From: Hirsutella rhossiliensis
Lineage: Eukaryota; Ascomycota; Sordariomycetes; Hypocreales; Ophiocordycipitaceae
Assembly: GCF_020360975.1 (NCBI RefSeq)
Contig: NW_025408679.1
Span: 1,240,001 to 1,304,000 of the forward strand
Reading direction: 5' to 3'
Length of the DNA: 64,000 nucleotides
A program made the position numbers and the translations under genes. A model generated the notes under the pieces. The model ran no database searches. It saw only the letters and a program-made list of their open reading frames with translations, and was not told the DNA's origin. Positions 1-64,000 of this stretch are shown one piece after another (positions within the stretch are counted from its first letter, which is position 1; each line of letters opens with the position of its first letter).

Positions 1-2982
1 CTTAAATTAGCTTTAAAAAAAAGGCATTTTACCCTTCTTATCAATACTAAATACCTAGGGCTAGAATAAAGGGGTAGAAAGATTAAGGGGTGCTATAATA
101 GAAAGGGCCTATAAAATAAGACTTATTATAAAGCTTCTATATAACCTTTAAAGGGAAGTCGTTAAGGCTACTTATTACTTTTAGAACCGGACCCTAAGGG
201 ACCCTAGGGGCCTAAGGGACTATAGGGACCTAAAGACCCTTATTAAGACCTAAGGAATAAACTAAAGATTACCCCTTAAGCTCTTTATAAAGAAGAGGGC
301 CTTACTAGCCTACCTTTATACCTATAGCTATAAGGTATATACTATAACTACCGATATATAGCTAAAAAGGAAGAAGAAAAGAAAGCTTAATCCTAGAGCC
401 TTTATTAGTTACCTTATTAGTTATAATTCTATAAATATCTTTTAAATCTAGATTCCTTTTTTATAAAAGGTTACTTTAACTAGGGATATAATTTTTAATA
501 AATCTAGCTTCTTTAATAGAAAGAGGGATTAATAGCCCCTCTTACTCTTATAACGTTACTTAATTTAAAAGATTTAAATCCCCCCTTCCTAATAGTTATA
601 AGAAGAGGCCCTAGATAAGGAAATAGAAGAAGAAACTAATATAAAAGTAGTTAAGGATAACGCTAACTTTAAAGAAGAAGAAGCTATTAAATTAGATAAT
701 CTAAATAAAGAAGGAGACTATAGGAAAGTAGTAGAGCTAGAATACGCTTACCTTCCTACGCCTCCTCTTATATAAAAAGAAGATCTAAAAGTAGCTTTCT
801 TCGTTAGTCTTCCTATCTCGACCCTTAAAGGGGTAGGAAAGGCACCTCTCTTAAAGGATTACCTAGCTACCTTTTTATCCTTACTTTAAGAAGTAAATAA
901 AGGTATAGGGCCTAATACTATTACTAAAGAAGACTAACCTCTTTCTTATTTCGATCGTTTTTCTAACTTCTATCTAATGCTTTTAGAAGACGGTTCTTAT
1001 AGAGCATTTATAGTAAGCTAGCTTTTTAAGCTACTATTAGTAAGGAAGGTATATAAAAGAGACCTCCCGGTCCTACTAGTAAACTAAAAGTAGCTAGAAA
1101 GATACCCTTTTAAAGATAAGTTTTTCTAGGCTTAGAAAGATTACTTAGCCTTATATAAAGAGATAGGGTCTTTTAAAGAGGTCCTTAAGGAAAAGGTAAA
1201 AGGAAAATAAGTCCTTAGCTATAAGTAGGTCTTTATTTATAAGACTAATAAATATAGCTTCCTTTAAAAGTATAAGGCCTAGCTAGTTATCTATAGGAAC
1301 TTATAAGAAAAGGGGGATCTTCTTACTAAGGCAACTACCTTAGTAGGGATATCTTTTTAAACCCTTATAGCTATAGTAGTAGAATTTAACCTCGAGCTTA
1401 ATTAGATAGATATAGTTAATACCTTTATTAACTACTTACTTAAGAAAGAAGAAGTTATCTATATACGCCTTCTACTAAGCTTTTAATAGCTAGGAAAGGT
1501 TCTATAGCTTAGGAAAGCTCTATATAGACTATAAAGATTACCCTTTCTTTAGTAATAGTATTTAATAGGTTCCCTTAAAACCCTAGGCTTTAAGAAAGTC
1601 CCTTAGGAACCGTATATAATATAAAAGGGTAAAATTATAGTCTTCTTTTATATCGACGATATTATTTAAGCCTACTTAAAAGAGAAAGAAGTAAATACTA
1701 AGGAGGCTATAAAAGGCCTATAATAAAAGTATAAGATAATAAGCTAAGGGAGCTAAAGTAGTTCCTAGGGATATAAATCCTTTAAAATAGGTCCTAACGG
1801 ACTATCTAGCTTACCTAGGACGCCTATATTAATAAGGTCGCTTATAAATTCCTCCTTAATTCCCTCGATAAGAAGCTTCCCTTTATACCTATATTAAACA
1901 AAGAGCTTTTACTTAATCCGTCCTTTTAAGCTAGGGAGTAAGAGAAATACTAATATTAATAAAAGGTAAGCTCCTTGCTTTTTTTAACTATTTCTATTAG
2001 ACCGGATATCTCTTTTATAGTCTCTTAGCTAGCTAGGTATAACTAGAATCCTAGCCCTAGGCATTAAGAAGTAGTAGATAAAGCTATCCTTTATCTTTAT
2101 TTAATAAGATTATATAGTCTGCTCTTAGGAGGGTAAGGAAGGAAACTAAGTGCTAAAATCTTCCTTTATTTAAGCGATTTATCCTTTATAGATAATTCCT
2201 TAAATAGAAAGAGCTTATAAAGGTATATTATATCCCTTTTTAAAGGAACTATTACTTAAAGAGCTTTAAAGTAAGCTACTATTATAACTTTAAGTATAGA
2301 GGTAAAGCTACTAGCTCTTTTAAAAGCGTTAAAAGAAGCGATCTTCCTTAGCTAGCTACTTATATCTTTATAACTTTAAATTCCGTCCTTATTAGCTATA
2401 GAATACGATAATATATAGACTATATAAATTCTTATAGAAAACGTAAAGCTATCGAACTAGCTATAGTATATCGATATCTATTAGTATTAGTTACGCTAAG
2501 AGGTCTAAAGGCGACTTATTTCTATCTATTAAGTTTAAATAGTATTAATAAAAGCTAACGGTCTTACGAAGCCCTTATTAAAGTAGAAGCTAGCTATCTT
2601 TTTATAGTAAATTAAGCTAGAAGACGTTTAAGAGAAGCTATCCTTAGAGGCCCGCTTTAAGAGTCTATAGAAGGAGCTAATAGCCCGTATAAGAAGGTAA
2701 TATCTATAGCTAAAAAAGAAGGAAGAGGTTTTTCCCTTTAAAGGGCTACCTATTTAATTAGGTTTTTCCCTTCTAAGAAGGCCCCCTTTCTTATAGGACT
2801 TTCCCTTCTTTAGGCCTATATTTCTTAAGTAGGTCTAAAAGAGCCTAGGGACCTAAAAGGGCCCTTACTTTCCTTAAGTAAATAGAGAAGTATAAAGCTA
2901 AGAACCTCTTTTATATACTTACTAGATTAAAGCTATATTAGCTATACCCTTACTATAAGGGCAAGCTATAGCTAAGGGGGTA
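1..2982 (+). pseudogene. Copia-1 copy 1, pol remnant (integrase C-half, RT, RNase H)
   Basis: This is the 3' two-thirds of a Ty1/copia polyprotein gene; its 5' part lies outside the window. Position 1 corresponds to about 25958 in the complete copy at 23103-29447. The frame reads through the end of the integrase core (about 1-450), a linker with acidic stretches (about 560-780), reverse transcriptase with F-Y-I-D-D-I at about 1643-1663, and RNase H in copia order. Integrase before RT is diagnostic of Copia. The frame is full of TAG/TAA codons at probable Gln positions plus a few frameshifts, so it is dead. A non-coding spacer with C- and G-rich blocks follows at about 2660-2970. The family assignment is firm; exact domain limits are approximate. 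Confidence 0.88.
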
Positions 2983-3468
2983 TATTATAAAGTATAGCTT
3001 AATTTTATAGTTCTTAGAGATATCCCTTAGGAAGAGGGACTAAAGAAGCTAAAAATACTTAGTATAAAAGAAGGAAGAAGGAACTAAAAAAAGGTATAGA
3101 AAGGAGGGTAGGGGTATAAGGGGAAGTAAAAGTAGTAATAATATCTTATAAAGGTAGCGAGAGATAAGATAGATATATTAGTAATAGCTAGAAAGGAGGA
3201 GAAAAACTAGTAAAAAGCTTAGTAGTTAAAAGGATATTAGTAGCTTCTTTAAGTAGGATCTTCTTTATTAATTAAGATGCTAGATAGGTATAAAGAAGGG
3301 CGTTAAATAGAGGAAAAAAAGATAATTAAGGTAATATAATAATTACTCCCCTACCTTAATTACTACCCCTATAAGAATTAAATAGCTTAGCCCTATCTAT
3401 CTATCCCCTTACTTTTACTTTTACCTTTATATATTTTATATATACTTCTTATATCTCTTTATATAAGA
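2983..3468 (+). repeat. Copia-1 copy 1, 3' LTR
   Basis: This matches the LTR pair of the complete Copia-1 (23103-23578 and 28976-29447) along its length. It begins at tattataaag just after a purine tract ending ggggg and ends at tataaga. The following five bases (3469-3473, atagt) should be the target-site duplication; the partner lies left of the window. Terminal TG has become TA. Confidence 0.88.
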
Positions 3469-4220
3469 ATAGTAGTAGTACTATTAATATAAAAGCTACT
3501 TTCTTAGCTAACTTAAGAAAGTAAGCTTAAGTCCTTTTACTTCTTCCTTAGCTAGCTATAAATAAAGTTTATAATAAATAAGAATTAGGGCCTAAATAGC
3601 TATTATAATATAGTATAGTATTCGCTCCTTTATATACTACTAAAGCCTTAGATATAGCGGATCTTTAGATTCTAAGATAAGGGCGGCCTTAAAAGTAAAC
3701 GCGACTTATAAGACTTTTTTTAATACCTTATTTATATATTCGGTAATATATAGGAGCGGAAGAAGGTATAGCGGAGGCTATAAACCTTTAAGTAAAAGAA
3801 TAAGTAGACCTTTAGTAAATTCCTTTCTAACTTTAAAAAGACGCTCTTATAAGTAGTAAGAACTATAATATAAAAAGATAGAGTAAAGCTTATATAGTTA
3901 TAGAACTTAATTACGCTAGCCTTATAAGAGCTATATATCTTTATAATTATACTTATTAACTATAGTAAGTATATAAGCTAGTTAATAAAGGTAGTATAAG
4001 GCTATAAGTAAACGCTATATTTTTAAAAGCTTTATAAGTATATACTATATAGTAGTAATAGGATTACTACCCTTTTATAAGAGGAATAGCTAAATATTAA
4101 TACTAATAAGGATACCTTAATATTAGCTACTTATATAAACTAAGCTAAATATAATAAGAAGTTATTATTAAATATCCTTTATACTATCTTATAATTTAAG
4201 TAGTAGGTAAAGTAAGTAAC
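3469..4220 (+). pseudogene. Gypsy-1 gag fragment (host of Copia-1 copy 1)
   Basis: This aligns base for base with the gag region of the complete Gypsy-1 at about 42490-43230, with many C-to-T and G-to-A differences, including CGG triplets turned to TAG. Its left end is cut by the Copia-1 insertion and its right end by a second Gypsy-1 whose LTR starts at 4221. There is no coding potential left. It was probably a capsid-type Gag, judged only from its position upstream of protease and RT in the complete copy. Confidence 0.8.
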
Positions 4221-4406
4221 TATAAGAATCTTTAACTATTATAAGTTATAAGCTTAAGCTATAGCTTAAGCTATATAGTTATATATAAAGGGCCGGATCT
4301 TATATATATATATATAAGCTAGCTATATATAGAAAAGCTTAGTATAGCTTATTAATATTATTTTATAGATAGTACTTATATATATACCTTTACTTACTTT
4401 ATAATA
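4221..4406 (+). repeat. Gypsy-1 copy 2, 5' LTR (186 bp)
   Basis: It has the same 186-bp length and order as the LTRs at 42072-42257 and 48864-49049. It starts tataagaatc and ends ataata. It keeps, in mutated form, the palindrome found in the intact copies (here around 4250-4275). It lies inside the gag of another Gypsy-1, so one member of the family jumped into another. The candidate duplication on the left is gtaac (4216-4220); its partner is not visible. Confidence 0.85.
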
Positions 4407-5867
4407 GTATAAGCTATTAATTAATAGATTTAATAGATATCTCTTTAAAAAGGGTACTACTTTTTTAAGAAGTACCTTATTACTCCTTAAGCGAATAAAA
4501 AGTATTATAGCTATCTTAAAAGCAATTAAAAGTATAATAGCTAGTAAGAAGAATAAGGTTCTTACTATATTAAGGGAGCTATCTATAAGACTAGCGTTAA
4601 CCCCTATAACCTCTATAATACTAATTATAGTAATAGTACTATTAATATAAAAGATATTTTATTAGCTAACTTAAGATAGTAAGCTTAAGTCCTTTTACTT
4701 CTTCCTTAGCTAGCTATAGATAAAGTTTATAATAAATAAGAAATAGGGCCTAAATAGCTATTATAATATAATATAGTATTTACTTTTATATACGCTATTA
4801 AAGCTTAAGATATAGTAGATCTTTAGTTTCTAGGATAAGAGCGGCCCTAAGGGTAAATATAACCTATAAGACTTCTTTTATTACTTTATATATATATTTA
4901 GTAGTATATAAGAGTAGGAAAAGGCATAGGATAAGCTATAGACCCTTAAGTAAAGGAATAAGTAGACCTTTAGTAAGTTCCTTATTAACTTTAAAGAGAC
5001 GCTCTTATAAGTAGTAGGAACTATAATATAAAAAGATAGTATAAAGCTTATATAGTTATAGAATTTTATTATACTAGCCTTATAAGAGCTACTTATCCTT
5101 ATAATTATACCTATTAATTATAGCGAGTATATAAGCCGGTTAATAAAAGTAGTATAGGGCTATAAGTAAATACTATAATTTTAAAAGCTATATAAGCGTA
5201 TATTATATAGTAGTAATAAGATTACTACCTTTTTATAAAAAGAATAGCTAACTATTAATACTAATAATAATACTTTAATATTAGCTACTTATATAGACTA
5301 AGCTAACTATAGTAGGAAGCTATCTTTAACTATCTTATACTTTAAGTAGTAGGTAAAGTAATTAATAAGTAAGGAAATTAAAAAAAAGAAAGCTAATAGC
5401 TATTACTTACGTTATAGCGCGTTTATATACTTTATATTAAAGTGCCCCTTCCTTTTAGCTAAGCGGCTTATAGCTATTTAAGTAGTAAAGATAGAACCGC
5501 TCTTTACCTTAAGTAATAAAGAGGACTCTATACCCTGAAGCCTAAAGGAAAAAGAGTAGCTCTAAAGTAAAGATAGGCTTTAAAGCCTTAATTATTAATA
5601 TTAGTAAAAGAGAAAAAAGAATTATCTACTTATATAAAAGAGAAGCTTACTTTAATATAAGTTATAATTAATAACTCCTTACTTATAGCTACTTTTATAA
5701 ATAAGGGCTACTAGTACTATACTATAGTCAATAAGGCGCTTATATAAGAAATATAAGTATTAATAGAAAAGGTCGCCTTAAGGTAAGTAAAGGGCGCTTT
5801 AAGTATAATAGAAAGTATAGTATTTAAAGGTATTATATAGTTAGCTATAAAGGTTAATAGTTACTAT
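4407..5867 (+). pseudogene. Gypsy-1 copy 2, gag and start of protease
   Basis: This continues from the LTR at 4221-4406 and matches 42258-43735 of the complete Gypsy-1. Gag-like sequence runs to about 5560. A retropepsin-like segment follows at about 5660-5860, where the active-site region reads I-N-K-G instead of the I-D-E-G of the complete copy, so the catalytic Asp has become Asn. The right end is cut by a minus-strand Copia-1 LTR at 5868, with the flank actat at 5863-5867. RT and integrase of this copy are not in the window. Confidence 0.8.
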
Positions 5868-6346
5868 TCTTATAAAGAGAGATATAAGAAGTATATATAA
5901 AATATATAAAGGTTAAAGTAAGAGTAAGGGGTTAAAAAGGAAGGGTAAAGCTATTTAATTCTTATAAGGGTAGTAATTAAGGTAAGGGAGTAATTATTAT
6001 ATTACTTTAATTATCCTTCTTTCTTTTATTTAACGCCTCTCTTTATACCTATTTAGTATCTTAATTAATAAAGAAGATCCTACTTAAAGAAGATATTAAT
6101 ATCCTTTTAACTACTAAGCTTTTTACTAGTTTTTCCCTTTATTTCTAGCCGTTACTAGTATATCTATCTTATCTCTTACTACCTTTATAAGAAGCTATCG
6201 CTACTTTTACTTCCCCTTTTACCCCTACCCTCCTCTTTATACCTCCTTATAGCTCCTTCTTTAAACCCTATTTTTTAGCTTCCTTAGTTCCCTTTATACT
6301 ATAAGATATCTCTAAGAACTATAAAATTAAGCTATACTTCGCGATA
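5868..6346 (-). repeat. Copia-1 copy 2, 3' LTR
   Basis: This is the reverse-complement match to the Copia-1 LTRs, 479 bp. The outer end is tcttata and the inner end gcgata, next to a pyrimidine run tacccc (the polypurine tract on the minus strand). It is the downstream LTR of the minus-strand copy that extends to 13611. Confidence 0.87.
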
Positions 6347-9300
6347 TACCCCTTTAGCTATAGCCTACCCTTATAGAAAGGGTAAAGCTAAATACCTAGG
6401 CTAGTAAGCGTATAAAGGAGGTCTTAGTCTATACTTATCCCTTACTTAAGAAATCCGGGTTTTAGCCTTAGGCTCTTTTAGACCTACTTTTAGGAAAAAG
6501 GGGCCTAAGGAGGAAATTAAGTCTTATAAGAAAAGGGGGCTTCTTTAAAGATAAGTGCTTAAAAAGAGGGCCTTTAAGAAGAATAAGTCCTAATTAAGCT
6601 AAGGGCCCTCCTTTAAGATAAGTCCTAATTCCTTTTTTTAACTATAGATATCTCCTTCCTCTTACGTACTATTAGCTCCTCTTATAGACTCTTAAAGTAG
6701 GCCTCTAAGGATAGCTTCTCTTAAACGTTTTCTAGCTTAATTTACTATAAAAAGATAGCTAGCCTCTACTTTAGTAAGGGCTTTATAAGACCGTTAGCTT
6801 TTATTAATACTATTAAAACTTAATAGATAGAAATAAGTCCCCTTTAAACCTCTTAGCTTAACTAATACTAGTAAATATTAATATACTATAGCTAGGTCGA
6901 TAGCTTACTATTTTCCTTTATAAAAATCTATATAATCTATATATTATTATATTTTATAGCTAATAAGGTCGGAATTTATAGTTATAAAGATATTAGTAAC
7001 TAGCTAAGGAAAATCGCTTCTTTTAATACCTTTAAAAGAGCTAGTAGCTCTACCTTTATATTAAAAGTTTTAATAGTAGCTTACTTTAAAGCTCTTTAAG
7101 TAATAGTTCCTTTAAAAAGGGATATAATATACCCTTATAAGCTCTTTCTATCTAAGGAATTATCTATAAAGGACGAATCGCTTAAATAAAGGAAGATTTT
7201 AGTAGCTAATTTCCTTCCTTACCCTCCTAGGTATAGACTATATAATCTTATTAAATAAAGAAAAAGGATTATTTAGTTTACTACTTCTTAGTACCTAGGG
7301 CTAGGATTTTAGTTATACCTAGCTAGCTAAGAGACCGTAAAAGAGATATACGGTTTAGTAGAAATAGCTAAAAAAAGTAAGGAGCTTACCTTTTATAAAT
7401 ATTAGTATTTCTCTTACTTCCTAGCTTAAAAGAACGGATTAAGGAAAAGCTCTTTATTTAATATAGGTATAAAAGGAAGCTTTTTATTAAGGGAATTAAA
7501 GAGGAATTTATAAGCGACCTTATTAATATAAGCGTCTTAGGTAAGCTAGATAGTCTATTAAGACCTATTTTAAAGGATTTATATCCCTAAGAACTACTTT
7601 AGCTCCCTTAGCTTAGTTATCTTATACCTTTATTATAGGCCTTATATAGCCTCCCTAGCTATTACTTCTTCCTCTTTTAAGTAGGCCTAAATAATATTAT
7701 TAACGTAAAAGAAGACTATAATTTTACCCTTTTATATTATATATAGTTCCTAAGGGACTTTCTTAAAGCCTAAGGCTTTAAAGGAACCTATTAAATACTA
7801 TTACTAAAGAATAGGTAATCTTTAGAGTCTATATAGAGCTTTCTTAAGCTATAGAACCTTTCTTAGTTATTAAAAACTAAGAGGAAGTTATATATAAATA
7901 ACTTCTTCTTCCTTAAGTAAGTAGTTAATAAAGGTATTAACTATATCTATCTAGTTAAGTTTAAGGTCGAATTCTATTACTATAGCTATAAGGGTCTAAA
8001 AAGATATCCTTACTAATATAGTTACCTTAGTAAGTAGATCCCCTTTTTCCTATTAATTCCTATAGATAACTAGCTAGGCTTTATACTTTTAAAAGAAGCT
8101 ATATTTATTAGTCTTATAGATAAAGACCTATTTATAGCTAAGGACCTATTTTCCTCTTTCCTTTTCCTTAAGGACCTCTTTAAAAGACCCTATCTCTTTA
8201 TATAAGGCTAGGTATTCTTTCTAGGCCTAGAAAAACTAGTCTTTAAAAGGGTATCTTTCTAGCTACTTTTAACTTACTAGTAGGTCTAGGAGGTCTCTTT
8301 TATATACCTTCCTTACTAATAGAGGCTTAAAAAGCTAGCTTACTATAAATACTTTATAAGAATTATCTTCTATAAGCGTTAGATAGAAGTTAGAAAAATA
8401 ATTAAAATAAGGGAGAAATTAATATTCTTTTATTTTAGGCCCTATACTTTCCTTTACTTCTTAAAGTAAGGATAAAAAGGCAGCTAGGTAATCCTTTAAG
8501 AGTAGTACCTTTCCTACCCCCTTAGGGGTTATAATAAGAAGACTAACTAAAAAAGCTACTTTTAGATCTTCTTTTTATTCTATAAGAGGAGGTATAGGAA
8601 GGTAGGTATATTCTAGCTCTATTACTTTCCTATAGTCTCCTTCTTTATATAGATTATTTAATCTAGTAGCTTCCTTTTCTTTTTCTTTAAAGTTAGCGTT
8701 ATCTTAGACTACTTTAATATTAGTTTCTTTTTTATTTCCTTATCTAAGACCTCTACTTAAGACTATTAAGAAGGGGGGATTTAAATCTTTTAAATTTGTT
8801 AATATTATAAGAGTAAAAGGGGCTATTAATCCCTCTTTTTATTAAAGAAGCTAGATTTATTAAAATTATATCCCTAGGTAAAATAACCTTTTATAAAAGA
8901 AGGATCTAGATCTAAAAGATATTTATAGAATTATAGCTAATAAGGTAACTAATAAACGCTCTAGGTTTAAGCTTTCTTTTCTTCTTCCTTTTTAGCTATA
9001 TATCGGTAGTTATAGCGTATACCTTATAGCTATAAGTATAAAGGTAAGCTAGTAAGGCCCTCTTCTTTATAAAGAGCTTAAGGGGGGATTTTTAGTTTAT
9101 TCCTTAGTTTAGTTTTATAAGGTCCTTACGGTCCCTAGGGGTCTAGTTCTAAAGGTAATAGGCGGTCTTAATAACTTCCCTTTAAAAGTTATAGGGAAGC
9201 CTTATAGTAAGTTTTATTATATAGGCCCTTTTTATTATAGCACCCCTTAATCTTTCTACCCCTCCGTTCTAGGCCTAGGTATTTAGTATTAATATAAGGG

Positions 9301-11452
9301 GTAAAATACCCCTTTTTCATAGCTAATTTAAGATATCCTTTATAAATAGCTCTCTATTAAACTATATCCTCTTTACTTTATAGCTAAAGTAAGATTATAT
9401 TTAGTTTATAAAGTCTTAAAAGGTAAACTAGTTATACTAACTTAGGTAGGTCTATAAGAAATAAGGGAAAACTATCTTTTAAAAGGCGTTTATAAAAAAT
9501 ATTACCTTAATAAAGCTTTCTTAGTCCTTAGAAACGTTAGTTTAATTAACTTAAATTTCTTTATATAGCTAGTCCGGCTATAAAGGGGTTTATCTAGAAA
9601 TTTATTTCTTAGTCTTTCCTTAGCTATAGTATTTATATTTAATAGCTTTTAGGCCCTTTATTTATACGCCCTATTATTAGCCTTGCTTATATAAAGCTAA
9701 GGGGCCTAGGTAACTAAGTTATATATACTAAAAAAGACCGTGTCCTTAGGCTATTAAAAGAAGGTCCTTTATAGTAAACCTATTCCTCTTAGTAAGGAAA
9801 GCTAACTTCTTAAGTAGTTCCTTCCTATAAATAGGTTAGAATTTAAGAATAAATAAACCGAATTTTTCCTTAATAAGCTTAGTCGTTTAATTCTTCTAGA
9901 CTAGCTTTATAGGCTTAGTAGTTATATCCTAAAAGATTCCTTCCTCTTAAAGAAAGTAAAAGGAAATTAAGCTTATTAAAAACTAAGGGTTAAAAGCTAC
10001 CCTTTTTTATTAAAGAATTTATATAGACCTATTAAGTAATTTTATTATAAAATTTACCCTTCTATATCCCTCTATCTATATAGTTAATTCCCTAGTAATA
10101 AGGTATTCCCTTTATACCTTCTGAAAGGACTAGAATTATAAGAGTATATTATAGATATTAAGGGAAGTATTAAAGGTAAGGATAGCTAATTTTCGTAGGG
10201 GATAGTTAAAGGGTCTTAATAGGTAGTTTTATTAATTTATAAGGAAGATAAATACTAGATTTACTATACTAATAATTTTTCCTTAAATCTATAGCTCGAA
10301 TAAGGGTAATAGCGTTAGTTACTATTTCTTAGTAACCTAAATCTTATCTATCTTCTTTATAATAAAGGGTCCTTTTTAAGAGAGTATTATATCGTTTCTT
10401 ATAGCCTCTTTAAAAGGTTAAATCCTTTAGGTCGGTTTTCCTTAAAGACTTATTAGTATTATAATAATCGATAGCTTAGGGATTTATAGGCTAGGTAGCT
10501 ATTTTATTATTTAGTATTTTATTTCTTTAAGGAATCCTTGTCCCGATTTAGAAGGTTTACTTAAAAACCCCCTTTTTTTACCCCTTATTACTAATTTTAA
10601 TAAAGAGGTTCGATTTTAACTAGTTCCTTAATTTTTCTACTAATAGACTAAAAGGTCTTTTAAGGGACTAGTTAGGCTAGTCTAACTAATAGGACCTAAG
10701 CTAAGCCCGGAGTAAGAGGCGGAGCTAAGGCTAGGACTAAGGTAGCTATTAAAGATAAGATTAAGGCTCTTAAGGGAGGAGGAGCTCAAGGAGTAATAGC
10801 TATAGTAGTAGTAGTAGGGGCTATAGTAATAAGGGCTATAGTAGCTATAAGGGTAATAGGTCGAACTATCTAAGTTAAGTACTAGCTATAAAGGAATAAG
10901 ACTACTTACTATTATACTTTAGTAGCCTCTTTCTTTAGTTCCTACCTTACTTCTTAAAAGATAGTTAAGTAACTATTATTAATAGGCTTTATTAGTAGAG
11001 ATATATCTTATAGCTACTAGCTAAAAAGAGCTTTTATTAAGAAGTATTAGTTAGCTTCCTTAAGGATTTCTTCTTACTTAGCTAGCTATAAAGAAGCTAG
11101 TAGGTTCTAAGTAAAAAAGGCTCTTAGGTATACTATATAGGTCTTCTTAATATAGTTAGTTATATAGCCCTTTAAGGGAGCTATTAAGGTCTTAAGCTTT
11201 AAAAGCTATTACTTAAGAGTCTCTTTCTCTTAAAAAGAGATTAGCTTTATAGTACTTATAGATTCTATTATTATTATACGAGTAGTAGTTAATAGCTTTA
11301 TCTTATAAAAGTATTCCTTATAATAACTCTTATAGTTACCTAAGGTAGTAGAAAAAGCTCTTTACTATATAGAGGTTAGCTTAAAGAAAAGGGAAGCTCC
11401 CTTTATAAATTCCATTGCCTTAGGATAAAGAGGGGGCTTAAAAAGGTCCTAC

Positions 11453-11629
11453 TATTATAGAGTAAGTAGAAGCGTAGGCTTAGGTACGGTCTATTAAAAG
11501 AAGGTTAATAATCTATAAGGGGGAAAAGGAAGAGAAGTATAAGCCTAGCCTATATAGACGCGGAGGCCGCTTATATATAGACTTAGCCTAGACCCTAGTC
11601 TAGGCCTATATAGGGTAAAAGCCCTTATA
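11453..11629 (-). repeat. 3' LTR of the gag-only element
   Basis: 177 bp, a direct repeat of 13149-13325. It contains a short perfect hairpin (CCTAGAC, four-base loop, GTCTAGG) near 11586-11603, also present in the other LTR, and several tatata-rich palindromes. It starts tattatagag and ends cccttata on the + strand, consistent with TG...CA ends after mutation. Confidence 0.85.
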
Positions 11630-12139
11630 TTATACCCCTACCCGGCTTTTAAAGAGGCGCGCCTCTAAATAATACCCGATACTACGCCTAGGGGGATAGA
11701 ACCCTCGCGCGGACTACGTACGCTTAGTCGCGGAAAAAACGTTAGCAAACTATATATAATACCCTCCTAAGCGAGCTTCTCGGATAGACTATATTATTAG
11801 TAAGGGCCGCGCCTTAAGAGTCGGGCTTTAGTACTTCTAGCTAAGGAGTAGAGGTATATAGAACGGCGTATAGCTAGCTTCGGTAAGCTTATAGTATCCC
11901 GCCCCCCCTATATTAGTATATAGTAGTAGCTCTTAGTGCTATAATATAGGGGATAGTACTCTAGTATATAAGGCTCCGCTCCCTCCTATATAGGGCTATA
12001 TAGGCACTCCCTTTCGCTATAGTTATATTATATTAGCGGCCTTCCTATATCTTAGCCGCCCTTTCGGTCGCTATAGGTATACGTCCCGTCTATATAGTAG
12101 CTACTACTATACGTAAGGGGACGCCGACAAAGCTTATAA

Positions 12140-13040
12140 AGGCGTTACTAAGATTACTCGTTGCTAGAGTCGCTATCGTCGAACCTAACCTCCTTTCTAT
12201 CCTAGCGCGTATGCCCCTCTACTACTTAGAGTACGTTTACCCGCGCCTCCTAGCGTAGGTACTTTAAAAACTAGTAGGATTTACTACCGTAGCCTATATA
12301 GCGACCCTCCTATCGCTACCTCTTTCTATCCTTAGTCCTCGAGGCAGAGATAGAGATATCTATAGTATTACTAGCGTTATCCTCTTCTTATACTATAAAA
12401 GAAGACGAAAAAAGAAACTTATTATTACTAAGCTCGCGAAGAAGGCGGACGAGATCGGTATACGTATCTAGTAGTATAGACCTTTCGCTTAGACGGGTAC
12501 GCTAATCCGAATTTAAGCTCGTAACGAGGTAATTATACTTTACCGCGTTAAGCTAGCTATATACGTCTACTTAATAAAGCACCTCTTTAAACCGTACGAG
12601 GTAGGCTAGAATAGCTTTACTCCGCTTCTAATAGAGCGTTATAAGCTCTTAGCCTACTAACTTAGCTACGTTAAGTTCGCCGTAATTAGTATAGAGCTTT
12701 ATAAGGAGGTCGGCTAGTCCGTTTATACTAGTACGCGTAAATAGTAAGAGATACCTTTATAGGTATAGGGATAGGCTCGCGTAAAGATAGTCGAATTAAG
12801 CGCGGATATCCCCTATTACGGCGCTATTAATATAAAGCTTCGCTTTTATATAAAGTAGCTATAGCTCGAGCTCTATAAAGGAGCCGTTAAACTTACTAAG
12901 GTATAGTATTACCGCTCTTAGTCGTGCGGAGCCCTACTATTATAAGAGGCTCTTAATTACCTAGGCGAACTAAGTATTACGTTCGCCTTAATTTTATAAC
13001 TATAGGAGTATAGATATTTCGCGTATATATATACCGGCGC
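12140..13040 (-). pseudogene. gag-like gene of the 1.9 kb non-autonomous element
   Basis: One minus-strand frame can be followed for roughly 270-300 codons. Its only interruptions are TAA/TAG codons that fit former Gln or Trp codons. The middle part resembles a retrotransposon Gag capsid region: charged and helical, with the pattern L-V-R-F-K-E-V-L-Y followed by repeated Leu/Arg heptads. The end is acidic (F-D-D-S-D-S-S-N-E near 12150). No zinc knuckle is visible. Gag would form the particle that packages the RNA; RT and integrase must have come from another element. The family match is by pattern only and a profile search would be needed to confirm it. Confidence 0.6.
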
Positions 13041-13148
13041 GGGCGGTTTAACTAGACTAAGTAATTAAACGTTAGCTTTAAAGGTAGCTAAAAATAGCTA
13101 TTCTATATATAGGGATATAGAGAAGGTAAAATAAAGGGTAGATTATAC

Positions 13149-13325
13149 TATTACGGAGTAAGTAGAGGTATAGGCTTAGGTATAGTCCGTTAAAAGAAGG
13201 TTAATAATCTATAAGGGGGAAAAGGAAGAGAAGTATAGGCCTAGCCTATATAGGCGCGGAGGCCGCTTATATATAGACTTAGCCTAGACCTTAGTCTAGG
13301 CCTATATAGGGCAAAAGCCCTTATA
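13149..13325 (-). repeat. 5' LTR of the gag-only element
   Basis: 177 bp, paired with 11453-11629 and followed on the right by the duplicated CCTAC. It has the same internal hairpin, with one loop base changed (C to T). Confidence 0.85.
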
Positions 13326-13593
13326 CCTACTTATTAAAGAAGACTAAATTATAGATAGTTTTATTTATATAAGCTTATAGCTTCTTTACCTACTTATCTT
13401 AATCTTAGGGCTTTATAAGAATCGTTTTATAGACTATAAGGGCGGTAAAGGAGTTGTTTTTTAATATTATTATAAAAGAGGGGGTAGAAAAGTTAGTTAA
13501 AAATTAGCTTTTTTAGTAAGAGGGGTAAAAGAGAGCTATAAGAGATATAAAAAAGGTACTATTTATAGTAGCTAGAAGGTATAAGAATACTAT

Positions 13594-13611
13594 TCCTCCT
13601 AGGCTTATAAC
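13594..13611 (-). other. Copia-1 primer-binding site
   Basis: Just inside the 5' LTR the minus strand reads gttataagcc. With the G-to-A change undone (gttatgagcc), this is complementary to the anticodon-loop region of initiator tRNA-Met. That fits the half-tRNA priming known for Ty1/copia elements. The same sequence follows the LTRs of the complete Copia-1 (23579), Copia-3 (38127) and the 96-bp-LTR element (about 17024-17033). Confidence 0.6.
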
Positions 13612-14090
13612 TCTTATAAAGAGAGATATAAGAAGTATATATAAAATATATAAGGTAAAATTAAAAGTAAGTAGTTAGATAGGTAAGGTAAAGATATTTA
13701 ATTCTTACTAGTATAGTAATTATAGTAAGGGAGTAATTATTATATTACTTTAATTATCTTTCTTTTTTATATTTAACGCCCTTCTTTATACTTATTTAGT
13801 ATCTTAATTAATAAAGAAAATCCTACTTAAAGAAGCTATTAATATACTTTTAACTACTAAGCTTTTTATTAGTTTCTCCCTTTCTTTTTAGCCGTTACTA
13901 GTATATCTATCTTATATCTTACTACCTTTATAAGAAGCTATCGCTACTTTTACTTCCCCTTTTACCCTTACCCTTCTCTTTATACCTTCTTTAAGCTCCT
14001 TCCTTAAAACCTATTTTTTTTTAGCTTCCTTAGTCCCTCTTACTATAAAATATCTCTAAGAACTATAAAATTAAGCTTCGCTTAGTAATA
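13612..14090 (-). repeat. Copia-1 LTR shared by two tandem copies
   Basis: A 479-bp Copia-1 LTR. Its left side abuts a primer-binding site and gag (so it acts as the 5' LTR of copy 2). Its right side abuts a polypurine tract and pol 3' spacer (so it is the 3' LTR of copy 3). No target duplication separates the copies, so this is an LTR-internal-LTR-internal tandem, not two independent insertions. Confidence 0.85.
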
Positions 14091-14479
14091 TACCCCCTTA
14101 ACTATAGCTTACTCTTATTATAAGGGTATAGCTAATATAGCTTTAAGCTAGTAAGCGTATAAAGGAGGTTCTTAGCTTTATACTTATCCTTTTACTTAAA
14201 GAAAGTAAGGGCCCTTTTAGGTCCCTAGGCTCTTTTAGACCTACTTAAGAAATAAGGGCTTAAAAAAGGGAAAGTCCTATAAGAAAAGGGGCCTTCTTAA
14301 AAGGGAGAAATATTATAAAGACTATTACGCTATATAGGTAAAGGTAGAACGCGCTTTAATAGGTGCGCTATAAATAATATATATCTAGTAACCGCGTCTT
14401 TTAATATACCCCCTTAGGGATAGCGGCTTTACTAGGAGCCCTAGCTTATAGCCTAAGACATAGGAGTTAAAAACTAAGC

Positions 14480-16031
14480 GTCGCGCTAATAACTAAATTC
14501 CTAGACCTATATAAAACCGGTTTAATTAAAGTAAAGCTAAAGAAAGTATTATATAGCCTAAAATAAAGTCCTAAGCTCTAGTATAATTATGTAAAAATTA
14601 TACTAAATAAACTTAGATTTCTTCCTCTTTTAATAAATAAAGGAGTATTTATAATAAGGACTATAATATAGCCTTAGTAATTTACGTTAACGACCTTCTT
14701 ATAGTAGGGCCCTTTAAATCTATAATAAAAGAAAGATTATTTAAAGAATTATCTAAATTCTTAGATTTTACTATCTTAAAAGATATAAAAGACTTCTTAG
14801 GTCTAAATATTATAATAAACCTAGAACCTAAAGAGCTATATATATCCGAAGAAAATTATACCTTAAATAAATTAAAGGAATTTAATAAAGAAGGTTTAGG
14901 AACTTTAAATTTACCCGCTATAGTAAGCTTTAAGTTTATAAAAGTAAAGGAATTACCTTTTAAGGAAGATATATTATAATTTTAGAAAGAAATAGGATCT
15001 TTATTATACTAAGCCTTATTTACTAGGCTATATATCCTATATTCTATAATTTCCTATACTAGGTTCGCGGCTAAGCTTAACTAAACGTATTTTAAAGCTT
15101 TAAATATAATTTAGAAATATTTAAATAAATTCCCTAGCCTAAAATTTAAATATAATTATAATATCCCCTTTACCTATCTATATATAAAGGGTTTTACCGA
15201 CTCTAGCTAGGCGTTGGATTTAACGGACGGAAAATCCTTTTCCGGTTACTATTTTTATATATATAATAATATAATAACCTAGGTTTACTCTAAGTAGAAA
15301 GCCGTTGCCCTTTCTACCTATAAAGTAAAGTATATTAGGCTTAAGAGGGTAAATAAAGAAACTATTTATTTAAATATACTTTTTAAATATATTAGTAAGG
15401 ATCTATTTATTAAGATTCCTAATACTATACCTCTTATTTTAATAGATAATACTACTACTATTTAATTAGTAGAAATTCCGGAATTTTATAAAAGGTCTAA
15501 GTATATAAGATTAGCCTATTACTATACTAGAACTAATATATAAGAAAGGGAAATTAGAGTTTTTTATATTAAGTTAAAAGATAATATAGCTAGTATTTTT
15601 ATAAAGGAATTAAGACCTAGATTACTCTATAAATTTAAAGACGGTCTATCCTTAATATAAGTTCCTAAGTAATTAAAAGCGGTTTTTAGATATTTCTTAT
15701 ACTTTCTATATCTTTCCCTTACTAAGTTTTTCCTTTTTAGGTTTCCTAGAGAAATATTTACTAGGTTTTTATCTATTAACATTTTCCTAGTAATAATAGG
15801 TTTTACCTTATATAAGGTTATCCTATAAATAATTATTATAACTATAGATCTTTCCTACTATAGGTTTTTCTATTAGTATATACTTAAGGATTTTTTTCCT
15901 AAGAAAGAATAGGTTTTTATATATCCTATTAAGGTATAAGAATAGTTTTCCTAAATTAGGTTTTTACCCTATATATATACTACTATAAATAAATTAGTAA
16001 AGAGTATATAGATCTACTCTTTAAGGGAGGC
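14480..16031 (+). pseudogene. Copia-2 pol remnant (RT end and RNase H)
   Basis: A plus-strand frame matches copia RT from the K-K-x-L-Y-x-L-K block onward. The catalytic motif at 14693-14704 is Y-V-N-D, with the first Asp changed to Asn. An RNase H domain follows with a D-G-K-S-x-S-G-Y block near 15215-15250 and the expected A-x-x-x-A-E-Y region, here Y-K-V-K-Y, near 15317-15336. The translation is clearly related to, but distinct from, Copia-3 at 40900-41950 and 49060-49650. The 5' end is missing, probably deleted. A purine tract aagggaggc precedes the LTR. Pseudogene. Confidence 0.8.
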
Positions 16032-16475
16032 TATAAGGAATAGTATTTTCCTATTATAAATAAAGTAGCTATAATATACTCTCTTAATTATATAAGCTAA
16101 TAAGTAGTATATTAATTATAGTTAAAATACTATTATATAGAGTAAGAATCGCTTATTATTTTATATATTATTATATATTAAACGGGTTACCGGTTATTGT
16201 ATAATTAGGAATCGAAGGAATAAAGCTAGCTTAGAATACTAGCTAAGACCTCTTAAGCCCTCTTAAGAATACTAGCACGACTAACCTCCTTTAAATATAA
16301 ATATTAGTAGAACTAAGATACTTCTAGGTATACTTAAGGTATTATAGAATTCCTTAGTCTTAGGGCTAAATAGCAGCCTAAATCTAGTCCTAAAAGGTTC
16401 TTCTATTTAGCTATAATTATCTATATAAGATAGTATGTCCGCTAGTAAATAGAGATAGGATTATTAATTTTAACA
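16032..16475 (+). repeat. Copia-2 3' LTR (444 bp)
   Basis: Starts tataaggaat right after the purine tract and ends ttttaaca, keeping a terminal CA. It recurs truncated at 21173-21542 (+) and complete at 22028-22458 (-). Confidence 0.8.
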
Positions 16476-18243
16476 CCTCTTTTATATACTAATATACTAC
16501 TAATAAATTCTATTAAAAGTCCTACCTTATACTCCTTATTCCCCTTTATTATATAGTCTTACCTAATCCCTTAAATTCCTAAAATTCCGCTTTTACTTAT
16601 ATACCTTAATAGTAATATAGTTTAAAAGATTAATAGTTAGTATAAATATATAATAAATATTAGATTAAGGGGATTATAAAGATCTAAGTAATTTAAGATT
16701 AATAAGATTACTACGCTTTATATAATCTAACTTTAGAGATTATAGCTAGGACTATAATCTATAGATAGTCTTTATAGGTATATATAGCTACTTACTTTTA
16801 CTCCTTTAAATAAATAGCTTTCTAGCTTTTAATATAGATCTTTATTATAATTCTATCCTTAATTCTAATTACTTAGTTATAGTCTATAGTCTATACCCTC
16901 TAACTTATTACTAGCGTAATATACTTATTATTACTTAGACTATACCTTATTATATTTATTAATATAAACCCCTTAAAAGGTTTATTCTTTAAGAATAATA
17001 CTAGTCGTTATAATCCCTTCTTAGGCTTATAACTATTATAAAGACTATTACGCTATATAGGTAAAAGTAGAACGCGCTTTAATAGGTATACTATAAATAA
17101 TATATATTTAGTAACCGCGTCTTTTATTAAGAAACCTAATTAAAATAAGGGGCCCTTTAAAGGGAAAACCTCTTCTTATTCTTTAGCTATAAATATTACC
17201 TTCTTATATATACTATTAGCTCCTCTTATAGATTCTTAAAGTAGGCCTCTAAGGATAGCTTCTTATAGATATCTTTTAGCTTAATTTACTATAAAAAGAT
17301 AGCTAGCTTTTACTTTAGTAAGGACTTTATAAGACCGTTTACTTTTATTAATACTATTAAAAGCTAAAAAATAGAAATAAGCCCCCTTTAGACCTCTTAG
17401 TATAACTAATACTAATAAATATTAATATATTATAACTAAGCTAATATCTTATATTTTCCTTTATAAGAATTTATATAGTCTATATATTATTATATTTTAT
17501 AGCTAATAGGGATAGAATTTATAGTTATAAAGATATAAGTAGCTAGCTAAGGAAAATAGCTTCCTTTAAAGCTTTTAAAAGAGCTAGTAGCTCTACCTTT
17601 ATATTAAAAGTTATAATAGTAGCTTTATTTAAAGCTTTTTAAGTAATAGTTCCTTTAAAAAAGGATATAAGATACCCTTATAAGCTCTTTTTATTTAAGG
17701 AATTATTTATAATAAACGAATCGCTTAAATAAAGGAAGATTTTAGTAGCTAGTTTCCTTCCTTACCCTCTTAAGTAGAAACTATATAATCTTATTAAATA
17801 GAGATAAAGGATAGCTTAGTCTATTACTTCTTAGTACCTAGGGCTAGGATTTTAGTTATACCTAGCTAGCTAAAAGACTATAAAAGAGATATCCGGTTTA
17901 GTAAAAGTAGCTAAAAAAAAGTAAGGAGCTTATATTTTATTAATATAAGTATTTCTCTTACTCCTTAGCTTAAAAGAATAGATTAAGTAAAAGCTCTTTA
18001 TTTAATATAAGTATAGAAGAAAGCTTCTTATTAAGGGAATTAAGAAGGAATTTATAAGCGACCTTATTAATATAAGTATTTTAAGTAAGCTAGATAGTTT
18101 AATAAGACCTATTTTAAAGGATTTAAATCCCTAAGAACTACTTTAGCGCCCTTAGCTTAGTTATCTTATACCTTTATTATAAGCCTTTTATAGCCTTATT
18201 AATAGTTACCTCTTTCTTTTTTAAGTAAGCTTAGATAATATTA

Positions 18244-19006
18244 ATTAAGATTATACTAGTAACTTATTTAAAGGTATCTAGAACTTTAGTATTAAATAAA
18301 AAGGAAAAACTAAAGTACTTAAAGGAAAACCCTTCCCTTTTTTATAGCTAGTCCGCTATTATACTAAGTCGCGGTTAAAATATATAAGAATCTTACGCTA
18401 GCTATTATAGGTATTATTTTAGTTAGTTAGAATTATATTAGCCTTATTATAAAGTAACCTTAGAAAGTAACTCCTTTATATATATAGGGTATATAGCGTT
18501 AATTAGTAGTATAAGCGTTTTTAGTTAATAGTTAATTATATAATTATCCTTAACCTTATCCTATAATAATATCTTTTTAAGCTCTACCTTATTTTTCTAC
18601 TATAAAGCTTAGTAAGTAAACTTTTATTAAAACTAGTATTTAGCTAGGCTAGTAGTTAGGTTATTATACTAGCTTTACGCTATACTTATTAAGTTACTAG
18701 TATTAGCCTAAGGGTTTTATTTTCTTAGTTTAAGGGCCTAGACTAAAGTTAAAGGGAGGTCCTAATAAATTTATTACTAGGTTTAAGTAAGCGAGGTCTA
18801 GACTAGCTTACTTATAATAGGGCTAGACTACTAGTATATTTATAAGCGCTTTTAAAAGCGCTAATTAGCTAATTAATAAGTAAGTTAATATAGTTTATTA
18901 GTTTAACTAAAGATTTATCGTACCCTAAGCTATATTTAAACTAACTTTAGTATTATAGCTAGTAAACGTCTAAGGTATATAACTACTATACTATAAGGGT
19001 GCTTAT
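18244..19006. mobile_element. Unclassified 763-bp insertion in Copia-1 RT
   Basis: Comparison with other Copia-1 copies shows foreign DNA splitting the RT region. The flanking sequence ataatatta is present on both sides (18235-18243 and 19007-19015), which allows a duplication of up to 9 bp. I find no direct or clear inverted terminal repeats, no recognisable protein and no second copy in the window. It could be a small DNA transposon relic (a 9-bp duplication would suit a Mutator-like element) or an LTR-less fragment. It contains several repeats of the type gtctagact. Confidence 0.5.
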
Positions 19007-19561
19007 ATAATATTATTAATATAAAAGAAGACTATAATTTTACCTTTTTATATTATATATAGTTCTTAAGGGACTTTCTTAAAGCCGCTTTAAGGGAACC
19101 TATTAAATACTATTACTAAAGAAAGAGTAATCTTTATAGTTTATATAAAGCTTTCTTAAGCTATAAAACCTTTCCTAGCTATTAAAAGCTTAGTAGAAGG
19201 TATATATAAATAACTTTTTTTTCCTTAAGTAAGTAGTTAATAAAAGCGTTAATAGTATTTATTTAATTAAGTTTAAGGTTAAATTCTACTACTATAGCTA
19301 TAAGGGTTTAAAAAGATATCTTTACTAAGGTAGTTACCTTAGTAAGAAGATCTCTATTTTCTTATTAGTTCCTATAAATAACTAGCTAAGCTTTAAACTT
19401 TTAAAAGAAGCTATATTTATTAGTCTTATAAATAAAGACCTACTTATAGCTAATAACTTATTTTCCTCTTACCCTTTTCTTAAGGACCTTTTTAAAAGAC
19501 TTTATTTCTTTATATAAAACTAAGTAGTCTTTCTAAGCTTAGAAAAACTAGTCTTTAAAAG

Positions 19562-21172
19562 TATTATAAAGTAAGTAAAGGGTTATACTATAAGTATCTT
19601 TTATTATAATATATTAATAAGTTATATAGGATCTAACTATATACTATACTTACTACTACTAAATATATATTTATATATATAGCTTACCTTACCTTATAAT
19701 AGTATTAGCTAAGGTCTAAGCTAATACCTAAACTTATACTAAGGGTAAATACCTTTATATAAAGGCCTTACCCCTCTCTTTATAAGCGGTCCTTTATAAT
19801 ATTAATCTTATACTTTAACGTATAGCTAAAAGGTAAATAACTTACTAACGCGCCCTTATTATTTCTTCCTCTTAACTATATTATTATTATTAATATTAAT
19901 AGTAGTAGCTATAACTATACTTATAAGTCTTTTAGCTCTTAGCTCTATACTACCGCTTATATATAAGCTAACCTATACCCTTACTAGTTCTTTAAATAAT
20001 TTAATATATCTTTTTCTACCTTATCTTACTTTTCTATTAAGATTAATAACTTTATTAATTATACTCTTACCTTACTAGCTACCTTACCTACTGCCCCCGC
20101 CGCCTTAGTCGCGCCTACCTCTACTTTATACTACCCGCTACCTAGCTTCTTAGCTATTAACTTTACTACTTACGCCGCCGCCGCCCTTACTATACTCTTT
20201 ATTACTAGCCGCCGCGATAATAATAACGATAATAATAATAATAATAAGTATAGGTCCTTACTACCTTCTTTTATAAGCCCTTTTACCCTTATTCTTATAA
20301 GCGTTATTAACTCCTTATATTAATATAAGTGCGCTATAGCTTAAGGCGCTACCTATAATTCCCTTTATATATAGTATACTTTAAAGTCCCTCCCTTACGC
20401 TAACTAAGCTAGCCGCTTTTAAGGTAGCTACTTCCTATATACTTAAGCTAGCTACGCCTATAAGGTTATACCGTTTATCTTTACTTATACTACCGTAGCT
20501 TTAAGCGCCGCGGAGCTAGGTAAGGACTAGAATAAGGTAGAGCGTGCCTTAACCGCTACCGCCGCCGCTTACTATAACTTATAGTTCCTTAAGCGCGCCG
20601 CCTTTATACCTAAATATATAAGCTCCCTTTCCTATACTCTTTATAGCGCTAATACTCTCTTTCTTAAGGGCACTATTACCGCCGCCCTAGCCGCCCCCGC
20701 TACTTTTACCGCCGCCGCTTTTACTACTACGGCTACCGCCGCCGCTGCCGCCGATATCCTTAACGCCGCCGCCGTCGCCGCTTAGCTAGGTAGCTTAGAG
20801 GGCTAGATCCGCGCCCTCGAGGCTAGGGCCGCGCCTTATATTAAGGAGGAGGACGAGGAGAAGGATAAGAGGGAGGATAAGGATAACCGTTTAGTAGTCG
20901 AGACCCCGCTAAAATAAAAGGCCCGCTAGGCCTAGTCTATAAGCCCTTAAGTACGCTTATAAGGGCTAATATAATTTATTTATACTATTATTAACCTAAG
21001 TATACTTTACTTACTATCTATAGTCGCGGTATCTATAATATATACTTATAGCTTATATTAGTATAGCGACCGCCGTAGGCTTACTACCCCGCCGCTTCCT
21101 TATAAGTAAGGTATAGTCTCCTTTATACCTTAAGGTACTAGCTACTTTACTACTAAGAAGGTAGCTTTTCTT
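19562..21172 (-). mobile_element. 3' end fragment of a Gypsy-type element (LTR plus antisense ORF)
   Basis: A probable 209-bp LTR (19562-19770; tattata at the left, cctta at the right) is followed by a pyrimidine run cccctctc, which is a polypurine tract on the minus strand. That makes it the downstream LTR of a minus-strand element. To its right lies a plus-strand reading frame homologous to the antisense frame of Gypsy-1. The fragment is cut at 21172 by a Copia-2 LTR, so pol is missing. The order LTR, polypurine tract, antisense ORF is the same as at 36264-52130 and 60746-62030. The second LTR is not seen, so the LTR limits are tentative. Confidence 0.6.
19940..20935 (+). pseudogene. Antisense ORF of the Gypsy fragment, Cys-motif family
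   Basis: A single frame runs about 330 codons with stops only of the TAA/TAG type expected from Gln codons. An Asn-rich run (D-N-N-N-D-N-N-N) lies near 20215-20250. At 20429-20461 the frame reads Y-F-L-Y, six residues, Y-K-V-I-P: a C-x2-C-x6-C motif with every Cys (TGC/TGT) turned to Tyr. The following segment, with the shared core T-A-x-A-A-Y-Y-N-L then L-K-R and I-P-K, is homologous to the antisense frame in the complete Gypsy-1 (47390-48330, -). The tail is Ala-rich then acidic (K-E-E-D-E-E-K-D-K). The function is unknown; a half zinc-cluster fold is an inference from Cys spacing alone. Confidence 0.65.
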
Positions 21173-21542
21173 ACTAATAAGTAGTATATTAATTATAAAT
21201 AAAATCCTATTTTATAGAGTAAGAGATATTTATTATTTTATAGATTATTATATATTAAATAGGTTACTAGTTATTATATAATTAGGAATAAAGGAATAAT
21301 ACTAGCTTAAAATACTAACTAAGACTTTTTAAGAATATTAGTATAACTAACCTCCTTTAAATATAAATATTAGCGGAACTAAGATACTTCTAGCTATACT
21401 TAAGGTATTATTAAACTCCTTAGTCCTAGGGCTATATAGTAGCTTAAATCTAGTCCTAAAAGGTTCTTCTATTTAGCTATAATTATTTATATAAGGTAGT
21501 ATATCTACTAATAAATAGAGATAGAATTAGTATCTTTAATAC
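21173..21542 (+). repeat. Copia-2 LTR, 5'-truncated
   Basis: Matches the 3' part of 16032-16475 and lacks about the first 80 bases, where it joins the Gypsy fragment. It ends at ctttaata, corresponding to the LTR end ttaaca. Confidence 0.75.
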
Positions 21543-21549
21543 TTCTTAT

Positions 21550-22027
21550 TATTATAAAGTATAGATTAATTTTATAGTTCTTAAAGATATTTCTTAGTAT
21601 AAGGGACCTAGGAAGCTAAAAAACCTAGGTTTAAAGAAGGAGCTAAAAGGAGGTATAAAGAAGAAGGTAGGGGTAAGAGGGGAAGTAAAAGTAGTAATAG
21701 CCTCTTATAGAGGTAGTAAGAGATATAATAGATATACTAGTAATAGCTAGAAAGGAGGGGAAAAACTAGTAAAAAGCTTAGTAGTTAAAAGGATATTAAT
21801 AGCTTCTTTAAGTAAGATCTTCTTTATTAATTAAGATATTAAATAGGTATAAAGAGGGGCGTTAGATAAAGAAAAGAAAGATAATTAAGGTAATATAATA
21901 ATTACTCCCTTACTATAATTACTACCTTTATAAGAATTAAATATCTCTACTTTACCTATCCGACCCCTTACTTTTAATTTTACCTTTATATATTTTATAT
22001 ATACTTTTTATATCTCTCTTTATAAGA
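21550..22027 (+). repeat. Copia-1 solo LTR
   Basis: A complete Copia-1 LTR (tattataaag to tataaga) with no internal region on either side. It lies between two inverted Copia-2 LTRs. The flanking pentamers (cttat and gttaa) do not match, so it may have arisen by recombination rather than a simple insertion followed by LTR-LTR loss. Confidence 0.8.
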
Positions 22028-22458
22028 GTTAAAGTTAATAATTCTATCTTTACTTCCTAATAGATATACTATCTTATATAGATAATTATAGCTAAATAAA
22101 AGAACCTTTTAAGACTAGATTTAAGCTACTATATAGCCCTAAGACTAAGGAATTCCGTAATACCTAAAGTATATCTAGAAGTATCTTAGTTCTACTAATA
22201 TTCGTTTTTAAAGGAGGTTAGTTATACTAGTATTCTTAAAAGGTCTTAGCTAGTATTTTAAGCTAGCTCTATTCCTTCGATTCCTAATTATATAATAACT
22301 AGTAACCCGTTTAATATATAATAATATATAAGATTACGAGTAATTCTTACTCTATAGGATTAGATTTCGTTTATAATTAATATACTACTTATTAGCTTAT
22401 ATAATCGGGAAAGTATATTATAGCTACTTTATTTATAGTAGGAATACTATTCCTTATA
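22028..22458 (-). repeat. Copia-2 solo LTR, inverted
   Basis: The reverse complement of 16032-16475, essentially full length (431 bp), ending ccttata on the + strand. It forms an inverted pair with 21173-21542. It cuts the antisense ORF of the Gypsy-2 copy that starts at 22459. Confidence 0.8.
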
Positions 22459-23102
22459 AATAAGGGCTAAGATAATCTTAATACTTAGCTAAATAAAGAG
22501 TAAGATAACGATAATAGTAATAATAAAGATAGCCGCGATTTAACTCCTCTTACTAACGAACCTAAGAATAGTAATACTAAAAATAAAGGTACTTAGGTAG
22601 TAGTATAAAGCGGTCGCGCTCCTATAAAAAAGTATACTTAATCTAAGGCTAAAGCTTACTTAGTTAAGGCCTAAGGGGTTATCCCTTATAAGCTTTAGTA
22701 TATATATTATTTTAGGATAGTTATTAAGGAGTATAGTATAACTAAGTCTAAGCTTATTAAAGTACTCTCGATTAGCTATATTTTCTTAGGGGGTTCCTTA
22801 ACGCGCTATAAGTAGTATTATAAATATACTATAACTTATAACTAAATAAGTTTCCCTTTAACCTTAAATATTATAATTAATAAGCTAATCTTTCTTAAAG
22901 CCGCTACTTTTATATTTAATAACCTAGCTAATATAATCGCTATTATAAAGTACCTATATAAGCTTAATAAGTTAAAGACTAGTAATAAGGTTACTAAGGA
23001 TAATAGCTTAAATATAAGTATACTTAGTTTTAAGGAGGGTAATTAGCGCTATCTTACTATTATAGTATAGTATTTAGCTAAGGCTTTTAACGCTACTAAG
23101 AT

Positions 23103-23578
23103 TATCGCGAAGCGTAGCCTAATTTCGTAGTTCTTAGAGATATCCCTCGGCACGAGGGACCTAGGAAGCTAAAAAACAGGTTTTAAGGAAGGAGCTAAAA
23201 AGAGGTATAGAGAGGAGGGTAGGGGTAAGAAGGGAAGTAGAAGTAGCGATAGCTTCCTATAGAGGTAGCGAGAGATAAAACGGATATACCGGCAACGGCT
23301 AGAAAGGAGGGGAAAACCTAGTAAAAAGCTCGGTAGTTAAAAGGACATTAGTAGCTTCTTTAAGTAGGATCTTCTTTATTAATTAAGATAATAGACGGAT
23401 ATAAAGAGGGGCGTTAGATAGAGGAAAGAAGAATAATTAAGGCAATATAATAATTACTCCCCTACCTTTATTAATGCCCCCGTAAGAATTAAATCTCTCT
23501 GCCCTACCTATCCGACCCCTTACTTTTAATTTTACCTTCGTATATTTTTATATACTTCTTATATCTCTCTTTACGAGA
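23103..23578 (+). repeat. Copia-1 5' LTR
   Basis: Starts tatcgcgaagcg where the 3' LTR has tattataaagcg; every difference in that stretch is C-to-T or G-to-A. Ends tacgaga. The primer-binding sequence gttataagcctaggagg follows at 23579-23595. Confidence 0.9.
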
Positions 23579-23724
23579 GTTATAAGCCTAGGAGGAATAG
23601 AATTCCTATACCTTCCGGCTACTATAAAAGGCACCTTTCTTATATCCCTTATAGCTTCCTTTTACCCCTCTTACTAGAAAAGCCGATTTTTAACCGACTT
23701 TTCTGCCCCCCCTCTTTCGTAACG

Positions 23725-25560
23725 ATGTCGAAAAACGACTCCTCTACCGTCCCTACGGTCTATAGGACGATTCTAGTAGAGCCCTAAGATTAGGATAAAT
23801 AGGTAAAGGAGCTACGGGCTCGTATAGATAGAACTATCTATAATTTAGTCTTCTCTAATAAGTAGGACCCTCTTAAGCCCCCTCTTTATCCTAAGGCAAC
23901 GGAATTTATAGAGGGAGCTTCCCTCTTCTCTAAGCTAACCTCCGTATAGTAGAGAGCCTTTTCTGCTACCTTAGGTAACTACGAGAGTTATCGTAAGGAA
24001 TACCTTTACGAGACGAAGCTACTAACTACTATACGTATAGCGATAACGGAATCCGTTAGTACCGTAAAGCTAATTACTCTTTAAGAGGAAGAGACTCCTA
24101 GGCAGTAGCTTTTAAAGCTTAAGACCTTAATAGGTCCCTCGAGGGGCTATATAACAAACCGTATTAGGAAGAATTATATAGCCTACCTAGGAGCCTTTTC
24201 TACTAGGAACCTACTAGCTTCTTTATAGCTAGCTAAGTAGGAAGAAATCCTTAAGGAAGCTAACTAATACTTCCTTATAAAAGCTCTTTCCGGCTAGTAG
24301 CTATAGGATATATCTCTGCTAATAAAGCCTATTAGTAACGGTTACTCGACTATCTTTCGAGAAGCTAGCTAGGAACTAAACGAAGAAGCTGCTCGAGTAT
24401 AATAATAAGTAGTCTTATTCCTTCGTAGCTAGTACTCGACCTAGACGGTTTAACCTATAGCCCCTATTACTATGGCCCCCGCTGCTACTACTACGGCTGT
24501 TGCTCCTTTAGCTCCTCCTCCCTCGAGAGCCTTAACGCCGTCGTTAACTGCAGCTGCGGCCCTAGGCCCGGCCCCGGTCCCGGCCCCGGTCCCGTTAGTT
24601 AGACCGGCCCGACTAGTCCCCTAATAGACCTTTTAGTCCGTTAGTCGAAAAATAAGGGAACTAGTCGAAATCGAACCTCTTTATTAAAATTAGTAATAAG
24701 GGGTAAAAAGAGGGGGTTTTTAAGCAGACCTTCTAGATCGGGATAAGGATTCCTCGAAGAAATAAAAGACTAGGCGAAACGGCTACCTAGCCTATAAATC
24801 CTTAGGCTATCGATTATTATAATACTAGTAGGTCTTTAAGGAAAACCGACCTAAAGGATTTAACCCTTTAAAGAGGCTATAAGAAACGATATAATAGTCT
24901 CTTAAGGAGGACCCCTCGTTATAGAAGAAGATAGACGAGATTCGGGTTACTAAGAAATAGTAACTAATAACGCCGCTGCCCTTATTTAAGCCGTAAATTT
25001 AAGGGAAAATCGTTGTTATAGTAAATCCCGCCTTTATCTTCCCTACGGATTAATAAGGCTAAAGCTAACCGTTAGAGCCTCTAATTATCCCCTATAAAAA
25101 TCAGCTATCCTTAACTCTAGTACTTCCCTCGATATCTATAATATACTCTTACGATTCCGGTCTTTTAAGAAGGCATAATAGGAATACCTTATTACCGGGG
25201 AATTAACTATATAGATAGAGGGATACGGAAGGGTAAATTTCACGATAAAATTACTTAATAGGTCTATATAAATTCTTCGACGAAAAAGGGTAGCTTTTTG
25301 CCCTTGATTTTTAACGAGCCTAATTTCCTTCTACTTTCTTTAAAAGGAAGGGATCTTTTAAGATATAACGTCTAAGCCTATAAGGCTAGTCTAGAAAAAT
25401 CAGACTATCGGGCTTATTAAGGAAAGATTCGGTTAATTTATTCTCGAATTCCGACCTATCCTTAGGAAGGAACCTCTTAAGAAGTTAGCTTTCCCTACTA
25501 AGAGGAATAGGTCTATTATAAAGGACCCTCTTCTAGCAGCCTAAAGAGACGGTCTTCTTT
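23725..25560 (+). pseudogene. Copia-1 gag and protease region
   Basis: The ATG at 23725 opens a frame of about 300 codons interrupted only by TAG/TAA at probable Gln or Trp codons. The N-terminal part is charged and helical. A Pro/Ala-rich segment near 24520-24600 contains short P-A-P-V-P repeats coded by GC-rich sequence. After about 24640 the frame is harder to follow. The aspartic protease expected between gag and integrase should lie at about 25000-25500, but its D-[ST]-G motif is not securely visible. Gag would form the particle. Confidence 0.7.
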
Positions 25561-28500
25561 AGCACGCATAACTTAGTTACCTAGGCCCCTTAGCTTTATA
25601 TAAGCTAGGCTAATAATAGGGCGTATAAATAAGGGGCCTAAAGACCGTCGAATATAAATACTATAGCTAAGGAAAGACTAGGAGACGAATTTCTAGACGA
25701 ACGCCTTTACGGCCGGACTAGCCGTATAAGGAAATTTAGGTCGACTAGACTAACGTCTCTAAGGACTAGGAAAGCTTTATTAGGGTAATGTTTTTTATAG
25801 ACGCTTTTTTAGGGATAGTTTTCCCTTATTTCTTACGGACCTACTTAAGTAAGTATAACTAGTTTACTTTCTAGGACTTCGTTAACTAAATAAAATCCTA
25901 CTTTAGCTACGAGGTAAAGAAGATATAGTTTAATAAAGAGCTATTTACGAAAGATATCTTAAAGTAGCTTCGAAAAAGGGGCATTTTACCCCTCCTATTA
26001 GCACTAAATACCTAAGCCTAGAATAGAGGGGTAGAAAGATTAAGGGGTACTATAATAGAAAGGGCCTATATAATAAGACTTACTATAAAGCTTCTATACG
26101 ACCTTTAAAGGGAAGTTGTTAAGACCGCCTATTACCTTTAGAACCGGACCCTAAGGGACCCTAGAAGCCTAAGGGACTATAGGAACCTAGAGACCCTTAT
26201 TAAGACCTAAGAAATAGACTAGAAATCCCCCCTTAAGCTCTTTATAAAGAAGAGGGCCTCGCTAGCCTACCTTCGTGCCTATAGCTATAAGGCATATATA
26301 ATAACTACTAATATATAGCTAAAAAGGATAAAGAAAAGAAAGCTTAATCCTAGAGCCTTTATTAGTTACCTCGTTAGTTATAATTCTATAAATATCTTCT
26401 AGATCTAGATTCCTCTTTTATAGAAGGTTATTTCGACTAGGGATATAATTTTTAACGAATCTAGCTTCTTCGACGGAAAGAGGGATTAATAGCCCCTCTT
26501 ACTCTCTTAACGTTAGCTAATTTAGAAGATTTAAATCCCCCCTTCCTAATAGTTTTAAGAAAAGGTCCTAGACGAGGAAATAGAAGAAGAAACTAACGTC
26601 GAAGTAGTTAAGGATAACGCTAACTATAAGAAAGAAAAAGAAGAGGAAGCTATTAGATTAGATAATCTATATAAAGAAGGAGACTATAGGAAAGCGGTAG
26701 AGCTAGAATACGCTTGCCTCCCTACGCCTCCTCTTATAGAATAAGAAGAAGATCTAAAAGTAGCTTTCTCTATTAGTCTTCCTGTCTTAACCCCTAAGGG
26801 GGTAGGAAAGGCACCTCTCTTAAAGGATTACCTAGCTGCCTTTTTATCCCTACTTCGAGAAGTAAAGGAAGGTATAGGGCCCGATATAGATAAAAGAAGA
26901 CTAACCTCTCCCTTATTTCGATCGTTTTTCCGACTTCTATCTAACGCTAATAAAAGACGGTTCCTATAGAGCGTTTATAGTAGGCTAGCTTTTTAAGCTA
27001 CTATTAGCAAGGAAGGTATATAAAAGAGACCTTCTAGACCTACTAGTAAACTAAAAGCAGCTAGAAAAACACCCCTATAGAGACTAGTTTTTCTAGGCCT
27101 AGAAAGACTACCTAGCCTTATATAAAGAGATAGGGTCTTTCGAAGAGGTCCTTAAGGAAAAGGTAAGAGGAAAATAGGTCCTTAGCTATAAGTAGGTCTT
27201 TATCTATAAGACTAATAAATATAGCTTCCTTTAAAAGTATAAAGCCCGGCTAGTTATCTATAGGAATTAATAGGAAAAAGGGGATCTACCTACTAAGGCA
27301 ACCACCCTAGTAAGGATATCTTTTTAGACCCTTATAGCTATAGTAGTAAAATTCGACCTTAAGCTCGATTAGATAGATATAGTTAACGCTTTTATTAACT
27401 ACTTACTTAAGGAAGAAGAAGTTATCTATATACGCCTTCTACTAGGCTTCTAAAAGCTAGGAAAGGTTCTATAGCTTAGGAAAGCTTTATATAGACTACG
27501 AAGATTACCCCTTCTTTAGTAATAGCATTTAATAGGTTCCCTCGAAGCCCTAGGCTTTATAAAAGTCCCTTAGGAACTATATATAATATAAAAGGGTAAA
27601 ATCACGGTTTTCTTCTATATCGACGATATTATCTAGGCCTACTTAAAAGAGGAAGAAGCTATTACTAGGGAGGCTATATAAGGCTTATAATAAAGGTATA
27701 AGATAACTAGGCTAAGGGAGCTAAAGTAGTTCCTAGGGATATAAATCCTTTAGAATAGGTCCTAATAGACTATCTAGCTTACCTAGGACGCTTATATCGA
27801 TAAGGTCGCTTATAAATTCCTCCTTAATTCCCTCGATAAGAAGCTTCCCTCTATACCTATATTAAACGAAGAGCTTTTGCCTGATTTATCTATTTAAGCT
27901 AGGGAGTAAGAGAAACACTAATATTAATAGAAGGTAGGCTCCCTGCTTTTTTTAGCTATTTCTACTAGACCGGATATCTCTTTTATAGTTTCCCGGCTAG
28001 CTAGGTATAACTAGAATCCTAGCCCTAGGTATTAAGAAGTAGTAGATAGAGCTATCCTTTATCTCTATTTAACGAGATTATATAGTCTATGCTTAAGAGG
28101 GTAGGAAAGGAAGAAATTAGCTACCGAAATCTTCCTTTATTCGAGCGATTCGTTCTTTATAGATAATTCCTTAGATAGAAAGAGCTTATAGGGGTATATT
28201 ATATCCCTTTTTAGAGGAACTATTGCTTAGAGAGCTTTAAAGTAAGCTACTATTATAACTTTTAGTATAGAGGTAGAGCTACTAGCTCTTTTAGAAGCGT
28301 TAAAAGAAGCGATTTTCCTTAGCTAGCTACTAATATCGTTATAACTATAAATTCCGACCTTATTAGCTATAGAATATAATAATATATAGACTATACGAAT
28401 TCTTATAGAAAATAGTAAGTTATCGACCTAGCTATAGTATATCGATATCTACTAGTATTAGTTACGCTAAGAGGTCTAAAAGGGACTTATTTCCGTCTAT

Positions 28501-28900
28501 TAGGTTTTAATAGTATCGATAAAAGCTAACGGTCTTATAAAGCCCTTCCTAAAGTAGAAGCTAGCTATCTTTTTATAGTAAATTAGGCTAGAAGACGTTT
28601 AAGAGAAGCTATCCTTAGAAGCCCGCCTTAAGAGTCTACGAGAGGAGCTAATAGTACGTAGGAGGAAGGAGACGTCTATAGCCGAAGAGAGGAATTAGGG
28701 CTTATCTTAAAGGAAGGCCCTTAGCTTAATTAGGACTTATTCTTCTTAAAGGCCCCCTTTTTAGGGACCTGTCCTTAGAGAAGCCCCCCTTTCTTATAGG
28801 ACTTAATATCCTCCTTAAGGCCCCTTTTCTTAAAGTAGGTCTAAAAGAGCTTAGGGCTAAAACCCGGATTTCTTAAGTAGGGGATAAGTATAGACTAAGA
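25560..28900 (+). pseudogene. Copia-1 pol: integrase, reverse transcriptase, RNase H
   Basis: The integrase core (about 25690-26200) shows the block V-D-x-T-N, a catalytic V-M-F-F-I-D-A-F-like segment, then E-R-A and R-x-L-x-D-Y/N-R-T blocks. An acidic linker spans about 26560-26780. RT (about 27090-27900) has V-N-A-F, K-A-L-Y-x-L and Y-I-D-D at 27616-27627, with both Asp present. RNase H (about 27960-28420) shows S-x-R-P-D-I-S, then L-D-R-K-S-x-x-G-Y and E-x-E-L-L-A-L. Integrase before RT defines Ty1/copia. Numerous TAG stops make it non-functional. Confidence 0.88.
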
Positions 28901-28975
28901 CCTCCTCTATACGCTTACCGGCCTAGGTATTTAGCTTTACCCTTTCTATAAGGGCGGGCTATAGCTAAGGGGGTA

Positions 28976-29447
28976 TATTATAAAGCGTAGCTTAATTTCG
29001 TAGTTCTTAGAGATATCCCTTAGTATAAGGGACCTAGGAAGCTAAAAAATAAGGTTTAAGGAAGGAGCTAAAAAGAGGTCTAGAAAGGAGGGTAGGGGTA
29101 AGAGGGGAAGTAAAAGTAGCGATACCTATAAAGGTAGCGAGAGATAAGACGGATATACCGGCAACGGCTAAAAAGGAAGGGAAAAACCGGTAAAAAGCTT
29201 AGTAGTTAAAAGGATATTAGTAGCTTCTTTAAGTAGGATCTTCTTTATTAATTAAGATAATAGATAGATATAAAGAGGGGCGTTAGATAGAGGAAAGAAG
29301 GATAATTAAGGCAATATAATAATTACTCCCCTACCTTTATTAATGCCCTTATAAGAATTAAATCTCTCTGCCCTACCTATCCGACCCCTTACTTCTAATT
29401 TTACCTTTATATATTTTTATATACTTCTTATATCTCTCTTTACGAGA
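28976..29447 (+). repeat. Copia-1 3' LTR
   Basis: 472 bp, paired with 23103-23578, followed directly by the duplicated AAGAT. Confidence 0.9.
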
Positions 29448-29759
29448 AAGATAGCTTATTATAAGTCTTTTAAGACTATAAGTATATAAAAGTCTATAGT
29501 TATAAGTTTTATTTAACCTTTTTATTAGCGACCGCTTAACGATATACTAAGTTAAGTATACTAACTACTATATACTAATTAATAAGCGCTATAAGCTTAT
29601 TATTTACCTTAACTATACGCCCTTATTTAATATCGCTTATATAAGCTTAGAGTACTAAGCCTAGGAATCTTAGTTAAAACTCTACTTTATTAATAGTAAT
29701 ATAAGCTATACTTATTAGTAATATACCTTACTATTTACTAAGGCTAAGGTAAGTATTAT

Positions 29760-32495
29760 ATTAATAGAGATAGGTCTTAATATAAAAGATAAGGAAGGAG
29801 TAAAGGATAACGTAGTTCTAGTATTTTTAAAAGTATTTAGTATAATAAAAAGGGCGCCTTAGTTAGTTCTTACTATACTAATAAAAAAGAGCGGTAGTTA
29901 AAAGTAATAGATAGGTTTTATCTTTCTTTTATTTAATTATAACTATCCTTCTCTCTTTTATTATTAAGGTCTTAATAAACTTATAGTTTAGTTTTATTTT
30001 CTATAATAATATTTTATAAGTAATATAAATAGTTTTCCTTTATTCTCTTATTTTACTATTTTATATATAGTTATAAGATATTTAAGTATACTAATATATT
30101 AATAAGTTAGTCGTAATTTAATAAGGATTCGTTATTAATTTAATAGCGCCTCCTTATACTAATTAGTTTCCTTACCTTACTAAGTCTTATACTTTTTTTT
30201 CCTAGTTAGGTAAATAGTATATTCTTTAATAAGGTCTTAGCTATTTACTATATCTTTAGTATCGACCTATTAGTTATACTTAGCTAGCTATCCTTTTTTT
30301 TTAATAAGGAAAAAGGTATTACCCTTAAATCTCTTTTAGTCTTTAATTTCTTAGACTTTTTATTTACCTTTATTATCCTTTAAGTTTAGTATTAATAGGG
30401 TTTCGCTATCTTTATATATACTTTTCTACTCCTTTTATAGCTCTAAGAGACTAATATAGAAAATATTATAGAGGTATAAGTACTTCTTAAGGAGTATAAG
30501 ATAATATACTTACTTTTTAATAGCTTATATAACTTAAAATAGTTTAATATACTTAGGTAAGAGTTTTCTTTTTTTATCTTTAAGGTATAAGTTCTTTATT
30601 AATAATACTATAAGGTCTCTTACTTTTAATATAAGTAGTTAGTACTTTAAATTATAGTATTTCGCTTATAATTTAAAAACCTTTCCTTAGTATTCCTTAA
30701 GCCTCTTTTATAGATCTTATAGCCTAGTAACTCTAACTCTTACTTTAGGTACCTCCTTTTAAATAATATCGTCCTTAATAATAATATAAAACTTTATTTA
30801 ATAACCTATTAACGCTTTATTAAGTAATAACCTAGTTTTTACGTTCTTTATATTATTATATATAAATTAAGTAATATATAAAAGTAACGCTTAGTTAGTT
30901 TATTCTAAGTTAATAAAGTATCTTAAGTAGTATTATATAGCTTAGTTTATTTATTTTATTTACCTATTAGTTTATAAGTAAAATACTATTAATAGCCTAT
31001 ATTTTACTTATAAGATAAAATAAAGGTTTAACTAAAACTTACTTATAAATAAAGACCCTTTATTTAAGATAATACCTTTTAAAGGTCTATATATTAATTT
31101 AACTTAGTAATAGAATAATTCTACTAGCTCTAGAGCTATTATTATCTTAAAGATAAGAAAAAAAAGGCAATACTTAATATATTAGTCTATAACTACTAAG
31201 ATCGTATTAATATCTTATCTATTATATTATACTTTAAGTATACCTATAGTAAAGTCTATTAATAATTCTTCCTATAGTTATATAAGATATAGTAATAGTT
31301 ATATAGTACTATAATAGTAATACTTCTTAAATACTATACTTTAATATACTAAATATAACTAAATATATTTATTTATATCTTTTATTATTTTATCTTAGTA
31401 AAAGTTCCTTACTAATAGTTCGCTAGTATATTAAGAGATAAAGTATTCTATTAATAGATTATTATAAAAGAGCTATATTAGCTCTTATTATAAGGCTGCC
31501 TTTAAAGGTACTATAATATAACCCTTTTATAGTAATAGTTTATCTAGGTATATTAACTAAAAGCCTTTCCCTTTTAAAAAGTCTTTAGTCTCTTTTAGCT
31601 TATTAATTATTATATTAACTAACTAAGTACGTTTTAATAACTTTAGTAGCGGTTCTAGAACTTTTACTTTATAAACCTTTATATAGTAAGCTACTTTTTT
31701 AGTAGTCTTTCTTAAGAGTAACTATTTATAACTAGCTCTCTTTTTAGCTTAATTAGCTAATTATTTAGGTCTTATACCTAAAATATTATAGTTTTACTAT
31801 AGATATACTTATATATTTTCTTTATATAAAGGTACTTTACTATACTTATATTAACTTAAAGTTAAGTATATTTTTACTTATAAAAACGCCTTATTATTTC
31901 TTTATATAGATATAGTATTAATAGTAGCTAGCTTTACTTATAGCTTTAATAATAGTTTCGTAAATATAGGCTTCTTACCCTTATATTTAGGAATTCTTAA
32001 TAGCGCGTTTACTAGGTTTAATTTACTTATATAATACTTAATTATAAAGTTAAATAATACTAAATATATATACTATCTTACTTACCTCTTATTTAAGGAG
32101 GTCTAGTATATAAACGTTTAAAGGTTATAGTAGTTTAATAGTACCTTTACTTTATATACTACCCTTTTAATATATTATTACTAGTATTTAAATAACTTAA
32201 TAATAGTAAATAGTTCTTAGTTTAAAATACTATAATTAAGTTTAGCTTTAATAAGCTTCCTTAATTAAAATATAATTAAATAGTAACGCCCTTTATTATT
32301 AAGTTAAGAGGTAATTCTTATTATTATAAATTATAATATATCTATTTTAATATAAATACGTCTTTTTAAATTATAATATTAAAGGAGTAAGGCTCTTTAA
32401 AAAGTATTATTAAGAGCTTAAAACTCTACCCTTTTAATAAGGTTTAGCTCTATACTTCTTAGCTTCTTTTTATTCTTACTCTCCTTTAATAATAT
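29760..32495 (-). pseudogene. Gypsy-2 copy 1 pol: chromodomain, integrase, RNase H
   Basis: The minus-strand frames match 52130-54850. Reading right to left: RNase H (about 32400-32100), a long zinc/linker region, integrase (about 31450-30750), the post-integrase block with L-L-E-P-Y-K (about 30440-30410) and a chromodomain-like end (about 30370-30190). Mutations are heavier than in the 52-58 kb copy. The right end is cut by a Copia-1 LTR. Chromodomains in such elements usually direct integration to heterochromatin. Confidence 0.75.
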
Positions 32496-32972
32496 TCCTA
32501 TAAAGAGAGATATAAGAAGTATATATAAAATATATAAAGGTAAAAGTAAAAGTAAAAGGTTAGATAGGTAAGGTAGAGATATTTAAATCTTATAAGGGTA
32601 GTAATTATAGTAAGGGAGTAATTATTATATTGCTTTAATTCTCTTTCTTTCCTTTATCTAACGCCTCTCTTTATACCTATCTAGTATCTTAATTAATAAA
32701 GAAGATCCTACTTAAAGAAGCTATTAATATCCTCTTAACTACTAAGCTTTTTACTAGTTTTTCCCCTCCTTTCTAGCTATTACTAATATATCCGTCTTAT
32801 CTTTTACTACCTTTATAGGAAGCTATCGCTACTTTTACTTCCCTTCTTACCCTTACCCTTTTCTTTATACCTCTTTTTAGCTCCTTCTTTAAACCCTATT
32901 TTTTAGCTTCCTAGGTCCCTTATATTAAGGGATATCTTTAAAAACTACGAAATTAAGCTATACTTCGTAATA
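32496..32972 (-). repeat. Copia-1 copy 5, 3' LTR
   Basis: 477 bp, outer end tcctata, inner end gtaata next to tacccc. The left flank aatat (32491-32495) is the candidate duplication; its partner is beyond the window. Confidence 0.85.
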
Positions 32973-35900
32973 TACCCCTTTAGCTATAGCTTACCCTTTT
33001 AGAAAGGGTAAAGCTAAATACCTAGGCTAGTAAGCGTATAGAGGAGGTCTTAGTTTATACTTATCCCTTACTTAAGAAATCTAGGTTTTAGCCCTAGGCT
33101 CTTTTAGACCTACTTTAGGAAAAGGGGCCTAAGGAGGATATTAAGTCTTATAAGAAAGGGGGGCTTCTCTAAGGTTAAGTCCTTAAAAAGGGGGCCTTTT
33201 AAGAAGAATAGGTCTTAATTAAGCTAGGGGCCCTCCTTTAAGATAAGTCCTAATCCCTTTCTTTAGCTATAGATATCTCCTTCCTCCTATATACTATTAG
33301 CTCCTTTTATAGACTCTTAAGGCGGGCTTTTAAGGATAGCTTCTCTTAAATATCTTTTAGCTTAATTTACTATAAAAAGATAGCTAGCTTTTACTTTAGT
33401 AGGGGCTTTATAAGACCGTTAGCTTTTATTAATACTATTAGAACCTAATAGACGGAAATAAGTCCCTTTTAGACCTCTTAGTATAACTAATACTAATAGA
33501 TATCGATATACTATAGCTAGGTTAATAGCTTACTATTTTCTATTATAAGAATTTATATAGTCTATATATTATTATATTCTATAGCTAATAGGGTTAGAAT
33601 TTATAGTTATAGAGATATTAGTAGCTAGCTAAGGAAAATCGCTTCTTTTAATACTTTTAAAAGAGCTAGTAGCTTTGCCTCTATACTAAAAGTCTTAATA
33701 GTAGCTTACTTTAAAGCTCTCTAAGTAATAGTTCCTTTAAAAAGGGATATAATATACCCTTATAAGCTCTTTCTATTTAAGGAATAATCTATAAAGGAAG
33801 AATTACTTAAATAAAAGAAGATTTTAGTAGCTAATTTCCTTCTTTACTTTCTTTAGTATAGACTATATAATCTTATTAAATAGAGATAAAGAATTACTTA
33901 GTCTACTACTTCTTAGTACCTAGGGCTAGGATTCTAGTTATACTTAGCTAGCTAGGAGACTATAAAAAAGATATCCGGTCTAGTAAAAATAATTAAAAAA
34001 AGCAAGGAGCCTACCTTTTATTAATATTACTACTTCTTTTACTCCCTAGCTTAAAAGGACGGATTAAGTAAAAGCTATTTATTTAATATAGGTATAGAGG
34101 AAAGCTTCTTATTAAGGGTATTAAGGAGGAATTTATAAGCGACCTTATCGATATAAGCGTCTTAGGTAAGCTAGATAGTCTATTAGGACTTATTTTAAAG
34201 GATTTATATCCTTAGGAACTACTTTAGCTCTCTTAGCTTAGTTATCTTATACCTTTATTATAGGCCTTATATAGCCTCCCTAGTAATAGCTTCTTCTTCT
34301 TCTAAGTAGGCTTAGATAATATTATTAACGTAAAAGAAGACTATGATTTTACCCTTTTATATTATATATAGTTCCTAAGGGACTTTATTAAAGCCTAGGG
34401 CTTTAAGGGAACCTATTAAATACTATTACTAAAGAAAGGGTAATCCTTATAGTTTATATAAAGCTTTCCTAAGCTATAGAACCTTTCCTAGCTATTAAAA
34501 GCTTAGTAGAAAGCGTATATAAATAACTTCTTCTTCCTTAAGTAGATAGTTAATAAAGGCGTTAAATATATATATTTAATTAAGTTTAAGATCGAATTCT
34601 ACTACTATAGCTATAAGGGTCTAAAAAGATATCCCTATTAAGGTAGTTACCTTAGTAAGAAGATCCCCCTTTTCCTACTAGTTCCTATATATAACTAGCT
34701 AGGCCTTATACTTTTAAAGGAAGCTATATTTATTAGTCTTATAGATAAAAACTTACTTATAGCTAAGGACCTATTTTCCTCTTACTTTCTCCTTAAGGAC
34801 CTCTTTAAAAGACCCTATCTTTTTATATAAGGCTAGGTAGTCTTTCTAGGCCTAGAAAAACTAGTCTTTAAAGGGGTGTTTTTCTAGCTGCTTTTAGTTT
34901 ACTAGTATATCTAAGAGGTCTCTTTTATATACCTTCCTTATTAATATTAGCTTAAAAAGCAGGCCTACTATAAACGCTTTATAAGAACCGTCTTTTATTA
35001 GCGTTAGATAGAAGTCGGAAAAATAATTAAAATAAGGGAAAGGTTAGTCTTTTTTTATATCGGGCCCTATACCTTCCTTTACTTCTTAAAGTAAGGATAA
35101 AAAGGTAGCTAAGTAATCCTTTAAGAGAGGTACCTTTCCTACCCTCTTAAGGGTTAAGATAGAAAGACTAACTAAAAAAGCTACTTTTAGATCTTTTTCT
35201 TATTTTATAAGAGAAGGCGTAGGAGGGTAAGCGTATTCTAGCTCTATTACTTTCCTATAGCCTCCTTCTTTATCTAGAATATCTAATCTAGTAGCTTCCT
35301 CTTCTTTTTCCTCTTTAAAGTTAGCGTTATCCTTAACTACTTCGATATTAGTTTCTTTTTTTATTTCCTTATCTAGGACCTCTTCTTAAGACTATTAAGA
35401 AGGGGGGATTTAAATCTTTTAAATTCGCTAACGTTATAAGAGTAAGAGGGGCTATTAATCCCTCTTTTTATCTAAGAAGCTAGATTCGTTAAAAATTATA
35501 TCCTTAGTTAAAATAACTTTCTATAAAAGAGGAATCTAGATCTAAAAGATATTTATAAAATTATAACTAATAAGGTAACTAATAAAGGCTCTAGGATTAA
35601 GCATTCTTTTCTTCTTTCTTTTTAGCTATATATCGATAGTTATAGCGTATACCTTATAGCTATAGGTATAAAGGTAAGCTAGTAAGGCCCTCTTCTTTAT
35701 AAAGAGCTTAAGGGGGGATTTCTAGTTTATTTCTTAAGTCTTAAAACAGGTTTCTAAGTCCCTATAATCCCTTAGGCCCCTAAGGTCCCTTAAGGTTTAG
35801 TTTTAAAAGTAATAGGCGGTCTTAATAACTTCCCTTTAAAGGTTATAAGGAAGCCTTATAGTAAGTCTTATTATATAAGCCCTTTTTATTATAGTACCCT

Positions 35901-36263
35901 TTAATCTTTCTACCTCTCCGTTCTAGGCCTAGGTATTTAGTACTAATAGGAGGGGTAAAATGCCTTTTTTTAAAGCTAATTTAAGATATCCTTTATAAAT
36001 AGCTCTTTATTAAACTATATCTTCTTTACCTTATAGCTAAAGTAAGACTTTATTTAGTTAACGAAGTCCTAGAAGGTTAACTAGTTATATTTACTTAGGT
36101 AGGTCTATAAGAAATAAGGGAAAAGTATCCTTAAAAAGGCGTCTATAAAAAACATTACCTTAACGAAGCTTTCTTAATCCTTAAATATATCGGTCTAGTT
36201 AACCGAAATTTCCTTATATAGCTAGTCTAGCTATAAAGGGATTCGTCTAAAAATTCGTCTCTT
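32973..36263 (-). pseudogene. Copia-1 copy 5 pol (RNase H, RT, integrase C-half)
   Basis: A minus-strand match to the complete Copia-1. The RT motif near 34321-34345 reads Y-V-N-N, as in copy 2, with both catalytic Asp codons changed. It stops within integrase at the Gypsy-2 insertion. Confidence 0.82.
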
Positions 36264-37223
36264 TATAAGGGAATATATATTATAGTACGATTAGTTAGGT
36301 AGTAGAGATAGCTAGAGGTACTACGCTATATATATTATATTCTCCTTATTATAAGACTAAAGCTTATAAGATATAAGAAGGTATAAGCAATAAGCGTAGA
36401 ATCGGGTAACCGATAACGTAAGTAGAAAGATCGGTCGAAGGAGTATAGGGTAGGATTTCGTCCGGAATTTATAACGAGCATATAAGGGGCTAAATAATAT
36501 ATTAAAAGAATAGCGTTGTAAAGGATGCTTATAAACTTACTTATTCTATCTCCTACTCCTAGGGAAATCCTTCGTCTTTTATAGACTATTGCTCGCCTAC
36601 TAGTAAGCTAATTAGTTAGTTTTCTAGTATATTCTATAGTACTTAAAAAGCTCTATCTATTATATATCTTCCTAACCTAGTAGGTAGTCTAATTATAGCG
36701 TAATAGTTAACGTAAGACTATAGGTTCTAGTATAAGTAGTAGATTTAACTAGAATGTTCTATGCCCTACCTATTCTCGTATCGCGGATATCTTTAAGACC
36801 GCTAAGCTAAAATAGGCAATAGGGTATCCGTTCTGCTCGTAATTAACTTATGCATTTTATATATATTTTTGTTTCTAAGGATAGGCTTATCCTAACCCGC
36901 TTTTCCTAGAGGAAGGTATAGATGTTTAGTATAGGTCTTTGTCTTTTAATAGTTATTCCCTTAGACTATATTATAGAGCTTCTTTTTACTAGCTTATTCT
37001 ATAAAGCCTCCCTATGCCTATTATTTCTTTATAATAGTAAAATAGGAATATAAGGGTATATTCTTATATAAGAAGAGGGAATTTTTCCTTTTTTATCGGA
37101 ATAGCGAGTAGTCTATAATATATAAGCGGGGTAGGCATAATTCCCTACTAATACCCTACTAATATATTAGTACTATATACCTAAGTGCTTTATTAGCCTA
37201 TACCTCCTAGTAGCGCTTTTATA
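36264..37223 (-). repeat. Gypsy-2 3' LTR interrupted by a solo LTR
   Basis: The pieces 36264-36371 and 37074-37223 align with 58318-58575. They are separated by the Copia-3 solo LTR and its TAAGA duplication. Confidence 0.87.
36372..37068 (-). repeat. Copia-3 solo LTR in the Gypsy-2 LTR
   Basis: 697 bp, tataagaagg to ttcttata, with TAAGA duplicated at 36367-36371 and 37069-37073. Its sequence is the reverse complement of the LTRs at 37431-38126 and 50030-50725. It is heavily mutated compared with the copy at 56783-57479. Confidence 0.88.
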
Positions 37224-37231
37224 ATTATCTC

Positions 37232-37246
37232 CCCTCCTATATAAAC
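37232..37246 (+). promoter_or_regulatory. Polypurine tract and TATA-like box before the Gypsy-2 antisense ORF
   Basis: The + strand has a ctcccctcct run just inside the 3' LTR, which serves as the polypurine tract on the minus strand. It runs straight into ctatataaac, a good TATA element for + strand transcription. The antisense ORF would start about 390 bp downstream if the Copia-3 insertion were removed. The role is inferred from position. Confidence 0.4.
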
Positions 37247-37430
37247 GTCTTAGCTATATCTTATATATATTGCTTTCGCTATATTATATATATTTAGTTA
37301 AAAAGAAAGGTAGTTTTAGTTATATATCGCGCGTATACGCCTTTATAAGTATACGTTAGTCTACGCCCTATAACGTTAATAGTTATTATACTAACGGTTA
37401 CTACTAAGTACTTATTATAGTATCGCTTAT

Positions 37431-38126
37431 TATAAGAATATACCTTTATATTCCTATTTTACTATTATAAAGAAATAATAGGTATAGGGAGGCCTTATAG
37501 AATAAGCTAGTAAAAAGAGGCTCTATAATATAGTCTAAGGGAATAACCCTTAAAGATAAAGACCTCTACTAGATATCTATACCTTCCTCTAGGAAAAGCG
37601 GGTTAAGATAAGCCTATCCTTATAAATAAAAATATGCATTTTATGCATAGGTTAATTATAAGTAGAACGGATACCCTATTGCTTATTTTAGCCTAGTAGT
37701 TCCGAAGATATCCGCGATACGAGAATAGGTAGGGCATAGAATATTCTAGTTAAATCTACTACTTATACTAGAACCTTTAGTCTTACGTTAACTATTACGC
37801 TATAATTAGACTACCTACTAAGTTAAGAAGATATATAATAGATAGAGCTTTTTAAGTACTATAGAATATACTAGAAATCTAACTAATTAGTCTATTAGTA
37901 GGCGAGTAATAGTATATAAAAGACGAAGGATTTCCCTAGGAGTAGTAGATAGAATAAGTAAGTTTATAAGCATCCTTTGCAACGCTATTCTTTTAATATA
38001 TTATTTAGCCCCTTATATGCTCGTTATAAATTCCGGACGAAATCCTACCCTATACTCCTTCGACTAATATTTCCGCTTACGTTATCGATTACCTAATTCT
38101 ACGCTTATTACTTATACCTTCTTATA
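37431..38126 (+). repeat. Copia-3 5' LTR
   Basis: 696 bp, starting tataagaatatacc and ending ccttcttata, paired with 50030-50725. Confidence 0.9.
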
Positions 38127-38169
38127 GGTTATAAGCCCGGCTTCTTTATAAGTTAGGTAATAACTTTGA

Positions 38170-38935
38170 AATTCTAATACTAACTATACGACCTCGAATT
38201 ATCTAAAATAGGCTCTAGGGATAAGTTCGAATTTACTAAACTTAAGGGTAGCTCTAACTATACCTTCTAGGCTCTTCGAATATAGGCTCTTTTAGTTAGG
38301 GAGAAGCTTTCTACTACTATATAGTAAGAAAATTACTTAAAGATAGAAGAAGCACTTACTTTAATTTCTCTTTATCTTAAAGATAGTCCTTTAACCTTAA
38401 TTAAGTATATAATAAATACTAAAGAGGCGTTTAATAGGTTAAAAAACCTATATAACCTTATTTCCTTTACTTCGAATTACCTACTTATAAAGTAGCTTTT
38501 TAATACTTTAGTAAGGGATTTCGAATCCCTAGAGGGCTACCTAAATAAGGTAAAAGAGGTATTCGAGGAGCTAAAAGCATAGAATATTATAATTCTAGAA
38601 GTAGTTATTATAGCTTAGATTTTAAATAGCCTTTTTAGCTCGTTTTCTAGCTATATAACTAATATAACGTAAGCTCTTCGAAATAACTTAGAGGCTTTTA
38701 ATCTAGAGTCTCTCTTTAGTAGTCTTATAGACGAATTTAAGAGGACTAAGTCTTTAGAAAATCCCCTTAAGTAGGCTTTCTTTACTAAGAAGCCCTAGAA
38801 AAAGATAAAAATTATATTATAATACACTTACTATAAGAAGAAAGGGTATCTAGTTAAAGATTACTACTATCTTTACCTAGAAACGGCCCTTAAAGGCTTT
38901 TATAAAAATTTAATAAATTAAAAGAAAGGAATACC
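38170..38935 (+). pseudogene. Copia-3 gag
   Basis: The frame has the typical Copia Gag layout: K-L-K-G-S-S-N-Y near its start, a helical UBN2-like region with K-E-A-F-N-R-L-K-N-L-Y, and a zinc knuckle at about 38823-38870. In the knuckle the ligand positions of C-x2-C-x4-H-x4-C all read Tyr (Y-x2-Y-K-K-K-G-Y-x4-Y), which is what G-to-A in TGC/TGT and C-to-T in CAC/CAT produce. Gag binds the element RNA through this knuckle, so this copy could not. Stops are few and mostly TAG. Confidence 0.8.
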
Positions 38936-41900
38936 TTCTAAGAGGCCTAGAAAACCTTCTATAGAAGGAAATCCTATTAAATTAGACTCTTACGTCGATA
39001 AGAAGACGAAAAAACCCTCTTCTCTATATATATTAGAAGTAGAAAAATTAGAAATCGATAATTAAACGGACGAAGAACCGGAAATCGATTTTTCTATTCC
39101 TCCTCCTACCCTTAGAGGTTATAAAAGCTTTAAAGAAGAAGCAAAGGTATATATCTCTTTAAATCTCCTTAAAAAAGCCGTATTTAATAATAGGTAAATA
39201 GGACCTTTAAATTCCTCTCGAATTAAAGACCTTATATATAAGGTAAAAGAGAAGGAAATCCCTTATAAAACCTTAGAGAATAGAAATTTCTATAATTTTA
39301 TATACGATACCCGTACTACTAGGTATATAGTATCGGAAAACAAATTCCTTATTAATTTTCGAACTATCTCTACTAAGGTTAATTAGGGAAAGGCATCCTA
39401 TATAGTTATTAAAGGCTATAGAGATCTTCTTTATAGATTTCCGAATAATAAAAGGCTATTTATCTTAAGAAACTGCCTTTTTATACCTAAATTAGGGGTA
39501 AAATATTATAAGCTAATTGTATTTTAAAAATACTTATACCTTTATTAATAGTAAGGAAATTTTCCTAGTAGATAACTAGGCTAATATTATATCTAAAGGA
39601 AAATAGTAAGATAACCTTTATATCTTCTCTTTAGAAATTCCTTTCTTAAAGCAAAAGACATTCCTATATAATATTAATAATATAAGGAATAGTATAAAGG
39701 AACTTAACTTTTATTTATAGTATTTAAGGCTAGGATATATAAGTCTTAAAGCCTTATTAGAAACCTTTAAAAGATATAATAAAGATATAACTATCCCTAA
39801 GAAGGATATTATAAAAATAAAAGAATGCGAGGCTTATATTAAAGTAAAGGTAACTAATGAAAGGAATAAATCCCTATCTAATAAGGTATATAATTACCTT
39901 AATAGAGTTACTATTAATATTTAGGGACCTATAAAGACCCCTACTTATAATAAATATACCTTCTTTATATCCTTTTTAGATATAGGGATAAGATATTTAG
40001 AAATATCTTTAATAAAATCTAAGGCAGAAGCCCTAGATAAATTCTTAGAATATAAAGCCTTAGTTAAAAATAACCGGGATAATATTACTATAAAGGAAGT
40101 CTTTTTAGATAACGTAAAAGAATTCCTATATAAAATAAAACCCTACTACTTAAGAAAGGGAATTAAATATTATACTAGCCCTCCTAGGACTCCTAAGTTA
40201 AACGGAGTAATAAAGAGGATTAATAGGACTATTTTAAATAAAGTCTAAGCTATTTTATTTACGGTAAAACTACCTAAATATCTATAGGGAGAAGCTATTT
40301 TAATAGTAGCTTATTTATATAATAGGACCCCTTACTTACGAATAGGCTTTTAAACTCCTATAGAAAAGAAGGAAAATAAATCTCTAGCCTTAGAAGACTT
40401 AAAGAAAATTAAGACCTTTAGAAGTACTATTTATTATAAAAATAAAGACCCCTTAGATAAGCTAGAGATAAGAGCTTATAAGGGTATTATTATAGGCTAT
40501 ACTAAAAATGCTTATAAAATATAGAACTTTTCGAAAAGAAAGGTAATAATTTCTAGAGATATTATTATCCTAGAAAATAAAGTTATAGAAAATTAAAAAG
40601 AAGAAGACCTTAAGGACTTCGATTTTAATACCTTACCTTCTATAAATACGGTCCTAGATAATTATTTATAAAGGGAACCTATATATAAAGAAGGTAATAA
40701 CTCTTCTTTAGATAAAGAGGAAAATAATACTCTTATAGAGAAGGAAGATAACCCTCTTATAAAGAAGGAAGATAACCCTCTTATAGAGAAGGAAGATAAC
40801 CTTCTTATAGAAAAGGAAGATAACCCTTTTATAAAAAAGGGAAATAATCCTCTTTTAAAAAAGGGATTAAATAAGGATCTAAAAATCTATATTAATATAC
40901 CTAAGAAGCTAAACGGATTTTATAAAGAATATATCGTATACCCCGAAATAAATACTATATTAAATAGTAAAAGTAAAGAGATTATTCTATCTTTACTAAA
41001 AGATAAGGATCTTATAGAGCCTAAAATATTTAAATAGGCTATAAATAGCTTAGAAGCTATAGAATAGAAAAGAGCTATATTTCTAGAAATAAAAGAGCTC
41101 TTAAACTGAAATACCTAGGAATTAAAGCCTCTTCCTAGCAATAAGGAGGCCCTAGGCGGCTATTAGGTCTATAAAATAAAGCGGGATAATAATAATAATA
41201 TTATTAAATATAAAGCCCGCTACGTAGTATAAGGATTTAATTAGGTCTATAGCCTAGATTATTTAGAAATATTTTCTACGATAGTAAGACCCGAATCTAT
41301 TAGAATGCTACTTATAATAGCTATTTTTAATAATTATACTCTACTATAATATAATATAAAAAATGCCTTTAAATATACCGAAATAAATATAGATATTTAT
41401 ATAAAAATCCCTATAAGCTATAAAGAGCTAATACTTAAAGACTAGTTTAATAAAAACTAGTATAAGTATAATATTAGCTATTTATAGTTTCTAGAGTTAT
41501 ATAAAAAGAAAAGGCTAGTAGTAAAATTAAAGAAAGTATTATATAGCCTTAAATAAAGCTTAAAGCTTTAGTGTAACTATCTTAGCTCTATATTAGCTAA
41601 GATAGGATTTTCGGCCCTTCTTATAGATAAAGGGGTATTTATAAATATATAATATAAAACTACGATAGTAATCTACGTAGATAACCTCCTAATAATAAAG
41701 CCTAATAAATATATAATAAATAGTCTGCTTAAAAAAGTAGTAGATTATATAAAGGTTTAGCCTCTAGGCGAACTAAAAGACTTCTTAGGAATATATATAA
41801 TTATAAACTAAAGTAGAAAGGAGATATTTATATCCTAGGAAAAATATACTTATAATAAAATATAAGAATATAATAAAGAAGACTTAGGGACTTTTAATAC

Positions 41901-42066
41901 GCCTACTATAGTAAGAGTAAAGCTTAAAAAGGCTAGTATAACGCCTTCGTAAAAAGAAATCCTTATTTACTAAAGGGAAATAAGGGCTTTATTATATCTA
42001 GCTATAATAAGTAGGCTAGACATTTTATATACTATTATTTCCTATACTAGATTTACTTTTAAACTA
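38936..42066 (+). pseudogene. Copia-3 pol (protease, integrase, reverse transcriptase)
   Basis: Protease lies near 39290-39500 (I-Y-D-T-R-T-T, where D-T-G is expected). A pre-integrase segment with L-G-Y-x-S-L-K-A-L and the integrase core run from about 39720 to 40560; S-F-L-D-I-G and L-D-N-V-K-E mark the two Asp sites and L-N-G-V-I-K-R-I the last block. RT runs from about 40900; its motif at 41674-41685 is Y-V-D-N, so the second catalytic Asp is lost. The frame stops at 42066, where Gypsy-1 is inserted, and continues at 49055. Overall it is among the better-preserved coding regions in the window. Confidence 0.85.
40722..40866 (+). repeat. 24-bp in-frame tandem repeat in the Copia-3 linker
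   Basis: About six copies of a 24-bp unit encode N-P-L-I-(E/K)-K-E-D, between integrase and RT. The unit length is a multiple of three, so the frame is kept. The last two copies have drifted (K-K-G-N, K-K-G-L). This acidic linker region varies in length among copia elements. Confidence 0.8.
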
Positions 42067-42071
42067 GGTAA

Positions 42072-42257
42072 TATAAGAGTCTTTAACTATTATAGGTAAT
42101 AGGCTTAGGCCGCGGCCTAAGCTATATAGTTACGTATAGAGGGCCGGATCCTATAAGTATAGGGGCGGGCTAGCCGCGTATAGAAGAGCTCTATATAGCT
42201 TATTAATATTATCCTACGGACGGCACCTATATATACGCCTCTGCTTACTCCGTAATA
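42072..42257 (+). repeat. Gypsy-1 5' LTR with 20-bp palindrome
   Basis: 186 bp, tataagagtc to ctccgtaata. It contains the perfect palindrome GCTTAGGCCGCGGCCTAAGC at 42103-42122, repeated in the 3' LTR near 48894-48913. Confidence 0.9.
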
Positions 42258-43540
42258 GTATAAGCTATTAACTAATAGATCTAATAGATATCTCCCTAGA
42301 AAGGGTGCCGCTTCCTTAAGGGAGTACCCCGCTACCCCCTAGGCGGATAGGAAGTATTATAGCTATCCTAGAAGCGATTAGAAGCGCGACGGCTAGCGAG
42401 AAGAACGAGGTTCTCGCTATACTAAGGGAGCCGTCTACGAGACTAGCGTTAACCCCTACGACCTTAGCAATACCGGTTACGGCGGCGGCACTACTAATAC
42501 GGAAGCTACTTCCCTAGCCGACTTAGGACGGTAAGCCTAAGTCCTTCTACTTCTTCCTTAGCCGGCTATAAACGAAGTTTATAATAGACGAGAAATATGG
42601 CCTAAATAGCTATCGTAATATAGCGTGGTATTCGCTCCTCTATACGCTACCGGAGCCCTAGATATAGCGGATCTCCGGATTCTAAGATAAGGGCGGCCCT
42701 AGAGGTAGACGCGACCTATAGGACTTTTTCTAATACCTTATATATACGTTCGGCAACGTATAGGAGCGGGAGAAGGCGTAGGATAAGCTGCGGACCCTTA
42801 AGTAAAGGGACGGGTAGACCTTTAGCGAATTCCTCCCTAACTTCGAAGAGACGCTCTTACGAGTAGCGGGAACTATAGTATAGGAAGATAGCGCGAAGCT
42901 TATATAGTTATAGAACTCGATTACGCCGGCCCTACGGGAGCTACTTATCCTTATAATTATACCTACTAACTATAGCAAGTATATAAGCCGGTTAATAAAG
43001 GTAGTATAAGGCTATAAGTAGACGCCGCGTTTCTAAAAGCTTTATAAGCGCACGCTATATAGCGGTAACGGGATCACCGCCCTTTTATAAGAGGAATAGC
43101 CGACTATCGATACTAACGGAGATACCTTAATATCGGCTACCTATATAGACCGAGCTAAACGCGGTAGGAAGTCGTCTTTAAATATCCCCTATACTATCCC
43201 GCTCTCTAAGTAGCGGGCGAAGTAGGTAATAAGCGAGGAAATCGGGAAAAGGAAGGCTAATAGCCGCTACCTACGTTACGGCGCGTTTATATACTTTATA
43301 TTAAAATACCCCTTCCTTTTAGCTAAGCGGCCTATAGTAGTTTAAGTAGCGAAGATAGAACCGCTCTTTGCTTTAGATAACGAAGAGGACTCCGCTCCCT
43401 TAGGCCTAGAGGAAAAAGAGTAGCTCTAGAGTAAAGACGGGCTCTAGAGCTTTAATTACTAGTACTAGTAAAGGAGAAGGAGGAATTATCCGCCTATATA
43501 GAAAAGGAGCCTACTTTAATATAGGTTATAGTTAATAACT
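42258..43540 (+). pseudogene. Gypsy-1 gag
   Basis: This region lies between the 5' LTR and the protease and is shared with the fragments at 3469-4220 and 4407-5560, so it is a regular part of the family. The frame can be followed in pieces with TAG stops; a clear capsid or zinc-knuckle match is not visible to me. Gag is assigned by position. Confidence 0.6.
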
Positions 43541-46500
43541 CCTTACCCGTCGCCGCCCTTATAGACGAGGGCTACTAGTACTACGCCGTAGTTAACGAGG
43601 CGCTTATACGAGAGATATAAGTACCAGTAGAAAAGATCGCCCTAAGGCGAGTAAAGGGCGCCTTAGGCGCGATAGAGGGTATAGTAATTAAGGGCATTAC
43701 GTAGCTAGCTATAGAGGTCGACGGTTACCGTAAGCTTATCGTAGCTTATATAATCCCTTAACTAGAGTTTCCCTTAATCCTTAGGAAACCCTAGTTATTA
43801 TATATAGAGTTATACTTAGTTCTATACTAAAAAAAGCTATAGTTTAGGCCTATATAACGGTAGGTCCGCTATAACGACGGTTCTATAGGCGTAGGACTAA
43901 GTATACGAGCTTTATACTCGGTATAAGAAGTCCTTGCCTCTATCTTTATAGGAACCGTGCGACGGTTAAAGCGGGAGGAAGGCCGGGCAGCGGCTAATAT
44001 AGCGGTCTACGTAGTTAGCCTAGCGGATATCGATAAGGCCCTCTAAGCAAAGAAGCTAAAGTTGCCCTCTAAGCTATAGTAGTAGATACTAGAGCGCTTT
44101 TACGACCTCCTACCGCTATTTAAGTCCTAGGAAGCGGATAAGCTTAACCTATATAAGCTAGGGGTAGACTATAAGATCGTACTCCGCACCGATAAGAAGG
44201 GGCAGGAACTGCCTATACCGTTTAGACCGCTATATAGTATATTATACGCGGAACTACTAGTGCTAAAGAAGACGCTAAGGGACCTCCTAGATAAGGGTTT
44301 TATTTAAGTAAGTAGCTCTAAAGTAAGAGCGCCGGTCTTATTTATATATAAACTAAGGGGCGGGATACGGTTCTATTACGACTATAGGGCTCTAAACGTA
44401 ATTATAAGGCTAAACCGCTACCCCTTACCCTTAATCTTAGATACGCTCTATAACCTTTTAAAGGTAAAGTAGTTTACGAAGTTAAATATAAAATAAGCGT
44501 TCTATAAGGTATAGATCTTAGAGGGTAATAAGTAAAAGACAGCGTTCTATATATACTATAGCTTATTTAAGTAGCTTATAACGCCCTTCGGCCTCTTAAG
44601 AGCGCCCGCTACCTTCTAGCGTTATATTAATAATATACTTTAGGACTTCCTCGATAAGTTCGCCTCTATATATATAGATAATATCCTTATCTATATAAGC
44701 AGCTCTTATAAGGACTATATATAGAAAGTACGGAGGGTCCTAGAGCGCCTCTAACTTTATAGGCTTTACCTCGACTTAAATAAGTATAAATTCGGGGTTA
44801 AGAGGGTTAAGTACCTAGGCTTTATTATCTACGCTAGCGTAGGTATATAGGCGGATCCTATAAAGATCTAGGCGATTCGGGACTAAGCTGCCCTAACTAC
44901 GTAGATAGGTATACGGAGCTTCTTTAGGTTCGCGAACTATTATAAGATATTTTTTAGGGGCTTCTCCTATATTATAATGCCCTTAAATAAGATTACCGGG
45001 AAGCGGACCGCCTTTTACTAGGGGCCTATATAGGAAGGAGCGTTCCGCACGCTTAAGGACCTATTCTCTTAAGCCCCGGTACTACTCTAGTAGGACTTCG
45101 ACCGGTCTACGTTAGTTAAAGTAGACTATAGCGGCTAGGCACTCGGAGGAACGCTCTCCTAGGAGGTAAATAGGCGGAAGTAACCGGTAGCGTTTTACTC
45201 CTATAAGCTAACCCTAGTAGAGCGGAATTACGCTATTTATAATAAGGAGATACTAGCGATTATTAGCTACCTTAAGCAATAGTAAGCGGAGCTTTAGAGC
45301 TATAAGAGCTTCGAGGTTCTTATAGACTATAGGAACCTTAAGTACTTTATAACTCGCTAGCACCTCTCGGAGCGGTAAGCCCGCTAAGCGGAGTATCTCT
45401 TATACTTTAACTTCTCGATTAAATACCGGCTAGGGCGGGACTCTATAGTCCTAGATATGCTTTCCCGGAGGGATTAAGACTAGCCGACGGGAGCGGATAT
45501 CGAGGCCCGGGATCTATAGCTTATCCCGTAAGAAGCGCTATAGACTTATATAGGAGCTTCCCTAGTAAAGGAAGGCGCGGCGCTAATAGATAAGCCTTCC
45601 CCTATACCTTTACCTTAGCCCGGCGAGGAGGGATAGACCGGCCTAAGGGCGCGTATAGCGTAGGTATTTTAAGATAAGGTCCTCTAGCGCTTATAGGATA
45701 GGACGTTATCTCTAGACTATACCTACGAGAGCGTACGCCGCGCCGTTAAGTCCGGCGCTCGACGCCTCGATCCGAAGCTAAAGCTAAAGGTATAAGTAGC
45801 TAACTATTATATTGACCTACGGGGGCACCTACGTTAGCGGGGGAGACTATAGGTACCGGGCGCGCTATATACTATAGAAGCTAAGGAGAAGGATAGACCG
45901 CTAGAGCTAAATAAACGGAACGAGCTCTAAGGGAAGCTAGTCTAGCTTGTCTATAACTCTAGTATCGTAGGCTACCTAGGTAGGCAGGGCATAATAGTAA
46001 GCCTTACGAGGGATTTCTACTAGCCCCTCTTATAGTACTACGTTCGCCGCTTCCTCTATAACTACGATATCTATAGCTATACTAAGATTTAGAGGGCGTA
46101 GCTTAAAGGGCTACTTAAGTAGCTTCCGGTACCTAACTAGTTTTATACGTATATATAGATAGACTTTATAACGGACCTCCTACTTATAGAGGGCGGCAAC
46201 TACTATATATAGGTAATTAAGGACCGACTTAATAAGTCTATAGTATTAAAGCCGATACCGTCTATAAATATAGAGTCTTATATAGAGCGCTTCCTATAGT
46301 ACTAGGCCCGCTTATATAGCTAGCTAGCCTTTATTATAAGCGATAAGGGATCGAATTAAACTAGCTGCTTTTAGTAGTACTTATACTAGCTACTTTAGAT
46401 TACGTAGCTACTTAGTATAGTATATTACCTATAGACTAACGTAGGGCCTAAGAGGGTTAACTAGGAGGTATAGGCTTACCTACGGGCCGTTATAGCCTAT

Positions 46501-47240
46501 AACTAAGTAGACTAAGACTGTTAGCTCCCCGCGGCCTAACTTACGTTAAATAGTAGACTATATACCTCTATTAAGATAGCCCCTTTCTTTATAACGTATA
46601 GCTTTAAACTACCCTTACTAGTTCCTTTTACCGTAGATATAGTAGTAGAGTAGTATAGTAATTCGTTACTAGAGGGCCGCGCCTCCGCGTTCGTATAAAA
46701 GCTATAGGAGACTACGGATTATTACTAATCCGCGATAGCCGCCGCGGCGTAAGATTAAGAGCGGCACGCTAATAAGACTAGGGCCCTAGTAGATAGGTTT
46801 ACGGTAGGAGATAAGGTATAGCTAGACCTCTATAACTATAGGTCGGCACGGCTAAAGAAGAAGCTTAACTAGCTATACGTAAAGTTTACGGTATAGAGGG
46901 TTATTAGCCTATAGGTTATAGAGCTTAATAGTCTCTTAACGGGGGTCTATAATAAGATTAACGTAGACCTCTTTTATAGAGCCTCCTTTAACCCGCTACC
47001 TAGATAAGAAGTAATAAACGCTTAACCGCCTATAATCGAGGTAGAGGGAGAGGACGAGTTTAAGGTTAAAGAGATATAGGCCGCGCGCTAGAAAAAGGTC
47101 GGTAGGGGGAAACGCTAGGAGGTCCTCGTTAAGTAGCGCGGGTATCTTAACCCTATATAGGAACCTATACGTAAGTTTATAAGAACTATAGCCCTTAATA
47201 AGTTTAAAGCTTTATTTAGAATAGTAGATAAAAATAACGG
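43540..47240 (+). pseudogene. Gypsy-1 pol: protease, RT, RNase H, integrase, chromodomain
   Basis: The protease-like segment (about 43545-43790) has A-A-L-I-D-E-G as its active-site region. RT (about 44160-44830) shows P-x-R-P-L-Y, Y-D-Y-R-A-L-N, T-P-F-G-L and Y-I-D-N at 44671-44682, with the second Asp changed to Asn. RNase H (about 45110-45440) shows K-V-D-Y-S, E-I-L-A-I and D-Y-R-N-L. Integrase (about 45940-46700) has H2C2-like positions with Tyr replacements, then D (about 46162), D (about 46342, S-D-K-G-S-N) and E (about 46464). The chromodomain (about 47038-47180) has E-V-E-G-E-D-E-F-K-V-K-E-I. The stops are TAG at Gln positions. It converges with the antisense ORF downstream. Confidence 0.9.
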
Positions 47241-47359
47241 ACTAGCGGACTACCGATAGTAGCCTAGGCTAGGACTATAAAGTAAGTATAGTAGAGGGGG
47301 CAGTTACGGTAATATAGGCAATATAAGCGTAATAGTATAAGCAGAGATAAAAATAGCGT

Positions 47360-48330
47360 TTATTATAGGGCGGAGCCCTTAGACTACCTAGGCCTATTCC
47401 TTATTATTATTATTATTATTATCTTTATTATTATCGTCTTTATTAGCCTCCTCCTTCTTATTAGCGGCGGCGGCGGTTTCTAGGGCGCTAAGGCGGCCCT
47501 TTAAGCCCGTAAGCTAGTCGGCGGCGGCGGCGGCTCTAGGGGTAGAGGGGCGGCGGCTAGCGGCGGCGGTAGGGGCAGCGGCGGTAGCGGAGGCAGGCAC
47601 GGCTAAGGGGACCGCCGATAGGGCGACGGAGGTAGTATCCCTAGCGCCGGGTATATTAAAGGCGAAAATAAGGGAGCAGAGGAGTAGGACTTACTTAGGT
47701 ATAAGGCCCTATCGCTTAAGGGCGCGGAGGTTATAGTAGGCGGCGGCGGCGGCGGTAAGGCGCTTCTTAGTAGCCCCCTGCGCCTACCTATACGAGCTGG
47801 CCTTCTAAGCCGACGCCGTAGCGAGCAAGATAGGAGGCGCCGCCTTATAGGCGCGGCCGGCTCGCGCGCACTAGTAGCAGCTGCCGCCGCGGCGGCGCCC
47901 GGCCTAGTCGGAGTAGTCGAGCTCCTACGACGCATAACGTATATAGGGGGCCGAGCGGGCGGCGCCGGCCTATACTTAGCGCTTATACTATAGGAGGTTA
48001 GCGGATAACGTCTATTACGCTTACCTAACTACGGACTTATAGGGGTAGCGGAGATAGAGGCGGGGGCCGAGGGGCCGGGCGTTACGGGTAGCGGCGGGGA
48101 TAGCGTCGTTACCCTAAGGGGCGACGTAAGAGCGAATAGCGTAGTAGAGGCGGCGGCGGCGGCGGTAGGAGCGGTGGCAGCGGCGCGGGCAGGAGCGGCG
48201 GCAGCGGCGGAGTTATCGTCGGCCGCGGCTAGCACGGCGTCGACGAACGACTCCGTACGCTCTAAGAAGGATGAGGTAGGAGAGGGAGAGGCGGATATAT
48301 CTATCGCGGAAGTTAGTACGACGGAATATA
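47360..48330 (-). pseudogene. Antisense ORF of Gypsy-1, Cys-motif family
   Basis: A minus-strand frame runs for about 300 codons between pol and the 3' LTR. In-frame stops are essentially all TAG or TAA at Gln-type positions, which argues that this phase was once translated. At 47833-47883 (reading leftward) it has S-C-Y-stop-C, six residues, Y-K-A-A-P-P: a C-x2-C-x6-C motif whose first two Cys survive and whose third is Tyr. It continues with A-A-A-A-Y-Y-N-L-R-A-L-K-R and I-P-K, an Ala-rich stretch, a coiled segment L-K-G-R-L-S-A-L-E, and a K/E/D then Asn-rich tail coded by (TTA)n at 47401-47430. It is homologous to the ORF at 19940-20935. The function is unknown. The short unbroken frames here (47603-47935, 48029-48235, 48174-48428) are in other phases. 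Confidence 0.7.
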
Positions 48331-48499
48331 GCCTCCCGCTCTATAAAGCGCGGAACTTATTAGTTAGAGTTATTATTATTATTAAGGCTATTATTACTAT
48401 TACTACTATTACTACGAGTATATATTAATAGAGCGGCCTATATAGCTAGGAATAAACTAATACCCTAGGTAGAGCGGAACTTACCTATTAATACTACTA

Positions 48500-48575
48500 C
48501 TATAGTTAAAGAAAGGAGAGAAGAAAGGGAAAGGGGAAGGGGGGGATGCCGCCTTATATACCCCTTAGTAGAGGA
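48500..48575 (-). promoter_or_regulatory. Probable promoter of the Gypsy-1 antisense ORF
   Basis: On the minus strand gggtatataagg (about 48553-48564) is followed within about 15 bases by a roughly 45-base pyrimidine tract (c/t only apart from a few bases). A TATA box upstream of a CT-rich block is a common RNA polymerase II core promoter layout in filamentous fungi. It points into the antisense ORF and lies 290 bp inside the 3' LTR. Confidence 0.5.
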
Positions 48576-48863
48576 TACTACTTAAGGTAGAGGGGACGGG
48601 CAACCTAAGGCTTACGTAGGTCTAGACTAGCCGCCGGCTACCTAGGGGCGTATATAATAGGTTATGCCCTTATTTAAATAGCTAGCCGGCTAACGAGTAT
48701 AAAGCTAGGTCCCGGCTGCCTAGGCTAACGGGCGCGGGGATAATAGGGCTAGTAGGGCCGGCCCTATTAACGGGAAAGGGCAGGGAAGAGCCCGCGGTAT
48801 AGGCCTAATTATATAGGAGCCGTTAATAGGGCAGCGCTACGCCGCGCTCGAGGGAGGGCATTA

Positions 48864-49049
48864 TATAAGAGCCTTTAACTATTATAGGTAATAGGCTTAG
48901 GCCGCGGCCTAAGCTATATAATTACGTACGGAGGGCCGGATCCTATAAGTATAGGGGCGGGCTAGCCGCGTATAAAAGAGCTTTATATAGCTTATTAATA
49001 TTATCCTATAGATAATACCTATATATACGCCTCTACCTACTCCGTAATA
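48864..49049 (+). repeat. Gypsy-1 3' LTR
   Basis: 186 bp, nearly identical to 42072-42257. It is preceded by the purine tract gagggagggca and followed by GGTAA. Confidence 0.9.
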
Positions 49050-49054
49050 GGTAA

Positions 49055-50029
49055 TACGTATTTTAAAGCGTTAAATACTATCTAGAAATATTTAAATAAA
49101 TACCTTAACCTAAGGATAATTTATTACTATAATATCCCTTATACTTATAATTTTATAAGAGGTAATTCCGACGCTAGCTAAGCGTCTAACCTTATAAATA
49201 GAAAATCCGTTTCTAGATACTATTTCTATATTTATAAAAATATTATAAGTTAAGATAGCTAGAAGCAAAAGTCTATAGCCCTATTAACCTACGAAGCTAA
49301 GTTTATTGCCCTTAGGGAGGCTAATAAAGAAGCTTTATATTTAAATCGGCTATTTTATTCGATAAATAATAGCTTGTCTATTAGAATTCCTAATACTATA
49401 CCTCTTATCTTAACGGATAACGAGGCAGCTATTAAATTAGCTAAAAATCCGGAATTTTATAAAAAGATAAAGTATATAGATATTGCTTACTTTTATACCT
49501 AAGAAAATATTAGGGAAAAGAAGATCCGGATTTTCTATATTAAATCTAAAGATATAATTGCCGATATATTTACTAAGGAACTAAGAAGAGAAAAATTCTT
49601 TAAGTTCCAAGAGCTTCTTTCCCTTAGGGAATTAAAAGAGCCTTAAAAAGAAAAGCTTATATCCCTTTAATAGAGGTTTTTTAGCTATCTTTCGCTTTCT
49701 TAGCTTTTCTTCTATATATAACTAATAGGTTTTTTTCTTTAAAAAGGTTTCCTATTAGTAAAAAACAACTTATAAAAATAGGGGTTTTCCTTATTAAAGG
49801 TTTCCTATAATAGCTCTATAAGGCTTTTTTCCTTATAAAGGTTTACCTAAAAAAAAGAGAAATAATTATAACTATAACTAGGATTTTTCCTACTAAGGTT
49901 TTCCTAGAAAGGGTTTTAAAATTTTCCTTTATATTCCTATTATATATCTTATTCTTAATAAGGATAATTCTACTATAAAAGAAATAACTAGTAAAGAGGA
50001 CTATTTACTTAGTACTCTTTAAGGGAGGC
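49055..50029 (+). pseudogene. Copia-3 RNase H and 3' spacer
   Basis: Continues the Copia-3 frame interrupted at 42066. RNase H features include S-D-A-S, N-R-K-S-V-S-R-Y, K-Q-K-S-I-A-L and Y-E-A-K-F-I-A-L, then T-D-N-E-A-A-I and Y-I-D-I-A-Y-F. The coding region ends about 49670. The rest is a T-rich spacer with several repeats of the type aggttttt, then the polypurine tract. Confidence 0.85.
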
Positions 50030-50725
50030 TATAAGAATATACCCTTATATTCCTATTTTACTATTATAAAGAAATAATACGTATAGGGAGGCCTTATAGA
50101 ATAAGCTAGTAAAAAGAGGCTCTATAATATAGTCTAAGGAAATAACCCTTAAAGATAAAGACCTCTATTAGATATCTATACCTTCCTCTAGGAAGAGCGG
50201 GTTAGGATAAGCCTATCCTTATAAATAAAAATATATATTTTATATATAGGTTAATTACAAGCAGAACGGATACCCTATTACCTATTTTAGCCTAGTAGTT
50301 CCGAAGATATCCGTGATACGAGAATAGGTAGGGCATAGAATATTCTAGTTAAATCCACTACTTATACTAGAACCTATAGTCTTACGTTAACTATCACGCT
50401 ATAATTAGACTACCTACTAAGTCCGGAAGACATACTATAGATAGAGCTTTTTAAGCACTATAGAATATACTAGAAAGCTAACTAATTAGTTTACTAGTAG
50501 GCGAGCAATAGTCTATAAAAGACGAGGGATTTCCCTAGGAGTAATAGATAGAATAAGTAAGTTTATAAGCATCCTTTATAACGCTATTCTTTTAATATAT
50601 TATTTAGCCCCTTATATACTCGTTCTAAATTCCGGACGAAATCCTACCCTATACTCCTTCGACCGATCTTTCCGCTTACGTTATCGATTACCTAATTCTA
50701 CGCTTATTGCTTATACCTTCTTATA
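50030..50725 (+). repeat. Copia-3 3' LTR
   Basis: 696 bp, paired with 37431-38126 and followed by CTTAT. Confidence 0.9.
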
Positions 50726-50911
50726 CTTATATATCGGTCGCATAACTATAATATAAAGAGCGTACGTATATATCTCTTACTTCTTTTATTTTCTTTTCTT
50801 CTTTAACTCTTTTACTTATAATTACTATAGAGTTTTATACTTTTTTTTATTAATCCCTTATACCTTTTTTTATTACTTTTTATCGACGATTTATTAATAA
50901 TAATACTTTCT

Positions 50912-52128
50912 ATGCTAAAGAAGATAAAGAACTATAACGCTAATTTCCTATACTATATATAAGAGTAGGTAGTAGTAGGTTTGCCCTTAAAGTATAAGCG
51001 ATTAGCTTAAAAGTCTTATAGCGACGTTAGTTCCCCTTTAGTAAAGAAAGCTAAGAAAGGTATAAGGGAATCCTAGTCTTAAGAGACTTCTAGTTTAAGA
51101 CCTAACGTTAGTAAAGGTCGTGCCTTTATTACCCTACTAAATACCTTAACTCTAACTATTAATAAGCCTACCTTTATAGGCTAGGAAACTTATAAGTCTA
51201 TTACCCTTATTAATAATACTAATACTAGTAAGGAGATCGTACTTAGGCGCTCTTAGGTAAGTACTAATAATCTAGCTACTTTATCTTAATAGGGCGGCTC
51301 TAGCTAATAAGAGATTATCGCTTAAGCCGCTCCTTAAAATAAGTAGGCTAATATTAACGATAAGGCCTAGCTAAATAAGGGCTAAGACTATCTTAATACC
51401 TAGCCGAATAAGGGCTAAGATAACGATAATAGTAATAATAGAGATAGCCGCGATCTAACTCCTCTTACTAATAAACCTAAGAACGGCGGCGCCGGAGATA
51501 AAGGCACCTAAGCGGCGGTATAAGGTAGTTACGCTCCTATAAAAAAGTATACCTAATCTAAGGCTAAAGCCTACCTAGTTAAGGCTTAATAGGTTATCCC
51601 TTATAAGCTTTAGTATATATATTATTTTAGGATAGTCGTTAAGGAGTATAGTACGACCGAGCTTAAGCCTATTAAGGTACTCTTAATTAGCTATATTTTC
51701 TTAGGGGTTTCCTTAATATACTATAAGTAGTACTATAAACGTTCCGCGACCTATAACTAAGTAAGTTTTCCCTTAACTTTAAATATTACGATTAATAAGC
51801 TAATCCTTCTTAAGGCCGCTACTCTTATATCTAATAACCGGGCTAATATAGTCGCTATCGTTAAGTACCTACGTAAGCTTAATAAGCTAAAGACTAATAA
51901 TAAGGATACTAAGGACGATAGCTTAAACGTAGGCATACTTATTTTCGAGGAGGCTAATTAGCGCTATCTCGCTATTATAGTATAGTATTTAGCCGAGGCT
52001 TTTAACGCCGCCGAGATAATATATTATAAGTCCTTTAGGACTATAGGTATATAGAAGTCTACTATCGTAAGTTTTATCTAACCCTTTTATTAGCGACCGC
52101 CTAATAATATACTAGGTCGAGCGTGCTA
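50912..52128 (+). pseudogene. Antisense ORF of Gypsy-2, Cys-motif family
   Basis: The ATG at 50912 opens a single phase of about 400 codons that contains only TAA/TAG stops at Gln-type positions and no visible frameshift. It is antisense to Gypsy-2 pol and lies between the chromodomain and the 3' LTR. Two short direct repeats code for N-K-G-x-D near 51380-51415. A D-N-D-N-S-N-N-R-D-S-R-D segment follows, and at 51722-51757 Y-K-x-Y, six residues, Y-N-x-V-S-F-P, i.e. C-x2-C-x6-C with every Cys turned to Tyr. The C-terminal part is helical with K-Y-L-R-K-L-N-K-L-K. A second copy of the same frame is at 22459-23102 and 29453-29700. About 200 bp right after it are missing compared with that copy. 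The function is unknown. Confidence 0.65.
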
Positions 52129-52129
52129 A

Positions 52130-55100
52130 TAAAGATAGGTCTTAATATAGAGGAAAAAGAAAGAGCGAAGGATAAGGTAGTTTTAGTATTTCTAAAGGTA
52201 TTTAGTATAGTAGAGGGGGCGCCTTAGTTAGTTCCCGCTATACTAGTAAAGAAGAGGGGTAGTCGGAAGTAATAAATAGGTTTTATCTTTCTTTTATTTA
52301 GTTATAACTATCTTTCTCTCCTTTATTATTAAAGTCTTAATAGAGTTATAGTTTAGTTTTATTTTCCTTAATAATATTTAATAGGTAGTATAAATAGTTT
52401 TCCTTTATTCTCTTATTTTACTATTTTATATATAGTTATAGGATATTTAGGTATACTAATATATTAACGAGTTAGTAGCGATTTAGTAGGGATTCGTTAC
52501 CGATTTAATAGCGTCTCCTTATACTAATAAGTTTCCTTACCTTACTTAGTCTTACGCCTCTTTTTCTTAGTTAAGCGAGTAGTATATTCTTTAATAAGGT
52601 CTTAGCTATTCGCTATATCTTTAGTATTAACCTATTAGTTATACTTAGCTAGCTATCCTTTTTATTTAATAAGGAAAAAGGTATTACTCTTAGATCTCTT
52701 TTAGCCTTTAATTTATTAGACTTCCTATTTACCTTTATTATCCTTTAAGTTTAGTATTAATAGGGTTTCGCTATCTTTATAGGTGCCTTTTCTCTCCTTT
52801 TATAGCTCTAAGAGATTAATATAGAAAACGTTATAAGGGCGTAAGTACTTTTTAGGGAGTATAAAATAATATACTTACTTTTAAATAGCTTATAGGACCT
52901 AAAACGGTCTAATATACTTAGGTAAGAGTTTTCTTTTTTTATCTTTAAAGTATAAGTTCTTTATCGATAGTACTATAAGGTCTTTTACTTTTAGTATAAG
53001 CGGTTAGTGCCTTAAATCGTAGTATTTTACTTACGATTTAATAGCCTTTCCTTAGTATTCCTTAAGCCTCTTTTATAGCTCTTATAGCTTAGTAACTCTT
53101 ACTCTTACTTTAAGTACCCCCCTCTAAATAATATTATCCTTAGTATTAATATAAAAGTTTAGTTAGTAACCTATTAACGCTTTATTAAGTAATAACCTAG
53201 TTATTATATTCTTTATATTATTATTTATATATTAAGTAATATATAAGAGTAACGCTTAGTTAGTTTATTTTAAGTTAGTAAGTATCTTAAGTAGTACTAT
53301 ATAGCTTAGTTTATTCGTTTTATTTACCTATTAGTTTATAGGTAAAATACTATTAATAGCTTATATTTTACTTATAAGATAAAATAGCGATCTAACTAAA
53401 ACTTACTTATAAATAAGGACCCTTTATCTAAGATAATGCTTTTTAAAGGTCTATATACTAATTTAACTTAGTAATAGAATAATTCTATTAGCTCTAGAGT
53501 TATTATTATCTTAGAGATAGGAAAGAAAAGGTAATACTTAGTATATCGGTCTATAATTACTAAGATTATATTAGCGTTTTATTTATTATACTATAATTTA
53601 GGTAAACTTATAGTAAAGTCTATTAATAATTCTTCCTATAATAATATAAGATATAGTAATAATTATATAGTACTATAAGGGCGATGCTTCTTAGATACTA
53701 TACCTTAATATACTAAGTATAACTAAACGTATTTATTTATATTTTTCGTTATTTTATCCTAGTAAAAGTTCCTTACTAGTAGTTTACTAGTACGTTAAGA
53801 GCTAAAGTATCTTACTAATAGATCGTTATAAAAGAGCTATATTAGCTCTTACTATAGGGCTACCTTTAAAGGCACTATAATATAACCCTTTTATAGTAGT
53901 AGTCTATTTAAGCGTATTAACTAAAAACCCTTCTCTTTTAAAAAGTCTTTAGTCTCCTTTAGCCTATTAATCGCTATATTAACCGACTAAGTACGTTTTA
54001 ATAACTCTAGTAATAGTTTTAGAACTTCTACTATATAAACCTTTATATAGTAAGCTACTTCTTTAGCGGTCTTCCTTAAAAGTAACTATTTATAACTAGC
54101 TCTCTCTTTAGCTTAATTAGCTAATTATTTAGGTCTTATACCTAAATTATTATAGTTTCGCTATAAATAAGCTTATATATTTTCCTTATATAAAAGCGCT
54201 TTACTACGCTTATATTAACTTAAGGTTAAGTATCTCTTTACCTATAAAAACGCCTTATTATTTCTCTATATAGATATAGTATTAATAGTAGCTAGCTTCG
54301 CTTATAGCTTTAGTAATAGTTCTATAGATAGAGGCTTCTTACCCTTATATCTAGGCATTCTTAATAGCGCGTTTACTAGGTTTAATTTACCTATATAATA
54401 CTTAATTATAAAGTTAAATAGTACTAAATATATATACTATCTTACTTACCTCCTATTTAAGGAGGTCTAGTATATAAACGTCTAAAGGTTATAATAGTCC
54501 GATAATACCTTTACTTTATATACTACCCCTTTAATATAATATTGCTAGTATTTAAATAACTTAATAATAGCGAATAGTTCTTAGTCTAGAATACTATAAT
54601 TAAGTTTATTTTTAGTAAACTTCCTTAATTAAAATATAATTAGATAGTAACGCCCTTTATTATTAGGTTAAGAGATAATTCCTACTATCGCGAATTACGA
54701 TATATCTATTTCGATATAAATACGTCTTTCTAGATTATAATATTAAAGGAGTAAGGCTCCTTAAAAAGTATCCTTAAGAGCTTAAAACGCTACCCGTTTA
54801 GTAAGGTTTAGCTCTATACTCCCTAGCTTCTTTTTATTCTTACTCCCTTTTAGTAGTATAGTTAAGGGTGCTATAACTCTAGAGTACCTATATATAAATC
54901 GACGGTAAAAATTATAAAACCTAAGGAAAACCTAAATATTATAGTAGGTTATAAGTTTAAGCTATTAAGCTATTACCTTTACCTATTAAGGGTCTATCGA
55001 TACCCTATTAATAGATAAAATAAACTTAAGAAACTTAACTAACTATTAATAAAAGGTATACTTTAATAGTTTTATATAAAGCTTTATAGCCCTTAGCCTT

Positions 55101-56777
55101 TCTATTACTTATCTTAAGTATTTAGTATATTCTTTTCTTATCTTAAAGTATATAAGGATATCGTTAAAGTAAACTATATAGATTATATTTATAAGCCCCT
55201 TAAGCGCTTAATAGATATAGCTTTAAAACGTAGCTAGTATATTAATAAGCTTAAAGGGTATTACTAGGTATTTAAAATATCTATAATATATTTAGAAAGC
55301 GGTCTTTTATTTATCTCCTTCTTAAATTTAAATATATTAATATATATTTTATATATTAATCTTAGAAAAATACTTAGCTCCTTAATAGTAGTTAATAATC
55401 TCCGAAATAAGGGGTAAAGGGTATTAATTCTTTTATATAACCCGGTTAACTCCTTAGTAGTCTATATATAGCTATAAGGTACTATCCTTTTTTAGAATAA
55501 AAAGGATAGGCGCTTTAGCTAGGCTCTTTAACTCTTAGATTATTTTCCTTTTTATCGCGTCTTAGATCTAGTCGCGTAATACTTAGAGTTCCTTTTATAA
55601 TAAAGTATAAATCGGTCTATAAGGGGGTTCTATATTAAGGATTAAATTAATTAAGTAATCTATTTCTTTTCTAGCTAGTAGTAAGTTAGATTTATTAGCT
55701 AAGAAAGTATCTTTAAAGTAGTAGAGAGTTAATAGGATTTTAGCTTATTCTTCTTATAAAATCCCTTTATCTTTATCTTTATTTAATAGCGGGATTAGCT
55801 TCGGGTTAAGCGCTATTATATATACCCTTACTTTATTCTTATATTCCTAAAGGAATCTATAAGGGTTCTATAGGGTTTTACTACTTAGTTAATACTTAAA
55901 CTATTACTATTATTTCTATAAGATAATATAGATATATTTATATTTTAAGGTAGTAACTAATAAAAGGATTAATACTTAATCGTTTAGCGTTAACTTATTG
56001 GTACTAATATAGAAATAAGTAATTATCTTTTTAATGCCTTTTATATTTATTATTTAGAGCGGTATTAACTATACTCTATACTCCCTTACCTTACTATTAT
56101 TAAGCCCTAATAACTTAAGGTATAATAGCGCTACTTATAGTAATCCCTACTATTAAGTAAAGTATATATTTATAAGGTTAATAGTATTATAAGTATCTAA
56201 GTATAAAGGGACTTTAGTAGGGTTTCGCCTTAATATCGTTATAGGAGTTTTAAGTAACTATCTTATAAGTATTAAGTTTACTAAGGGGGAGGCGTTTACT
56301 TTAATATCTTACCTTTTCCTTATTTTACGGTATTAAGTCTAAGAGTCTTTACTAAGGTTTCTACCTTTAAAGAATTAGTATATTCTATAAATAGGTATCC
56401 TAGCTTATTATATTAAAAATATATAATTCCTAATTAAGTAAAAGATCCTCTTCCTTAATAACGTCCCTTAGTTTAGCCCTTAGTAGGTATATCGCTAGCT
56501 TACTAGTTATTAGTTAAATTAATAGTATTTCCTTAATAATTTAACTTAGCTTATTAGCCTCTTTAATTCCTTCCCTTATATATACTACCTTAGGGTATAG
56601 TATTATTTCTATTCCTAGTTTCTTTAAGGGTAAAAGTAGTATTAATACGCCGCTTCTTATTAATAGTAGTATCTTAATATTATTAAGCGACTTATATAAG
56701 CTCTTCCTATTAGTAGGTATAAATAGGTATTAAGTAGAGGTTAATTTAGTCTTAAAGTTATAGCTCTAACTTAGCGA
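52130..56777 (-). pseudogene. Gypsy-2 pol: RT, RNase H, integrase, chromodomain
   Basis: Reading right to left: RT (about 55720-54900) has P-P-Y-R-P-I-Y, A-P-I-L-F and Y-F-N-D at about 55160-55171, with the first Asp now Asn. RNase H (about 54700-54400) has L-N-Y-S-I-L-D and E-L-F-A-I-I. Integrase (about 53700-53150) shows I-I-D-R-Y-T-K, S-I-I-L-D-K-G-S-L-F and a QTN-like block. V-S-L-L-E-P-Y-K-like and chromodomain-like sequence (S-Q-D-L-I-K-E-Y) lie at about 52870-52540. The protease is expected near 56050-56250 but is not securely recognised. Broken by many Gln-type stops. Confidence 0.83.
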
Positions 56778-56782
56778 AAAAT

Positions 56783-57479
56783 TGTAAAAAGGTATGAGCA
56801 ATAAGCGCAGAATCGGGTAATCGATGACGTAAGCGGAAAGATCGGTCGAAGGAGTATAGGGTAGGATTTCGTCTGGAATTTATAACGAGCATATAAGGGG
56901 CTGAATAATATATTGAAAGAATAGCGTTGCAAAAGATGCTTGTGTGCTTGCTCTTTTTTTCTACTACTCCCAGGGAAATCCTTCGTCTTTTATAGACCAT
57001 TGCTCGCCCACTAGTAAACCAATTAGTTAGCTTTCTAGCACATTCTATAGTGCTTAAAAAGCTCTATCTATAGTATATCTTCCTAACTTAGTAGGTGGTC
57101 TGATTGTGGCGTGATGGTTGACGTAAGACTATGGGTTCTGGCATGAGTAGTGGATTTTACCAGAATGTTCTATGCCCCACCTATTCTCGTATCGCGGATA
57201 TCTTCGGAACCGCTAGGCCAAAATAGGCAATAGGGTATCCGTTCTGCTCGTAATTGACTTATGCATTTTATGCATATTTTTGTTTGTAAGGATAGGCTTA
57301 TCCTGACCCGCTTTTCCTAGAGGAAGGTATAGTTATCTTGTAGAGGTCTTTGTCTTTTAAGGGTTATTCCCTTAGACTGTATTATAGAGCCCCTTTTTAC
57401 TAGCTTATTCTATAAAGCCTCCCTATGCCTGTTATTTCTTTATAACAGTAAAATAGGAATATAAGGGTATATTCTTATA
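56783..57479 (-). repeat. Copia-3 solo LTR with little RIP-type mutation
   Basis: 697 bp, flanked by AAAAT at 56778-56782 and 57480-57484. It begins with an intact TG. It has the same length and order as the LTR at 36372-37068 but retains dozens of CA and TG dinucleotides where that copy has TA, for example gcttgtgtgcttgc near 56938-56952. It is the only such stretch in the window. It interrupts Gypsy-2 between gag and RT. Short open frames on its minus strand (56758-57000) are only a by-product of the missing mutations. Confidence 0.9.
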
Positions 57480-57484
57480 AAAAT

Positions 57485-58317
57485 ATAAGAGTATATACCT
57501 TTTCTAATAAGCGTTTAAAATACCTCTCTAAGGAGTTAAAGTATAAGCTAAACTTTAGGAGGGACTAGCTTTCTTATTAGCGAGCCTCCTTTAATTACAT
57601 CGCTAATAGTATCTCCTTATTTATAGTATCCTTAATTAAGATAAGTATCTATTCTTTAAAGTATACTTAATCTATACTATATTTAGTTTAGTTAATCGGC
57701 GTCTATTCTTTAAGGTATTAGCGCTATCTTACTTTATAGTCGCTATATATATAATTTACTATATAAAGGATCTTTATTTCGTCGCGATAAAAACGTCTAA
57801 GCGCTGCCTTAAAAGCGTCCTTTAAATCGTAAGTTTAGTTTAGACGTTTCTATATATTAGTAGGTTAAGATAATTAAGCGATATTTTTAATCTTAACCTC
57901 GCCTATATAACTACCGTTTAATTTAAGGGAGTAGGACCGTTAACGCTTCCCTAAATAAATAGCGATAGTACTAGCGCGTTTAGTAATTTCCTCCTCTAAT
58001 TATATAACGCGATATTATAAGCGTTTCGTCTCCTCTAGCTCTTTAACCCGCGATTATAAAGCTATAAGCTTTTCCTTATAAGATAGTTATCTTACGCCTA
58101 TAGGTAGCGATATCTTCGATATAGTTATAATACTATCTATAGTAAGGGTCTATTCTAAGGATATATGTTCTTATTCTTTATCTCTTAAGTAAATATTTAA
58201 TATATATAATAAAGAGGCCTTAACTAGTTAACTACTACGTCGCGCTATAGGAGCGTTATATAGTTTTCTTTAAGTAGCTATCTTTACTAAGTAACTAAAA
58301 AAGGAAGCTTTAGAAAT
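57485..58317 (-). pseudogene. Gypsy-2 gag
   Basis: A minus-strand frame from about 58310 leftward follows the 5' LTR. A coiled N-terminal part (K-E-L-E-E-T-K-R) is followed by a capsid-like region with D-L-K-D-A-F-K-A-A-L-R-R-F-Y-R-D, Y-F-K-E and Y-F-N-S-L-E-R-Y-F, then a basic end near 57490. Stops are of the Gln type. Assigned as Gag by position and pattern. Confidence 0.68.
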
Positions 58318-58575
58318 TATAAGGGAATACGTATTATAGTACGATTAGTTAGGTAGTAAAGATAGCTAGAGGTACTACGCTATATATATTATATTCTCCT
58401 TATTATAAGACTAAAGCTTATAAGAAGAGGGATTTTTTCCTCTTCCGTTAAAATAGTAAGTAGTCTATAATATATAAGCGGGGTAGGTATAATTCCCTAC
58501 TAATACCCTACTAATATATTAGTACTATATACCTAAGTGCTTTATTAGCCTATACCTCTTAGTAGCGCTCTTATA
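58318..58575 (-). repeat. Gypsy-2 5' LTR
   Basis: 258 bp, tataaggg to gctcttata, followed by the CTCTT duplication. Pairs with the split LTR at 36264-37223. Confidence 0.88.
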
Positions 58576-58580
58576 CTCTT

Positions 58581-60700
58581 AGTTTTTCCTTAGCTATAGT
58601 ATTTATATTTAATAGTCTTTAGGCCCTTTATTTATATACCCTATTATATACTTAGCTTATATAAAGCTAGGGGGCCTAGGTAACTAAGTCGTACGTATTA
58701 AAGAAGACCGTTTCCTTAAGCTAGTAAAAGAGGGTCCTTTATAGTAGACCTATTCCTCTTAGTAGGGAAAGCTAACTTCTTAAGTAGTTCCTTCTTATAA
58801 ATAGGTCGGAATTTAAGGATAAATTAACCGAATTTTTCCTCGATAAGCCTAATAGTTTAATTCTTTTAAACTAGCCTTATAGGCTTAGACATTATATCCT
58901 AGAAGATTCCTTCCTCTTAAAGAAAGCGGAAGGAAATTAAGCTTATTAAAAATCAAGGGTAAAAAGCTACCCTTTTTCGTCGAAGAATTTATATAAACCT
59001 ATTAAGTAATTTTATTATAAAATTTACCCTTCTATATCCCTCTATCTATATAGTTAATTCCCTAGAATAAGGTATTCCCTCTATACCTTCTTAAAGGACC
59101 GGAATCGTAAGAGTATATTATAAATATTAAGGGAAGTACTAGAGTTAAGGATAGCTGATTTTTATAGGGGATAATCGGAGGGCTCTAATAGTTAGTATTA
59201 GCCTTATTAATCTATAAGGAAGATAAAGGCCGGATTTAATATACTAATAACCTTTCCTTAAATTTACGGCTTAAATAAGGGTAGCGGCGTTAGTTACTAT
59301 TTCTTAATAATCTAAATCTTATTTATCTTCTTCTATAATAAGGGGTTATCCTTAAGAGACTATTATATCGTTTCTTATAGCCTCTTTAAAGGGTTAAATC
59401 CTTTAGGTCGGTTTTCCTTAAAGACCTACTAGTATTATAATAACTAATAGCCTAGGGATTTATAGGCTAAGTAGCTATTTCGTTTAGTCTATTATTTCTT
59501 CGAGGAATCCTTGTCCCGATTTAAAAGGTCTACTTAAAAACCCCCCCTTTTTACCCCTTATTACTAATTTTAACGAGGTTCGATTTTAACTAGTTTCTTA
59601 ATTTTTTAACTAATAGACTAAAAGGTCTATTATAGGACTAGCTATACTAGTCTAACTAATAGGACCGGGCCTAGAGTAGAAGGCAGAGCCGGGGCCGGGA
59701 CTAGGGCAGCCGTTAAAAACAAGGTTAAGGCTCTTAAGAGAGGAGGAGCTAGAAGGGCAGTAGCTATAATAGTAGTAGTAGTAGGAACCATAGTAATAAG
59801 GGCTATAATAGCTATAGGGGTAGTAGGTCGAGCTATCTAGGTTAAGTACTAGCTATAAAGGAATAAGACTACTTACTATTATACTTTAATAGCTTCTTTA
59901 TTTAGTTCCTAGCTAGCCTCTTAAAAGATAGTTAAGTAACTATTACTAATAAGCTTTATTAGTAGAGATATATCCTATAGCTACTAGCTAGAAAGAGCTT
60001 TTATAAGGAAGTATTAGTTAGCTTCCTTAAGAATTTCTTCTTACTTAGCTAGCTATAAAGAAGCTAGTAAGTTCCTAGTAAAAAAGGCTCCTAGGTATAT
60101 TATATAAGTATTCTTAATATAGTTAGTTATATAGCCCTTTAAGGGAGCTATTAAGGTTTCGAGCTTTAAAAGCTACTACCTAAGAGTCTCTTCCTCTTAA
60201 AAAGAGATTAGCTTTATAGTACTAACGGATTTTATTATTACTATATAAGTAGTAGTTAGTAGCTTTATCTTATAAAGGTATTCCTTATAGTAACTCTTAT
60301 AGTTACCTAAGGTAGTAGAAAAAGCTCTTTATTATATAGAGGTTCGCTTAAAGAAGAGGGAAGCTCCCTTTATAAATTCTATTACCCTAGGATAAAGAAA
60401 GGGCTTAAGAGGGTCCTACTTATTAAAGAAGACTAAATTATAAGTAGTTTAATTTATACGAGCCTATAGCTCCTTTACCTACTTATCTTAATCTTAAGGC
60501 TTTATAAGAATCGTCTTATAGACTATAGGGGCAGTAAAGGAGTCGTTTTTCGATATTATTATAAAAGAGGGGGTAGAAAGGTTAGTTAAAAATCGGCTTT
60601 TTTAGTAAGAGGGGTAAAAGGAAGCTATAAGAGATATAAGAAAGGTACCTTTTATAATAGCTAGAAGGTATAAGAGTACTATTCCTTCTAAGCTTATAAC
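58581..60700 (-). pseudogene. Copia-1 copy 5, gag, protease and integrase N-half
   Basis: Resumes exactly where 36258 left off. It matches 23579 to about 25700 of the complete Copia-1 in reverse. The gag start near 60555 has lost its ATG. A primer-binding site lies beside the LTR at about 60683-60700. Confidence 0.83.
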
Positions 60701-60745
60701 TCTTATAAAGAGAGATATAAAAAGCATATATAAAATATATAAAGG
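60701..60745 (-). repeat. Copia-1 copy 5, 5' LTR, cut
   Basis: The first 45 bases (outer end tcttata) match the other Copia-1 LTRs. The rest is displaced by Gypsy-3 and would resume right of the window. Confidence 0.8.
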
Positions 60746-61002
60746 TATTAAGGGCCGGCGTATACTTAGTATAGTAGTATAGGGCCGAATAATTATTTAT
60801 TTAAAGCTAAGGAGAAAGGAGGAAAACTTTATTTTAGTCGCGACGGTTATCTATCTTCCTTAGTCCTTAGCTTAACCTATATTTAGGTGCTATTTAGCCT
60901 AAGTTTAGGTTAAGCTCTACCTATATATAGGTCTACTTTAGCCCGACTTTAGTACGGTCGCTATAGTATAACCTTAGCCTTTTATAGGCATAGCCCGTAA
61001 TA
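60746..61002 (-). repeat. Gypsy-3 3' LTR (probable)
   Basis: Delimited by the break in the Copia-1 LTR on the left and the taccccc polypurine-tract complement on the right. It contains three 12-bp near-palindromes of the type cctaNNNttagg between about 60868 and 60932. The limits are inferred from a single LTR. Confidence 0.55.
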
Positions 61003-61219
61003 CTACCCCCGCTCTCTCCCTCTTATTAGTAGTGCTCCCGTTCCTCTCTTACTGCCTTTCCGTTATCGCTATCCCTTTTTTCTTAGCGCGCGTAGTCGCT
61101 TCCTTCCGCCTTACGCTCGCCCTATCCCTCTATACCCCGCCCTTTTATACGCCCGTTCTACCCTCTCCTTCCCTCCTCTACGTATATACCCCTATACCTT
61201 ACTAACTATACGCGTGCCC

Positions 61220-61320
61220 CGCCGCGTATAAATACCCCTTTTCTATCCCCTCTCCCTCTTCCTTTCTTTTTCCTCCTTTAAGCTTTACTCCCTCCGCGCG
61301 CGCGCCCTTACTCTACCTAA
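61220..61320 (+). promoter_or_regulatory. Probable promoter of the Gypsy-3 antisense ORF
   Basis: gcgtataaataccc (about 61225-61238) is followed by about 60 bases of nearly pure pyrimidine (61239-61290) and then a (cg)n run. This is the same TATA plus CT-block layout as in Gypsy-1 at 48500-48575, pointing into the antisense ORF. Confidence 0.5.
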
Positions 61321-61324
61321 CTTC

Positions 61325-62010
61325 TATCGCCGCGCCGCGCTATATTATAACTACCGCGGGCCCTCGCACGCCCGCCGGCTTCTCTACTCTACGTAGCGGT
61401 ACCCCGCCTCCTAGCACGCCGGGCGACTATACTCTACCGCCTTTACGCTAGTCGACGCGTCCGCCTATATCTCTTAGTAAGCGTAGCGCGACCTATAGTA
61501 CTACTATACGGCGGCTACCTTATCTCGCCTATATAGGCCGAATAGCGTTACCGAGCGTCGAGATATAGTATAGTGCCTATTAAAATTAAGCGTCGCCGCG
61601 TACTTATAACTACTTTACCTACGCCTACGCTAAATTACGCTACCTTCCCGTTTATTACTCTCCCTTAACTTTATTCGATAGGACGCTAATATAATAGTAG
61701 TATATTAGGGATACGATCGCTGCTACTAACGCCCTCTAGGACTATACGTCCTAAAAGACGTTTAACGACTACTAAAGCGACCTTTATATATATACTCCGT
61801 TCCCCCTTTAACCTTATCCTACTATTTATCTCTAACTATCGTTTTAATATACTAAGCTTACCCGCGCTACTATATTTACGCGTTAGGCCTAAACGTACCT
61901 TAATATCTTAAAGTAATTAAGCGGTAGTTAAGGGGCGTTTATAGTTAGTTAAAATTAAGTTAGTATCCTTAGTACGTCTTACTATATCTATATCTTATTT
62001 TATTATATCT
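61325..62010 (+). pseudogene. Antisense ORF of Gypsy-3, Cys-motif family
   Basis: A plus-strand phase of about 230 codons lies between the Gypsy-3 LTR and its chromodomain, antisense to pol. Its stops are of the TAA/TAG Gln type. The N-terminal part is Ser/Thr/Pro-rich. At 61611-61643 it reads Y-F-T-Y, six residues, Y-L-P-V, i.e. C-x2-C-x6-C with all three Cys turned to Tyr, then a helical part with I-R-D-T-I-A-A-T-N-A-L and T-R-x-A-x-T-Y-L-N-I-L-K. Other phases are also fairly open here; this one was chosen for its amino-acid composition and the motif. The end is uncertain, near 62010. The function is unknown. Confidence 0.55.
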
Positions 62011-62280
62011 TACCCTTATCCTTATCCTTATTTATCCTTTGTTGCTATCTATCCTATATCTATCCCCTATCTATCTTATATTATTTCCTTTTAGTACTAT
62101 AGTTCTTTTTTATCCTTTCCTTATCCTTTAACGAGCGTCTCTTATCTCCTACCTCCTTCTCTTTCTCCCCCTTCTATCCTTTATTTCCCTTTCCTTATCC
62201 TCCGCCCTCCTCTTTATCCCTTTCTCTTACCCCTCCTTTATTATTCTCCCTTACGTTTCCCTACTATCTCTCGAATCCCT
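62011..62280. other. Gypsy-3 intergenic stretch between convergent ORFs
   Basis: C/T-rich on the + strand, with low-complexity tatcctt-type repeats. I see no further coding signal. It is the convergent junction of the antisense ORF and pol. Confidence 0.5.
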
Positions 62281-64000
62281 CTAGGGCTTATATCTCTTAA
62301 AAGTTATCTAGCGGGTACTACGATAGGTTTATATACCTTTACTATTTTATAAGTACTTATTACTATCTACCCCTCCTCCTTTACTTTTACCGCGCTTACT
62401 AGATCTCTTTAACGATATATTTAGGCTTATTATCCTCCCCGATTACTAGTAGCGGTTAGTAGTCGTCGACTACCTATCTAAGTAGTAGGTTCTCTACCGC
62501 TTAGTAGAGGAATTCTATATAGAGCCTTTTATATACCCTCTTTAGTATATTAAGCTCTATTATATATAGGCTTACTACCTTTATTATAGTATACTTTTAG
62601 TATAGCTAGTTAAGCTTCCTAAATAGCCGGTTAGTTATATATTTAGCTATATCTACCTATACCTTATCGCCTACCTTAAACCTCTCTACTAAGGCTCTCC
62701 TTTAGTTCGCTGTTTCCTTTTATCTTACCTACGCCGCGATGATAGTAGTTTATAGGAAGTTAGTTACCTCTCTTATCCTTTAAGCGAGCTCCCTCGCCCC
62801 CCTTACTTCTAGCGCTAGCGGCCCTTCCTCCCTTACTATTTAGACTAGCTCGATATCGTATTTATACGTCGTAAAGAATAGGCTTATACTTATTATCGAC
62901 GCTACGCGGTTATTTAGTATAGCTTATATATATAGTAGCTATACTCCTTAGTCGTCTTAGCTATAGTAGATATACGCTTAAAGGTATACCTATACTTCTT
63001 AGTTTACGCGCTTAGTTAACCTATCTATCTATAGGTAGTATACTAAACTTAACTTCCTTTATACTCTTATTTATTTATAGAACTCCTTTTAAAAGCTTCC
63101 TATTTAGTTCGTTCCTTTATTTAATATAATCGACCTTAGTATCCTATAGAAGCGGAAGTAAGCCTAGAGGAATCTCGTTATATATACTACTGCCCTTATT
63201 ATCGGTATCGCTTTAAGCGTTACCGCCTTTATTAGCCGGTCTATAATTACCTAAAGGTACCTCGCGCCTTTTATCTTAGTTAGCAGTAGTTTAACTATAA
63301 AGTCTATTAATAGGTATATAAATAGTTAGGACGGCGGTAGTAAGGGCTTTAGAAGTCCTTTTTAGAGTTACCTTTATATATACCCCCTCTTATATAGTCC
63401 GTAGTTCGCGACGAGCCGCCTTACCGTCGCCGACTAGCTAGGCTAGAAGAATTCTTAGGCTAGTATCGCTAAGGTCCCCTCTCTCCCTAAGTATCCTACT
63501 ACCGTTAAGTCGTATATCTATTAAGCTATCTATACCTAAAGTATATCTTATTCCTTGCCCCCCTCTCCTTTATTATACTTTAGTTTCCCTAGTACTTATA
63601 GCCTCTCCTAAAAGTATAACCGTCTCTTAATATCGATCGTATATTTACTTAGCTATACCTTTAGCTACTATTTCGGTACTAGCGATCTCTCCCTTTTATA
63701 TATTACTTAAAACACCGCCTAGTATTCCTTATCTTTCCTTAGCGCCTTTATTTATTTCTTTTATAGCTCTTAGTCGTTAAATACTAGTATAAGGTTAGCT
63801 TATTCCTAGGGTATATTTCGGCCTAAGTTTAGGTTAAGTTTTAGTCGGTTATCGCCCTTATTCGCCTCCTCCTTAGGTCGTTTAACGGGCCCCCCTACTC
63901 CGCTAACGTACGCTATCGCACCTACCCCTCCTCTACCTACCTATAGCGCCGCTACTACCGCCCTATCTCGGGCTAAGCGTCCTAGTAAGTCGGCGTGTCG
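62280..64000 (-). pseudogene. Gypsy-3 pol: integrase and chromodomain
   Basis: Reading right to left: a zinc-binding H2C2-type segment near 63530-63400, in which the His and Cys positions read Tyr (V-V-G-Y-L-G-R, Y-G-L-Y-K-R). Then the integrase core (about 63330-62850) with I-D-F-I, I-I-D-R-L-I-K-A and R-S-I-I-L-N-K-G-T-N, where the second catalytic Asp is now Asn. Then a GPF-like region (about 62720-62560) with F-R-K-L-N, and the chromodomain (about 62480-62290) with D-N-K-P-K-Y-I-V-K-E-I. RT would lie beyond 64000. Gln-type stops throughout. Confidence 0.82.

What the first reader, a model, noticed from the sequence alone, without database searches (positions are those of the whole stretch)
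19562..62030. A shared antisense gene with a C-x2-C-x6-C motif between pol and the 3' LTR in every Gypsy family present
Seen: four unlike frames, at 19940-20935, 22459-29700 and 50912-52128 (same family), 47360-48330, and 61325-62010. All are antisense to the pol of their Gypsy element and all lie between chromodomain and 3' LTR (for the first, next to the LTR of a pol-less fragment). Each carries C-x2-C-x6-C, mostly as Tyr through TGC/TGT to TAC/TAT, followed within 3-6 residues by Pro. In every case the in-frame stops are Gln-type, as expected if this phase was coding before mutation. Known: extra ORFs, some antisense, occur in a few plant Gypsy lineages, and C-x2-C-x6-C is the first half of a Zn2Cys6 cluster. 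Inference: the fungal Gypsy elements here carry a conserved cargo gene, perhaps a small zinc-binding regulator of the element or host.
Basis: partly seen in the sequence, partly recalled or inferred. Interest (0 to 1): 0.9.

Follow-up and report, generated by a model that had tools for sequence, protein, structure and literature searches.

The report
Antisense zinc-cluster gene in fungal retrotransposons
Some retrotransposons of this nematode-killing fungus carry a backwards-facing extra gene near one end; in one well-preserved family it encodes a small protein that looks like a fungal zinc-cluster regulator, while in the mutation-ruined copies of this window only a partial trace of such a gene can be made out.

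Summary
The window (Hirsutella rhossiliensis, RIP-saturated) holds Gypsy relics. The motif is present in all four claimed frames and these lie antisense to pol. But read through Tyr it is cheap (131 sites in six frames), and 'Gln-type' stops are not frame-specific. Families A (42071-49050) and C (19562-21170) are homologous and share a six-site, Zn2Cys6-like spacing; four of A's six sites read TGY in some of 15 copies. Against it, A versus C shows no codon-position constraint in that frame (37/33/39 transversions) where pol does (56/27/111). B and D are undecided. 'Every Gypsy family' fails genome-wide: one family has its LTR right after pol. Outside the window the idea holds: a little-mutated family, E, has an antisense gene between chromodomain and 3' LTR, with relatives across Sordariomycetes, six Cys in 72 of 76 aligned proteins, a coiled coil and purifying selection. 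Its Cys-domain model finds only Zn2Cys6 DNA-binding domains in the PDB (11 of 11, each weak). E is not shown to be homologous to A/C. Antisense genes in fungal Gypsy elements are known (brtn); I found no zinc-cluster product in print. A self-regulator analogous to HTLV-1 HBZ is my inference.

The parts
42071..42258 (+). Family A, 5' LTR piece (repeat partner of 48863-49050)
   Evidence: 92.6% identical repeat of 188 nt
44329..47241 (+). Family A pol (RT, RNase H, integrase, chromodomain end), broken by RIP
   Evidence: (RVT_1, RT_RNaseH)
47397..48062 (-). Family A antisense frame homologous to the family C frame; 16 stops in 47397-48330
47835..47945 (-). Family A six-site Cys/Tyr pattern x2-x6-x11-x2-x6 with Pro
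48863..49050 (+). Family A 3' LTR piece
20246..20815 (+). Family C antisense frame homologous to family A
   Evidence: opposite-strand pol next to it in 8 of 9 other copies
20366..20473 (+). Family C six-site pattern x2-x6-x10-x2-x6 with Pro; all six sites TAY in 10 of 10 copies
53276..55513 (-). Family B pol pieces (RT 54305-55513, integrase 53276-53794)
51614..51772 (+). Family B weak candidate: triads at 51614-51649 and 51722-51754, 24 residues apart; TGY at one site in 1 of 10 copies
62177..63784 (-). Family D pol end
61569..61649 (+). Family D candidate: triads at 61569-61607 and 61611-61643, one residue apart; no TGY in 10 copies

Best explanation
Some chromodomain Gypsy families of Hirsutella rhossiliensis carry, or carried, an accessory gene on the antisense strand between pol and the 3' LTR. 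In the well-preserved family E the product is a protein of about 200 residues: a short N-terminal helix, a six-cysteine domain with Zn2Cys6-like spacing and predicted fold, a long coiled coil with a highly conserved LRKQKKxWFEKMMRAVxRGID stretch, and a loose tail. I think it works as an element-encoded dimer that holds zinc and acts in the nucleus on the element's own transcription or chromatin, as the antisense HBZ protein does for HTLV-1. Shown: position, strand, six cysteines and selection on the protein in family E; weak but specific structural likeness. Inferred: zinc binding, dimerisation, nuclear place, target, regulation. In the window, A and C are relatives of each other with the same kind of six-site pattern and are probably relics of such a gene; B and D are undecided.
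Against: No codon-position bias between A and C in the frame (37/33/39; eight comparisons all flat) although pol shows it (56/27/111) (P 0.32). Each structural and Pfam match is below significance: best Foldseek E 0.42, best PF00172 E 0.03, and other families, mostly coiled-coil ones, match members with lower E. The basic patch between the second and third Cys is mostly absent. E and A/C show no profile match; E has no match in the window. No enrichment of CGG pairs in an E LTR. Some E copies are frameshifted. No expression data.
Confidence: 0.45

Rival explanations
1. In the window the motif is a by-product of RIP: loss of CpA/TpG turns much of the DNA into Tyr and stop codons, so Y-x2-Y-x6-Y turns up in many frames; the A-C likeness reflects related 3' DNA of related elements, not a gene.
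For: 131 three-site matches in six frames; stop types alike in all frames; A-C similarity in several frame pairs, 129 bits for the claimed pair and 119, 118, 118, 118 for the next; flat codon-position test; B and D TGY in 1 of 10 and 0 of 10 copies.
Against: Six sites in register between A and C, TGY at four of six A sites, strict six-site form 3 against 0.05 expected (pattern written after the fact), and a real antisense six-Cys gene in another Gypsy family of the genome.
Confidence: 0.35
2. The antisense protein is real but is not a transcription regulator: a zinc-stabilised coiled-coil protein used in particle assembly, nucleic-acid chaperoning or integration targeting.
For: Little basic patch for DNA contact; no CGG pairs enriched in an E LTR; the most conserved stretch is in the coiled coil, not the Cys domain.
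Against: The Cys domain model resembles DNA-binding domains only; antisense placement would give a transcript apart from gag-pol (inference).
Confidence: 0.3
3. The antisense transcript, not the protein, matters: it makes double-stranded RNA for silencing.
For: PMC7264820 discusses this as a possibility for antisense ORFs of plant elements (passages seen).
Against: Codon-level selection and a protein family in many fungi for E.
Confidence: 0.08

Closest known systems
brtn, antisense gene of Boty-like Gypsy elements of Botrytis cinerea (Zhao et al. 2011, Virology; seen only as cited in PMC8365987, PMC7264820, PMC4227169, PMC5987419, passages)
   Same: Additional gene in fungal Gypsy elements, antisense to gag-pol, between pol and 3' LTR (PMC7264820), function not known
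   Different: Whether BRTN has the six-Cys domain could not be tested: its sequence and paper are not held, and no Botrytis protein is named in the listed hits
Zn2Cys6 (Gal4-type) binuclear cluster regulators of fungi, PF00172
   Same: Six-Cys spacing, predicted local fold and a coiled coil behind it
   Different: Below Pfam significance, basic patch mostly missing, encoded by a retrotransposon
HBZ of HTLV-1 (abstract start of PMC6950816)
   Same: Antisense gene of a retroelement whose product has a coiled-coil dimer region (bZIP, by name) and acts on LTR transcription
   Different: No sequence relation claimed; bZIP, not a zinc cluster; the regulation is not shown here
Antisense additional ORFs of plant LTR retrotransposons (Grande gene23, RIRE2, Retand, PvRetro13; PMC7264820, passages)
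   Same: Antisense between pol and 3' LTR; function not known; nuclear location for gene23
   Different: Other hosts; that paper says no clear similarity to database proteins, with an SMC domain for PvRetro13

Membership tests
Zn2Cys6 binuclear cluster (PF00172) | Six Cys spaced about x2-x6-x5..12-x2-x6..8 (spacing rule recalled) | tested here: met
   72 of 76 aligned family E proteins; 108 of all 132 fetched proteins, fragments and the unrelated P0089 included
Zn2Cys6 binuclear cluster (PF00172) | Match to the curated Pfam model | tested here: not met
   20 of 76 members match, best E 0.03; none at E 0.001 or below. Not filed as a member.
Zn2Cys6 binuclear cluster (PF00172) | Binuclear-cluster fold | tested here: inconclusive
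Zn2Cys6 binuclear cluster (PF00172) | Basic residues between second and third Cys (recalled) | tested here: not met
   Only one column is mainly basic (R 55%, K 16%); the first is E in 66% (73 rows)
Zn2Cys6 binuclear cluster (PF00172) | Binds two zinc ions and DNA | not testable with these tools
   Needs the bench
Antisense additional gene of Boty type (brtn) | Antisense, between pol and 3' LTR | tested here: met
   Family E: antisense frame after the pol stop and before a purine-rich stretch and an LTR-like end (5' LTR not fetched)
Antisense additional gene of Boty type (brtn) | Sequence homology with BRTN | not testable with these tools
Ty3/Gypsy chromovirus | RT-RNase H-integrase pol | tested here: met
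   A: RVT_1 and RT_RNaseH; natural pol matches in A, B and D
Ty3/Gypsy chromovirus | C-terminal chromodomain | tested here: inconclusive
   Seen by eye (recalled pattern) at the natural pol ends of L043-L046; not scored by a profile

The most novel reading that the evidence does not exclude
A whole class of Gypsy chromoviruses of Sordariomycetes, including the window's A and C and the distant family E, encodes an antisense zinc-cluster/coiled-coil regulator taken long ago from a host transcription factor: a fungal counterpart of HBZ, with the antisense strand serving as a self-control gene.
Probability: 0.3. Interest if true: 0.78.

Novelty: new variant of a known kind. Interest (0 to 1): 0.6.

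Why it matters
Antisense genes of LTR retrotransposons are known in plants and in Boty, but the review whose passages I read (PMC7264820) reports no clear protein similarity for them beyond an SMC domain in one element. A zinc-cluster-like product under selection, lying as 'hypothetical protein' in many fungal genomes, gives a testable molecular function and would explain a recurrent unnamed family of fungal annotation. It would be an example of a retroelement that encodes a transcription-factor-like protein on its antisense strand.

Tried and rejected
Rejected: 'in every Gypsy family'. In L043 a 233-nt repeat, identical at both ends of the element, starts 3 nt after the last sense codon of pol; its relative L045 has about 400 nt more there, with no six-Cys frame in the scan. 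Rejected as evidence: stop-codon type; transversions within a family, too few; dN/dS among close E copies, 0.49-1.21 for the pairs listed, muddled by frameshifts and decay after insertion. Led nowhere: Pfam on the three minus frames of 51000-60999 and all six frames of 60701-64000, 0 families each, and on five family A copies; PDB sequence search with A6, 0 hits; Foldseek with the full E model, 5 hits, none a zinc cluster (the VIA list is led by coiled-coil chains); CGG-pair test of one E LTR, everted pairs 2 against 1.46 expected; pattern searches for copies with Cys codons, 0 matches each; paper searches for Zn2Cys6 or zinc-cluster antisense LTR genes and by gene name, 0 papers. The homologue search scored only the 7994 candidates sharing most words and found one protein. 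Row L014 was given on the wrong strand and row L012 in the wrong frame; neither alignment was used further. In one search the copies were not yet turned to one strand; one search replaced it. For A6, 76 of the 131 family E proteins fetched were aligned; fragments and near-duplicates were left out.
Full report
Setting. The window is G000:C13:1240001-1304000 of an 81.8 Mb assembly. A protein found with the window's own frame is named Hirsutella rhossiliensis HRG_003835 and lies on a contig of 8,340,697 bases, exactly the length of G000:C3, so I take the organism to be Hirsutella rhossiliensis (Hypocreales; a nematode parasite, recalled). RIP is extreme: (CA+TG)/(AC+GT) runs from 0.00 to 0.46, at most 0.18 in 62 of 64 bins, with TA/AT 1.37-2.46. 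No ORF of 150 residues is open.

Anatomy. Family A spans 42071-49050 with a repeat at both ends; its pol is on + at 44329-47241. Family B has RT at 55513-54305 and integrase at 53794-53276 on -; family D has a pol end at 63784-62177 on -. Family C is pol-less here, but in 8 of 9 other fetched copies the adjacent DNA encodes, on the opposite strand, a pol end 41-51% identical to A's. Copies of each family lose similarity abruptly beyond the 3' end.

Is the motif more than chance? [C/Y]x2[C/Y]x6[C/Y] occurs 131 times in the six frames against 68 +/- 10 in 40 dinucleotide shuffles; with Pro 3-6 residues behind it, 24 against 10 +/- 3.5. The six-site form with Pro occurs 3 times against 0.05; two of the three are A and C in the claimed antisense frames, the third (55278 +) lies opposite B's RT. 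The six-site rule was written after A and C had been seen, so this number flatters. No match has Cys at all three positions.

Copies. Each region search scored 40 copies; I read 10 of each, and 8 further A loci, of which 5 showed the pattern. In A, TGY appears at four of the six sites in at least one of the 15 copies. In C all six sites are TAY in 10 of 10 copies, which neither helps nor hurts. In B one site is TGC in 1 of 10 and another is TTT in 1 of 10. In D the three sites are TAY in 10 of 10, and the upstream triad in 10, 10 and 9 of 10; its two triads are only one residue apart, unlike a Zn2Cys6 cluster. Stop codons do not single out the claimed frames.

A and C. Profile comparison aligns the two frames over 163 columns with the six sites in register (probability 98.9, E 3.8e-17). 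The DNA itself is related, however, and other frame pairs also match (129 bits in the claimed pair, then 119, 118, 118, 118). The strongest evidence against a gene here is the codon-position test: between A and C, pol has 56/27/111 transversions at positions 1/2/3 (two other copies 56/28/107 and 46/22/92), the antisense frame 37/33/39 and similarly flat in eight of eight comparisons (31/26/38, P 0.32). So a shared pattern is present, but selection on the frame is not shown.

A true antisense gene elsewhere in the genome. Among six natural pol loci fetched, L044 has an antisense frame with six Cys just after the chromodomain; the other five have none by the same scan of the 7.5-7.9 kb held. L044's own frame is shifted within the gene, and several other copies are shifted too; L055, L056 and L058 read through most of it. 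The 14 fetched family E loci are little mutated (TA/AT 0.63-1.11 over the loci), though 7 of 71 matches carry many TAG/TAA stops. The gene lies between the pol stop and a purine-rich stretch followed by what reads as a TG...CA LTR ending where copies stop matching (the 5' LTR was not fetched). In two named relatives (Colletotrichum truncatum P0091, Gaeumannomyces avenae P0111) the annotated protein starts upstream with residues that read like the same purine-stretch/LTR junction (2 of 132 proteins), a hint of the same placement there. Family E has 88 relatives by single-sequence search and 175 by profile, 120 of them listed, from 7991 candidates scored. Those with a species name are hypothetical proteins of Sordariomycetes such as Pyricularia, Colletotrichum, Fusarium, Metarhizium, Cordyceps and Chaetomium (class recalled); some metagenome rows bear automatic names such as seryl-tRNA synthetase; one listed protein (P0056) has a precomputed Pfam domain, PF13094.

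Selection. E against a second subfamily of the same genome: 108 codons, pS 0.74-0.75, pN 0.22-0.24; changes by codon position 28/22/61 (L055-L070) and 30/23/61 (L055-L071). A third pair, L055-L072, includes a shifted stretch (pN 0.30; 34/32/61). The gene does not overlap pol, so the signal is not borrowed from it. Among close copies the ratio is near 1, as expected after insertion.

Not universal, not shown to be one gene. Family L043, whose pol matches A's at 39%, has a 233-nt repeat, identical at both ends of the element, starting right after the pol stop codon: no antisense gene fits. E and A/C show no profile match and E has no match in the window.

Mechanism. Most likely an element-encoded, coiled-coil, zinc-cluster-like nuclear protein acting on its own LTR or chromatin. 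HBZ of HTLV-1 is the nearest working analogy (abstract start). A simple CGG-pair test of one E LTR found nothing, so the target is open.

Print. brtn (Zhao et al. 2011) already established an antisense gene in Boty-like elements; I saw it only as cited in PMC8365987, PMC7264820, PMC4227169 and PMC5987419 (passages). Searches for a zinc-cluster antisense gene listed no paper whose title or abstract start describes one; most subscription papers are not held.

Noticed in passing
P0089 (HRG_003835), related to window 47397-48330: A public gene model of this species is made from the antisense region of a family A copy; it covers residues on both sides of the six-site pattern and leaves the pattern itself out.
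   Followed up: partly
L055-L068: Many little-mutated family E copies differ by small frame-shifting indels, either decay or errors of a long-read assembly.
   Followed up: no
genome G000; L041-L046 against the window: RIP-saturated families and families with almost no RIP live in one genome; the L043 element has identical 233-nt end repeats, so it is young.
   Followed up: no
window 55278-55373 +: A third strict six-site Cys/Tyr pattern with Pro lies opposite B's RT; probably chance.
   Followed up: no
L041, L042: Open frames near these pol pieces look by eye like a PIF1-type helicase (L041) and a hAT transposase end (L042), suggesting nested elements; names recalled, not scored.
   Followed up: no
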